A DNA stretch of 64,000 bases from Ascaphus truei (Eukaryota; Chordata; Amphibia; Anura; Ascaphidae), in assembly GCA_036426205.1 (NCBI GenBank), contig CM071568.1, positions 224,914,239 through 224,978,238 of the forward strand, in the 5' to 3' direction. Shown piece by piece: positions 1 through 64,000 of the stretch. Made by a program: the position numbers and the translations under genes. The notes under the pieces are model-generated. The model made no database searches and was not told where the DNA came from. It saw only the letters and a program-made list of their open reading frames with translations. The first letter of the stretch is position 1; every line of letters starts with the position of its first letter.

Positions 1-588
1 GAATGTCCTGTACTCCTCAAGGGAACCGCACACTTGCTCGACAGACCATGCAAAGAAAAGAACACAAACAACAAAATCAAGCGCAACACTGTAGGGTAGC
101 AGTATTGAACTAATACACATAAACAGTTAAGAATCCTAGCGATAATTAAACAATTTTTTTATTATTAAAAAGAACTATGCCCAGACCGACTATGGCAATA
201 CAAGGAACCGCAGGTCATCCGGAGCACAAAAATTGGAGCCCTACTTACATACGCAAGATTAAGCTCGCATGGTAGGAACAAGTCCTAAGTAGAGATGATC
301 TCCCTGGCGGTGATGCCTCTGCTCCACTGCGGCTCAGACACCAGTCAGTCCTTCGATGGTAACCGGAACAGCTCCGGCCGTGGGGGCTGGTGTGCGGGTC
401 CACAGCTCTGCACCACGCGTGTAGACACACCCCTCACTTCCTCCTACGAACAACAGGAATTCTCTGCGCGCCCGCGCGCGATAGTGCCTGTTGTCTTAAA
501 GGAACAGCTGGCTAGCTGAAGGGAAAGCTGGGCTCCAATGCCAATGTCCTCAAACGTCCAAAGTCAGTCTGATAGTGGCTGTGCCACT

Positions 589-632
589 AGCCCTACGCGT
601 TTCGTAGATGTCACTCTACTTCCTCAGGGGCT
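589..632 (-). ncRNA. Hammerhead-ribozyme-like motif, left palindrome arm
   Basis: On the minus strand this reads AGCCC, CTGAGGA, an extra A, stem GTAGA with a six-base loop and TCTAC, then GAAA, CGCG, TA and GGGCT. AGCCC pairs with GGGCT (stem I, 5 bp), the internal stem is II, and ACGCGT is a minimal self-complementary stem III. The core fits CUGANGA...GAAA with cleavage expected after the A that follows GCGT. This is the minimal type I form described for Penelope-like elements. The extra A before stem II is not in the textbook core, so self-cleavage is uncertain. Confidence 0.7.
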
Positions 633-827
633 CGCTGCAGCTCCCTGGGATCTCAGACTGTCCATAAACCAGCGGATTTACTTCTCCTGTCGGCAGCCAT
701 CTGAGTCTTTGAAATGCAGCTTTGTTTTTCAAAAAACAAAGCGCATTTCAAAGACTCAGATGGCTGCCGACAGGAGAAGTAATCCGCTGGTCTTATGGGA
801 CAGTCTGAATCCCAGGGAGCTGCAGCG

Positions 828-871
828 AGCCCCTGAGGAATTAGAGTGACATCTACGAAACGCGTAGGGCT
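828..871 (+). ncRNA. Hammerhead-ribozyme-like motif, right palindrome arm
   Basis: Mirror copy of the motif at 589-632. Stem I (AGCCC at 828-832 with GGGCT at 867-871) and the GAAACGCGTAGGG side are intact. The base of stem II has changed (ATTAGA against TCTAC), shortening the stem to TAGA/TCTA. The two copies face outward from the palindrome axis. Confidence 0.62.
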
Positions 872-1978
872 AGTGGCACAGCCACTATCAGACTGACTTT
901 GGACGTTTTGAGGACATTTGGCATTGGAGCCCAGCTTTCCCTTCAGCTAGCCAGCTGTTCCTTTAAGACAACAGGCACTATCGCGCGCGGGCGCGCAGAG
1001 ACTTCCTGTTGTTCCGTAGAGGGAAGTGAGGCGTGTGTCTACACGCGGTGCAGAGCTGTGGACCCCGCACACCAGCCCCCCCACGCCGGCTGTTCCGGTT
1101 ACCATCGAAGGACTGACTGGTGTCTGAGCCGCAGTGGAGCAAGGCATCACCCGCCAGGGAGATCATCTCTACTTAGGACTTGTTCCTACCATGCGAGCTT
1201 AATCTTGCTGTATGTAAGTAGGGCTCCAATTTTTGTGCTCCGGATGACCTGCGGTTCCTTGTATTTGCCATAGTCGGTCTTGGCATAGTTCTTTTAAATA
1301 ATAAAAATTGTTTTAATTATCGCTAGGATTTCTTAACTGTTATGTGTATTAGTTCAATACTGCTTACCCTACAGTGTTGCGCTATGATTTTGTTTGTTTG
1401 TGTTCTTTTCTTTGCATGGTCTGTCGAGCAAGTGTGCGGTTCCCTTGAGGAGTACAGGACATTCCACTGACTATCTGGCGCCAGGTTTTTCTTTATTTTA
1501 GTTTATTCTGTTAGTACTGGCAGTATCACCGGGCAGCCAACCTTTATTACAAGATTTTGAATATCACACTGTGTATTACACTTTAGCGCTAGTTCACATT
1601 TTTTCTTCCCCGTTAGTTGTATAGTGTTACAAATCCACAAGACGTGTGTACCACACCAACAACTTATTAATACAGTGGTGACCAACTTTATTCTTACTTG
1701 GCTAGCTCCGCGAATTTCAGAATATCCCGGTGATGTGCGGTTTTGTGTCGTTTTCTCCCGGGGTGTTTTGCGTTATTTTCGCGGCTGTGATTTAAGCATT
1801 TTATTCCTGGCTGCAATACTGCAATGCCATGTAAAAACGCATGGGGGCGTTTGCGAGCTGTTGTCTCTGAAGTCTAATACCTTCGCAGTTCAACCTACAG
1901 TACACAGTCTGTGCGTGCGTGCGCAGTAATAGTAAAATTGCATATTTAATTTATTTTAAAGTACAGTACTGAACTGTA

Positions 1979-3336
1979 CATGCTCGGACCCTGTTGGGGT
2001 GAAGTGAGGGGGTTCCTAACATCTGGGGAAAAATGAATTTTAATTCTATGGTAAGTACTGTCTTGTCACACACTTTGCATAGCCCACCACTCCATGATCT
2101 TTATCTGAACTTGCCCTTGTCCAGATACTGTACTGCATTGTGCCACCTGCTTCCATGGAGCATCCCCGTTTCTATGGACGCAAGAACCCACTCACCTCTG
2201 CCGTGCCTGTCATGCTGAAAAAGCGAAAGGCGGTTGCCGTTTCCACGCCAAGGGCAAAGCGACAGGCTAAGGCCAATAAAGAAAACCTTCTGCTGACCCC
2301 AAAGGTTAAGGGTTAAATATTTATTCACTTTCATGCGAATGATAATCATTGACAGCCACCCCTACAGACCCACAACGGATTTGTTACATTATACTTATAT
2401 ACAGTATTTATATATTTTTATTTTAAAGATATTAAAGAATGTACTGTATTGTATTTAAAACATGTGACTGTAAACCATAGTGACTGACAAATATTTTCAC
2501 ACCCTGATGAAATACAGTATCAGCGTACTCTCAATTCTCACAGTGCTGTGCACATCAGATTTACATTTCAAATTCGAGAGGGGATTTTCCAAAGCATTAC
2601 CGTTCAAACAACAGGCCTCTAGGGGTTGGGGGAGGAGTATGGTGTGATTAGACGCAGGCGTACTGAGTGTTTGTAGCTCGGCTATGGGCGGATTAAGAAC
2701 ACAATGGCAATATGCAGAAGGTTAACGACCCAGTGGAGAAAGGGGGTTGGTAGGATAGGGTGACTCAGCCGATTGACACTTGGCTAGGGAGGGATTAAAA
2801 ATTCTGGAGGTGTGTGGCTAAAATAGTTTACAGCATTGTAATTTCAAAAGGCAGTTCATCATATTAATTTGATGAATAAACCCCCAAAGACAACCCCCAA
2901 ATACAGTACATAAAAAGCAAGTCACTTTAACTCCCTGTGCCCCATGCACCAAAAATGTTTTGTGGCAGAAGAATTTAATAAAGGCTGCAGAATGTATTAT
3001 TGTGTGTTGATGGTTAGAATTGCTGTGCACTTTAAATGTTACAACATTGTACAGTATTTGTAAATAAATGTTTTTGTACTGACCCCACCAATAAAAGAAC
3101 ATGTTGAATTGCCTCACATTGTTTCCATTTGCTCCTTTGTCAGTGTAACAAATGTAGAGGCTTGCTGCACTGTTTTTTTACTGCCTGGTCGTGCAATTGG
3201 CGTAGGAACTAGGTCAATTGGCGTAGGAACTAGGTCAATTGGCGTGGGAACTTCTGTTCTAGGGCACCTAGAAATAAAAATTTGCCCCTAGATATTAGGA
3301 ACCCCCTCACTTGATCCCAACAGGGTCCGAGCAGTA
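1979..3336. repeat. Inverted repeat pair inside the 3.84-kb transposon
   Basis: TGCTCGGACCCTGTTGGG at about 1979 recurs reverse-complemented, ending near 3336, with about 55 bp of similarity on each side. A third, related inverted segment ends near 3884 (CCTAACATCTATGGGCAA on the minus strand). The repeats bracket the small two-exon ORF. Confidence 0.75.
2033..2316 (+). CDS. Candidate two-exon ORF of 69 codons, basic, with KEN box
   Basis: ATG at 2033 opens a six-codon exon ending in ATG followed by a consensus donor GTAAGT at 2051. A pyrimidine-rich acceptor ends in CAG at 2122-2124. The second exon (2125-2316) is open for 63 codons to TAA, in phase with exon one. The product is lysine/arginine-rich (MLKKRKAVA, TPRAKRQAKAN) and contains KEN, the degradation signal read by APC/C, in NKENLLLTP. 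The bases around 2277 also spell AATAAA, inside the reading frame. I do not recognise the family. The exon structure, phase agreement and lack of stops favour a real gene; the short length keeps chance possible. It lies on the strand opposite the forkhead gene of the same transposon. Confidence 0.45.
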
Positions 3337-3890
3337 ATGGCGGCGAGAAAGGGTCACGCCGGCGAGGAGGGTCCTACCATTGAGCGTAATGGCGGAGAAA
3401 GCTTTGAAACGGCTAAGTCAGAATGAGCAGAAACCTGGAACCCACAACTCCGGTTCTGTTCGACCTAGAGGGCTCAGATTCGGTCACCATGTAGTCCTAG
3501 TTGCGGCAGGATTGCATGGCAAATTGCGACCCTCTCGTGGCAACAGAACGGAGTCAGGGTGATGTTAAAGTTCAGGTTTCTGCCATTGACTTGCATGGCA
3601 GAAAAAAAAGCCACTTTGGTAATGTGCTTTTAAATTGTCTTTTGGTACCTCCGGTTCCGGGGGTCGTGCAAGGCTGATATTTTGTCACTATGGCAAGGGT
3701 CCTCCCGCATGAGGACCAGGCAAATTTCAACCCGCTCAAACCCACAGAACGGGTTATTTTACATTATATTCGCGCAATTGGCGTGGGAACTACTTAGGGC
3801 CGCGGTCAAGTTCACAGGCAATTGGCATGGGAACTTCTGTTCTAGGGCACCTAGAAATAAAATTCTTTTTGCCCATAGATGTTAGGCACT
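3195..3890 (+). repeat. Short direct repeats of AATTGGCGTRGGAAC and duplicated block
   Basis: CAATTGGCGTAGGAACTAGG is repeated in tandem at about 3195-3250. A longer unit (AATTGGC, GGGAACTTCTGTTCTAGGGC, CACCTAGAAATAAA) recurs at about 3815-3870. The stretch between (3340-3770) holds no gene I can support. Confidence 0.7.
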
Positions 3891-3918
3891 GTATACCACT
3901 GTACAGTATACTGTAGAA

Positions 3919-4267
3919 CAGGGGGGCGCAAACTTTTTTCCCTGCGCCCCCCTGCCGGCTGTCCCCTCACTCCCGCGCCCCCCCCAACCCCAACTTACCC
4001 TCGCTCCGGCGTAATGACGTCACGTTGCCATAGCAACGTGACGTCACATGACCTCGCAGCGTCATTTTGACGCCACGTTGCCATGGCGACGCCGGGAGGA
4101 AGCCGCCGGAGCCACGGGTAAGTATGGTTTACAGAGGCCCTGCAGCTCCCCCGGCACTTAATTTAAGTGCCTTCGGGAAGCGCGCGGGGCCTCTGTAAAC
4201 CCCGCGCCCCCCGTCGGCAGTCTCGCGCCCCCCCTGGGGGTCGCGCCCCACAGTTTGCGCACCGCTG
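3919..4267. mobile_element. hAT-type MITE with perfect 8-bp target duplication
   Basis: The ends are CAGGGGGGCGCAAACT and AGTTTGCGCACCGCTG, imperfect inverted repeats starting with CAG as in hAT elements. The flanks are exact 8-bp duplications, CTGTAGAA at 3911-3918 and 4268-4275. It is 349 bp and GC-rich, without a coding region, inserted between the two ORFs of the 3.84-kb transposon, so it is younger than that transposon. Confidence 0.92.
4015..4046. promoter_or_regulatory. CRE / X-box / CRE near-palindrome
   Basis: Two copies of TGACGTCA, the CREB/ATF site, flank GTTGCCATAGCAAC, which fits the RFX-family X-box (GTYNCC, RGNAAC). The 32-bp unit is palindromic except for one mismatch. A looser relative lies at 4080-4095 and another at 50980-51040. 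The motif match is seen; factor binding is inferred. Confidence 0.6.
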
Positions 4268-4275
4268 CTGTAGAA

Positions 4276-4433
4276 GACACATAATGACACGATACTGAAC
4301 ATGTAGAATAAATGCATAGTTTTATTTATTCAGGTTTATTACACAGTATACTGTACAGCAGGAAAACATCAGCATACATTACAATATTATCCATCGAAAT
4401 CCCCCCATTAGCCGTTTTCTTTTCTGATGAAAA
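4276..4433 (-). other. Predicted 3' exon and poly(A) region of the forkhead gene
   Basis: On the minus strand this begins just after a strong 3' splice site and contains several AATAAA hexamers at about 4321-4340, about 100 bases downstream. The hAT MITE begins immediately beyond it. Confidence 0.5.
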
Positions 4434-4520
4434 ACAAAAAGAAAAGTTTTAATGTACAGTAATGGTCAGCCCCCTAAAGAAGTACCCAGCCAGCCCCACC
4501 AAAATAATACGGCAACTCAC

Positions 4521-5103
4521 CATAAAATTTCCCATTCAGCTGACGCCGGTGCCGGTCCACTGCCAGTCCAGCTTTCTTCATCATCCATGTCGATAGTTTG
4601 CAGCAGGACTAGTCCACCTGTAGTCAGCTGGTGAGGCTGGAAATCGCTTAGGTACATGCAAGCTTCTTCAAAACTGCACGCCAAATCCGACTCAGGCTCA
4701 GGGTTGTCACTGACAGTGGGACCGTCATTGGAAGCCGGTGCTGGTGCTGGTGCATTGCTTGGCAGCGACTGTCGCTTCTTAGTTGGTTTTAACATGACCC
4801 TTCGCCTTTTGCCGCCTCCATGATCATAGATACGGGAAAAATCCGGTGACACACACCAATACCCTCCAACAAATTGGGGCTCAATACGGTGAAAACAGGG
4901 GTCGCTACATAACCTTTTCCTTACTGCACGCTTCTCATATGAGGAGTTGGCGAAAATTTGTAAAAGTCATAGTTTTCGATAAAATACTGATAAATTTGAG
5001 CAACTGTTGCCATCTTATCATCTGTTGCATTAATCGCGGCCCATATCAAATACGCATAACTTCTGTCAGGTTTTTGGAAAGCGGGCTGCACTTGAACACT
5101 CAT
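4521..5103 (-). pseudogene. Forkhead (winged-helix) domain gene with one frameshift, inside a transposon
   Basis: ATG at 5103 starts MSVQVQPAFQKPD, then RSYAYLIWAAINATDDK and QIYQYFIENYDFYK. After a one-base frame change near 4945-4965 the other frame continues SSYEKRAVRKRLCSDPCF, then VGGYWCVSPDFSRIYDHG and GKRRRVM. Together these match the forkhead fold in order: KPxxSYxxLI, helix 2, recognition helix (YEKRAVRKRL in place of WxNSIRHNLS), CF, GGYW, PDF and the basic tail. About 70 further residues are acidic and proline-rich. Splice sites look real: an acceptor ends at 5113 in a 5' leader; a donor GTGAGT begins at 4520; a strong acceptor (TTTTTCATCAG) ends at 4434; AATAAA signals follow near 4321-4340. 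Joining 4521 to 4433 gives TGA, so the protein would be about 195 residues. By eye it is nearest FoxJ1/FoxN-like domains, low confidence. The frameshift could be decay or a sequencing error. Confidence 0.75.
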
Positions 5104-5909
5104 GTTGGGTCTCTGCAGAATAGTGTAACACAAACTGAAACTGGTCTTTGTCTTTCTTTAATATGAAAAGCCTAAATTGATACATTTTTGCAACTCTTCC
5201 TTCAGTCTCAAGGCCAAGGCCAAGTTACCATAGCACACTGTGGTACAGTATCTTTTTTAAACGAAACACCTGCAAGCCGACACATTACTGATTCGGCGCA
5301 TTACAATTCATGAATTTCTGCCATCTGGCGGACACGCGAAGCATTGCACCCTATTAAAATCCGAACCATTATCAATAAACGCATCAGCCGGGCATGACCC
5401 GTGGCTGGGAATGCAAGGTGAACGCGGCATGCGCCAGGTGAACAGCGTCGCATTCCAGGAACCAGCCAGGGACAAACCAGTGATTTGTTAGACTAAAAGC
5501 TGCCGCAACAGTACAGTATATTCCCTACCGATGGTTGAAATGAATGGGTTGCTAACTTGTCTACATACCCATTTGTAATTTACACTCAGTGTGGTTACTT
5601 ATTTTCTATATATATTGTCATGCCTCCGTCACAGCGTAGGATCTTATGTCCCAGATCAAAGGCAGGAAACTTAGTTTGGTGTACAGGTTTGTTTTTTTAA
5701 AGGGACCTGCTGACTTGGGAAGTGGGGAGGGGCGGGCTTAAAACCTGGGAGGGAGGGGCCACTAACCTCCAACAGCTGAGACAGCTGAAAATAAGTTAAC
5801 AAACAACACACAGAACCCCAGCAAGCTCTTTTTGGGAACCCCTGAGCCCCCACAAAATATATGTATATGAGTGTCAAAAAGGAGAGCTATTGAGTGTGGC
5901 AAATGTATA

Positions 5910-6120
5910 CAACAAGCAACAGAGAAGCCCAATGCTACATCCAATTTATCTGGTAGTGTTAGGACCTGTAAACTGGGTCTGCCTTGTCGTAGCTCACAGG
6001 CTTACAATGCTTTGGCCAAAGGGTTAAACTAAATTACCCTTTATCAGGAGAATATATAAGTATTTTACTGTGTATTTTTGTCATATTGGATGTAGCATTG
6101 GGCTTCTCTGTTGCTTGTTG
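5910..6120. repeat. 36-bp perfect inverted repeat flanking a dispersed repeat
   Basis: CAACAAGCAACAGAGAAGCC and following bases (5910-5945) return reverse-complemented at 6085-6120. The enclosed part starting GTGTTAGGACC near 5957, with TGGCCAAAGGGTTAAACTAA, matches 61872-61985 in the same orientation, so a dispersed family of unknown class is present. 5610-5905 holds no supported gene. Confidence 0.8.
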
Positions 6121-7550
6121 CATTTTTTTTAAAGGGTACAAATCAGGAACAAAACATAAACAAAGAACCTAACTCCACTTTGGGGAGTGCTGACTAATAC
6201 ATCTTAGTCTCTGACTAACTGTGGGAGAGCTAAGCTCTTTCCCCACCATGCACCCTGTACCCGGGGACAGGCAGCAGCTCCCCTTGCAGTCTCTCACAGT
6301 GCTGTCTGTGTACGTGCCTTCAGATCAGCACAGCAGCAGCAGGAAACTGTCTGTGCTGCCTTTTTACCTTGAAGCTCATTAATTAAGACTCAGGTGAGAG
6401 GGAAGGGAACACACCATGGAAGGTGCTGGGTCCTATGTACTTCCCCTCAAACACCTTCTTTTTGAGCACATCACAATATATATGTACAGATTAATTATAG
6501 GTACCTACGTCATTTAAGATTGGCCATAGACATATTTACCAATCTATAAACTTCATTTTATATTTATGTTTTTGAATAAAGTATTTTAGCATTATTATCA
6601 TTTCAATACATATAGGTTTGAGTCCATTCAAAGGGATTATCTCACTTCCCCATTTTTGGTACTGTCAACCCATCCCTGTTGCACCTTACTCTATTGTTAT
6701 TTTCACTTCACTTTAAGGCTGATGTGGGAGCTTCAATTTCCCTTCCCTATTCCCCCTGTTTATTGTAGATTGTAAGTTCTACAGGGCAGGAATTTCCCTT
6801 CCTATTGTCTGATTTTGTTTGGCACACTTATTGTATTATAATTCCCTGTACTGTATTGTCTCTTTTCTAAAGTGCTGAGTACACTGTGGGCGCTATATTA
6901 TTAAAAATATACAAACACATTTATAATTAAGAAACACAGAAAGAAAAAAAGAGGGTCTGTTGAAAGCACACAAACAATATGTGAAAATACAAAATGGATT
7001 TTATTAGCAACACAAAACACAAAAAAATTAAAATATACCTAAACACATGAACACTGCTGATCCAAGAGATACACAATATACATGTAGAGACCCAAAATAT
7101 GTAGCATGCAATATATGTGGGTATAATAATGCAAATCCAGAGGAAAGAAAATTCCCCTGGAAATGCAGTGAAGATCGGCCGATCAACAAAATAGGATAGT
7201 ACAAATGACTAAAAGATTACCAGCATCTACACAAAACCCAAATATGAGCAGAGAAAAGAGCAAAAATAAATAATGTAATAGTTATATACCCTAAATGCTG
7301 TACAGCCAGATGATAGCAGCTAGACCCTGGCAAACGTAATAAACCAGAGAGAGACAAATGATAAATGTCTTGAATATGTAAAAGTTGGGTCCACCATACC
7401 GTAGATATGGGGTGTATAGCAGTGAGTCAGCAGAGAATACAATACAAGGGAGAAAATATATAGGAATGACTCCCTAATGCCAGAGCTAGATGTAAACAAT
7501 ATAAGCTAAGGCAGACAGAGTGTGTAGTAGCCCAAGGGCTCCGTGGAGCA
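6121..7550. other. No gene seen; decayed repeats
   Basis: No open frame here shows family motifs. 6760-6905 is an L2-like repeat tail (own entry). 6940-7500 has the A-rich style seen at the heads of the PLE terminal regions elsewhere. Confidence 0.5.
6760..6905 (+). repeat. LINE/SINE 3'-tail-like dispersed repeat
   Basis: TAGATTGTAAGTTCTACAGG, GCAGGAATTTCCCTTCCTATTG and AGTGCTGAGTACACTGTGGG then GCGCTATA. A second copy is at 51937-52085 on the other strand. The AGATTGTAAGCTC...GCGCTATA layout is typical of L2/CR1-type 3' ends and is shared by the SINE at 49369. Confidence 0.65.
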
Positions 7551-7553
7551 TAA

Positions 7554-7874
7554 GGCCTCGGACATGGTCAAAAAGACCGTGCTGAGGCGTGCGGAGGCGT
7601 GTGGAATTTCAGCCGACAGATCAATTTTAGTTTTCCCGCTGAGGGAAGCACAGGGCCGGTCACGTGACTGCCAGTCCGTGACGTCGGCGCCGTGACGTGG
7701 CGCGCTAGCCCCGCCTCCCGCTCCACCTCCAGGCCCGCCTCCTGCCCACCTCCCACCTGGCACACAAGCGAGCTCGCTGACGCTCATGCAGGGACACGAA
7801 AAATTTCCTGCTTGAGCAGGAGAGCATGAGCGTCAGCGCTGCCCAGCGCTCTTCATATCACCATGTCCTAAACC
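7554..7874. mobile_element. GC-rich MITE with imperfect TIRs
   Basis: GGCCTCGGACATGGT at 7554 pairs with ACCATGTCCTAAACC ending 7874. It is flanked by TAA and TTA rather than matching triplets, so the target duplication is unclear. Length, GC content and TIR style resemble the Harbinger-type MITEs at 23808, 42564 and 46032. Confidence 0.6.
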
Positions 7875-8247
7875 TTATACTGTCCAGATACTTGCTATGA
7901 CGCTGTACAGGATATCCAGAGGAGAAGGGGAGTCCAAAACAAAGGTAAGTAAGAGGCAGTGCGAGCCCCCGGCATCCCGCTCACTGTATACAGCAGGCAG
8001 CAGTCACGCAGCAGTCACACAGACCAGATAGAGAAGTGTCAGCAATAGAGCTCCAATCAGAGAGGTGGTCAGCACGGGGCAGCAGTGGGCCACAGGAGAG
8101 TGAGTGGTATAGAGTGGTATAGATACTCCGAACATTTATAATTGTTTAAAAAACAGCTGACTCAAAAGGGCATTATGTTGCCAGAGATGCCGTTGACACA
8201 ATAGACAATATTTCCTAAACAGTGCATGTATATAAGGTGGCTGCCTG

Positions 8248-8248
<1 letters not shown>

Positions 8249-8278
<30 letters not shown>

Positions 8279-8282
8279 TTTT
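8249..8282. repeat. (TA)n followed by T-run
   Basis: Alternating TA of about 22 bases runs into 14 T. It is a simple repeat. Confidence 0.9.
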
Positions 8283-8468
8283 TAAACCATTGTATGTCCG
8301 TGTCTAGGGGCAATCTGATTGGTCCGTCGGTCGGTCACTCAGCCTCCGGTCAATCAGATTGCTCCCTTAGCCCGCCCCCGCACACCTCTCATTGGTCACA
8401 CTCACCAGCCACTCACACCGCTACCAACGGGCATCGCCGCACGCTCCTCGGTGCCACCGCCTCACCTC

Positions 8469-8580
8469 TCACACACGTAGACACACACACATGTACACAC
8501 ACACCTAGACACACACATATGTAGACACACACACGTAGACACACACACACACACACATATGTAGACACACACACACGTAG

Positions 8581-8611
<31 letters not shown>

Positions 8612-8692
8612 CACACACACACACACGTAGACACACACACATGTAGACACGTACACACACACACATACACACACGTACACACATACATACAC
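8469..8692. repeat. (AC)n minisatellite with GTAG/TGTAG interruptions
   Basis: CA runs are broken about every 12-30 bases by ACACGTAGAC or ATGTAGAC, forming a higher-order array. The long open frames across it come from the repeat. Confidence 0.9.
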
Positions 8693-8699
8693 TCAGCTT

Positions 8700-10200
8700 T
8701 ACGGCTGAGGTGCGCTTGGAGCTGATTTGAGGCTGTGATACTTGGAAATCGTGCTACAAGCAGAAAATCGGCAAGTTGTCCATCAGAAGCTGCTGAAAGT
8801 GAACCGGATCGGATTTCCATCTGTTGGTGTGATCCAGGACGTTGTTACCTGTCTGGTGGTGATTATATCACGAACTGCTTGAATTTTTATTACCTTTGTG
8901 AGTGTCCTTAATCCCCCTGTCCTCTTTTAAATATTAAATGTACTATTTTACACTATGGGACGTGCACTCTCTGTTCTCTTGTTTCTATAGATTTCTGCTG
9001 GAATTGTTTTTTCCTTCTGAGAGCAGCCTGGGATCCCTGGAACTTATCTATTTGAATTTTTCTGGACTATACTAAGGGTTGGACTTTCTGCATTTATTTT
9101 GTTTTTTTTCCTTTGTTTTTTATTTGTTATGTAATATATGTAATAATATATTATTTTTATGTGTATTATCACTTTTGATGGCACAAATACTTTTTTAGAT
9201 TAATAATAATTTTTTACACTTTACACTGGAAGATTAGTGACAGGTGCAAATTTTCTAGTTAATTTCTGTGGACAATATTCTAATCTCTTAACATGCATTT
9301 GCGCCATTAAATCCAAGCTAAAGACAGCATTTTAAACATGCATCAAAGTATCAAGGTGCTTCGATTTTATCCACTTTAGTGTCTCGTACATCAGCGATCA
9401 ATTTGGGATGTCTTTATAAGAGCAGCTGGGGGAGTAGTTACTTGATGCTGTATTATCATGGAATATATCATAGTGTGTGAGTCTGTATGTGAGTCTGTTG
9501 TTTGTTTCCATATTTTGTGGGACAAAAAACTGTGCCAGCTGTCATATACAGTCCTGCAGTATACTCTTTGCTGGCTAACAGTCTGTATAATATCTAAGAC
9601 ACTTTTCTGACCTTTGATACAGAAGCAACCTATTTATATGTTGACTGTCTCAAGCCAGACATCTTAGAAGTCCTATGTTTTTATTTTGTTATTGTACTGC
9701 GTTCAGAAAGGATGTAAAGCTTTATTTCTGTGGAAAATGTTGTTCTCCTTGGCGCCAAAGTCTTTCTAGAAAAGATATCAAGATGTTGTCCTTGGTTTTC
9801 GTGTCCAGTTATTCCTTTTGAGTTCAAAAGGACTGTGCGAACCACTCAGAAGATATCCTCAGATGTACGTGTATATATCATTCTGCAAGGTAAACAAGGA
9901 AAAAAGGAACATAGCACAATATGTCTGTTGTCTCACAGAAAATATTAGCTCTTATAAGTATCTACTCACACTTTAATACCTCTCTCCTCGAGGCCGTGTC
10001 TCAGATGACTCGAGTCCCCTGATGGTGTCACTTGTTCTCCTCCTCTCTCATTGACGTACTGCTACACGTGTAAGCTCCACCCAATGCATTTCTTATTCTC
10101 TCCGGGTCCCTTCCCCAGGGCCGCGAGGAGAGACACTGTCACCCCCAGCTGGAGACACCGACAACCTCAAATCCACTCAAATCCACACATGCTGCGGATG
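8700..10200. other. No gene seen; T-rich leader-like sequence
   Basis: 8880-9230 is T-rich (TTTTGATGGCACAAATACTTT) and resembles PLE leader regions also seen near 15480-15600. Nothing else is recognised. The frame at 9730-9948 has no family motif. Confidence 0.4.
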
Positions 10201-10203
10201 GCA

Positions 10204-10240
10204 TCTTAAAAAGGCCCCGAAAGACCAGAAACGTTGTAAG
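10204..10240 (+). ncRNA. Degenerate hammerhead-like motif
   Basis: CTTAAAAAG, GGCC with a loop and GACC, then AGAAACGTTG. The stem has one mismatch and the CTGATGA box is decayed, so activity is unlikely. It belongs with the copies at 14704 and 29686 (GAAACGT ends). Confidence 0.4.
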
Positions 10241-10689
10241 TTTGATTCTGGGTCGAGTGTGCTTATTAAATTGGATAAAGATTTTACACCATATGTATAT
10301 TTCTTTTATTTCTGGGGATTTATGAGCCACATCATCTCTAATATAAAGGAATAAAACAGGAGCATAAGACAAGCCTGCTGAGAAAGGATCTCTACATACC
10401 TAGTAGTAGGTGTGTGCTGACCGTCGGCTCCCCTTATTAACCCTTGTATTAGCAACTCCTGCAGCTCGTCACTCTCCTGCGATCCACGGGGCCAATATAA
10501 ACCCTAAAATAAAAGAAAAGGTGCACAGAGAAACATACTGAATAAAAATAGGTAGTACTTTATGTAAACAATATACAATATAACACTTACAATTTAGTAA
10601 AAAAACATGTTCCGTTCTCCCCAAAACTGGGGCTTTGATGTTAGACTCAGCTCAGTCCTATTTGTTGGTATTCAGAGACCCACACACAT

Positions 10690-10703
10690 GGGGGGGGGGG
10701 GGG
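10690..10703 (+). repeat. Poly(G) run, 14 G
   Basis: An uninterrupted G tract inside the pLTR-like region. Confidence 0.95.
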
Positions 10704-10848
10704 CTGGAAAAAAAACCCGGTACTCGGTATGAGGAGCAGCAAGCAACAGAGCAGCATATCGTGGCGTCCTCGTAGAGGAGTGTGGACTGCAGGCTTCCGT
10801 CATCACGGTCCCAAGCGTCCTACGTCACGGTGCGTGTGAACTCATTGC

Positions 10849-10890
10849 CTCTACGCAGTTTGCGTTGTTCTAACACTTCATCAGGGGGTG
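10849..10890 (-). ncRNA. Hammerhead-like motif, decayed second core
   Basis: On the minus strand the motif is CCCCTGATGAAG, stem TGTT/AACA, then GCAAACTGCGTAG in place of CGAAACGCGTAG. The first core box is intact and the second is altered. Confidence 0.5.
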
Positions 10891-12534
10891 ATGAAGCCCC
10901 AAAGATATTAAAGTGTGAGTAGACACAGTATAAGATTTCTGAGAAAAACCTATAAGCCTTCCAGGCTGCCATCCGTCTAAAAGATATTTCAAAACTCTTT
11001 TCTCGAAGACTTTGACACGTTTATTTCATTGACTGATTTATTGAATTTGTCACATTTTTATAGTTGGTTTAGCGCTTAGTGTATGTATTTTATTCTCTTT
11101 ATTTCTGCGGCAGTGACTCCTGAGGTATTGCAGCTGAGTCTGTTGTGGAGAAGGGGCATGGGTAACCTTCAATTAACCAGTAAACATCCATGTGACTCAA
11201 AGTCAAAAGTATGGACAACACTCGTCCAATAAATGTCTGGATAATAGGTTTGAGAAATGGCTTACAGCCTGAAACATTCCAGATTGTATCACGTCGTGGT
11301 GTTTTGTTACAATTTTATTTACATCCACATGACAGAGGTAATACTAATACATTGTTAGCTCCCCAAATCAAGCTGTTAGAATACATTGGATTTCTTGTGT
11401 ACAGGTCTCTGTGTACACTGTTACTGTTAAAATGAGTATTTTTCTAAACAGTGCTACATCTTAGCGCACATTACGTCCCATTACCTGTAAATTTATTTTA
11501 AACCTTAATTATATCGTTATGATGTTCCTGGAACATCTCAAGGGCTGGTGTTCCAGGGGCCCAATGACATTCAGGGAATATACAATTTTGGCTAATTTTC
11601 TAAGGGATGATCGCATTCACTATTTCATCGACGCGTTAAACTCAATCAACTCAATCAACTCAATCGAAGTAAAAGTTCAGAGTGCTCCACTTTCGTTCGA
11701 GTCATCGGGGGGCCTGACCTCAAGTAATCACATGGTCGTGATGCTGGAAATTCAGTGGCACTCGGGTATTGCCAGATTTCCTGCATCATACATGGTTTGT
11801 AAAAGATGTCAGAAGTATAATTTCAATTTTTATGCGTGTGGAGGGCGGGGAAATTTTAATGAACGTTTAAAGACCACTTAGGCTCATGGAAGCTCCTGGG
11901 TGTTTGAACATTAGAATGTGAACATCTGTCTTTGTTAATTGCCGTTTATACTACTGATTCTTTGTGTAGATGTTTAGTAAAAGCTCATGTAGGTGTACAA
12001 AAGTTAAATTACCAACCCACAGAGGCTGAGTTATAAAGCAGTTTCTAGATAATCCCCACGGCAACCATTTATAGGAGTATATGACATGTTGTTTTTAAAT
12101 CAACATTGCACCTAAAATGAAAATTACTGAACTATTTCATAATAAGTATTTTGGAGAGGATAAAATAATAATAATATTTTGGTTTGCCAGCTATTTCAGG
12201 AAGCATCCTTAAAGGAAAAGGATAACCCAGCTCTAGGATTATAATTTGGTGTGAAATACAGGAGGGGGGAGTCAGAGGGTTGTGGCGGCTGGTGGATGTC
12301 CCTCCAAGCTCCTACTAAATGCTACTGCTTTTAAAACAAGTGCTATAACCTGCTATGCATTACATTGATGCATGATCATGCTTTCTCAGGAGCTGATTGT
12401 TGAAAGCAGAATCCTAGAAGCTAAATTTCACAAAACACAGGAATTAGCTGTCAAATAGCATAAATAATAATTAAAATCAGTGTACTCTTACAATTTCCAT
12501 CATTCACTATCCTTTTGCTGCTTTCATGACATCC
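10891..12534. other. No gene seen
   Basis: Unclassified AT-rich sequence. A three-copy ACTCAATCA repeat at about 11640-11665 is the only regular feature. The 120-codon frame at 11519-11881 shows no known motif. Confidence 0.4.
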
Positions 12535-12562
12535 CCGGTATGTTCATACCATACCGGGTACA
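12535..12562. repeat. Small perfect hairpin
   Basis: CCCGGTATG and CATACCGGG, 9 bp each, around a 7-base loop. Confidence 0.8.
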
Positions 12563-12589
12563 TCATGCTACAAACGCTCGTTGTCTAGA

Positions 12590-13500
12590 GGGATATTGTG
12601 CTCACCGTGATCACAACAGAACAAACAAACAATTTTAAACCCTCTAAAAAGCGCTAACCTACAATATGTGTGAAAACAGTGAATAATAATTACCAAAAAT
12701 ATATAATGATAAATAATATAGTGAAAAAAGCAGCCTAGTGGAACAACAACCAACAGATCATTCATAATCTGATAAAACAATTACACATACAAAAGAGTGT
12801 CCCCGGCGCTCAAACTCAGTCCAAAATACCGTACTCAAACAAAGATAGTCTCTGATACAAGGCTCCTTCTGGACAGGTTGAGGAACTGGTTGGACAAAGT
12901 TACAGATGGGTAGGTGTCCTTGATCGAGTGTCTTCACTGATTCTGAAAAAGCAGAAAAAGGCACACCAATTGCGCAGTATAACACAGCAACGAGTCCCTA
13001 ACTAGAACTTGCAGAATCCTACTCACAGAATAAAGATTGTCACATTCAGGGGAGAGAATCTGTATACACTTCCCGTCCCTGCACGGCTTCCCACGGACCC
13101 CACGTGGTCTGGCTTGTAGAATTCCCCTCAGATGGGCGATGTTGATCGTGGATGTCAACGATACAGCATACACCAGCAGTGAAACAGGGAATACGACAAA
13201 ACTAGTGTGATATGTAACAAACTTTAATAACACACTTAAAACACTTAAAAACCACACTCACATGGTATGGAGGTGAGTCATACGACTCACGGATGCTGTC
13301 CGCAACCTGAAAGTTCCCCGATCTGCAGCAGAGAGACTCACTGCACGTGCCACCTGCTAACGGCAAGCGGGTGACGTCAGCAATGCAGGAAGTCCTCCCT
13401 GTGTCTGGAACTACGGTGGCCGGATCGGATCAAAACACTAAGCTCCTCCTCCCTACGCATTTCATGACACTAGGTCACTTCCTCAGGGGTAACCGGAGCT
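12590..13500 (-). repeat. PLE 3' terminal region (pLTR-like)
   Basis: It lies downstream, on the minus strand, of the PLE C-terminal coding fragment at 13811-13912. It contains the hammerhead-like motif at 13451-13489 and then A-rich sequence, the same order as downstream of the PLE at 36-40 kb. This pairing of coding end and motif is what identifies the other solo copies. Confidence 0.6.
13451..13489 (-). ncRNA. Hammerhead-ribozyme-like motif
   Basis: On the minus strand: CCC, CTGAGGA, extra A, stem GTGAC/GTCAT (one G-U pair), GAAA, TGCG, TA, GGG. Stem I is 3 bp (CCC/GGG). Both core boxes are intact. It sits about 320 bases downstream of a PLE stop codon. Confidence 0.62.
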
Positions 13501-13810
13501 TAGCTAATGGAACACTTAAATACATACCCCAATTAAGAGACATTCCTACAAAGGGGAGGTACTACGGATGGAAAGCAACCTATATTACACAAAAATCAGC
13601 AATCTCACATCGTGAGGCTGGTGGGGTCAATTTGTGAGCATACATTAAGTGCTAATCCAATCATTGCTTAGAAAATGTATACAGTAATACACATTGCAGG
13701 GAAATAAAAAAGGTTAAGAACATAAAAATCTTATGGATCATTAAATAAAAAATGGACAAATATTGGACATACAATGAATGAAATCTCATATACATTATGC
13801 AAAGAAATAA

Positions 13811-13912
13811 TCAAGGATCTTTCAAAAATGCCGCCAGATCAAATTCGATGTTGAGACCTAAGGGGGACAGAGTTTTTAATAAATAGATCCAATAACTCTC
13901 ACGTTTGGATAC
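13811..13912 (-). pseudogene. Penelope-like element, C-terminal fragment
   Basis: The minus strand reads KRESYWIYLLKTLSPLGLN then IEFDLAAFLKDP and TGA (13811-13813). The pattern K(R)ExYWI...LxTLxPxGLN is the end of PLE proteins, after the GIY-YIG endonuclease. Only this C-terminus remains; PLE retrotransposition commonly leaves 5'-truncated copies. The strand agrees with the pLTR-like region downstream. Confidence 0.75.
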
Positions 13913-14438
13913 TGTATTTAATCTGTCCCCCCCCCACGCCAACAGCCCTTGGGATCACAACAGAAGTGGAGGACACTCCACTTTCATTATAAATCCCTTG
14001 GCTTGCTAGCCATTAAATGGCATGTCACATACCAAAATGTCCTCCGCTCCTTCAAAGGTTCTTCACTCCTCTCCCCCTCTATATATCTCTTCTCTCAGCC
14101 TCCTGCTGGCCTCCTCTTCTCTTTTCAAAGCTGTATTGTGCAAAAGGAGGGAATGTATAACCAGAATCTATTAGATAATTGCATCAGTTATCTGATGGCT
14201 ATCCAGTTCCTGCAATATGCAGTACCAATGAATGTCAGTGGTAAAGTAATTAAGGTGTTACTGCATTAATGATAAAAAGGACAGGACTGATAAGCATAAC
14301 ATTGTTGTGCAAAGTAGAAATAAACTTAACTGGGTTATTATGTCATACAGTGGGTCAGGGTTTTCAACTCCAGTCCTCAAGACCCCCCAACAGGTCATAT
14401 TTTATGGACATCCTTAAAACTTGCGAACTCAGGGAAGA

Positions 14439-14458
14439 GGGGGGGGGGGGGGGGGGGG
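14439..14458 (+). repeat. Poly(G) run, 20 G
   Basis: An uninterrupted G tract, able to form a G-quadruplex on the plus strand. Confidence 0.95.
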
Positions 14459-14703
14459 AAGAAAGGGAACCCTCGCTACTGCTTATAGTAATCTAATGTG
14501 GTGCTGCTATCTGGGGTAAAAATGTAGAACAAGCCCAGGGAGAAAAGAACCCCACTGGAGAGCACGCCCCTATCCAGCGCTGTGGCTCCAACACGAACAC
14601 TACACACTTCACTTACTCAACCAGAGAATGAATAGGAAACTAACTAACCTATTGGAGCTTACGCTCTCCCATAAAAGGTGGGGGCAATACACACGCCCCA
14701 CCC

Positions 14704-14742
14704 ATCCTTGAGAAAGCATTGCCTTGCGAAACGTACGTCGGC
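14704..14742 (+). ncRNA. Hammerhead-like motif, TTGAGAAAG subtype
   Basis: TTGAGAAAG, stem GCA/TGC around TTGCCT, GAAACGTACGTCGG. The bases after GAAA are the 8-base palindrome ACGTACGT. The core position expected to be G8 is A, so an inactive relative is likely. Confidence 0.5.
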
Positions 14743-15640
14743 AGTGACGTCATTACGTCAAGGGGGCGGGTCAAACGCTCGCGATCGGAGCGCGACCGTC
14801 CCATACTAGCCCCTCCATATGGAGCTAGATACATGCATTGAGCCTATACTTATCTACTTGAGCGGCACCCGTGGTTAACTCTGATACACCCAGCATTAGC
14901 AAGTAGGTGTAAAGCGACTCAGCGCTACCACGGTGCCTGCAATTTTAATGATACTGGATCCTCATGTTGTTTTTACCTACCGAGGTGTGAGTAGACACGA
15001 CTAGTGTACTACTGTTCTCTTTTTAACTATTGTGGCAGCAGCCACCCTTCTGCGGTCAGAATAGACACCCCTCCCTAGGGGTGCTCCCACACTGGAAATA
15101 TATCTAGTGTGTGTTACCTGCTTAGTGCCAAAACTGCAAAGACTGCGTCCATCTATGACAGTATCTACCACTGACACTTGCAGCGGTCTGTATATATCTG
15201 GACTGCCCCACTATTGGCTATACATAGCGATTATTGCAGTCTCTGTGACAACTCACTAATACTGACATTCACAGCTCTGAATCTGCTTTTATACACTACA
15301 CTAGCAAATGGGCAGGCTGACTTATTTACACCAACTAGAAGGAGAGCAATCCTATCTTTGCTGAGTGGATGCACCTGTGTCATATCCAGCAGACACAGAC
15401 CACATTGGTTTAATTGTTCACCTAGCTACACCCTGCATATATCATCAAGGGTGGTAGCCCACACCGCACGCATGAGAGTTGGTATATTTTACTTCGCTGC
15501 GCTTTTTTGGATCATTATTTTGAGTCTTATTTACTCTGGCAACATAGTGTTCCATATATTTTAGTTGAGTTATTACTCCCAATAAATTTTATTTTAAATT
15601 CATCCCTTTGCATCTCACTCACGACTTCCTCCATTCTAGC
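14743..15640 (+). other. PLE leader-like region downstream of the motif
   Basis: No coding motif. GC-rich sequence with ACGTCATTACGTCA precedes T-rich sequence, the order also seen after the plus-strand motif at 33532. Confidence 0.35.
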
Positions 15641-16181
15641 ACACTGTGATTTGTATATATGATTGAGTGCTCTCCAGTGGGGTTCTTTTCTCCCTATGCT
15701 TATCTTTAAAACCTGGCCTGTTGGAGGATCTTGAGGGCTGGAGTTGAGAACTCCGGCAGTAGGTACTTCACTTCTGCAGTGACCCACCTCCACTCATGAT
15801 ATACAGTAACAGAAGGGTGTACTGTACAGGTAGATACAAGCCATTATTGGATAAACTGATAGTACAGAATGGAAATATAATTATGTAACATCTCTACAAC
15901 TGGATCAGTGCTGACTCTTTTGCACTTCCAGTAGAGCAGAGTTTGACTTATCAACCAAAAGAAAGACTGAAGAACTGAAGGAATGGTGCAACACTCTGCT
16001 ACTAGATCATCCAATACAAGATTAGCAATCATTTCTATATAGCAGCGGTGTACACACAAAATGTGTGAGCAGCAAGGACAGTCTGTATTTGTGCATGTAT
16101 AAAAATAAATAGGCAACAACTGATCAACTTGTCAACTTTTAGAAGGTCTCTTCATTTGACTTCCACTGTTAGTCACTGAGC

Positions 16182-16919
16182 TATTATTAAAATTCAGTGT
16201 ACTAAGAGAGGCTTATCCCGTGATGCCATACTACTACAATGCATTGCCCCGTGATATATATATGCATTTGCAAGTATTGGCCCACGCCAGCCAGCTGTAC
16301 ACATGTATATAAGAATTTTTAAAGCTGCAGACCAAGCAATATCCTAAATGTGTTTTTTTTTAAATAAATCAGTTCTGTACTATGAGAAAATACTTGTAGC
16401 ATTTTTTTTAAATAACGCTGAATTACATTTTTAATGTATTATAATGTAACAAGCCTTTTTTGTTACTATAGCAACCATTTACAAAGCCACATATACTGAG
16501 TCAATACTCCTCTGCAGCCATTTAGTGAACCCCCAAGCTGAGTCTTCACCGATCAATCACAGGAGAACGGATCGATCGTCAACTTAGCTAATTACTTATC
16601 ATTGTGCGGATTGTATTGATGCACATATTAAAGGAGGGGAAAAAGAAAAGAAAAAAAACTTGGATTGCTGCTTTACAGTACTGTATATGTATTCTGCAAA
16701 ACAATGGGTTTTGGATTCCATTTCAGAAGTGCATTTCCTCTCCTGCTGTGTTAGACTCAAGACATGTATAAGTTTGTAGGTGCATTACAGTTAAGGCATC
16801 GTGCTTCATTTCCATACATCAGAGAGTAGAGTATCAGAAAATACAGAAATGGAGAGATGCAGTGTTTTAGTGAAGGCATCACGTGATAAGCCTCTCTTAA
16901 TACACTATTTTAATAATAG
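16182..16919. mobile_element. 738-bp element with about 45-bp imperfect TIRs
   Basis: The left end (TTATTAAAATTCAGTG then AGAGAGGCTTATCCCGTGAT) and right end (ATCACGTGATAAGCCTCTCT then TACACTATTTTAATAATA) are inverted repeats of about 45 bp with a few mismatches. The inside is AT-rich with no gene. It is a non-autonomous DNA transposon of unknown superfamily; the target duplication is not resolved. Confidence 0.8.
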
Positions 16920-18170
16920 ATGGGTGACTTACAGGGAAAATCAGATGAAGAAAAGATCTAAAATTTGACAAGTTCATTTGTATTGTATAATAAATTAATC
17001 TTGAGTGCTCCAACCTCAAGGGACCTTGTTTTTTTTCTCTCTTTGAGATTAAGCGTTGTAGGAATTTTACATTAATGTCTGCATTTCATTAACATTGTTA
17101 CTCTTTAATAATTTATAAATTCATTATAGAAAAGGGGTGTTGGTTGCATACTGTATGTTGGACAAAAAAGTGAAGCCTGACATTACTCCAAAATAAACCA
17201 GTAAATAGTCTAATCTTATGGGCCATAATTAATGAACACTGCTAAATCTTTAAGCTTCAAACCATCAATTCCTTTGAAAGAGGCTTCTGATTTACTGTAT
17301 CACTGGTTAGTATACACAGCCCTCTATATTTTAAAATGTGAAATAGCCATATTAATTTTCTCTTGAATTGTGTTTTTTTTAAGAATGGTATTTTTCTGAG
17401 CAAAAAACCTGTCTGCAATGTTGGAGTCACACCTGTTTCATTACTATTCAGTCAACAGATTGCATGCGTGATCTCCTAATTGACAAGATACAAACCACAG
17501 TCTTAACATTTGCAGACATAATGTTTTTCTCAACAGGAGTGAGGAGCTTGTACAGTGTAAAGGGATGCACATGTTTTCTTGCATTTGGAAAGTGCAGCAT
17601 TAAGCACCATGGACAGAAACTCATGTCTTATTTATCTACAAACCATAGATCAGTATTTTTAGGGAGCAGCTTGCCAAACATGGAGCATTTAAATCTTCAA
17701 TATTTTCTACATACATTGTATCTGAATTGCTTTGTGGGATAAAAAAAAAAGAAAAATTGTGCGTAGAACTAAATACTGAACAGTATGTGTTTACAGGAAC
17801 CTTGACCTGTTCATTTGAAAGCTGGAAAAGTACAACAGGTGTGAATATAAATGCCCAATCGATACTTTGAGTGTTTGTATGTACAGACACAATTGAATGT
17901 TTGTTTTCTCCTCTAGATGATCAAAAATTGGATTAAAGACATTATCTTTGCTGTACATTATCTTCCATGAAAACGGGCATTTTGTAGGTTCTGCAGTAAA
18001 GCTGCGGTCAAACTTTCTGGGATCAAATATTATATGCAGTAAGAGGAACAGGGGGGGCTATTTTAAATACAGCGTCAGTGGGGTCAGAAACATATTTCAC
18101 TGATAGGCTCTGCTGGCATTTCTGGCACACAAATGGGTTAATGTGAGAATGAGCATTTTGAATGTAATAT
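16920..18170. other. No gene seen
   Basis: AT-rich unique-looking sequence. The 92- and 84-codon frames at 17464-17742 and 17636-17890 overlap on opposite strands and lack any motif. Confidence 0.4.
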
Positions 18171-18288
18171 GCAGATGTAGGAAAGGTTATTGCGCCCACT
18201 GATAATGCAGCTTCCCGTGTTACAATGCAGAATATCATGGAGTTTCCATAATGTAACAGCGGGTGCAATAACCTTTACGACATCTGTA
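18171..18288. mobile_element. Hairpin MITE, about 118 bp
   Basis: GCAGATGTAGGAAAGGTTAT and GCGCCCACTG at the left pair with CAGCGGGTGC and AATAACCTTTACGACATCTG at the right. Inner segments CCCGTGTTACA and TGTAACAGCGGG also pair, so nearly the whole element folds on itself. TA flanks both ends. Confidence 0.78.
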
Positions 18289-18665
18289 CTATGGAAAAAG
18301 AAAATAGCCTTTTGTTAGGCCGCATGGTGGGGAACTGGTGAATTTTGTTTTTGTTATCTTCAAGTTGATGTGACAGATGAACATTAAAGTACAAAAGGTG
18401 CATTGTGAGGATTCAAGATTGGAGTGCAGAATATGTGTCTGGGGAGTCATTTACTGTTATTATAATCACAAAGGTGTTCATTCAAATGGCTATTTGATGA
18501 AGATACAAAAGGAGTTCATGAGGACACCAGTATAGTGGATAAGACCTTGTCATCTTGATCAACATTCAGATACTCTAAATGTATCAGTATGAAACAATTC
18601 TCTGTAGCAATATGTATGCACGTGTATACTCACGCACAAAGTATAGCACACACTATATATATCAC

Positions 18666-18667
<2 letters not shown>

Positions 18668-18700
<33 letters not shown>
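18668..18700. repeat. (AT)n microsatellite
   Basis: A perfect AT dinucleotide run of about 33 bases. Confidence 0.95.
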
Positions 18701-18703
<3 letters not shown>

Positions 18704-18959
18704 TTAAGCCAATAAATCTTTAGGTAGCTTGCTAAAGAGCAGCCCTTCAAGACCTATTGATATTGTCATCTCTAATGAGCCTATATTTAAATGTAAAAAA
18801 TAAATATTTTTTAAGGTGCATACTATTAAATGCAATTTTTAATAATACTTTTTTTTTTTTACCAATTATTACTAAAATGATTGGCCCTCTTACTTAACCC
18901 TTTTGCTGTCAGAGAGAGGCCAGCAATTCATTCCGCCTTTGGGCAGTGAAAGGTTTGTA

Positions 18960-19830
18960 CGCAGTACATTGCTAGTTACATAGTTTGATATTCCCAAATC
19001 TAGTATTGCCCCTCCACTGGTTGTTCCTCGATAATTTGGGTCATGTAATTGTTTTTAAGCACCCCCAAAAACCTGTTACCTTTTATTGTAATGCTAATCT
19101 CATTGCCCCAGTCTATGTCTGGATAATTAAAATCACCCAATATGCAAATATGACCAAGTTGTGATGCCTTCTCCATTTGCAAAAGTATTTTGGCTTCCTC
19201 AATCTCACATATATTTAGTGGTTTATAGCATATCCCTACAAACATTTTCTTTGTACTTTTACCTCCACTGCTAATTTATATCCACAAGATATCTACATTT
19301 TCATCATTCCCATCATTAATATCTTCCCTTATTTAGTTTTTTTGATCCAGTTTAATATATAATCATACTCTACCCCCTCTAATATTTGCTCGATCGTTCT
19401 GAAAAAGGGAATAACCCTCTAAATTAAATACCCAGTCATGAGTTCCATCCCACCATGTTTCAGTAATGCCTGTGATATCATACTACTCCATTTCAGCTAT
19501 TAATTCAATCTCCCCCATTTTGTCTGTCAGGCTTCTTGCATTAGCAACCTTGCATTTAAGGTTTTTTTTCCAGTCTGTACTATTATCTTATCTGCTCCTT
19601 CCTTTCTGTGCGCCAATTGGGTTTAGTCTTTAGAAGTTTTCTAGTATTATCTGTATTTATTATGGGTGCCTCGCTGTTTGCCAAACTCGCACTTGCCCCC
19701 ATTCTACCTCCATGGCCCCTTTCTATTTCCCTCATCCGCATCTATTCTATTTAGTTCATTGTCAGTTTCTTGCCCCTTCCCCCTCCTTGCTAATTCTGAC
19801 TTAAGACTCATTTTATCCTCTGCCTGTGGC
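18960..19830 (-). pseudogene. CR1-like LINE ORF2, endonuclease domain remnant
   Basis: On the minus strand, frames around 19555-19330 read NARSLTDKMGEIELIAEMEY, then ITGITETWWDG and GYSLFQNDRANIRGGRV. From 19245 the frame reads VGICYKPLNI then ILGDFNYPDIDWGNEI and later GGAILDL after a frame change. These are landmarks of the apurinic/apyrimidinic endonuclease-like domain: ITETW, the GDFN motif and the ILDL region. Stops and frameshifts break it; the reverse transcriptase is missing below 18960. The domain nicks target DNA in CR1/L2-group LINEs. The N-terminal part before 19560 is poorly conserved. Confidence 0.82.
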
Positions 19831-20575
19831 TGTTATTATTATTTGTATCTTTTATTTGTATGGCACTAACATGTTCCGCAGCGCAGTACAATGTGTGAGG
19901 GAGGAAAATAACATTGTATGACAAAAAGTACATATATGTTAAGAGCAACTGAGACAAGAGGAAGGAAAATACATACTTTCTGCTGCATAAAAAAAATACA
20001 TTTTGTTTAACAAACAATATTGTAGGTTTTAGCAAGAGACAACCAAAACTCAATTTGAGTCTTCATGCCTGAAGCCACAGAAGAGATATGGTTCTTAAAT
20101 GTATGTCACGGTGCCCTGCAAGGAGCAGCGGGAGTAGTTCACATTGCTTGGAAACATTTCCTTCTCTTAGATATTGACCAGCAATGTACAGCAATAGTTA
20201 ATATTACTACATAAATCTGATACCCAAAGCTCTTTCTGTCTTCTGTTATGCATCATTAAACCTCCATACAAATAGTTTCCTGTTTCTGGGCTTCTGGCAG
20301 ACAAACCCTGTGTAGTCCAATGCATTATAATATGATAGTGGAATGCAGCTTTGGGTACAATGGGTGGCACCAATGAGATACAACAGAATGCAGCCTTGAT
20401 GGGCAAAAACTAATGCATTAACCCCTTCACTGCCAGAGGTCCATCTGCAAAAGGGCTAAGCATGAAGCAGTTGTGCATGTATTGGTCAAGCTAAGACATG
20501 CTCACTGCATATTTGAACGTGAACAGCAATAAATACTTGAGTATATGCATTAAGGCAATGTTGCACTGAAACTGA
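19831..20575. other. No gene; LINE-tail-like repeat at the left edge
   Basis: 19832-19910 has TTATTATTATTTGTATC, TTTATTTGTATGGCAC and TTCCGCAGCGCAGTACA, an L2/CR1 3'-end-like sequence on the minus strand. Nothing coding follows. Confidence 0.45.
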
Positions 20576-20581
20576 CACTAA

Positions 20582-20710
20582 GGGGCTTATTCTGTAAGGT
20601 GTGATAAGTGGAGATGATGTGTTATCGCAGGAAAAGCTCCATTAAAGTAAATGGGGCTTTCATGCAATAGCACGTCAGCTGCGCTTAAAACAATTTACAG
20701 AATAAGGGCC
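20582..20710. mobile_element. Short Harbinger-type MITE
   Basis: GGGGCTTATTCTGTAA at the left pairs with TTACAGAATAAGGGCC at the right. The 3-bp duplication TAA flanks it at 20579-20581 and 20711-20713. It is 129 bp with no coding. Confidence 0.85.
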
Positions 20711-21231
20711 TAAGAGTGGCATTTTGAACATGTTCTCCTTAGCATCAATATATCACATTACATTTGCCAATAATAGGAGATGTTTCGAAGTCTAGCTACC
20801 CATAGTATTAAAACGGGACATATCAAATGACATGTTAAATGTCTGTAATTTGTTAGAGTCAATAACGCCTCTCTCATCAACAAAACGGCAGTCACATTTT
20901 TGTTAAGTATTTTCATGTGTCCAGATTTTTGCTTTGCCCCTTTTTTTGCTTTGATACATGCTTCAATCTGTGTTCATGGGCGTCCGCAGGGGGGGAACAA
21001 GGGGGGGCGCTTGCCCCCCCCCCCCCCCTGGATCCTGGGCTGCCAACAGCGGGGGACAGAGGGCACTGGCGTGACAGGATTTAGCGCACTCACGATGTGC
21101 AAGGAAGCGCGCGTGTATCTTCCCTGCTTCCCCCCCCACCTGGGGCTTCCCCCCCCACCTGGGACCCCCCCTTCCTCCCCCCGAGCCCGCTCACAGCAGG
21201 GGTGCGGCCGCCAGGGGGGGGAGGGGTTGCC

Positions 21232-21306
21232 TCCTGTCCTGGTGCTCCCTCCTGCCCTGGTGCTCCCTCCTGCCCTGGTGCTCCACTCCCTCCTGTCCTG
21301 GTGCTC
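21232..21306 (+). repeat. 18-bp minisatellite
   Basis: TGCTCCCTCCTGCCCTGG recurs about four times with small changes. Confidence 0.85.
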
Positions 21307-21449
21307 CCATCCCCCGCCCCCTTGGTGTGGAAGATGAGCGTGGGGGCGGGTAGTGGTGATGCACTTCTGGCTGGTCGGATCGCCGGCCTTCCCCCCCCCC
21401 TCCCGTCCCCAGGCACTTACATCCGGCGCTGCATCTCTTGCTCCACTTT

Positions 21450-21750
21450 GTGTGTGTGTGTGTGTGTGTGTGTGTCTGTCTGAGGCGTGTGTGTGTTTCT
21501 GAGGCTGTATGTGTGTGTCTGAGGCTGTGTGTGTATGTGTGTGTGTGTGTGTGTCTGAGGCTGTGTGTGGGTGTGGGTGTGTGTCTGAGGCTGTGTGTGT
21601 CTGAGGCTGTGTGTGTGTGTCTGTCTGGTGTGTGTGTGTGGCTGTCTGGTGTGTGTGTGGTGTGTGGCTGTGTGTGGCTGTCTGGTGTGTGTGTATGGCT
21701 GTCTGGTGTGTGTGTGGCTGTCTGGTGTGTGTGTGTGTGGCTGTCTGGTC
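21450..21750 (+). repeat. (TG)n array with TCTGAGGC and GGCTGTCTGG interruptions
   Basis: TG runs are broken by CTGAGGCTG (first half) and GGCTGTCTGG (second half), giving two successive higher-order units. Confidence 0.88.
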
Positions 21751-21758
21751 ACCCTTGA

Positions 21759-22060
21759 GAGAGGGAGAGTCTGAGAGAGGGAGAGTCTGAGAGAGGGAGA
21801 GTCTGAGAGACTGAGAGGGAGAGTCTGAGAGACTGAGAGGGAGAGACTGAGAGACTGAGAGGGAGAGACTGAGAGGGAGAGACTGAGAGGGAGAGACTGA
21901 GAGGGAGAGTCTGAGAGGGAGAGACTGAGAGGGAGAGTCTGAGAGACTGAGAGGGAGAGTCTGAGAGACGGAGAGGGAGAGACTGAGAGGGAGAGTCTTA
22001 GAGGGAGAGTCTGAGAGGGAGAGTCTGAGAGGGAGAGACTGAGAGGGAGAGTGTGTGTGT
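21759..22060 (+). repeat. GAGAGGGAGAGTCT minisatellite
   Basis: About 20 units of GAGAGGGAGAGWCT, with A/T alternation at one position. It is purine-rich on the plus strand and able to form triplex DNA. Confidence 0.92.
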
Positions 22061-22278
22061 TTGTGTCTGTCTGTCTGTGAATGAATACAGACACCAACCC
22101 ACAGTCAGTCAGTCACCCACCCAAGTGTCAGTCACACACGAGTCAGTCAGTCACCCACCCAACCAAGTGTCAGTCACCCACCCCGTCACCCACACACCCC
22201 CACACCCACTCTCTCTGTCTAGTTAAAATTATGCCCCCCCCCCCTGAAAACATTTCTGCGGACGCCCATGTCTGTGTT

Positions 22279-23804
22279 CTAAGCGTTTCTATAGAGCAAG
22301 GTATAACAATGCCTGTGCAACATCCTGTCATCTTGAATACATCACAGCCTATGTGCAGCAGTCATTTTGCTGTGCGAGTGCTGCACACTTAAAATATCCT
22401 TTTGCAGCTGAGAGGTGCACAGCACCACAACTTTACATCCGCTTTGGTTTGAGGCATGTACAGGACAAGCGTTACAGATACAGTACATCTCAAGATGCTG
22501 TGATCCATTTCACTTGTTATAGCAGTCTGAAAGGGTCAATCCCTTGATGGCAGTAACTGCGTCAGCTGCTCAGTGAGTAACCTCTTCAAGTCATTAACAC
22601 ACAACACACCACAGGACATGGAGCTAGTGTTCATGTTCCTCAATGAAGTGTCTAGAAATGTTTTTCCTGCCCATTCTTCCTTAACGGATGCACCAAAAGC
22701 CTAACAGTAAAAACATTTCTTTAGGCTGTTTGTGCATGAAGTTGATTTATGACTAGTTTTCTGTGCAAACCACAGTAATTTTGTGAAATGATAGCAGTAT
22801 TGATTCCAGAAAGAGTTTTACTTTACAGAAGCTATCAAGGCAGAGGAACCAAATGGAGCCTTGGAGTGAATAATATAGCTTTGCAGTGTATTAATATCAT
22901 GTGTTTTGTTCTGTACTTGCACTGTACAAATCTACATCTCTTCATTGTTTTGTTCATTGACTCCAGCTCTTATTTAATCTAAACATGACACAAAAAAAGG
23001 CCAGTTTGAATGGATATATGTAGAACTATTTAATTTGCTACACTAGCAACAGGAATAGATCAAGGACAACAATGATTGATAAGATGTACTACAATAATTG
23101 AACACAGTCTGCTGAAACCCTTTGTTTATTTTATTCATAAGAATTCTCTTTCAGAGCTTTCCATTTAATACAATTGCTCTTTTAAAGGTTGAGCCCAAAT
23201 ATATCGATGTTGCAATAACTAATAATCACATAACACCCAAACTATCATCTGTAATGGTTTGTTCATAATTGAAGGCGCTGGTGCCTATCGCCTAAGTGTT
23301 GCAACACAAAATTAATGAAAAGTGCGTCATAAGTTCAACTTGGTATAAACCCTAACAAGCCACCTAACACTGTCAGACTAAGAGCGCAGAATTAAGTTCC
23401 TATGCATCAATATAGAAAAAAACAAATAAAAAAATAACAACTTATGCGTTAGTCTTCATACATGTGATGTATTTTATTTGGAAGGTTTATATAACTTTGT
23501 AGCATTGAAATTATGGTGAAATTATGACAAAATAATTCAAATGAAATCTTAGTACACAGGCCCTGTTATCTTTCAAATCTAAGCCCAATACTTCCACTCT
23601 ATAACATTATATATCAATGAAAATGCAATGGTTGATGCTTTCCTCAGGACTGCCTGAAGTTATAGAAAGAATACTGCAACTATTTAAAAATTGCATGGGT
23701 TAAAGCACCATTGGAAAAGTATTTTAAAATGAACAGTTGTGGCTATACGAGTCCTCCAAATATGCCGTATTGTACATCAACATTTCTTGAGTATTGAAAA
23801 CCCC
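22279..23804. other. No gene seen
   Basis: Unique-looking AT-rich sequence. Open frames are short and carry no motif. Confidence 0.4.
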
Positions 23805-23807
23805 TAA

Positions 23808-24228
23808 GGCTGGGTCCATAGAGGGGGTAGCAGGGCTGAGGCGTGCAGACGCTGAGGCTCGCCTGCTGAAATCTGCGCGATTTCATGCCCATGCTGGAGA
23901 GCCAGCGGGCGCGATCGGGAGGCAGGGGGAGACTGAGGGAGGTGGGGCAGTGACGTCGCTGGGCCAATCGCCCACGACGCACCGACGTCAACGTCACGGC
24001 GCCGACATCACGGCTCCGTGACGTTGACGCTGCTCCACGCTGATTGGATGTTTTCAGCCGACAGCGCTCTGAAAAACAGTTTGGCTGTCGGCTGAAAAAT
24101 CCAGCGCCTCAGTACACCTGCGGACGCTAGCGTGAGCCCCCTCTAAAGACATCCTCATGGAGGATGCAGGGGCTCAGCGCGGAGCGTCCGCACGGCTCAG
24201 CGCTGCTTGTCCTTCTATGGACTCAGCC
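23808..24228. mobile_element. Harbinger-type MITE, 421 bp
   Basis: The TIRs are GGCTGGGTCCATAGA and TCTATGGACTCAGCC. TAA is duplicated at 23805-23807 and 24229-24231. The interior is GC-rich and contains an inverted pair (TTTTCAGCCGACAG and CTGTCGGCTGAAAA). Confidence 0.88.
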
Positions 24229-24714
24229 TAAAGAATCGCACATTTTATGAGGTGAAAGAAAAATAAATAAATATGTGTACGACTTACAGTATGTGAGATC
24301 TCTGCTTTAGCTGCTTTGCTGGCAGAAGTATCCATGTCCTGCAGCAGCCCCGTCAGCTCACACTGATTTCAGTGAGTGTCACGGCTAATATAGGTAAGTC
24401 GTCAATCTCACTGACTTTTGGCATCAGTGCTGCCATAGGCTTCAATGGAATCTCATTTAATGTATGCAGTACTTGGCCATTAAAATGCTTTTTTTGATCC
24501 AGAACCCACAAGGTTGACATATCTGCAGCAGAGAAAAAGGGAGGTGATGAGAGCTGCTTGATATTTAAGAAAAGACTGGTTTTGATTCAAGAAGGTTATC
24601 GTGGGAAAAATATGGAATTTCCGTAATTATCATAGCAGTTCACAAACTTTTTCTCATCAGTCTCTCAGACCTTTTCAGGGCGCAGGGTCCATTCAGACTA
24701 GGGTTGGATATGCA

Positions 24715-25030
24715 GATAGAATAATGATGGGCACCGGAAACCTTTATACTATAAACAAGAGCTTTATTCACAACTGTTGATAACACTCTACATACAAACG
24801 TACTTCACTTCAGACATTAACTGGTGTCAATAATATGGTTACTCTGTACTTCTTCCCCTGGCAGCTCTCACTCCTACACTAGGGAGGTGCTTAGTCTTCT
24901 TTAGGCTTCATCCCCTTGGCAGCTCTCACTCATACGCTGGGGAGATACTTATACGTGTGTCCCTTAGTATTGGTTAGATTAGCAATCTCCAGTATAGCAT
25001 CAATAGTAGCCCATCTCATGGGGGCCGCTG
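24715..25030 (-). repeat. Dispersed repeat, inverted relative of 54480-54815
   Basis: The minus strand shares with the plus strand of 54480-54815 the blocks GAATAAAGC...TTG, AGTAACCATATTRTTGACAC, AGCACCTCCCTAGTG and GAGTGAGAGCT. Class unknown; the AATAAA placement suggests an LTR-type terminus, inferred only. Confidence 0.6.
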
Positions 25031-25580
25031 TGGTAGGGTAGGGTTCCTACTTCTCAGGAATCAGTATCCCGTCACTCTGTGTACTGCCTACCTCGTCCAT
25101 GCACATTGAATCGAGAGTTTACAAAGGACCTGCCGGTGGGGCCGATCCGATTATGCTCCTTAGCTACTACTCTGAGAGCTCCCATTAACTCGCTCCTCTT
25201 CCCGAATGAGAACAATCTTGGGCCATTACTATCATAACTGAATGGGACACATTCCCTAACAGAGAACAATAAAGGTGACAAGACATCCTTAGTACATAAA
25301 ATGATACACAAACATATTTACATGACTCACAGTGAGGCCCTCTCCACCTGCCGCTCCTGAGAAACCTGTTTCTAGAACATTCATTGGAGCTGTATATACC
25401 GTTCCATCTCCCTATGATGACATCATTGATCACAAGACCTACTGGGGAGTGGCTTTCTGCAAGTCATCCTTCATCGAATGAAGGGGAGGGGAGTAAACTG
25501 AGTGATCTCACACAGTTAAGCCATTAAGGCTGTTAACCCCTTATACTAACTAGTCGTCCCCAAAGGGAAGGGGTGGTGCT
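25031..25580. other. No gene seen
   Basis: Possible continuation of the repeat beginning at 24715. No coding motif. Confidence 0.35.
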
Positions 25581-25583
25581 ACC

Positions 25584-25640
25584 ATATATATATATATATT
25601 ATATATATATATATAGATATATATATAATATATATATAAA
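25584..25640. repeat. (TA)n microsatellite, imperfect
   Basis: TA runs broken by single changes. Confidence 0.92.
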
Positions 25641-26110
25641 TATATTTAAAACTCTGAAAAACTAGGCACACCCTCCGTATAGTTGATCAATTAGGGTGTT
25701 ATGCATGCATACGAATAATCCATAAAGTGCATCATCCAAAACTGGACACATGACAACCAACCAGGTAAGTAGCAAGAAAAAAGTGTATTTAGAAGTCCTT
25801 ACAAAGTACCAATATTTCGGTCCTCATAGGGATCTTCATCAGGGCTACCTGCGATGATTGTCACTGTTCCTGTTTTGGGTGATGTACTATATATATGTAC
25901 AGTATATACAGATTGGATAGAACAAACAGAGCATCAATAAACAAGTTTCATAAAGTGCAAATATATATGTATATATAAGTGAAAGGGAGGTGCTAACCAG
26001 TATTAACTTAATCTAACCCTATAGATGCTGCCAAAAAGGTCCCCAACCTCACAGATGCCGAGAGAATTTACACAAACAGAATGACCTAGGCGCAAAAATA
26101 GAGAAAGACA
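25641..26110 (-). repeat. PLE terminal-repeat-like region
   Basis: The hammerhead-like motif (25809-25846) is flanked by A-rich sequence on the left, as in the other pLTR-like copies. No PLE coding is next to it. Confidence 0.45.
25809..25846 (-). ncRNA. Hammerhead-like motif with intact CTGATGA
   Basis: On the minus strand: CTGATGA, extra A, stem GATCC/GGACC (one mismatch), GAAATATTGG. The first box is perfect. After GAAA the sequence has left the CGCGTA consensus, so the cleavage site is not recognisable. Confidence 0.5.
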
Positions 26111-26184
26111 GAAAACAGGGGAGGAGGCAGGGGGGGGGGGGATAGAGTAGTATGTCTTGATAATCTAAATAGTTAGGGTAGGTA

Positions 26185-26560
26185 TTTATTTTATTTATAA
26201 AATGTTTTACCAGGAAGTAATACATTGAGAGTTGCCTCTCGTTTTCAAGTATGTCCTGGGCATAGCATTAAGATGACAAATAATGCATGGTTACAATACA
26301 TAATTACATATGTGAACAGGGTATACATTATATACAAGGCATTGCATGTACAGTTAGAGATAATATATATTATAGGCGTATGTAACAGTTACAGACCAGA
26401 TTAAAATGTGAGACAGCTTTAGTTTTGAAAGAACGTAGATTGATGGTGGCTGTGAGAGTCTCCGGTAGATTGTTCCAGTTTTGGGGTGCACGGTAAGAGG
26501 AGGAGCGGCCAGCTAGTATTTGAAGGCAAGACAGGAGAGATGAAATTTGCGCCTAGACTC
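26185..26560 (+). repeat. Dispersed repeat Z, uninterrupted copy
   Basis: TTTATAAAATGTTTTACCAG, GAAGTAATACATTGAGAGTT and CAGTTTTGGGGTGCACGGTA are shared with 34710-35280. This copy lacks the 250-bp insertion found there and so shows the empty target site. Probably a LINE 3' end; class inferred. Confidence 0.8.
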
Positions 26561-26639
26561 TAGTGATGACCACTCTAGTTCTTTGAACATTTCGCAGTGA
26601 TGTGAGTATTGCACTCACATTTAAATGATGTAAGCAGGC

Positions 26640-27230
26640 ATTTCTACAAAATATTGGATCAGGAACTTTATTGGATTTAGATACCACTGGAACCGATGTC
26701 TCAAGATGATGTAGTAGATCACTTGCTCCTAAAGTTGTTGTCTCAGGTGGAGTCTTTGACTTGAAATAGTCCCAGCACTCACAACTGCAGGTTATGGATC
26801 ACCTCCACTTATCAGTGATATACTTGATCTCCGTTTTAGAAGGATTCCATATAGGGAAAAGAATGGTTGGAAACAGACATAGTATAATTCTATTTTAATT
26901 AAAAGTACTCAAAAAACACACATAGGTATCACACTCACGGATTAAAAAAAGAACTTTGCGCAGTTCTGAGAGTGTTTCAGTTTACAGAGGTGAGTCTCTC
27001 ACAGTCATCTCTGTTAGTATCCCGATGCTCCGGTGTGTACACCATGCACGGCTCACAATGAGAGTCTACTTCCGGGTCATGTGTCCGGTTGTTCTCTTCT
27101 CGTGTGATCTTGTGTCTCTCTACTGGAAACACTGGCTTCTCCTATCGATCGGGTACTCTGTCTCTACCTCTCTTTTGTGCAATCGCCCTATGCGTTTCAC
27201 AAATACAGATGTAGCAAGGCTTACTGTTCC
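26640..27230 (-). repeat. PLE terminal-repeat-like region
   Basis: An A-rich head, CACACTCACGGATT, GC-richer body and then a decayed hammerhead-like motif at 27184-27220 follow the same order as at 12590-13500. Confidence 0.45.
27184..27220 (-). ncRNA. Half-decayed hammerhead-like motif
   Basis: On the minus strand GTGAAACGCATAGGGC is intact, with a short stem (ACA/TGT) before it, but CTGATGA has become CTTGCTA. It is probably inactive. Confidence 0.42.
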
Positions 27231-27483
27231 TGGTACCATGTCAACACGCGAGACTCCACCTGCGGGATCACTTTGTGTACCGCGGTCCGGCCATGGGAAG
27301 CTGCTAGAAGGCAAACAAAATGTCATCACGCGGTTAGGTGGTGTTTTTTCTTTTAATGTAAATATCTGTATATGATCACCAGATGGCACTGCAAATATCT
27401 TTAGTGGCTGTGCATGCCAGGGAAATGCGTAACTGCTTTACCTAGTGCACATACTGTCCTAGCAGTGTTTCATGTGTGTCACG

Positions 27484-27885
27484 TACACTGGCGACACACT
27501 TTATTCGAGCTCGGCTAGTCCCACGAATTCGGGTATACCCGGGTGTATTGAGGTTTGTGACTGTTTTCTGCCCGAGTGCATTGGGTTATTTCCAGGCAGG
27601 GATTGAAGCATTTTATTCCCGCTGGCTGCAATACTGCACAGTACATATATATATATACTGCATTACAATTAATGAATTTATGCCATCTGGTAGACACGCG
27701 AAGCATTGCAGCCTTTTAAATCCTAATCATTATCATTTAACAGATCAGCCGCCCGTCAGCCAGGCATGAACCCAGGCTGGGAAGGCAAACGCAACGGGGC
27801 TTGTCAGAGGTGAGGAGCGGCGCATTCCAGGTATCTGCCAGGTACATACTGGGTATTTGCTCGAATAAAGTGTGTCGGTGCAGTA
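27484..27885. mobile_element. TA MITE, 402 bp (same family as 1671-5513)
   Basis: The left TIR is TACACTGGCGACACACTTTA then TTCGAGC; the right end is GCTCGAATAAAGTGTGTCGG then TGCAGTA. About 175 bp at the left and 220 bp at the right match the 3.84-kb element at 1671-5513. The junction is a short TATATA run. It is nearly identical to the copy at 52322, which suggests recent spread. Confidence 0.92.
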
Positions 27886-29189
27886 TGGCTCTAACATTTC
27901 TGTGCGCATGCGTGTCAGCATACAATAAAAAATTTAACTTTATACTTTTTTCTTTTCCATGGATCACTATTACTGTGCCTGTACAGTATGTTTGTGTGGG
28001 AAAGGGGATATTGCTCCGGGATGTGTGATCAATTAACTAACATTGTTTAGGGAACTCATTGTTCTATTGCCACAACAGCAGACATTGCCTAATAATGTTG
28101 ACACCGTTTTTTGTTTTTGTTTACACTAACTTCATTTCATTTCATGTGTTCATAAGCCTTTATTAAACTGTATGTGCTCGTTATAAACATTATTTGTACT
28201 GAGAATGTTTCCTTTCCATCACTCTGCACTCCACACAAGCTCACCCTCTCAGAAGCCCCTTATACCGTACTGTACTTGATTATACTGTAAACATATCATA
28301 CAAATGTATGGAAAAATAATAGTTTTTATTTATTTTTACAAAGTTGAAAGGCACAAATATTCACCCCACCCTTCATGCCTCCTCAATCACCTACACTGCC
28401 TCCTTCCCCATTATCCCCTCAACCAACTTAGCTACTCCACCTCACAATCACCCTCAACCTCCCATAACTACTGTTTCCCCACTATCCCCTCAATCCATTC
28501 AACTACCCCCTCCTCACTATCCCCTCAACCCACTAAATTAGCCCCTCCGCAGTATCCCCTCCCATCCCACCAAACTCCATAACACACAAATACTTCCCCC
28601 TCCCCTGGCAAATCAAAAACACAGATAATAATAATAATATTACTAATAACTTTATTTCATATAAGATAAGATGAACGTCATTCACCCTCCCACAGCTTCT
28701 TGGTTGCTTGCTGTTTTCCATGAATTACTCTTTACCTGTGGTGGAAAAGAGTTAACCCCTGTGTTACATTCTATACAATACTGTAAGTAAGGAAACTACT
28801 GTAAAGATGTGCTGATTGTTTTGTTACACTGTATACTGTACTGTGCAGGAATATAGTACTTTGTTGTGTACACTACTTGACTAATTACAAATAAACTCTA
28901 TTACAGATGCATGGTCCAATGCAGAACAAGCTCATGCTGTGTCTCTCTCTGTACATTATAATGCAGACAGAAACCTTTCAACTGAAGATAATATATTTTT
29001 TAATGTTTTAAAAGTAATACTCAACATACCGCGACCACACGCTGTGGCTAGAGCGATACAGGACTCCGTTCATAGTAGGGAGAGAAGAGGTATTTGCTAT
29101 AATTGATGTACCGGAGCCTTTTGTTATCAAGCAGGGTAAAAGTGCAGCGCATAACTCCTGTTACACCCTAAAAAATGAATAAACATTCT
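27886..29189. other. No supported gene
   Basis: 28380-28620 is pyrimidine-rich with repeated CTATCCCCTCAA. On the minus strand AATAAATAAAAAC near 28325 could be a poly(A) signal. Nothing coding is recognised. Confidence 0.35.
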
Positions 29190-29550
29190 TAACATTTCTA
29201 TTACAGGTGCGTACATTAGTGCAATCACTCAATTGTATGTGTTATGTCGTTAAAAAAATGTGCGAAGGATATTTACTATCCATAGACGAAACCGCAAACC
29301 TGACTAAAACACCCTCAAAAAGTGGCGACTGTAGTGGGGACAGGGATGGTGCACTGGCATCATCTGCAGCACTCTTACGGGGCCCACTGATGTGGAGTCC
29401 ACTGCTGCTTCAACCATCCCTTTTTCTGCGCCCTCTAATCGCTGCTTTGCCATCTTTGTTGCTTTGCCCACTGATGTGGATGGCACTGGTGCTTTTCCTA
29501 TCTATACAGTTAGTGTTACACTGTATCTGTTCATACATAAAGGTATAATG
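29190..29550 (+). other. Exon-like open region, unassigned
   Basis: A pyrimidine-rich tract ending in ATTACAG near 29206 resembles a 3' splice site, followed by an open frame of about 113 codons (VRTLVQSLNCMCYVV at the start). A second frame reads GPTDVESTAASTIPFSAPS. Neither matches a family I know, so coding is unproven. Confidence 0.25.
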
Positions 29551-29685
29551 CAGCACACCATGAAGTAAATACAGATACTTGCTGTTACCAGTGCTCCTGG
29601 TACAGGGCAGTCCCTGTCTGTGAAAAAACTCCAGAGTAAGCAAAAAATGGAAGTTCCAGGGCACTGCGGATTTGCATTTCATACA

Positions 29686-29725
29686 CACAACGTTTCAACC
29701 AGCTAAGTGGTCTTTCTCAAGTGAA
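29686..29725 (-). ncRNA. Hammerhead-like motif, TTGAGAAAG subtype
   Basis: On the minus strand: TTGAGAA, extra A, stem GACCA/TGGTT around CTTAGC, GAAACGTTG. The stem has five pairs with one G-U. The G8 position is A, as at 14704. Confidence 0.5.
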
Positions 29726-29934
29726 GATAGAATCGTTGCCCTTCCTCTCAGTACCCGACTAGCACCCTCTCTATCCACCTTAAGACACACTTTAAGACAC
29801 ACTTGCTTAAAGAAGCATATGAGTAGCACCGTAGATATTACTAGACACATGATAGATAAAGCTTGGCCCCCTGCAGATGCACTTACCAAAATGCCCTCCT
29901 ACTGTTTCTGTACATTCCTCCTACATACCAATTA

Positions 29935-30165
29935 GATTGTAAGCTCCTTGGAGCAGGGAATCCTCTTTCTAAATGTTACGTTTATGTCTGAAGCGCTTCT
30001 TCCCATGTTCTGTTATTTATATTATTTGTTATTTATATTATATTATTTGTTATTTATATTATATTATTTGTTATTTATTTGATTACCTCGCGTATTACTG
30101 CTGTGAAGCGCTATGTACATTAAAGCGTTATACAAATAAAGACATACAATACAATACAATATGAT
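29935..30165 (+). repeat. LINE/SINE-type 3' tail with internal minisatellite
   Basis: AGATTGTAAGCTCCTTGGAG and CAGGGAATCC are followed by three copies of about 24 bp (ATTTGTTATTTATATTATAT, 30011-30080) and by GCGCTATGTACATTAAAGCG. It shares its tail type with 6760-6905, 49495-49602 and 51937-52085. Confidence 0.7.
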
Positions 30166-30716
30166 ATAATACATTTCTTTTTTTAAGCAAATCCGAAATG
30201 CCCTGGAACTTCCATTTTATGCTTACTCCATCTGTTTACATACATATTACCGCATATCACATAGACTACGTCAAACACATGTATGCGAATCATGGCTGGT
30301 TCAATAATTGAGTGCGCATGCATGTTATTACCATTTAAAAAAAGGGTTTTTACAGTTCATTTATAATCAGTATGCACCATACAACCATACACCTTCCAAA
30401 TCTAATCCCCCTCGCGACACAGCCTCCCACCTTCCAATTAAACACCTTTCTGAACTCCACTGTCCCTTTTCTATCTCAATATACTGTACCCCAAAAAACA
30501 CCAAAATGTTGTAGTTGCAAAACAAATATTTATTAATAGAGGGGGCTGTGCATAGTATTGTGTCGTTAAATTCACAAGCTACTGTATATATAAACACATG
30601 GGCAATAATTGTAAATTTGTTAAAGTGATGTTGCATGGCCCTCAGTCACATTTTACGCTTCAACCTTTGAGATTGGGGTAAATAAATTAAGCAGATAGTG
30701 GAAAATTGTTGCAGGG

Positions 30717-31402
30717 ATGTGGAGTCAAGGAATAATGTTTGTGAAGAAGATGGATGAGACTGATAGTATGACTCTCCAGCAGAATACAGAGAATGTAAAC
30801 AGTGATGCAGAAGGAAAGGCCAGGCAAGGTAAAGAAAAGAGGGTAGAAGAAGGCAAGCCAGAGCTAAAGAGGGGTAACATCCCACCAAACACTTTGCTGA
30901 TCCATCATCCCCACCCTTCTCCTTCAGGGCATATCATCTTCAAACTCATGATGGTAAATTCTACTCTGTGTGTGTGATTTTATTTGCAAACAAGTCCGTG
31001 TTGGTTTTAAATATCCGTTAAAGGGTATCTCCTGCTCCTAGCTTATAGAGTTTGGTCACATTGGATGTTTTTGGGGTTTATTATAAGTTTCTCTTGGCTC
31101 TGTTCGCTATAGAGGGTAACGATGGCAAGGTCAGAACGTTGTTCATAGATATGGTGCAGAAAACCGTTGCGAGTACTTTGGTTCAGCAACTCGAGTTGAT
31201 GGACGTTGAAATGGATCCAGAATATGTATATATAATGGTCGTCATAATGGAAATGTTGGGATTCCTTGTGGTTATCGCTGCTGGGAACACAGTTGGATTG
31301 TTAAGTCTTTTACTGAGGTTTGTGTCTGTCTATGTGGGTTGCTGTCAACTTTATCCACTGTGTGTTGAATATATTTATTTGTTATCAACACTCGATCACT
31401 AA
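30717..31402 (+). CDS. Candidate two-exon gene, about 196 codons, unknown family
   Basis: Exon one (30717-30953, 79 codons) starts MWSQGIMFVKKMDETD, is rich in lysine and glutamate, and ends at ATGATG followed by the donor GTAAAT. An acceptor (CTCCTAGCTTATAG) ends at 31048. Exon two (31049-31402) continues in the same phase for 117 codons to a stop. The intron would be 95 bases. Exon two reads FAIEGNDGKVRTLFIDM then VQQLELMDVEMDPEYVYI and a hydrophobic GFLVVIAAGNTVGLLSLLL stretch that could be a membrane segment or a buried helix. A second acceptor-like TTGTTGCAG just before 30717 suggests an upstream exon. I do not recognise the product. It may be a transposon gene or a host gene. Confidence 0.35.
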
Positions 31403-32680
31403 AACACACTGTTGTCTGTTTGTAATTTAAAGGAAAGAAGCTAGCTATAGATTTTTTTTTTGCATTTTATGGAATAAGGTGAGACATATGTCTGGAAATT
31501 GTGTGCTACTCATACAATGCGGCAGTACTGTATATACTTGCTGTATACTGTATGTGACTATCAATATGATCAGATTCAAAAGTCAGGACCTTGTGAAACC
31601 CTTTTGAAGGGAACCTGTTTGGAAGCCATAGGGTTTTCAAGATATTGAATATTCATAAAAAAATAAACTTTTTTTTTAACTTTATAAAATGCATTGTACA
31701 CAATATAGATTTAACTCCTTTTTTGTCTCGGTTAGGCCAGTAGTTCCTTAAGAACAGAGGAGGAACAACGTTTCACGTCCCATATGGGACCTGAAATGTT
31801 GTTCCTCCTCTGTTCTTGGTTGTCACATTAAAAGGAGAGTTGCATTATGAACTTGTGAGTAGAGATGTATTTTGTACCTATGTCCTAGGGGAGACCTGCA
31901 TTTTGAAGCATTTGGTTGTTGATTTCTTGCAATACTCTACTGATGCCATTGTTTTCATCCTTGTTTTTAGGATTCTCAATGTCAACACCTTGTTCATGTA
32001 GAAACCACATCCAGCAACACAGAACATCAGCATTAGACAATTAGGGTAACAACTGCCTTTTCGGCATCTCTTTGCGTTGTAGCTCCTGCACGCATGCACA
32101 TTGATTTGATTAAACCTATGCAGTATGTGTTCCATCCAGTAGGCATAGAGTACACATGACCAGTAGTTGAATACAATGCATATGCATTCCATTCAGTTGG
32201 CATTTAGCACGCATGCTTACAAATTCAATCGAGTGCATATGAATTCCATACAGTGTACATAGTGTGCATGCGTAGCACTGTTTCTACACAGCAACACAGT
32301 GTTTAATGAATGCATCTATTTCTTGAATAACTTACAGTTGAAACTGAACAAGAGACAGCCAGGGCATGTTGATGGAAAATAATTATATAAATAAAAGGAT
32401 TCTCTTCGCCTGAAACTATTTTACCACACATTTAAATGTACTCAAGGATCTTTATATTTAAATATTCTATAATATCTCTGATTATTAAAATTAAACCATA
32501 CAATTTGAGCAGTAGACATTGATTTATATTCAAATGTGAATTTCTGTATGTATGCATGGTTTATTAACTCCTGTAATTGTAATAATGCCCATGCAGTGTG
32601 GGGAAATAAGAGCAGTGTTCCGTTTATAATATTGACATCACACATGGACAACAATTTTGTTGTATAGATGAATATCTATT
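31403..32680. other. No gene seen apart from a palindrome
   Basis: AT-rich. The palindrome at 31750-31817 is listed separately. ACGCATGC and related words recur loosely at 32090-32275. Confidence 0.4.
31750..31817. repeat. 68-bp palindrome with GAAAYGTTG on both strands
   Basis: The arms AAGAACAGAGGAGGAACAAC and GTTGTTCCTCCTCTGTTCTT meet at GTCCCATATGGGAC (31777-31790), with about two mismatches. Each strand carries a stem followed by GAAAYGTTG, the downstream half of the hammerhead-like motif, without CTGATGA. It looks like an inverted duplication of that half. Confidence 0.85.
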
Positions 32681-33322
32681 GTGACAGAGTCACTGACTCA
32701 GTAGGCTGGAATAGTGAATGGACAGACGCTGCAGCCAGTTCACAGAGTGTTAATCTCCTCAGACAGAAGGAAGCACACCTGCAGCCTAATTAAGCAGGAG
32801 ACCTGAGAGACTGCAGGTTTAAAAGCAGGAAGTGACACACACACAGGGAGCTTGTTTTTCCACAGGAAGGTGGAGAGAACTCTCCCGGCTGGGAAGCCGT
32901 TGCTGTTGCTCTGGTCCCCAGTCCTGCGAGGAGCTAGGCTGCTGGGACCAGCTGGGACCCCAACCCAGGATAAATATCAAGATCGCTGTGAGGCTGGACA
33001 CAGCCTGCTCCCTGGAACCGTGTTCCTGTTTGCTGTTGGAGCTGCAAAACAGATAAGACTTTATTCTTATTATGCTTATTGGTTATCGTTTGTGTAGAAT
33101 GTTTTGGGCATGACCAGATTAGCTGGCTGTCCTGTTAGTAAGGGCTCAAGAAGTGAGTTAGTGTCCCTAACGGGACTAGGCTTTAATTTGCAAGAAAGTA
33201 GTTTCTTAAAGGGACAGTGCACCCGTGCTTATTTTGGTTGTGGCTAATAAACCACTAGTGTTTAAAGTTTCCCATCATGTCAAGCGTCTTACTGACCCCG
33301 CCGCGAGGCCGTCCTGCCACAC
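32681..33322. mobile_element. 642-bp insertion with 8-bp target duplication
   Basis: TATCTATT is duplicated exactly at 32673-32680 and 33323-33330. The ends GTGACAG... and ...CTGCCACAC are only weakly inverted. TTTAAAAGCAGG resembles a promoter start and TAATAAACC near 33246 a poly(A) signal, so a hAT-like element or an unusual solo LTR are both possible. The open frames inside (about 32832-33097) have no known motif. Confidence 0.75.
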
Positions 33323-33330
33323 TATCTATT

Positions 33331-34000
33331 AAGTGTATTAATAATACTCTAATAATGTGTACCAATTGATACAACATTGGTTAAGATAACGAACACTGCT
33401 GCTGTTTCGAAACCACTATTCAGAGGTGTCATCTGTGACACTGCAAAGGTTAATAACCTTTTATTGTCTGATAATGTGATTTCTAATTGAACAGACTACA
33501 TAAGGAAGTAAGCTCCCTCATGTGGTCATTATACCCCTGATGAAGTGAGTCATTGACTCACGAAACGCATAGGGTGAACATTACAACATCCTATTTTGTG
33601 TGCCTGGTTGTATTGCCCTGTTGAACTGCTTGGTAGAGACGTTCGGAGACCTGTTATCTTAAGCACCGGAGAAGTGACTGCAGGACTTAGCACTAAGAGA
33701 GGCGAAACCCTGGACAGTCAGTTGGCAAGAATTGCCAACAGAGTGTGTGATGTCATCGCGCAAGGCGGGTCAGAGGAGAACCAGGAAGGGATTCCCCTCC
33801 TGACACCAAGTCATCAGCTGAGCTGCACGCGGACACCGATGGGAGCAGTGACTGGAGCGGGTCGGCTGAGGAGAATCCAGAGGGTCTGCAACCAGGCGAC
33901 TGGAGTGGATCAGTGGAAAATATCCGGGGGCTCCCTATTAATTCAATAGTGTAAAGACAATGTAGGCAGTGCAAATACAAGCGGAATAAGGCCATGAAAT
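33331..34000 (+). repeat. PLE terminal region, plus strand
   Basis: Centred on the best hammerhead-like motif of the window (33532-33576), with a GC-rich 3' part containing GATGTCATCGCGC. No PLE coding sequence is attached. Confidence 0.5.
33532..33576 (+). ncRNA. Best hammerhead-ribozyme-like motif in the window
   Basis: ACCC (33533-33536) and GGGT (33572-33575) form stem I. CTGATGA at 33537-33543 is the perfect first core box. After one extra A, stem II is GTGAGT/ACTCAC around CATTG. GAAA at 33562-33565 is the second core box, then CGCA, T and A give a minimal stem III and a predicted cleavage site after A33571. All core bases are present. The extra A before stem II and the 2-bp-scale stem III, typical of PLE-type ribozymes that work better as dimers, are the open questions. 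Confidence 0.72.
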
Positions 34001-34310
34001 AAACTACAGTACAAAAATGTACACAATGTACAATACTGGCCAGAAATTGTTCTGCAGCTCAACCCGAAGGGGATCCTCCCACAATCCTCACGTAATGATA
34101 GGAAGAGAGTAGGGGAGCACAAACCATAAGGAATAAAAGAATAAAATATGCAAAACAATATGAGAATAGGATCCTTCAGATGTACTGTACATTGTACAGC
34201 TAAAGGGGATGAGTGCACGAATGTACAGCACAGTAGATACAGCTGCGTGCGTACAATAGGGTACACTTAACTCAAACACACTGGATAAAAAGTAATGTCC
34301 CCCGTTGGAA

Positions 34311-34345
34311 CCTGACGAAGCATCCATAGATGTGAAATGTGTTGC
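34311..34345 (+). ncRNA. Hammerhead-like motif with CTGACGA box
   Basis: CTGACGA, extra A, stem GCATC/GATGT around CATA, GAAATGTGTT. Both core boxes are intact (position 7 may vary). Stem I is poor. Confidence 0.55.
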
Positions 34346-34709
34346 CCGAATAGGGTGTACTTTTTTGACCCTCGGCGGCTGCCGTAGTTCCCTGGTATCA
34401 GCCGTGTTTCAGCCCTGTATACCGGACGCGGTAAACAGGGAAGCAACTACTGTTCGGTGATCGGAGCAGCTACCACCACCGACGGAGTACAGCTTTTGTG
34501 CTTATATGTTTAAATAAAATATTTTTAAATAAAACTATTTTTAAATAAAACAGTTTTTTAATACATTTTTTCTAGCCGTATCTATTGTCATTTGGACGGG
34601 GAACATATATCTCCATACCACGGGGATATATCCACCGCAAGGGACGGGAGAGCCTGCCAAGAGAAGCAAGCACCGATACCCACAGAAACACGATTTGGGG
34701 CTTTGACCT

Positions 34710-35280
34710 ACACATTTATTTATAAAATATTTTGCCAGGAAGTAATACATTGAGAGTTATCTCTCGTTTTCAAGTATGTCCTGGGCACAGAGTAAGACGA
34801 ATAATACTGCTGCGGCCGAGTTTATTCGAGCATTTGCCGGGTCCCCCGGAACCACCTGCCGCCGTCCCCCACATCGCGGGACACCAGGGCTCCCTCGGGG
34901 AGCCCTGGATGAGCGTGCAGGGGGCGCAGGCACCCGATGACGCGTGACCGCGCGTCGATGACGCGCGGCACGCCGAGGGAGTGCGGCTAGCATGCCGGGG
35001 CATCCCCAGGCTTGCGCAGCTAGCCGCACTCAAATAAAATGTGCCGCCTGTGTACATGGTTACAAATACAGTTACATAAATGAACAGGGTATACATTATA
35101 TACAAGACATTGTGTGCACAGTTAAAGAAAATATATATTATGGGCGTATGAAACAGTTACAGACCAGATTAAAATGTGAGACAGCCTTATATTTGAAAGA
35201 ACTTAAACTGGTGGTGGATGTGAGAGTCTCTGGTAGGTTGTTCCAGTTTTGGGGTGCACGGTAGGAGAAAGAGGACATGG
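34710..35280 (+). repeat. Dispersed repeat Z, copy split by a TA MITE
   Basis: The same sequence as 26185-26560, interrupted at 34805-35054. The left part ends ...AAGACGAATAA and the right part resumes CATGGTTACAAATAC. Confidence 0.82.
34805..35054. mobile_element. TA MITE, 250-bp GC-rich variant
   Basis: The ends TACTGCTGCGGCCGAGTTTA then TTCGAGC and CTCAAATAAAATGTGCCGCC then TGTGTA match the TIRs of the 27484 and 52322 copies. The interior is different and GC-rich, with CTAGCCGCACTC near the right end inverted from GAGTGCGGCTAG. The uninterrupted copy of repeat Z at 26185 shows that the insertion duplicated only TA. Confidence 0.88.
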
Positions 35281-35422
35281 CCGTGTAAGTCATTATTATC
35301 ATGATTTATTTACCCCTCAGCCATTACTTTTTCTCCAGTATGTTTGAGTTGCATTTTCAGTTTATTGATGTATTGTGCCCTGTATATATTTATATTACCA
35401 TATCAACTTCTATTGTAACATG

Positions 35423-35458
35423 TCTGAAGAAGGGAACTGAATGGTCCTGAAAACTTCC
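35423..35458 (+). ncRNA. Degenerate hammerhead-like motif
   Basis: CTGAAGA, extra A, stem GGA/TCC around a 9-base loop, then TGAAAACTT. The first box is intact and the second shifted by one base. Confidence 0.4.
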
Positions 35459-35499
35459 ACTCCTTATAAACATCAGTTAGGTATTAAATGGATATGGTG

Positions 35500-35990
35500 A
35501 GATAAGTGTGCGCTGGCTGATAGGTAATCTACAATCCCATCTAAGAGTTGGTCCTGCAGCTGATCCTCCTCCCGTGATCAACAGGGTCAATACCACACTA
35601 GAACAAAAAGTAAAAGTAGCTTATGAAGGGACACTAAGTAAAAATAATGTGTTACTTTGTATAAAAAATACACTTCACAACACATAAAAATTTATGCTCC
35701 AATTGTCCTAATAGAACTCAGTTGTTCACTGGACCTCAGTTCCATCCGATGTTTATGAGCACTCATCTGATCAAGGGAAAAGCACAGGGGAGAGGGAACA
35801 CAGGGTCCATGGACAGTCCTATTTACTAGCAGGGAGCTCGCGAATGGCTATACAAGCTGGCCGTAGTGTTCTCGCTAGGGAGGCGTTGACTCTAGGCGTT
35901 CGTCGTCGTGGCGTCTTACGTCATCCGTCATTGAACTCCAACTCAATACCTCAACGCGTTTCACGTCTATGACACTTCATTAGGGTGTGA
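35500..35990 (-). repeat. 3' terminal region (pLTR) of the PLE at 36.7-40.5 kb
   Basis: It lies downstream of the PLE stop codon on the same strand, with the hammerhead-like motif at 35949-35988 followed by GC-rich and then A-rich sequence. Matching block order is seen at 10400-10890. Confidence 0.6.
35949..35988 (-). ncRNA. Hammerhead-like motif of the PLE 3' region
   Basis: On the minus strand: CTAATGA (one change from CTGATGA), extra A, stem GTGTC/GACGT around ATA with two G-U pairs, GAAACGCGTTG. It is about 740 bases downstream of the PLE coding end. Confidence 0.58.
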
Positions 35991-36727
35991 GTTATTGGCT
36001 CTCGGAGTGGCTATACTTATACCAATCAATCTTGAAGCCTGAACCAATAGGATGGGTATCCTTCCGCTATTTCTAACTAAACTTACTCAAAACCATACAT
36101 AAACAATATGTTAAAACCCACAATAACATACAGTATATTTCACATAATTTTAACCACATAATTTTATAACTCATATAAATTAAACTATAATCATATAGTT
36201 TTAAAAAACGTAATGTTTGACTAAAAGATATATCTCACATATTCAAACCAATTCCCAATAATTCCAACCTGGCTATAGTCTATACACAATTTCATATTAT
36301 TGATCAGCAAGGGTGTTTTAGTCATTCCCTGTTTCAATAATCAGTATATTATTTTCACATTCCCAACATGATAATAAGTTTGTAATATGAAATGTTGGTT
36401 TTATCACATATATTGTTCCCAATAGCTAGTTACATTTAAAAAATCATTATATTTCTATTTCCATAAGAAACATACATTTGTGTCCAATATATCCAATATA
36501 ATCAGTATACTCATATTTATTAAGTAGAGGGATTTTTTAGTGAATCCCTCCACATACATCACATGATCCAATAGTTATAGCATCCCAGCCATTATTCTAT
36601 TATTTGTTAACATAGAAGACATTATTATCTCTTATCCTTTCTCATGTAGTACATGATAACATTTATATACTGGTGGTCAAGGATTATATCAAAGGAAGAG
36701 TACATTACTTAAAGTATACTATTATAA
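35991..36727 (-). other. PLE 3' untranslated region, no gene
   Basis: AT-rich sequence between the PLE stop codon and its pLTR. Confidence 0.5.
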
Positions 36728-37020
36728 AAAAGGTGTCAATTTAATTAACTCATTCAAACAATTTGGAGATTTGGTTTGCAATGCAAAGATCCAAAATTGC
36801 CCTCTTTGTAACAGATGCAGTTCTCTATTTCCCCTTCAAGGATCTATGATGATAACCTCTAAACCTCTAAAATTGAGGCTCGCACATTGGCCATCGTCGT
36901 GATCTATAAAGTGCTGTGCCAGGTTATGAATTTTTTTGCCACTTTCCCATGTGGATCTTGGCATTTCTGATACCACTAATAGCTCCCCTATTCTGATCTA
37001 AAGGAGGCAATTTTTTTTCC

Positions 37021-38189
37021 AATCTTTTTCCTTTATTGGAAGCAAACAGGGAGCATATACAGATACGTTGCGTTCATATGCACATACCATATAGAATACA
37101 GTCATTGAAACCAATAAAGCATTTTTGTTTTTTTGTTGGGGGGGGGGGGGGGGGGACAGGGGTGGGGGGGGGGGGGGGGGGTGGGGCAGAAAAAAGGGGG
37201 GGGGGAAAGGTCTGGGGGAGGGGTCGGAGGGGTGGTAAAGGTGTGGCCGACTCTTTTTGATCCTTCTCCCGCTGGAGAGATCAGCTGGTTCGGGTGCTTG
37301 TTTATGGGAGAATTAGGCCTCTACGGTCTAGCCATGGCCCCCAGATGTTGTAGAACTGGGGGATTTTCTGTGTGAGCATGGCCGTAAGTTTTTCCATGGT
37401 CATAACCGTGGTAATTCTTTTAGTGACCGTATTTTTTGATGGTGCTTTTACCTGCTTCCAAGCAGCTGCGATAGAGCACCTTGCAGCAGTTAGGGTGGCT
37501 GAGATAAGTTTAGTTAGGGGAGCGGGAAGGCCATCAACTTGTTTTCCCAACAGAAAGGTTAGAGGGTCCAGGGGAATTTCCAGCCCCGAGGTTTCACAGA
37601 GTAGTTTCTGGATCTTAGACCAGAATCCCTGTATCTCTGGGCATGACCACCAAATGTGGGCCATGTGTCCTTTTTGACCACATCCCCTCCAGCACAGATC
37701 TGGCGTGCCGGGGATGATCTGGCTCAGATAACTCGGGGTTAGGTACCACTGGAATAGAATTTTATAGATATTTTCTTTTGTGATCGTGCAAATTGAGGTC
37801 TTTGATGCTGCCTCCCAAATGTCCTTCCACTCATCTATATCTAGTTGTAGGTTGAGGTCTGCACACCACTTTTGCATGTATGCGTGGCTTGGGCTCTCCG
37901 ATGTTGACCCTAACCCCCTATAAATCTCTGAGATCAATCCCTTCTGGTAACAACTCTCAATGCAAAGGGATTCAAATTTGGTCGGTTTGGAAAATTTGAC
38001 GTTTTGGGAGAGCGCTATAAGAAAGTGCCTAATTTGAAGGAATTTAAACGGGTTGAGGTCTTGTACTTGATATTTATCTTGGAGCTCCTGGAAGGACAGA
38101 ATTTCCTCCTTCTTCAGCAAGTCTGCTACCGTTCTAATATTGAGGTCATAAAATTGTTGAAATTGTCTCTGAGAACACCCAGGCGGGAA
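37021..38189 (-). mobile_element. 5'-truncated L1 (Tx1/L1 clade) inserted in the PLE
   Basis: The frame 38190-37302 is 300 codons of the L1 ORF2 C-terminus: KLPPFPPGC, WKDIWEAASK, ILFQWYLTPSYLSQI, the zinc-knuckle-like CWRGCGQ...HIWWSC, PLTFLLGKQ and FYNIWGPWLD before the stop. The reverse transcriptase is absent, as expected for 5' truncation. The 3' end is A-rich and the PLE bases GGCAATTTTTTT occur at both junctions (about 37008-37019 and 38191-38202), a target duplication of about 12 bp. The open frame is unbroken, so the insertion is fairly young. Confidence 0.92.
37138..37245 (+). repeat. G-tract array in the L1 3' UTR (antisense)
   Basis: Runs of 18, 7, 18 and 9 G separated by ACA, T or A bases. 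It is C-rich on the L1 sense strand and G-quadruplex-prone on the plus strand. Confidence 0.9.
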
Positions 38190-38815
38190 AGGGGGCAATT
38201 TTTTTGCCAATATATTGTAGGTTACATGGGCATTTAATTGCATAAACCACAAAATTAGTTAGACAATTAATATAGTGGTTAATTCTTTGCTCCTTCCCTG
38301 TTTTATTGTCATAGCATATCTTGTTCTTAGACATATAGTTGCACACAGTGCATCTGCCACAGCAATAATTGCCTATACAGTAGATTTCTCCAAAAAACCT
38401 CCAGGATTCCCATTCTTATTGGGGGGTTTTTAAGGACACTGAGAGCCAGTATCCTTTTAAAATTTTTGGCTTTTCTAAACGCCACCTTAGGCTTATCAGG
38501 AATCACATCCCAAACCACTGGGTCCATTTTTAGAATATCCCAGTGTTGGTACATTATCTTCCAGGTTCTAGTTTCCTGTTTGCAATAACCCATTATAAAC
38601 AGAGAATTGGTTAGTTAATCATTATTGCATTCTGATTCCTTGGGAATTAATAGGGATTGTCTCAGCACATCTCTACTTGTTTTGAGAGATCTCTCTACTA
38701 ATTTTGGCTCATACCCCTTTTCCATGAATCTTTTTGTTATGACAATTGATTGGTCTTCAAAGTCTTCCATTTGAGAGCAGCTCCTTCGTATCCGTAACTT
38801 TTGCCCATAGGGTAT

Positions 38816-39570
38816 GTGTAACGCTTGCGCGAGCCCACAAACAAAACCTGACCCCGGCACTGAGGTGGGAACAACTGTGCCACACACCCACAGTAGCGGG
38901 GGCGGGCCCAGAAGGTGGTTGGTAGCGTTGCTGGGTCTGGGTATGTAGAAAGGGTTTATCCAATACTTGCCGGGGTCCGTGGGTTGGAGAGGTACTCGTA
39001 GTTGAAGTCTGTAAGCCTGTGGTCTGGGGTTTGAGAGGTACTCGTAGTCGTTATCCGTAAGCCAGGGGTCAAGAGCCAGAGAGAATCCAAATACAAAGCC
39101 AGGTCGGTACACGAGAGGTTAACTGCAGAGAACAAGACAAGACTGGGCTGGACAAGACAGGCACACGCAAAGGCTACACAAAGTTATGTTCAGCAAGGTA
39201 TGACAGGAAGAGGCAGTTCTTTATAGGAGACAGGAACCAGTAGGAGAAGGGGCGGAGCAGAGGCGGGGCCTCCGCAGATGCCAAAGATAGGCTACAGGAG
39301 ACAAGGGCTCACAGCAATCTTGACTCGCAGCTGGGGCTCGTTGCGCGACGTCACGCGTGCACGCCGCGCGCAGTGGAGGCGCGGCGTTACCGAGGGGGCG
39401 GAGCTAAGGTCTGTGACCTGGTAGAAGAGGAGCGGGTGCGCACGCGCTCTGTAAACAGAGCGGGGGTGTGCGCACCAGCGGCGGTGGATCGGAGGCTGCA
39501 GCTGCTGCAGTACTGTTATATAGAGAGGAGGAACCGCGCCGCAAGGGACGCGATCCCTGAATCCTCACAG
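38816..39570. mobile_element. 0.75-kb GC-rich insertion inside the PLE
   Basis: PLE coding stops at WLNNI (39571) and resumes at IPYGQ (38815). Between them lies unrelated GC-rich sequence with CGCG, CACGCGTGCACGCC and two copies of GGTACTCGTAGTYG. TATGT at both edges may be the target duplication. It happens to leave part of the minus frame open. Class unknown. Confidence 0.72.
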
Positions 39571-39965
39571 TATGTTATTCAACCAGTGTATAGAATGGTT
39601 AGTATGGGCATCGAGATACGAATTTACATCAACTTTAAAAAAAATGATTTTGTTGTAATTTTGTTCTCCACAACAGTTAGATCCAGATCTAAGAAATTAA
39701 TACTGGTTCTGTGGTTCTCCCCACTCAACACAATATTCAGTTTGTTAGAATTAATGAATATATTAAGATCCTTCTGAGAGCTGAACCAAATCATTAGGAT
39801 GTCATCAATGATTCTTCTGTAGAAGCGTATATTGTCCCTGTGCTTGCTCCCAGTCCAAATGTATTCCTGTTCCCATAATCCCATTAATAGCCCCGCATAA
39901 TTAGGGGCGAAACATGTGCCCATGGCCGTCCCATTGGTCTGTACATAAAAGGAACCCTCAAAGGA

Positions 39966-40014
39966 AAAATAATTGTGATCAAGTATAATTTTTATACTTG
40001 ATCACAATTATTTT
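39966..40014. repeat. 49-bp hairpin inserted in the PLE reverse transcriptase
   Basis: 22-bp perfect arms (39966-39987 and 39993-40014, core TTGTGATCAAGTATA) around a five-base loop. One arm encodes LDHNYF of the PLE and the other is its inverted copy, so the local inverted duplication itself broke the reading frame. Confidence 0.9.
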
Positions 40015-40530
40015 ATCTACAATGAACTGTTGTTGTAATAGTGATAAAGTGTTATCCTGATATAAAAAGTGTTTAACTGCCTCTACACCATGTGTGTGTT
40101 GTATACAGGTGTATAGTGATGCCACATCTTATGTCACCCATGCGTAGTGCTCTTCCCAAATAATATCTTTAAGTGAATTAAGTGTGTCACTGCTATCCCT
40201 CAAAAAGGATGATAATGCTGCAGTGAGTGGTACCAAAAAATTGTTAACATATTTAGATACATTTGCAGTGATTGATCCTTATCCAGACACAATGGGACGG
40301 TCAGGGGGCTCCACCAATGTTTTATGTATCTTTGGGATATGGTATATTATTGGTATACATGGTGGTTCTGAATGTAGATATTGGAATTCTTTCATAGATA
40401 GAATCCCTTGTCCTTTAGCTTTTAGTAGATGATATCTCAATACTGAAAGGTGCCCTAGAGTCAGATCCCTATCCAGTTGTCTATATGAATTCCCCTCGCC
40501 TAACAGGCGATATGCTTCCCTAAGGTATTA

Positions 40531-42560
40531 GAGTATTTAGGTTTTACATGGATCCCTTTTTAATTTACTTATCTTCTTTTTTTGTAGTTTTTTTATTATA
40601 AAATATTTATTCTCTCCACTCTATTGGCTGGTACAATGCCACCCTGCCACTCTGCCATCCTCTATTTCCATTGTATCGATGTCCTGTGGGGCCCTGTGTC
40701 TGTCTTGGTCATGCCTTACCCATGTTGCTCTACTTTGATCTTGTCCGTGAACTATGATTTGCTTAGATTACAGATATATAATATTTACAGATATATGATG
40801 TGGGTATCATTTGGTAACTGTTGAGAATGACATTTTTAAAGTGGACACCAAATGTGGGCTTTTGTTTATAATTGTTTGGGGGGGGGGGAAGCAAACAGCT
40901 GATCCATAATACATACAGTAATATATTTATATTAAACATTTTACGTTGGTAAATATAGGAAATTGGCTCCGATGATTTATGAGAATAATGGGACATTGTT
41001 GCATATGTCCAACATTAAAAATAGCAAATGCATCATACAACTCTGTCAAGAACAGTTATGTATTGATCTGAAATAAGCTAAAAGTTTACAAATGGTACAC
41101 TGCTTGTAATCATTCCCTCCGTGTGCATCCTCTTCTCTCATGGGTATCCCATGGCATGAATATCATTGGGACACTTCAGGCAGAGATTGTAAATCATTTA
41201 TTTACCGTTTTAGTTACTGTTTTGTCACAGAGGTACGCTTCCTTTAGTACCTAGGAGACACTAACATTCCAACATAAATGCATTTTTGTCTCTTTGCCTA
41301 TTTATTAGTGTCAGTGTTCTTTTACCAAACAGTTTATTAGAAGTGTTGACTGGATATCTAAGGTGGTTGGAAAAGACAGATACGATATGGAAACTAATTG
41401 TATGGAATGCAATGAAAAACCAGCATATTAATGCCAACCTGAAGCATATTTTAAACGGATATGCTGTGTGTTTAACTTGTACATATCAGGTGTATGAACA
41501 GTGCACAAATTCCAAGGGAAGTGTACATTGTCTATAAAAGTAAATATATCTTACAAAATAAGAATAGGTACTACAGGTTCCCACAGTACCCAGCCTCCGT
41601 AGCATCTCCACACTGAGGCTATGCAGCCTAAATACGTGGGTGTTAACACAGTGGTTTCATCTACTTATAGTGGGCAAAGGAGATGCAGAAAAAATGATTA
41701 CAGGAATGGGAGCAAATATATAAAAAATAATAATTTAGTAAAAGACCAAGCAATAATGGAGCTTAGAAACACAACACAAAGGGCAGAACAAAAATCAGCG
41801 CAAACTATATACATTTAGTCACAGTATAAATGTGAATGAAAATAATTAGTGTATTAGTGTATAAACGGACGTACTACACGAAATTGAGGCTAAATCTCAA
41901 TTTAAAAAATTGGATTGGATATAATACCATTCTATTTTTGTTGATATTTTATGTTTCATCTATTTCTTGGCACCTAGACGGATTTTAAATCATTTTCAAT
42001 ACATGTGATTACACTGTGGGAGCATACACTTCTTTTTCTCTGTTTTACGTGACAAAAGGCACTTGTCTTGGCTGGGTGTTAAGGAATAGCTAATCTATTA
42101 TATGTTTCCTGGGCTGGTGGAATCCCATGAAGTGAAGAGCAAGGCCTTCCCTATCAATCGTGACGCTCTAGTATTCAGAGCTGAGGTTTCACATTTGAAT
42201 ATCCGCTCACAGAACAAGAGTGTTGGTGGTTGTAATGGGGGAAGAAGAAGAGAAGGAGAGTTCTCCTCTTCCCCCATCAACACAGTCTTTCAGGATCTGG
42301 ATGGGAGTTAGCATTAAATTAATTGCAATGCACATTGATTTAATGTGTGGAGAATAGTTTGTAAACTCTTACTTTGGCAACTAAAAAGGGCAAATTTTAC
42401 ATGGTTGATTGATGACCGCATGCAAAAGTTTCACACATCTCTACTCTGGAAACCTCCCAGGTTCAAATGCTGTAAAAAGAAAAAAAACAACAACAAAAAA
42501 ACAATATTGCTTTTAGGAAGGATGGCTGCTTTCATTGTGTGCTTCCTCACCCCAGCTACT
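40531..42560. other. No gene seen
   Basis: The first about 100 bp may be more of the PLE N-terminus, too decayed to call. The rest is AT-rich without motifs. Confidence 0.4.
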
Positions 42561-42563
42561 TTA

Positions 42564-42967
42564 GGCCTCGTTCAGGGTGCAGGCTTGGGAGGGAGGGCGT
42601 GCTGATGTGCGAGCTGCCGTGGGACACAATGTATTCAAATTGAATACTGGTTGTCAGGGTAGCAGCTGCCCTGTCTCCAAAGTACGGAGTTGACGCTGGC
42701 TACAGTTTCAATAAACAAACCAATTCGTTTTTTGAAGCTGCAGCAGCGTCACTGGGACCTCGGCAGCCAATGAAATCATTCTTAAGAATGATTTCAAGAC
42801 TGCAACTTGGATTCCTAACCTCAGGTCTGTAGCCCCGCCCCCTCCCCGCCTCCTCAACTCCTGAAAAAGTCTGCTGGGAGGATGAACACACATCGCCCAG
42901 CAGACTGCCGCCCGCCCTCGCGAACGCCCGCCCTCCAAATCCTGCCTCCGGCACCCTGAACGAGGCC
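42564..42967. mobile_element. Harbinger-type MITE, 404 bp
   Basis: TIRs GGCCTCGTTCAGGGTGC and GCACCCTGAACGAGGCC are a perfect 17-bp pair. TTA is duplicated at 42561-42563 and 42968-42970. An internal AAGAATGATTTC/GAAATCATTCTT hairpin sits at about 42770-42798. Confidence 0.93.
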
Positions 42968-43344
42968 TTAGTTGACTGAAATCATGACTAAGGAAAGCAT
43001 AGCCACACATACTGTTAAGAGGACACAACTGGTGAGACAAGGGAGAATTTGGAGAACAAAATTCACAAGGAGTTGAAATTGTCCCGAGCAAGGAGAAGAT
43101 AGATTCACAGCATTCTCAATAAGAGCCATGGAGAGATTGAAGGAAGAAGGGTGTTCATTAGACAGGTATATTGTTTGTCCTTGTCCTGCACATTGGCAAC
43201 ATTCTACACAAGTCTCTCCATGGAATAGTCAGTCAGCTGTCTTATGATGCATTAGGGTTTGCTAAGCTTGACTTCTGATATCTTTTTTTCTTTAATTAGT
43301 CCAGAGCAATGTGTATCAGGCCCCTCAAGTAGCGAAAGAGTTAA

Positions 43345-43693
43345 GCCTCGCACAGACAGGCCGCGTTGCGACGTGCGATCGCTTACGTGCTCGCGCACGA
43401 TCGTCCCTCTTTCGTGTGTTCTGTGGAAGTTTTCAAACAGAAAATGACTCCCTGCGGCGAAGTGCTGCGTTGTTGCAGCTGCAACTCGCGCTTTCAACTG
43501 AAGTTGACATTTCAAGCGGCAACCGCGTCATGTGCACTTCGCCAGCCAATCACAAACACACACGCTTTTATTTTGTCTTTTAAAGTCACGCCCCCAATCG
43601 CGTCATTCTGTCTGCTGGGGATGTTCACACATCGCCCAGCAGACAGAGGCTCGCAAACGCGCGTCCGTGTAGCAGCCTGTTTGATCGAGGCCC
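43345..43693. mobile_element. Harbinger-type MITE, 349 bp
   Basis: GCCTCGCACAGACAGGC pairs imperfectly with GCCTGTTTGATCGAGGCCC. TAA is duplicated at 43342-43344 and 43694-43696. The inside shares TCGCCCAGCAGAC with the 42564 element, so the two are related. The overlapping open frames follow from its GC content. Confidence 0.88.
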
Positions 43694-43696
43694 TAA

Positions 43697-44930
43697 GCAA
43701 GTTTTATAAGCACACTGGGGTTCGTGCAGTGTTTTAGGTAATAACAAAAATGACTAAAAGCATGCTTGATACAGTATGTAGAAAAGAAGCCAAGTAACAT
43801 CAAGAATCCCAGGGCATCCTTGAAAAAACAAGACTGATATTTCAGTGTAACTTGCCTAACAGTAAAATATTTTATAAATAATGTAAAAAAATAAAAATAA
43901 AAATAATTGAATGTATATTTAAAGGAAACCCTGTCAAAATCTGGAGACAAACACTTCCACTCTGCAGCGTCCTTTTCCATTGATATTCAGCAAGGTGCTG
44001 GCAGCCTTGTTCTATTCCCTTGTCTAGCACTAACAATTTAATCTGGTCTAAATGGAAATGTTTACCGTAAAATCAGTCAATAGTTCTTGCTGATACACTA
44101 TGTTTAATATTGTAATGCATCTAGGAAAGTCATATTGCTGGACTCGTACAGTTTTAACATGTTATCTGATCTGTAACCTATTAGAGCCTTTCTGGAATCA
44201 TTATTTTACCAAGTCAGTAGTGTAAGAGGATCTGAGGAAGGAGTCTCACTTGGATTCTGTCTGCACTGCAAGAATCCTGTGGTCATACGTCAGACATCAA
44301 CAGTGCTGTAGTTTGTGGATACTTGTATACAGGGCAGCTATCAAAGTTAAACAAACATGGCCCTTCACCATATTTCGATAAGAAAAGGAAGTGTTTACAA
44401 TATTGGTCAAAATATATTAAAAATATAATACAAATAGGGTTGCCAGCTAGCTCCAGATTAAATTGACAATTTAACGCAGTGCTTTTTTTAACGTGAAGTA
44501 GGGAGATTTAAAAGCTAAAACTTCAGTACAGTAATACAGTATGGCAATCGTGCTACCCACTAAAAGAGAAGCCACAGACACGTAAGATGTTGGTATTTCC
44601 CAGTCTGTTTTACGAACCAGCATGGTTGAACCTATTTTACTCATCTTGATACAGAGGTAGCCAGTGTCATACACTATTCTCTGTTTCCAAATGGAAATAG
44701 GACAGACAATGAAATGCAATTTTTTGAAGTGAAACTTCTTTGCTGGCACCTACAAACATTTCGCTTGCACAAATGACCTTAATGGTTTAAAAATTTCAGG
44801 ACCCCTTTATTATTAATACTAACTGCAATTTTTTCTCCTTCCCCATCCTCTTCCTGATCTTCTATCTCATCATCCCTCCTCATCTCTCCCCATCTTTCCT
44901 CATCATCATCTCTCCCCCTCCCCATATCTC
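43697..44930. other. No gene seen
   Basis: AT-rich sequence. The 92-codon frame at 44471-44749 (minus) has no motif. Confidence 0.4.
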
Positions 44931-45660
44931 CCCCTCCTCATCTCCTCTCTCCTCCCTTCCCCACATCCTCTCTTCTCCCTTCTCCCCTATCTTCTCTCCT
45001 CCCTTCCCCATCCTCTCTCCTCTCCCCCCATCCTCTCTCCTCCCTTCCCACCCATCCTCTCTCCTCCCTTTCCCATCCTCTCTCCTCTCTTCCCCCCATT
45101 CTCTCTCCTCCCTTCACCCCATCCTCTCTCCTCCCTTCCACCCATCCTCACTCCTCCCTTCCCCCCTCACCATTTCTCCTGCCTCCCAACCATCATCTGT
45201 CCTCCCTTCCCCCACCCTCTCTCCTCCCTTCCCCCATCCTCTTTCCTCCCTTTTCCCATCCTCTCTCCTCACCTCCTATCCACTCCTTCCTCATCTCTCC
45301 CCATCCCTCCATATCATCATATCTCCCCCTCCCCATCTCTACCCCCTCCTCATCTCCTCTCTTCCCCCCATCCTCTCTCCTCCATTCCCCCCCATCTTGT
45401 CTCATCCCTTCCCCCATCCTCTCTCCTCCCTTCCCCCATCCTCTCTCCTTTCTTCCCCCCAATCCTCTCTCATCCCTTCCCCCCATCCTCTCTCCTCCCT
45501 TCCCCCTCCTCCCTTCCCCCATCCTCTCTCCTCCCTTCCCCCCATCCTCTCTCCTCCCTCTCCCCATCCTCTCTCCTCCCTCTCCCCATCCTCTCTCCTC
45601 CCTCTCCCCATCCTCTCTCCTCCCTCCCCTCCATCCTCTCGCCTCCCTCCCTTCCAAAAC
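44870..45660 (+). repeat. CCCATCCTCTCTCCTCCCTT minisatellite
   Basis: More than 20 variable units of about 20-22 bp. It is polypyrimidine on the plus strand with triplex potential. Frames of up to 187 codons through it are artefacts. Confidence 0.93.
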
Positions 45661-45980
45661 ATACACACAAACACTACACAATATACACACATACCAAACA
45701 TGCAACATTAGTGTAACACACACACACAGAAACGTATACACATTTATATTCAACATATAAACCCCCCACTAAATATACAACATATATATGCACATAATGC
45801 ATGAAACACACATAAGCATTACAAATACAGTACACACCAACACACACTTATAAAAACACATACACACACACACACTCAATAACACAGACACACACACTTA
45901 GCAACACAGATATACACACACTTACCAACACAGATATACACACTTACCAACACAGACTCACACACACACGGAACCGGGAG
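45661..45980 (+). repeat. CA-rich low-complexity tract
   Basis: ACACAC runs with CTTASCAACACAGA units near 45885-45960. Confidence 0.85.
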
Positions 45981-46031
45981 ATGTAGAGAGGAGCATCTAT
46001 GGAGAGATCTTCTGCTGTCCAGAAGTGGTTA

Positions 46032-46446
46032 GGCTATGGCCCCAGTCCTCACTGTAGCATGCGCGCCCGGCAGGGTGGTGGCGCGTGCACATGTGGAAAC
46101 CGCGATCTGCGGTCTCACCTCTGAATCAGTCTTTGCGACGGAACGTGCGTCGAGGGGGCGTGGCTAAAAGTAACATCCTCTTCCACAGCAGCAAGCTGAA
46201 GAGTCTGTGCTCTGATTGGCTGCTATTTCCTTCTCTCTGATTGGCTTGGGAAGTCTGCCATAGGATTGGTTCTCACGGACCCACGTGACGCTGTCGCTAC
46301 TTCTGAACACAGTTTTGTTGTCTTCGGAAAAATCTGTTGAGCAACGCGGCGGCAAATTGCGGGCCAAGGCAGGTAATGGGCCCGGCCACATTGAGGGGCG
46401 GTACTTGTTCCTGCGCGTGCGCTGCTGAACGTACTGGGACCTAGCC
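46032..46446. mobile_element. Harbinger-type MITE, 415 bp
   Basis: GGCTATGGCCCCAGT pairs imperfectly with ACTGGGACCTAGCC. TTA is duplicated at 46029-46031 and 46447-46449. GC-rich interior. Confidence 0.88.
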
Positions 46447-46449
46447 TTA

Positions 46450-49368
46450 AGCAGCCAGACTCTCCTCCCGACTACCGCTATTCTGTGATCAGCTCAGCAG
46501 TCGGCATCCTCCGCTCTCCTCCCACTCGCCCAAGCCTGTCTCTATCTGAAGAGAGACAGATGGGCTGCCGACAGGGCGGGAAGAGAGGAGAGAGCGGGCC
46601 CCCCCCCGCCAGAGCATGGGCCCCTGGCTGCCCGGGCTATAACTACGCCCCTATACACACACATACAAGGAATTCAGTTACAGTAGTATAAATATAGAAA
46701 TGCAAATAGCTAAAACAGGGGGTTGTAAGTCACACATCTTTGTTTTGTCACTGAAATTGTGTTTTGATTTTTATTTAAAAACATCACCATTACAAATACA
46801 ATTTCTGTGACAAAACAATAACAGAAGACAAAGAAGTGTCACTTAAAATGCGCGTGCTCGGCACACACACCCTTTTTTTTTGTAAATGGAATATGGGAAG
46901 ACATATGTACTGTACAGCACAGCGGAAATGTATCTTACCAGCAACATCATTACTTTTGTCAAGTAGTGGTATACTTCTTCCAGGCAGGAATACAGATGTA
47001 CATTGTCCTGTTAAAGAAACGTGGGAAATAATTTTGAATATGACTTATTTTACTCTTGTAAGAAGTAACAGTGTAGTGTAGTAAGAGTTGTATTTTTTTA
47101 GACTATGGGCAGTAGGTATCAAAGCCCGCCGGCTGCAAAAATTGAGCAAAACTGGAGCAAAACCCCCCCCAAAAAACAGCACCATATTTATTAAACTAAA
47201 AAAAAAACATTGCTTCCTAAGCGGCCTTTTTCTTTCATAAAACCTGGTACAGGGAATTTTTTTACTCTAGTTTTGCCTCACTATAGCAGCAGTGGGACAT
47301 TTTTAGCAGTGGGACATTTTGGCACAACCTCCTATTGATATTCAGGACCGCTTCATAATATAATGACCAGGTTCTACCAATGTTTATTTCTACTGTATTT
47401 ATCAAATGGCCATCTGCTTTCTAAATACTGTACAATGACATTTAAGATCTCTTAGGTTATTCACCTTGACTGATTGTACAAGGTGAGGTGATGCCTCTAC
47501 CATCTTCAGTCCAAATCCACAAACCTCTGTTAAATCAGGGCTCATAACGAGATGTTTATCCCTGTGGTGTCTGGTTGCTAGGCAACACTTGAGAGCTTAG
47601 CAACCATATTACATTCCGTTGCAAGTAAATGACACTTTGCCATATGACCGACTGTACGCACCCGTAATATCAGAGTGCCATACACAGGGGGGCAGGACTA
47701 GTATATTTCCCACGCAACTTCACTATAAGAAAGTGGCTAGTACGATCGCTGTCATTATGATTTGACAAAGGCCAAGTGTGGCCAGAATCTTCGCTCCTTT
47801 CATTGTTTTCATTTCTTAATCTGCAAATAAACTGATGTAATGGTGTTTCCCCCACCCGATGGGAGATTCTGCCATTACAGTGTGTGTGGTGCATGCTAAC
47901 TGTTGGTAAGCAGGACAGCTGAGTCATCTGCCGAGGTTTCTGGGTTACATACCCCACATGGTTCTCTAGCAGTGCGGCGCCTCAATCTGCCGCAGGCTAC
48001 AGATGTACGGAGACGATCTCCTACGGTAGAAATACTCCCTCCCCTTCCCCAGTAAGATCACACACCAGGCAGGAGGTATATGAAACAGGAAAGGCTTTAT
48101 TCTGTTCAGTACAATGCAGTCTCTGCAGGCCTCTGCCCTATGCAGTCTCTGGTGGTCTATTCAGCTGTAGGATGGTCCCTGGACATCCACTACGGGTCAA
48201 GGGCCCCCACAGCAGTCCTTGCTCTTCCCTGCCACTCTAGCAGAGGCAAGGTCCACACTCATTCTCCCCCAAGGGGAAGAGGAACAGAGAAGGCCCAATG
48301 CTCAGGCACTCTGACCATTGTGCCCTACCTCTCTCAAGTGGGGAGAGGCACTGACTAAATTTGGGCGGCACTCCCCTTAAGTACAGCAAGGAGGAGGGCA
48401 CCAGGTCTGACCCAGGATTGGGCAACCCAGGCCTGGTTCCACCTCCTCCTCCTGTCACTAAAGGGGACTGCTGGGAGTGGGGAAAACCCATGATAAGTAC
48501 TTGCAGGCCTGCTCTTACCAGGGCTTACTGCCAGTGAGGGCAGACTGGTAGTCAACAACCAGTCCTGGCTACACTGAGGTAAGTTTATCTGTGAGTACTG
48601 TGGAAGTCATCTTCTATATTTTTACGGGGATCCAGGTGGTGGTCTCCGGTCTAATGTACACCTAAGCCTCCTGCTATGCTGACATGTTGTCATGTAACAA
48701 ATCCCTACATATGACGGTGCTGTTCAACCCACTGGGCACTGTAAAACAGGAACGGATGTTATGTTTTCTAAGGTTAATGCGTTTCCTCAAAGCTAAATAT
48801 ATGCAAAACAATGGCTGTTCTACATCTCATTAGCATAGACTTAACATCACGTTATTGTTATTCATTGCATTATCTGCCAATAACATGACATTAAGTATGT
48901 CTTAGCATTGCGAGAATCCTGTGGTCATCCCTGAAATAGGTCTTTAGCTCAAGTTGAGAAATAGAGGAGATGGAAATAAAGCAGATGAATAAATTATGCT
49001 ATGTTAGTTAAATTATACCAAACTGTGGTGTTACACCGATCATGGCCCAGTAAAAGTCCTATTTTTATGGTCTAGTTGTGAGCAACGCCAAGTTTCAGAA
49101 TGACCTATCTAACGTAGCTCTATGTCCCCGCATCAAACTTTACGTACTTTTTTGGCTAAGCACTGTTATTTTAACACTTGCATATCATTTGCATGTAATT
49201 ATCGCTAACGACCGTTATAGTTAATCCAATGCCCTTTATAGGAGAAAACATGGTTTACGTTTATGTTTTCCTTGGAAGGTACACGGTTAGACTTAATGTT
49301 AAGTTCAGTTAGGTTAATGTACCATTAAGGCGCACAAGCATAAAGTAGGATCGGCAAGGAGGAGTGGC
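46450..49368. other. No gene seen
   Basis: 46450-46640 is GC-rich and may be another decayed element. 47110-47340 and 47990-48570 look repeat-derived (GGCTTTATTCTG at 48090 resembles the repeat near 24760), without clear ends. Confidence 0.35.
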
Positions 49369-49602
49369 TCAGTAAGTAAAGACACTGACTGGCACAGAGT
49401 TTGAAGCAGGGGAGCCTGGTTCAATTCCTGGTGTCAGCTCCTTGTGACCTTGGGCAAGTCATTTTATCTCTCTGTGCCTCAGGCACCAAAAAATAGATTG
49501 TATGCTCCACGGGGCAGGGACTGTGTGTGCAAAATGTGTCTGTAAAGAGCTACCTAAAACTAGCAGCGCTATACAAGAACATGCAATTATTATTATTATA
49601 AG
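49369..49602 (+). mobile_element. tRNA-derived SINE with MIR/L2-like tail
   Basis: The head has an A box (TGGCTCAGTAAG near 49374) and a B box (GGTTCAATTCC near 49418), the pol III promoter of tRNA-derived SINEs. Next comes GTGACCTTGGGCAAGTCATT and CTCTGTGCCTCAG, matching the conserved 3' portion of MIR-type SINEs. The end, AGATTGTATGCTCC then GCGCTATACAAGAA and (ATT)n, is the L2-like tail also found at 29935 and 51937, so the SINE probably relied on that LINE for mobilisation. Confidence 0.88.
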
Positions 49603-51934
49603 TACCGTTAAGGGTTATCACACCCATTCCAGCACTAATTCCCATTAACTTGAATGTGAGTTAACGCTGGAACGGGTAAGACAACCTGTACCAGCATTTG
49701 ATGCATGTGCTCCTAAGTCACATAACAGGGTTATGTAGACGTAGGCCTTAGTAGCACTTATTTTTATTGTTCTTACCACATGCTACAATTACTCCAATTT
49801 TAACCTCATCACTAACAAAGTACATAGCAATGAATTGCTGCCAGCAAAGGGATTCGGAATACGCTTTAATAACTACTCCTTGCATAACAAATACTGGAGG
49901 TTGAAAAAGCACATCTTCCTTTCTTTGGCAAGCATATAGGCAAATAAATTGTTGTATCCTGACATATATTGTGAAGGGTTTATACACTTTAACATTGCAA
50001 AAGCTTTGCAGACTCTGTCATACTGCACAATGACAAAAGCATTCCTGACAGGACATCTAATCAAAGCCATATGCTAAAAAGCCTTCTACCCCGTTGTAAA
50101 AGCCAATTAAACTAAACTTGTATTCATCTTAAATAACAGAAGAGACCTGGAGACTTCACAACAAAATCTGAAACATAATAAAGGAGGAAATCAAGACAAT
50201 CAATGGGGGAATGAAAGAGAGGGCATTTCAGTTCAGTAGTGTACAGTGAGGGCTACTATAGTGTGATTTCTTTCATTGACCAAATTTGTTGTATGGGACA
50301 GTAGCAACTCCAGTCCAGGTTTTCTGTGTGCATGCTAATCAATTTGAGCTAAGTATCTTCCTATAAAATCCACACGTTGGTGTTACCAAGTTCTGAAACC
50401 ACCATTTACCTTTTCTCCTCCTCCGGCACTCTGCTCTCAGTAGTATGGGCCCTCATATACATAGGGTATGGTGGGTAAGAGGAATACCAAAGCTACCTAC
50501 AGTCATTCATTAAACTGTTGGTAAACACTGTGGTAACCCATGTTAGTTATCTTCTGTCTGTCTGTTTTCTGTCTGTTCCTCACCCACTCAGAATCTCCCA
50601 CTACTTTCAATCACCTTTGTATTCATTCCATATTCCATTGTTACTAAGGCAATCCCAACTATCAGACTTGCTTAAATTGGGCTCTGGGCAACTACGTACA
50701 GATGGAGCAGACTTAGTGTATGCACTGCTGGGGGAACATGCCAAGTCCTGACAATTGCAAATTTCAGGGCTGGCAGAATGGCCATACCATCGGTGTGACT
50801 GCACCTGGCCCTGCGCTCTTCCCTGACCCAACGTCAGTAATCACAGTTTAATGTTATAGTGGTTAAATTAAGCCCCACAACATTTAAACTGTGATTGCTG
50901 GGTTGGGGGAGAGAGTAGGGCCACTGTAAGTGCCGGTATCACCTCCTCCTATCAAGTCATGATGTGTTGCCATGGCACTGCAACGTCACATGACACCGCG
51001 TCGCCATGACAACGTGACATCATATGACACGACGGCGGGCAAGAGCAACATCATGTGACGTCATGTCATCCAGGCGACGTGCTTGGTCTAGCTTGATCTA
51101 GCATGAGATCAATAAGAACGCAGTCACTTACCTTCAATGGCTTTCAAGGCTAGTCATTCACCTACACTCATTCACTATGCAGTCACAAGATCAGGTGGAA
51201 TCCCCAAGGGTGGGGGAAAAATGTGCCAGCAAGAAGAAATCGAGTGTTTGTGGGACTCAATAAAGCAGGGAACTGAGTTTCAAAGAAATTGAAGTGATGA
51301 GTAAGACTTGTCCATGGAGTTGTTATAAAATGGGCACTTCCTGAAATGACAAAGAAGATCTACATAACAACTACGGTGCATGTGTACAGGTTGGGACAAT
51401 ATATCCGTCTGGGAGCAATCAAGAACTAGTAGACACTTTGCATATATAGATAGGGAGGACTTATACACAAAAAAACTGTATACATATGGTGAACAATAGT
51501 ACAAGCCAACCATATTTCTCCTAAAATAGGTCTCTTGACATAAGTAATAAAGCAATAAAGCTTCAGTGACTTGTCAATATTTAAGGTTGTCATGACAACT
51601 GTCACGGGAGACCATTACTTTTAACACCGAAACCTTCTGGGTTCACTATCACTAAGTACAGGACAAAGTAATTTAACAAACAGAGTTTATTCTGGGTAAA
51701 CCAGCAAATACAAATACACACATACACTTACCACACTGGGGACCTGGGGGAGAAGTATCTAGTCTCACTAGGTGCAGGGACCCGCTTCAAATAGGTTTAC
51801 CTTGGGGCTCAGACCTGGTAACTGATTCTATTAACTAGTCCCCAACCTTTGTCCTAATCATATATTTTCTATGGAACAGCTCAGCTAAATGGATTACAGA
51901 AACTCCCTCCATAGAAATGATAAGGAACAGGCAC
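49603..51934. other. No gene seen; relative of the CRE/X-box MITE at 50950-51070
   Basis: 50960-51060 has GTTGCCATGGCA, CAACGTCACATGACACCGCG and TGACGTCATG, in an arrangement like 4012-4100 of the hAT MITE, but without its termini. Confidence 0.45.
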
Positions 51935-51936
51935 AT

Positions 51937-52085
51937 TGTATTGTATGTCTTTATTTATATAGCACCAAAAGTGTACTCAGCGCTTCACAAAGAATACAGT
52001 ACAGGGAATAATAATAATACAATAAGTGCAGCAAAATCAGACAATAGGAAAAGAAGTCCCTGCCCTGAAGAGCTTACAATCTAAG
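51937..52085 (-). repeat. LINE/SINE-type 3' tail, minus strand
   Basis: GTACTCAGCGCTTCACAAAG and GAAGAGCTTACAATCTAAGT: the reverse of the 6760-6905 repeat. Confidence 0.72.
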
Positions 52086-52321
52086 TGGTATGATGGGGAA
52101 CTTACAGAGACAGCAGGTGAGGGAATAAGTACTGTAGATGGCAGTGCTTGGTCACAATGGGTGGTAGCAGTGACTGAGTGTGGGACAGTAACCATGAGTG
52201 CAGGCTATTGGGATGCTTGATCTGTGGGGCAAGTTTTAAGGTTAGTCAGTATTAAAATGAGAGGGTTAACACAATTTACAGGAGAAGAGATGACAGGGAG
52301 GCATGGGTGAAATCAGGTTTG

Positions 52322-52720
52322 TACACTGGCGACACACTTTATTCGAGCTCGGCTAGTCCCACGAATTCGGGTATACCCGGGTGTATTGAGGTTTGTGACT
52401 GTTTTCTGCCCGAGTGCATTGAGGTATTTTCCAAGCAGGGATTGAAGCATTTTATTCCCGCTGGCTGCAATACTGCACAGTATATATATATACTGCATTA
52501 CAATTCATGAATTTATGCCATCTGGTAGACACGCGAAGCATTGCAGCCTATTAAATCCTAATCATTATCATTTAACAGATCAGCCGCCCGTCAGCCAGGC
52601 ATGAACCCAGGCTGGGAAGGCAAACGCAACGGGGCTTGTCAGAGGTGAGGAGCGGCGCATTCCAGGTATCTGCCAGGTACATACTGGGTATTTGCTCGAA
52701 TAAAGTGTGTCGGTGCAGTA
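52322..52720. mobile_element. TA MITE, 399 bp
   Basis: Nearly identical to 27484-27885 over its whole length, with the same TACACTGGCGACACAC / GTGTGTCGGTGCAGTA ends. The differences include a shorter TATA run and a few substitutions. Identity this high between copies 25 kb apart suggests recent mobility. Confidence 0.92.
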
Positions 52721-54479
52721 TGTCTGGCTTCAGGCTTAGGGGAGATCGCCAGCAGCTGGAAGGAGTAGATAGAGGGTGTAAATAGAGGATTTGTGTGGGT
52801 GTTTTTTATTGAGGGGTAAAGAAGTTGTTGGGAGAAAGGTGTATAAAAAATGGTGCAGTGGGGAGTGGGGAATTTGGAGAGAACAGAGACGTTCACAAAG
52901 GAGTGAGGAAACAGTAAACAGAAAAAGCAGAAGGGAGGGCATAGTGAGATGCAGTAGGAGAGACTTCCCAGGTACTGGAGGATAGAAAGAGTACAAAGAA
53001 TCACAGCTTTTGGGAAGTAAATTTCTCACAGTTGCAAAGTTGTTGCTGTGCAGAGTTCCAATCTTCCTCAAATCTTCACCTCCAATTTCAACTCCAAAAT
53101 TAACTCTGCCAGACACTTTAGATGTAACACTTTAAGATGGGACTCACAGCCAAAGCATAATTTGCATTTGCAGGGCTGACATGTTAATTTCATCACCACA
53201 CAATACCAAGTATCTAAGCTGGGGGAATTGCTCACACAGGAATAAATACAGACATAAGGTATTTATGTAAAAGACAGGACTTAGAATTACACACAGCTAT
53301 CCCACATTCCCTGTACTTCCCCTGACATTACATACATTGGGCTGAAATATACATTATTTAGCCAGCCAACTTATATGTTTTTTTAGGGGTAACTAGCTGG
53401 GATTTCTCTTTATTCGGTCAGCCAGCAACCCCTATCGTCACAACAACAATCAGAATATGGAGTATGAATCAGTGCGGCCTATTTTGGAAATCCTTATATT
53501 TTTAATCTTAATAAACAGTTACATGAAAACAATCTACAGTACCCTTCATATTTGCAAGTGTGGCCATTCTGCTAGGGACTACTAGTGTTTAAGGGGTTAA
53601 GGATCCCAGAGAGTTAACTGTGTGGGGTCACACAGTCTTTCTTCCTTCCCCATTATGTGATACAGGATGATTTGAAGAAAGAATAACCACTTGCCATTAG
53701 GTCATGGGACTGGTGATGTCACCAAGGGGAGATGGGAAGATATATACTGTATAGCGCATTGCGCCCCCAGTGTTCTAGAATCAGGTTCCTCTTGAGCAGC
53801 AGTAGGAGAGGTCCTCACTGTAAGTTTTGTAAATTTGTTTCAAAAAGAAAAATCAGCGCTAAAAGATGTACAAAAAATGTTAGTCCAAACAATAAGTGTT
53901 AATCAACACAACAAAAGTCCCAGAAATATAAAAAAGGATATAGGGTAGATGGCCCAGGTGAGTCTTGGGGTCTGAACGGTTTCTATGGAGTATACCAATT
54001 TACAAACAGATCTACTGTAAACGACAAAAAACAGAAGTGCATGCCTCATAGTATATTACCATTTTAATACAATTACTAGGTTGGAGTAACCTTAAATATG
54101 AACACTCACAAACATTTGTGCTAAAATCGCAGTGTGGAAAAACCTGATAACAGGTATGTCTACCTGCTCAGCTGGGATCTTGGAACCACGCAGGAGACAA
54201 GATAGAACTCCTCACCGCCACGGCCCCAGGTATGAATGACCTCTGTCAAGTCCAGTCCAGTTGTAGATCGGATGACCATGGGCACAAAGGGGTACCGACG
54301 TGTTGTTTAAGCATATAATTATGTGTAGTAAGGATGTCCTGTCACCTTTATTTTTTTCAGTTAGGGAACATACCCTTTACAGATAGAGCCCACGGTAATG
54401 AACAGAGTTTGTTCTCTGACCAGGGGAGGAGCAGGCAAGCGCTCAGCAGGGAGCTCTCAGAATAGACACAGAGTGTGTC
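52721..54479. other. No gene; possible PLE terminus at 53840-54310
   Basis: 53840-54310 is A-rich then GC-richer and ends GGTACCGACGTGTTGTTTAAG, in the style of the other pLTR-like regions but without a readable hammerhead motif. The frames at 52639-53116 show no known motif. Confidence 0.35.
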
Positions 54480-54815
54480 CCCCAACCAGGGTCCACAAGA
54501 TACATGGGCATTGAGGAAGCTATACAAGAGATAGCCAATCTAACATTACTAAAGGTCACAAGTATAAGTACCTCCCCAGCGTATGAGTGAGAGCTACCAT
54601 GGGGTTAAATCCTAACGAATCCTAAGTACAGCACCTCCCTAGTGAAGGAGTGAGAGCTACTTAGGGAAGAAGCACAGAGTAACCATATTGTTTGACACTA
54701 GTTAATGTCTATGAGAAGTATGCCCTATGTATGTGGAACATTATCGACGGAAGTGAATAAAGCGCTTTGTTTGTACTATAAAAGTTCCTGGTGCACTTCA
54801 TTCTAACATCTGCTT
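54480..54815 (+). repeat. Dispersed repeat, relative of 24715-25030
   Basis: See 24715-25030. This copy ends with GAATAAAGCGCTTTG near 54760, where AATAAA may act as a poly(A) signal. Confidence 0.6.
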
Positions 54816-55141
54816 ATCTACACTCAGCCTGCACAGATCCAACACCCTGCAAAGGTATACAGACATGTATATATCCAACTCAAAGTTAACTCTTTTAGAG
54901 CTGGGCAAGGAGGGTTACACAAGTATAATGTTTTCAAGTTTTCTATTTTTATAGTGCTTAAAAATGTTTTTATCATTTTTGAGTGATTGTGTTTGTGGAT
55001 ATTTCCATGTTTCTTTAGTGTAGCGGACAAAGAAGTAATTTTTTAGAACCTGCTTTATTTCCTAAAAGAAGCTATTTTGATCACTACGCCTCTAATCACA
55101 GCCTTATGGGCCTCCCAAAGTGTGCTCAACGAGACATCTAA

Positions 55142-55745
55142 GGGGCTATGCACTAAGCAGCCTGTTTTTGCTCCCGCTTGGAAAATGTTTGCTCGGCCGA
55201 TAAAATGTGAAGCCAAAAGCGGGATTCACTAACAAATTCAGGGCATTTTGTTCCGGCCGAACAAAAATCTGCCCAATCGCCTGAGCTTTCCCCCCCCCCC
55301 CTCCCCGCTATCGCGCTTAAACTTGTAAAGCGCGATAGCTGATAGAAAAAAAGCAGCCTGTAAGAACTGCATGGAGACTCTGCGTATCCATGCACGGCTC
55401 TTACAGTCGATCGTGAAGCATATATATACATTTTAATAATATTGTAAATGAGCATGGGGTCTCTTGACCTGAACCGCATTGGTTTCAGCCTCGGGGACCC
55501 CTACTTCATGAGATACAGGCCCAGATATGGGGTGGCGGTATCCCCTGTGCTTTGCAATCTCCCGCGTCGCGTGACCGGGGGATTTAAATCTTGCAGGGGG
55601 ATACCGGCACCCCATAACGGGGCCTGTATCTCATGAAGTAGGGGTCGCTATGCTTCACGATCGCCTGTAAGAACCGTGCATGGAGACGCAGCGTCTCCAT
55701 GCAGTTCTTACAGGCTGCTTTTTTTCTATCAGCTATCGCGCTTTC
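55142..55745. repeat. Nested fold-back element (three palindromes in one)
   Basis: Outer arms at about 55325-55422 and 55648-55742 are inverted (AGCGCGATAGCTGATAGAAA and following). Each arm is itself a hairpin (CTGTAAGAACTGCATGGAGA against its reverse). A middle hairpin pairs GACCCCTACTTCATGAGATA at about 55496 with its reverse ending at about 55648, with ATCTCCCGCGTCGCGTGACC near the tip. The left end, GGGGCTATGCACTAAG after TAA, looks Harbinger-like; the right end is not found. Confidence 0.85.
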
Positions 55746-58199
55746 CACTGACATCTGCACATATAACTTACTCCTTCCTTGTCCCAGCTCCAACTGCCAC
55801 TCTCCTAACTGTCAGCTCAAACTTCAAGCACACCCAAAGTTCCAACCTCCCCTCAGGAGATTATAGCAGTTCTATTGGCTGTACTGTGTCATGTGTTGTG
55901 CAGCCCCTTGGGCTGCTGGAACTTTTGCATCCGCAAACCTTTTCTGCACATGCAAGAGCACAAACAAATGCTGCTGCCCTTACTGGCTACCCACCTGCAG
56001 CGGAGGTGAGGAGAGCTAAAGGGAGGACCGGGCTACAATATAAATACAATTTATATTTCAAAAATACACAATAGCCCCACTACCCACCTCCTAGGCCCCC
56101 AATAAACCATTACAATATTTAATAAACACTAATACACAACAAACCCACCCCCTGTGACTCTACATAAAACAAATATTTATTTATTTTACATACACAATTA
56201 ATAGCCCAGGCCGGTGGGGGTCCCTGGGTTGTCCCGATGGGTGTCCGCAGGCCCCACAGTGCACCTCGAGAGGTACCCACGGTGTCTGGGGGCCTCCGGG
56301 TGGTTCCCGCTAGGCTCTGTGGCCTCCTGGTGGTCGCTGTTGGCCTGTGGTACCAATCCTATATTTAGAAAAAAATAAAACATGGCCTACATTTCAATAA
56401 ATACACCTCCCGCCTCCCCCCTCCCCACCAAAACACATAGAGTACAGTAATGGGCAAAATAACTAATATCCAGATATGGATAATAGATTATTTGCCCATT
56501 ATTAAACACAACATTAGCCATGAAGCATAAATAAAGTAAATAAAACTGTTCTACTTACCCCTGGCAATGTGAAGGGTGTCCTCGTCAGCTTACTGCAGGT
56601 CCATGTCCCCCATTGCCAGAAAAATACATAGCAAAATACAATCTAATGTCCCCTAGCCACTTTAATCACCTTAGCGGTTAATAACCGCTATAGTAATTAA
56701 GGGGTTAACCCACCCTCTGGCACTACCCACCCAGGAGGCCTAACCACCCCACCCTTCACCCATTCATTGGTACAGTTGGTACATCATTCCCATATAATAT
56801 GGACATGATTGACCAATATACCAAGAAATGGGGCAGGAAAAAAAAAACAGTCACAAACAAAAAACATTACATAGCCAAATAAAACACAGCACATAGCCAA
56901 ATCAAGCACAGCACATAGCCAAATCAAACACAGCACATATCATAATAAAACACACCACATAGCAAAATAAAATACAGCACATAGTCAATTAAATAGATAA
57001 CAAATGCCAATAAAACAATTGAATGGCACAGTGGGTACATGATGCCCATATAATCTGTGCATCATTTAACACTATGCCAGTCAATGGTCAAATTAAAATA
57101 AACAATCACAAAAAGATCCAATGCCATCCAAACAATCAGAAATTAAAAACAAATCAAGAAGTAAACAGAACTAAATTTCCACCAATCAATTAATCCAATC
57201 CAAAATAAAGACCACAATTAAAACACCAAAACAAAACCATTATCAAATAAATGAAAGCTCAAAGTAAAGACCATCCGACAAAATCTAACTACCAAAAAGA
57301 AGCCACTATTAAAAAGCAAGCACCCCCCTGAAATAAACTATTTAAAACACCACTAATATTTACATCTTACTAAATAAAAATAAAAATTTAATTGCCTAAA
57401 CATTTCTAAACAAACAAGAAAAATACAATTAAAATACATCAAAACAACCATTGCTTGTCCCCTGTATGTATGTATATCCATAGAGACATACATAAATACA
57501 GTGGTAATTAATGGGCATCCCCAAAAATTTAATCACAATAAAAATAAAAAACCCGTAAAAGAAAAATAACATACATTCCATTTTTTTACTTACCTTTAGA
57601 TGTCTTCACCCTCCGGATCCCAGGGACACCGCAAGCTCTCGAACCAATCCATGAACAGGAACAGGCCACAGGTATAAAAAATCCAAAGTCTTTTTCTTCA
57701 TCTGTAATTTGTAATCCAATTTCGGGATCTTCGGGGGTCTTCTCCCAACGTGCACCAACGGCCACACACACAATGGGTAGCGCTACTCCTCACATTTGGG
57801 TGGGCCTGCTCTCATGGACATTGGGTTACAGGTGCCCAGGGCACCCTCAGTACTTTGGGGGACTCACCCTTGTAGTGTTGGGTTATTGTATTGTGGAGAC
57901 ATTGTGTTGTGGGTGATATTATACTATTGTTCAGTAAACCCATTGTTATATACCGGTGTGTGAATCATTTCACTGTAATTGGTCCTGCGAGGGGTTATCC
58001 TGCTGCGCTGGGATCCCTCCAGGTGGAGGCACGGCACCAAGGAGAACAACAGATCACCCCAGGCTCCCAGTGGCGGAGGCTCGGGCCTTCTGTGAGCCAC
58101 AGGTAACGGCAGCACGCATGGTTTCCCTTAGTCACGGGGAAAGGGAGCGACACAGCAAAAAGTTGAAGATGGATCCTGTCCAGCTCAATCTAAGGGCGT
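55746..58199. other. No gene seen; A-rich repeat-derived sequence
   Basis: 56090-57580 is very A/C-rich on the plus strand. 57600-57780 has an open minus frame without a known motif. The minisatellite at 56868 is listed separately. Confidence 0.35.
56868..56990 (+). repeat. 24-bp tandem repeat
   Basis: About five units of ACACAGCACATAGCCAAATC with changes. Confidence 0.85.
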
Positions 58200-58745
58200 G
58201 ATCTATCTTCAGACAGAATTGCTTATTTGGTCTTGAAGGGTAATCTGACATTTACATCTCTCAGGCATTTCAGAACAAGGTGATCTAGTTCGTAGGGCTC
58301 TCTGAGCTCTTTTGAGAAAGAATTGTTGTGAAGAAATATCAGGTTGAAGATTTTATAGCTCAGCAAGTAATCATCTAGGTGCTCTATTGATTCAGGTATA
58401 TTTCCAATATGGATAATATTATGCCTGAATCTATTATCTAGATCATCTTGCTGTTCCATTAGACTGACCATTTGAGTCCAGGGTTTGTACCTCTAGCTCT
58501 ACCACATTTTGCAACCTAATAAATTCCTCACATTTATTTTCAAGTGAGTCATTTTTTTCTACTAATGACTGGATGTTGACTGGAATAGTTTTTAAATTGG
58601 AAAAGAGATCTTCCAGTTTTTTTAGTGCATGGTTGATTAGCTTTGATAAGGTCAGTCAGAGTCTGTGCGTACACATGTCAAGGCTCTTGAAGCTGTCAGG
58701 AATGTCGTTGTGTACGTTCTTTCAGCAGCATACTAAGGACGTAGA
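58200..58745 (-). pseudogene. L1-type ORF1 fragment (coiled coil and start of RRM)
   Basis: On the minus strand from about 58640 the frame reads ALKKLEDLFSNLKTIPVN, SLVEKNDSLENKCEEFIRLQ and VVELEVQTLDS, a heptad-like coiled coil. After a one-base shift it continues MVSLMEQQDDLDNRFRHN then IPESIEHLDDYL and LDHLVLKCLRDV. The order ...DLENRxRxxNIRIxGIPE... is the junction of coiled coil and RNA-binding domain in L1 ORF1 proteins. ORF1p binds LINE RNA. It has at least one frameshift and is truncated at both ends; ORF2 is absent. Confidence 0.8.
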
Positions 58746-60415
58746 CCTACTACAGTCACGTTTCCTTACATTTTGAAGAGGTTTTTGTAGCTACAGCAGA
58801 GCAAAGCAATGTTTGACATATTTGTAGAGTGAATGCACTCCTAGCATTTGTAATTTATCAAACTATGTGGCTGTAGCAAAGGCAAATTCAATTCAGATAT
58901 TAACATTTCTGTGCATGAAGGAGAAAATGTAATCTGCACAGTTCTTTGGTCGGTTTTCCACAGCTCAAATTACATTCTGGAAGGCACATCTTAACTCATA
59001 AACTTATTGTCCTTCCAAGACAGAGAGATATATAGCCGATCACAACAATGGAGACCTCTGTGAAGTAGATGTGAGTCACAGGACAGATGTATTATTATTA
59101 GTCTTGTGTACCAAGTCCATGCACTGTTCTGCAGAGAACACACTTTATATTGTGTCTTCATCTACATAAGTATTGTGATGTTCACCAAGCAATATACTGT
59201 ACATCAGCCCACTAGGGAGAGTAACAAGTCTAAGCAAAAAGACAAAAATAGAAAAGAGCAATGTCAGTAGTCAGCCTAATGGATTAAAACACATAATTTG
59301 TCTAGACATAAAACTATTAAAATTTTATTTTCTGCAGTCAAGGCTCCTTTCTGGCTACTTCTCGAATTAACCTTGTCATTGAGTGCCATCCCAATTGGAA
59401 GAATAGAATGTGTACTTTTGAAATACAGATCCACATGCACTGGAGAGGACTTTTGATTTCATTGATAAACTACACAATGGGATATAATACTTTGTCGGAA
59501 GATACATTCAGAGGTTAAATGAAAGCTGCAGTCACACTGTCTTCTGCCCTTTTTCAAATCATGTATTTGGATATTTGGTATTTGGTATGAGACTTTGCAC
59601 GAATTGTATATTTCTTGGCATAAATCTTATGATGTTTTTAATTGTGACTCCTTCTCTGTCGGACATTTCTGCTGATAATTGATTTACAATGCATTGCAGG
59701 ACCCTAAAACACAATGTAGTATAATGTTAAGAATAAAAAAACTAATTGTTATTATTCTGTTTATATCAAAGAAAATCTGCTCAATAAACATTTCAGAAGC
59801 ATTTATGCAGCCACATCTCAGATATATTTAGCTTTTGGGTTTACGTAGCAGCTGCATCTGAGATATGAACCCCAGATCAAGTTTGGTCTATAACTAGCAA
59901 ACACGCTTTTGATCACACCATAAGTCTTATAGATGTTACTGAGAAACGTATCAGAGTAAATTAGCCATATATGACTGAATAGTATTGTATAATGCATATC
60001 TTACCTAAAAGTGGCATTGCTCCCACCCAGCCCCTGAAATAGAGGGGCATGTTTCCTAGGTATCTCAGGTTTGTTCACAAGTATCTCCCCTCTGTGTTGT
60101 ATAGAAGTCACTTTGAACTTTGCAAAAATAGAGGTCTCATATCATTAGCACCAACGTCCGTTATACTTACAGTAATGCTATGGCCTTTCCAGACGAAAAT
60201 GTGAAATTAGTGAGCTTTGAACATACATGTTAATGCTAAAATGAGGTGTTAACTACGGTTAGTGCCGTGTTAAGTAAATAACAGGCCTCTGTGGAACTGG
60301 GCCTGAAAAGGAAATTGGCACGGTTAGTTGGGAATATATGGGGTAAAAGCATCCTATATAGTGTATGAGCACTATACTCATCTACTATATCTGTACTTAG
60401 ATCAGAAGGCTGTGG
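58746..60415. other. No gene seen
   Basis: AT-rich, no motif or clear repeat. Confidence 0.4.
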
Positions 60416-60552
60416 GGCTGATTCTACAATATAAACCCTGAAGCATCCAATCGCACTGCGATCGACGAAAACTCTCATTGACTTGAATGGGAGTTTTTGG
60501 TATATTGCAGTGTGATCAGACACTTCAACATACTGTATATAGAATCAATCCC
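60416..60552. mobile_element. Short MITE, GATTCTA-type ends
   Basis: GGGGCTGATTCTACAATATA at the left and TATATAGAATCAATCCCT at the right are imperfect TIRs. The inside has AACTCTCATTGACTTGAATG then GGAGTTTTTGG, itself inverted. Similar in style to 20582-20710. The target duplication is unclear. Confidence 0.65.
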
Positions 60553-60829
60553 TTTGAATCCCTGCAGGTCTAAGTTGAAATATCTGTACCATTTTACCAC
60601 AGGTGGATACCTTTCTCCCAAAAGAGCCCTGACTGGTCCCCATCCATATCTTCAGGACGAAGCCTAGGATCGCCTAACTGAGTAGTGAAGGCTTCATTCA
60701 CCTTTCTACGCTATCTTTCCACTGTCCTCATGCTCCTAGCCCCATGCAAGACTGACCTAGGTACAATTTAAGACAAAACTAAATTCTACATTACCTGAGT
60801 CCCTACACATCATTTGCATAAGTAAATGC

Positions 60830-60866
60830 ACCTGTGAAAGGTCATTGACCCAAACGTGCAACACCA
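60830..60866 (+). ncRNA. Degenerate hammerhead-like motif
   Basis: CTGTGAA, extra A, perfect stem GGTC/GACC around ATT, CAAACGTGC. The stem is kept while the core boxes have lost two bases, so it is probably inactive. Confidence 0.45.
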
Positions 60867-61139
60867 AACTATTGAGACTACCCAAAGAACTCCTTCTACT
60901 CAACCCCTCCAGTAACCAGTCTGATTTATAAACCCCCCTCTAACCCAGTCCCTCTGAAAAAACATTGCCTCTGTATGGTCACATTGCTGCGGTCTCTGTT
61001 GACAAATTGATGTAATGGAGTTTCCAAAGATCCAGGCGGCATTTGGAGACACACCGGAACAAAAGAACAAAATAGGCCTGGTGTAGCTTACTACTTCTAT
61101 AGTTGACGTTATGTTATTCTAACATAGCCCCTGAACATA

Positions 61140-61610
61140 GCCCTCCTTTGCATCTCTAATCTAAAAGGCATAGGAAGGGAAGCAATCAGCAGTTCACTGC
61201 ACCACCCAGGCCCAATTAATCAAGGCAAAACGTAAGCATCCTCAAAATTTGATATATAGACAATGGTCTATATATCAAAGAACAGAACTTGCACCTGCGG
61301 TCTAACCTCCATGTATTCTTTGGCCGATCGCACCAGACATATCGTACTGCCACGCAACTCCCTGTGCAAGACCCATTTACACTTTCCAACTTGGTCAGTC
61401 TTGAGTTGCCTCATCAAAAACTGGAGCTGATCCTCCACCAATGATACATTCCCAGACCTTATAGCTCCTTTCCCTTCCTTAGAGAGAACCAGTTGGCTTA
61501 CACACATCGCTGCAAAAGCTCTAAACAGCCTTGCTTTAAAATCAAGAAAACAGATCAACATGGTTGCTGCCACTAGGCCCTTCAACATCACCAGTGTGAC
61601 TGGCTCCCCC
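61140..61610 (-). pseudogene. Crypton/DIRS-type tyrosine recombinase fragment
   Basis: The frame 61591-61268 (minus) reads MLKGLVAATMLICF, ARLFRAFAAMCVSQLV, LKTDQVGKCKWVLH and YMEVRPQVQVLF. These match the core of tyrosine recombinases in Cryptons and DIRS-like elements: LFRAAF, ISELV with the catalytic Arg region, SKTDQxGKG with the catalytic Lys, and EYxxxRP. The catalytic R (normally in ALRxSEL) is not visible (AMCVSQLV). Beyond a stop near 61268, PFRLEMQR in a shifted frame resembles the HSFRIGAAT box. Such enzymes join DNA circles into the genome. The copy is dead: stop, frameshift and missing N-terminus. Confidence 0.72.
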
Positions 61611-61615
61611 CTATC

Positions 61616-61801
61616 TGCATAGTTCTAAGTCGGATTGAAGCTCTTATTAACCTGTATAATACCAGGAAAAGCACTCTGTATTAGATTTGTCGCAATCAAA
61701 CAAAATAATAATAATAATAATGTTAAAAAAAAAAAATACAGAGTGCTTTTCTTGGTATTATACAGGTTAATAAGAGCTTAAATCAGACTTAGAACTATGC
61801 A
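61616..61801. mobile_element. Hairpin MITE with 67-bp TIRs
   Basis: TGCATAGTTCTAAGTC...CTGTATT (61616-61682) and its inverted copy (61735-61801) enclose a 52-bp AAT-rich spacer. It lies directly beside the recombinase fragment and probably truncated it. Confidence 0.88.
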
Positions 61802-61869
61802 ACTAATTTTGACTGATTTATTATAAATCATTGTTCCTGGTAATGTACAGGTTATTAAGAATCTAATTT

Positions 61870-62130
61870 AGTGTTAGGACCCTTGAGACGTGGTCTGCCT
61901 TGGAGGGGCTCAAGGGCTTACAACACTTTGGCCAAAGAGTTAAACTAAAAGACCATTTTATTCAAAAGATATCTTTATATATATATTTAGGCACTGTACC
62001 GTGTATTAGTATATTGTGTAGTGTATTTGGATGTAGCACTGAGCTCTGTCTGTGTTTCATGTTCTGACTTTGGTTTTAATATATATTGCCATGCTCAGTA
62101 GCACTCCTCTTTGACACTTATATGCATATA
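61870..62130 (+). repeat. Dispersed repeat, relative of 5950-6070
   Basis: GTGTTAGGACC, GGTCTGCCTTG, CACTTTGGCCAAAGAGTTAA and TTGGATGTAGCA are shared with 5957-6100. Confidence 0.78.
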
Positions 62131-62144
62131 TATATATATATATA

Positions 62145-62500
62145 CAGTGTTCGACAATCATTTACATTTACACGCCCGGGGCGAGTGGATTTAACCTCCG
62201 GGCGAGTAAATATTGGCCCAAGCAGCACACGTGTTTGTTTTTTTAAATTTTCCCTGCTCGCGCTGAAATTTCTCTCTTCCCGCTGGCTGAAAAAAAAAAA
62301 AAACTCCCCCTACCTGACAGCTGATTGGCGCGCGCTCCCAGGCTTTGTGGGCGCGCGGCCAGGCTCTATATGAGCCAGCCCCCAACGAGCGGCCATTCTT
62401 TTCCCATGGAGGACACAGTAAGTATTATCTGTGCCTTCCCCCACCTCCCTCCCCTCCCCGGCGCTCCTGCTGCCCGCAGTTATGGAGATGATAGCAGGGG
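62145..62500 (+). other. GC-rich repeat end, no gene
   Basis: ACAGTGTTCGACAATC opens a stretch with CGCCCGGGGCGAGTGGATTT and CTCCGGGCGAGTAAAT (inverted and direct CCCGGGCGAG words). It resembles the terminus of a transposon whose other end is not in view. Confidence 0.4.
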
Positions 62501-62501
62501 T

Positions 62502-62770
62502 GCCCCCTCATGTACCTGCTTCCCCCTCATCCCCCCGGTCCCGTGTCAGAGAACGCGGCGGGTGATGGGAGCGGGGATGCCCCCTCAAGTCCCTGCTTCC
62601 CCCCCCGCTTCCTCCCCGGTTCCATGTCAGAGAGCGCGGCGGGTGATGGGAGCGGGGATGCCCCCTCATGTCCCTGCTTTCCCCCGCTTCGCCCCGGTCC
62701 CATGTCAGAGAGCGCGGTGGGTGATGGGAGTGGGGATGCCCCCTCATGTCCCTGCTTCCCCAGCTTCCCC
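62502..62770 (+). repeat. About 72-bp minisatellite, 3.5 copies
   Basis: The unit runs GCCCCCTCATGTCCCTGCTT, CCCCGGTCCCATGTCAGAGA, GCGCGGYGGGTGATGGGAG. The 165-, 338- and 230-codon frames over this region are repeat artefacts. Confidence 0.92.
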
Positions 62771-62771
62771 T

Positions 62772-62965
62772 CGTCAGTCAGTCACCCCTGCCCCGGTCAT
62801 TCAGTCACCCCTGCCCCGGTAAGTCAGTCACCCCTGCCCCGGTCAGTCAGTCACCCCTGCTCTCGTCAGTCAGTCACCCTGCCCTGGTCGTCATCACACC
62901 TGCCCCGGTCCAGTCAGTCACCCCTGCCCTCGTCCAGTCATATTCACCCCCTGCCCCGGTCATCC
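62772..62965 (+). repeat. 22-bp minisatellite
   Basis: Eight or so units of CAGTCAGTCACCCCTGCCCC then GGT, becoming irregular after 62880. A similar CAGTCAGTCACCCACCC word occurs at 22105-22180 inside the hAT element. Confidence 0.88.
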
Positions 62966-62984
62966 GTCACTCCCGTCTCCCCTG

Positions 62985-63412
<428 letters not shown>

Positions 63413-63719
63413 TATCTTATTTACCCTATATATCTTAACTGTCCTATACTATACCAAAATAACTTATACTGCTTTCTTCGAGATCTGACTCAAGCTTCAC
63501 ACGGAAGACATCGGAATCCCCCCTAACCCAGAAGACAGGTAGGGAACACCTCCCCTCCAACTTATAACATTGCGGGAATGAGGTACCTAGACAGTGAGGG
63601 ACTGCGGATCAGCTAAGATCCCAGGCAGGATTGCTGCTTTAGATATTGTGAAGCAGTTAAGGGGTTCAGGAAACTAGTCATTCACCTGTGGCTTTTATTT
63701 CTAGATCCGACATTTACAC

Positions 63720-63721
63720 AC

Positions 63722-63767
<46 letters not shown>
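63720..63767 (+). repeat. (CA)n microsatellite
   Basis: A perfect CA run of more than 20 units. Confidence 0.95.
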
Positions 63768-63779
63768 AACAAGGACTAA

Positions 63780-64000
63780 TTGTATTATAATGTAATAGGG
63801 AAAAAAAGAACAAGCGCAAATAATATTACTAATAAATCAATGTAACACAGATGATATACTATCCTTAATGAGTGCAGGTCCCGACGTAGAATTCAAACCA
63901 AATTCAATCAGCAAACGAAGGAGAAACAGGTGCGCAAATCACATCAGGATATGGAAAAGAAAGTGAAAACACAAAATAGTGCAATATGTCTGCTCCAACA
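63780..64000 (-). repeat. PLE terminal-region-like head at the window edge
   Basis: The A-rich style (AAGCGCAAATAATATTACTA, ATATGTCTGCTCCAACA) resembles the starts of the regions at 12600 and 53870. The motif itself would lie beyond the window. Confidence 0.3.

Follow-up and report, generated by a model that had tools for sequence, protein, structure and literature searches.

Minimal type I hammerhead ribozymes have been described in Penelope-like elements (PLEs) by Cervera and de la Pena (2014) and Lunse et al. (2017), as summarized in PMC7761336 and PMC6466107. Going by these summaries, they have a short or missing helix III and a palindromic loop III, occur as thousands of dispersed copies, lie in the pLTR and cleave as dimers; all these traits recur, with cleavage as a prediction, in the motifs analyzed here, which were studied in a 64-kb stretch of the genome of the frog Ascaphus truei (the window) and in the genome as a whole. 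Minimal PLE hammerheads are reported to be usually devoid of non-conserved helix III letters, whereas most of the present motifs have a palindrome of four or six letters inside the A15.1-U16.1 pair; the U·G combination at positions 3 and 8 also sets them apart from the minimal forms, as far as those descriptions go. The Poseidon PLE of Anolis carolinensis (PAc), according to the text of PMC11167929 that was consulted, encodes a reverse transcriptase (RT) and a GIY-YIG endonuclease and has a hammerhead at its pLTR, as here, but its ORF begins at hammerhead stem II, whereas the Ascaphus motif is located 3′ of the ORF. Newt satellite 2 and the axolotl retrozymes, in the portions of PMC7229834 used, share a single palindrome-capped pair, dimer-dependent cleavage (here predicted) and a very high copy number in amphibians; they are repeats of ~330–350 nt, while in Ascaphus a protein-coding PLE carries the motif. 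A compensated U3-A8 core pair, as found here, was described in natural hammerheads by Perreault et al. (2011; PMC3088659); unlike the cases noted from that paper, the U3-A8 motifs of Ascaphus adjoin PLE ORFs, and further PLE ORFs in this genome have C3-G8 or U·G motifs beside them. The kind of hammerhead is already known; in the present DNA its abundance is very high, and the fold persists while the letters change.

The window contains nine type I hammerhead folds, which very probably descend from PLE pLTRs and are predicted to cut RNA as dimers through a palindromic helix III. An earlier note on this DNA had claimed at least 14 hammerhead-like sites; after inspection of all 14 on both strands, nine are supported, two are doubtful (25842− and 35424+) and three are unsupported (10204, 60830, and 27184, which retains the 3′ half alone). 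Seven supported sites have a C3-G8 core (627−, 833+, 10884−, 13486−, 33537+, 34312+ and 35983−) and two a U3-A8 core (14708+ and 29720−).

The motif at 588–633(−), with an intact C3-G8 core, has stem I AGCCC/GGGCT, stem II GTAGA/TCTAC and loop III ACGCGT (descriptor score 36; folding z −2.40); it belongs to the training set of the covariance model described below, and its predicted cut falls after A594. Its sister at 827–872(+) has a broken outer stem II pair, T opposite C (score 34; z −1.05). Since the two motifs occupy the two arms of one palindrome (1–1464, arms 95%, central hairpin 668–791, reaching the window edge), in which they face outward, they are not independent; similar palindromes with outward motifs are found at two other loci of the genome, L009 and L011. 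A decayed motif lies at 10846–10890(−) and has ~90 nt of 3′ flank in common with 35983, while that at 13448–13492(−) has stem II GTGAC/GTCAT and loop III ATGCGT (score 33). The two U3-A8 motifs are at 14701–14746(+), with a three-pair stem II, GCA/TGC, and loop III ACGTACGT, and at 29680–29726(−), with stem I CAC/GTG, stem II GACCA/TGGTT and loop III ACGT (z +0.42); loop III and core pair of the former are identical to those of two PLE-linked loci, L021 and L022. Intact cores are present at 33531–33577(+), with stem II GTGAGTC/GACTCAC and loop III ACGCAT (score 36; z −2.97), and at 34306–34349(+), with stem II GCATC/GATGT and stem I mostly lost (score 31; z −0.42). The motif at 35947–35989(−) has a G5A core change, stem II GTGTC/GACGT and loop III ACGCGT (z −0.95). 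Concerning the doubtful motifs, 25805–25848(−) has one stem II mismatch and loop III ATAT (score 31), and 35418–35465(+) has the core letters and is devoid of a palindromic loop III or a clear stem I (score 31; z +1.05).

The letters said to be common to all sites, CTGANGA..GAAA, are literally present at 627−, 833+, 13486−, 25842−, 33537+, 34312+ and 35424+, but the remaining sites deviate: CTGANGAA is missing at 10204, 14704, 27184, 29686 and 60830, 35983− has CTAATGAA, and 10884− has GCAA instead of GAAA. The type I core (C3 U4 G5 A6 G8 A9, G12 A13 A14 A15.1, U16.1 H17) is complete at 627, 833, 13486, 33537 and 34312, and also at the doubtful 25842 and 35424; it is compensated by U3-A8 at 14708 and 29720 and broken at 35983 and 10884. 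The sites at 627, 833, 13486, 33537, 34312 and 35983 and both U3-A8 sites depart from the strict type I consensus by one additional A, located between A9 and stem II (pair 10.1-11.1). In a viroid hammerhead an additional nucleotide reportedly has the same location, between A9 and stem II. That such a hammerhead can have one more nucleotide in its core is indicated by the title of reference 28 in PMC6155905. Stem I has at least three pairs at 627, 833, 13486, 33537 and 29720, whereas 34312 and 35983 have lost it. Long outer pairing of stem I was rejected as a general, shared feature because flanks of different length flag different sites at p<0.05: three of 12 with 40-nt flanks (627, 833 and 13486) and two of 12 with 60-nt flanks (35983 and 35424). 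A CRE-like TGACGT is found within 120 nt 3′ of four of 11 motifs (0.0004 against random places); this link is not relied on, since it reaches only 0.038 against CpG-rich control windows.

A hammerhead descriptor, in which an optional base after A9 was permitted post hoc with the sites already seen, found four window sites at a score of at least 33, against 0.017 per window in 60 first-order resamplings. The core letters of the earlier note, with the stem ignored, gave four loci (0.00 expected), and, loosened in two steps, five (0.01 expected) and then six (0.02), each against 100 resamplings; in these six loci the outer stem II pairs are formed 5/5 in five and 4/5 in one, with a background of 0.0098 for 5/5. 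A scan of the window in which positions 3 and 8 could take any of the 16 combinations, all other core letters being fixed, yielded nine matches, seven C-G, two U-A and none of the others, while 200 resamplings averaged 0.57. Both U3-A8 sites match TTGAGAAAGN{8,18}GAAACGT, a pattern composed after seeing them, which has a mean of 0.00 in 100 shuffles.

A covariance-model search, proposed in the earlier note as a check, detected hammerheads only with a model made in this analysis (R1, built from the six loci). With Rfam, there were no matches at the gathering score in the window and no hammerhead family at any site; at E<=10 the 32 weak matches were mostly to microRNA and snoRNA families, with no hammerhead, and none appeared when two short stretches were searched alone. 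Thus, the Rfam models miss this form of hammerhead even though the window has nine supported copies. R1 recovered 10846–10890(−), outside its training set, with E 7.5e-6, followed by 25805–25848(−) at 0.11, 10077–10124(−) at 0.86 and 35418–35475(+) at 0.98; the two U3-A8 sites are absent among its 23 matches. Folding of single copies gave z below −2 in only two of 11, and stem II is part of the minimum-energy fold in five of 11. Two exact motif patterns had no match in IMG/VR and GTDB contigs.

The proposal that stem II pairing is kept despite changing sequence, which had been read as selection on the RNA fold in the source elements, is upheld. In a comparison with shuffles, compensatory substitutions were in excess (13 double-change cells vs 4.3, 0/500 shuffles), and 90.0% of the cells are paired vs 69.2% (0/500), also above slid controls; these counts derive from six loop-cut sequences with arms placed by eye, 627 and 833 both included. 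Weaker signals came from how many pairs show a double change (5 vs 2.8; 23/500) and how many further pair types occur (10 vs 7.8; 56/500). Covariation is found also among 87 distinct segments of the genome, where pairs 2 and 3 are paired in 95% and mean pairing is 0.876 vs 0.550 with the arms dealt anew. As to the variation pointed out in the stem and in the YGYGT letters, the inner pairs do covary, but CpG decay is the apparent source of the YGYGT changes and of most G·T combinations at the outer pair. The tertiary core pair 3-8 varies as well, being C-G, U-A or U·G.

PLE remnants are located near two of the window motifs. A remnant of an endonuclease C-terminus at 13823–13933(−) matches residues 733–769 of 769 of the PLE protein P0005 (E 1.1e-7; further E 4.6e-4), and the core of the motif at 13486− begins 337 nt 3′ of it on the same strand. 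The second remnant comprises an RT with a frameshift and stops at 39562–40530(−) (E 5.6e-57), the RT end and endonuclease start at 38203–38818(−), past a foreign insert of ~740 bp, and the endonuclease C-terminus at 36725–36994(−), past a second foreign insert (~37000–38200), where the match reaches the last residue of P0006, P0007 and P0008; the core of the motif at 35983− begins 742 nt 3′ of this ORF end, again on the same strand. Both PLE C-termini found in the window are followed by a same-strand motif (random placement 0.0012, with the 750-nt limit chosen post hoc). By the other window motifs, neither 38 PLE proteins (E<=0.05) nor a profile made from 52 revealed any PLE remnants; a candidate at 6895–7104(+) is noise (E 3.0), and no PLE coding sequence was found after a motif in the window. 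A PDB search with a 125-aa RT piece gave no match, and Pfam found no PLE domain in ten window ORFs. The named protein relatives are frogs first (P0002 of Ascaphus truei, E 1.9e-110, then Ranitomeya and Leptobrachium) and carry precomputed PF00078, some also PF01541. The PLE hallmark, an ORF with RT and C-terminal GIY-YIG endonuclease, is thus represented by the window remnants (36725–40530 and 13823–13933) and by open-frame copies elsewhere in the genome.

Across the 2.82-Gb genome, exact matches to one strict core pattern number 20,682, against none for the reversed pattern; the first 100 matches listed contain 87 different stem II segments. At 30 PLE loci the 3′ sense flank has a match in 20, 19 convincing and one (L040) deemed chance, and the 3′ antisense flank in one, against 0.37 in resampled flanks. 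The sense motif 3′ of the PLE ORF in 19/30 loci, several of the 19 being near-identical copies, together with 2/2 in the window, bears out the assignment to the type I core layout of PLEs. The motif lies 412–1455 nt 3′ of the end of the ORF match, and positions 3/8 are C-G in eight, U-A in seven (L040 included) and U·G in five, with no other combination. No motif was found at 10 of the 30 loci (11 with L040), nine of these 10 having been scanned to 3.5 kb; in one of the 10, a laxer scan revealed a motif at 1,674 nt. Loop III, its length taken as the best-pairing one ending in U, is a perfect palindrome of six or eight letters in 17 of the 19 motifs, and among seven distinct eight-letter forms five are perfect palindromes (P about 2e-7). 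Although the scan put no constraint on H17, the 19 motifs have A, C or U there and never G. In 1.5-kb flanks, nine of the 30 loci have repeats across the ORF, which are candidate pLTRs, inverted in L018, L019, L020 and L035 and direct in L020, L028, L033, L037, L039 and L042; in four loci the motif is inside both repeats (inverted in L019, L020 and L035, direct in L028), which agrees with the placement of the hammerhead in the pLTR of PLEs.

Could the matches have been picked by eye from chance occurrences? Three of the 14 sites are unsupported and two are at noise level, and the loose CTGANGA..GAAA alone has nine window matches vs 3.93 expected, two of them outside the claimed list (4424+ and 38102−), a number reached in three of 100 shuffles; for nine of the 14 sites, this account is refuted by the descriptor, core-only, free-3/8, genome-count and PLE-flank tests, and as a whole it is hardly credible. 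A signal acting in DNA, such as a hairpin or an endonuclease target at palindromic junctions, would agree with the palindrome around 627 and 833 and with the inverted repeats across the ORF in some PLE loci. The commonest non-Watson-Crick combination at stem II pair 1 is, however, G·T on the hammerhead strand (15/87 distinct segments), which pairs in the hammerhead RNA and not in its complement; this argument is weak alone, because part of it is likely CpG decay, but the U·G core pair of five loci and the hammerhead-specific unpaired letters are also left unexplained, and conservation through DNA is very improbable.

Slightly less improbable, though still quite unlikely, is that the copies are metazoan non-LTR retrozymes. 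In the amphibian ones, as reported in the parts of PMC7229834 consulted, the hammerheads are of type I, their loop III is palindromic, and their number is very high, with 126,247 motifs in axolotl; yet no motif falls within any of the window's 51 tandem-repeat rows, so that hammerheads inside tandem repeats of 150–450 bp, the mark of retrozymes, are absent within the window, the flanks differ between most sites, and the motif adjoins the ORF in 19/30 PLE loci. A more serious competitor, to which a low probability is given, holds that the fold persists because reverse transcription of the PLE uses it to recognize the template or to prime, with RNA cutting weak or irrelevant: for the Anolis PLE, the sections of PMC11167929 consulted report that hammerhead cleavage was dispensable for insertion in vitro and that natural RNA ends were not seen at the cut site. 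It is disfavored by the pairing fashion in which core pair 3-8 changes across PLE families and by H17 never being G in 19 motifs, because a mere binding stem would not need pair 3-8 or the H17 letters; pair 3-8 does form in the hammerhead core, as stated in the part of PMC3088659 used.

The preferred reading is a hammerhead that cuts PLE RNA. PLE transcripts running through the ORF into the 3′ pLTR would carry the sense hammerhead, in which, as a lone motif, helix III would consist of one or two pairs and be too short to hold. Since helix III alone is too short, the palindrome would join two motifs, and cleavage 3′ of H17 would yield unit-length RNAs with 5′-OH ends; a need for the dimer is predicted because loop III is a perfect palindrome in 17/19. 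In tandem copies the partner may be the unit that follows in that RNA, while in inverted copies a separate RNA would have to supply it. As for the copies in the window, CpG transitions, lost stem I and the G5A at 35983 mark them as likely old and decayed insertions on which selection has ended.

The review PMC7761336, in the part consulted, calls the role of PLE hammerheads in the cell a mystery. A speculative answer, for which the odds are rather low, is that they act as a copy-sensing cutter, whose pair 3-8 has passed from one to another of the states C-G, U·G and U-A among living families and in which the natural U·G core tunes the speed; as a lone motif cannot form helix III and inverted-pLTR transcripts hold a single sense hammerhead, cutting would need a second RNA and would rise with transcript abundance. 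The role of the PLE hammerhead is now testable, because Ascaphus offers more than 20,000 exact matches to one strict core pattern, open-frame PLEs, with motifs adjoining many of those examined, and three core-pair states.

All 14 sites listed as hammerhead-like in the earlier note were inspected on both strands, and three tests were applied that are independent of its choice of stems, their patterns nevertheless being shaped after the sites had been seen. A descriptor that encodes hammerheads in general (core letters, an optional base after A9, four pairs each in stem II and stem I, U16.1, and H17 other than G) found four window sites at a score of at least 33, against 0.017 per resampled window; with the threshold lowered to 31 there were seven, against 0.42 (60 first-order resamplings). 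The earlier note's core letters alone, with the stems ignored, gave four loci (0.00 expected), then five (0.01) and six (0.02) after two steps of relaxation (100 resamplings); five of these six form all five outer stem II pairs, for which the background rate is 0.0098, and one forms four. Concerning the covariance search proposed in that note, Rfam returned no hammerhead match in the window, whereas our model trained on the six core-picked loci recovered one more site from outside its training set (10846-10890(-), E 7.5e-6), the matches after it being at noise level (E 0.11 and worse); the U3-A8 sites 14708+ and 29720- were missed by this model. Sites 627- and 833+ lie in the two arms of one palindrome (1-1464) and are therefore counted once. 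The cores of 35983- and 10884- are broken. Among 11 window copies, only two fold with z below -2 relative to shuffles, and five contain stem II in the minimum-energy fold. The covariance model also matches 10077-10124(-) (CCCTGGGGAA..GAAATGCATTGGG) at E 0.86; this stretch, absent from the earlier list, is possibly a further decayed motif, and 27183-27238(-) holds the 3' half of the motif only (GTGAAACGCATAGGGC).

The earlier note had also proposed that stem II covaries. In six loop-cut sequences, 90.0% of the cells are paired, against 69.2% after shuffling (0/500 shuffles as high); pairing falls to 28-46% when the partner is slid by 1-3 columns, and four of the five pairs show double-sided changes. 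Of the five measures used, two stand out less clearly from the shuffles: five pairs show a double change, against 2.8 (23/500 shuffles), and there are 10 further pair types, against 7.8 (56/500). Genome-wide, the pattern CTGANGAAN{8,22}GAAACGCGTAG has 20,682 matches, and none when read backwards. The first 100 matches listed, all at the start of contig C1, contain 87 distinct stem II segments, in which pairs 1, 2, 3 and 4 form in 86, 95, 95 and 78%, respectively; the full set of outer pairs is intact in 55 of them and at least three quarters of it in 80, pair 3 is C-G in 31, A-U in 22, U-A in 14 and G-C in 12, and mean pairing is 0.876, against 0.550 with the 3' arms dealt anew (maximum 0.626 of 1,000). 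The outer pair varies between G-C and G·T, with C11.1 and G12 forming a CpG, and the loops ACGCGT, ATGCGT, ACGCAT and ATGTGT differ solely by CpG transitions. Pairing exceeds shuffles both in the window and among these genome matches, but part of the variation listed in the earlier note probably reflects CpG transitions rather than covariation, a reading taken from the letters. Because the sites were picked by their core, comparing rates with the remaining core positions would introduce a bias.

Two sites depart from the consensus core: 14708+ and 29720- carry TTGANAAA instead of CTGANGAA, with U/A at positions 3/8 where the consensus has C/G. Both fit a strict U3-A8 pattern, written after they had been seen, with a mean of 0.00 in 100 shuffles. 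With both positions left open and the remaining core letters fixed, the window gave nine matches, against 0.57 on average (200 resamplings): seven are C-G, including the doubtful 25842- and 35424+, two are U-A (29720- and the weak 11250+), and none of the other 14 combinations was found; 14708+, with three stem II pairs, is absent from these nine. The match 11250(+) (TTGAGAAA, GGCT/AGCC) is without clear loop III or stem I. Natural hammerheads with a compensated U3-A8 core pair have been described by Perreault et al. (2011, PMC3088659).

By its look the window is eukaryotic, being CpG-depleted (observed/expected 0.47) and containing microsatellites. A broken Penelope-like element (PLE) occupies 40530-36725 on the minus strand: its reverse transcriptase (RT) region at 40530-39562 is followed by a foreign insert, and the RT end and GIY-YIG start at 38818-38203 by a second one, LINE-like by look only, which no search identified; in protein comparison the C-terminus stops at 36725, at the same end as in its relatives. 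The best named relatives of the protein are from frogs, followed by tick, sea squirt and others, which makes an anuran or another amphibian the likely host. A second C-terminus at 13933-13823(-) aligns with residues 733-769 of the 769-residue PLE protein P0005 (E 1.1e-7), and these two are the only PLE C-termini in the window at E<=0.05. Motif 35983- starts 742 nt beyond the first and motif 13486- starts 337 nt beyond the second, each on the same strand; the probability that both would have such a neighbour by random placement of six strong motifs is 0.0012, under a 750-nt limit chosen after the distances were known.

The window also contains a direct repeat (27483-27890 and 52321-52725; 97%, about 409 bp), a LINE-type endonuclease remnant at 19000-19275(-) (PF14529, E 1.8e-5, slightly below the family cut-off), and four MITE-like hairpins with 75-94% arms (31750-31817, 50806-50923, 61616-61801 and 4126-4201), which also have weak Rfam microRNA-family listings. 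TGACGTMA has 12 strand matches, against 1.96 expected (4015-4046, 13372, 14745-14760, 35916, 51056); 4/11 motifs have TGACGT on their 3' side within 120 nt, which is weak relative to CpG-rich controls.

The genome (2.824 Gb, 19,235 contigs; window at C2:224914239-224978238) was searched with the PLE protein P0008. Of 117,065 first-look candidates 60 were scored, open-frame copies being present among these 60, and they yielded 61 matches. Thirty PLE loci were scanned, positions 3/8 open, with 1.5 kb flanks (shorter at contig ends), and a further 2 kb of 3' sequence was included for 14 of them. The 3' sense flank holds a match in 20 of the 30, all inside the first 1.5 kb (C-G 8, U-A 7, U·G 5, and none of the other 13 combinations), against 0.37 matches, distributed over all combinations, in resampled 3' flanks (maximum 2 in 200). 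The match at the AT-rich locus L040 is taken as chance, leaving 19 loci, as is the single 3' antisense match (G-G). On the 5' side, two of four sense matches are taken as real (L028, L044) and two, both G-C, as chance (L029, L037); the three antisense matches (L019, L020, L035) each lie within inverted repeats. Ten loci are without a match, nine of them scanned to 3.5 kb; a laxer scan added one motif, 1,674 nt 3' of L017. Independent cases are fewer than loci, because the same motif occurs within pairs such as L019/L020, L021/L022, L035/L036 and L043/L044. Conversely, a PLE protein lies within 1.5 kb of five of the first eight motif matches, L001-L008 (L001, L003, L004, L005, L006), upstream on the motif strand at L004, L005 and L006; L003 and L004 adjoin one and the same PLE piece. 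The link to PLEs drawn in the earlier note is supported by motifs 3' on the sense strand at two window C-termini and 19 of 30 genome loci, and a PLE origin is likely.

In 17 of the 19 PLE-locus motifs, A15.1 through U16.1 read as a perfect palindrome, the exceptions being L015 (ACAAUCGU) and L018 (ACGUGCGU, G·U-paired); loop III was taken as the best-pairing length of 4, 6 or 8 ending in U, a choice that favours palindromes. The distinct forms are ACGCGU, AACGUU, ACGAUCGU, ACGUACGU, ACGGCCGU, ACGCGCGU and ACAGCUGU; of the seven distinct eight-letter loops, five are perfect palindromes, for which P is about 2e-7 given a CG-rich composition. Of the window copies, 13486 and 34312 achieve this pairing only with G·U, and in 33537 (ACGCAT) it is incomplete. 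None of the 19 motifs has G as H17, the letter being C, U or A. A dimer held together by helix III requires such a palindrome, and any cutting is predicted to need a dimer. Palindromic loops III were already known from repeat-type hammerheads (Perreault et al., Figure S8 legend, PMC3088659; Lunse et al. as cited in PMC6466107; PMC7229834 for axolotl).

The hammerheads found here are of an established kind, since minimal type I motifs, dispersed in thousands and within PLE terminal repeats (pLTRs), are reported in PMC7761336, and 126,247 type I motifs in axolotl in PMC7229834. Two details are possibly new, namely the U·G state of the core pair and the additional A that constantly follows A9. 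Inverted pLTRs and head-to-head palindromes are likewise known for PLEs (PMC3846280). Here, inverted repeats across the PLE ORF occur at L018, L019, L020 and L035 (1,027 bp at 100% in L035) and direct repeats at six loci; L009 and L011 are palindromic copies with outward-facing motifs, like window 1-1464, and in the L013 palindrome the motifs face inward. The stretch 1-1464 is a 95% palindrome with a central hairpin that extends to the window edge; it has the look of two PLE terminal repeats joined head to head, although no PLE coding sequence was found inside it. RNA from an inverted copy would carry one sense hammerhead and therefore, a consequence not seen in the literature consulted, its partner in the dimer would have to be another RNA.
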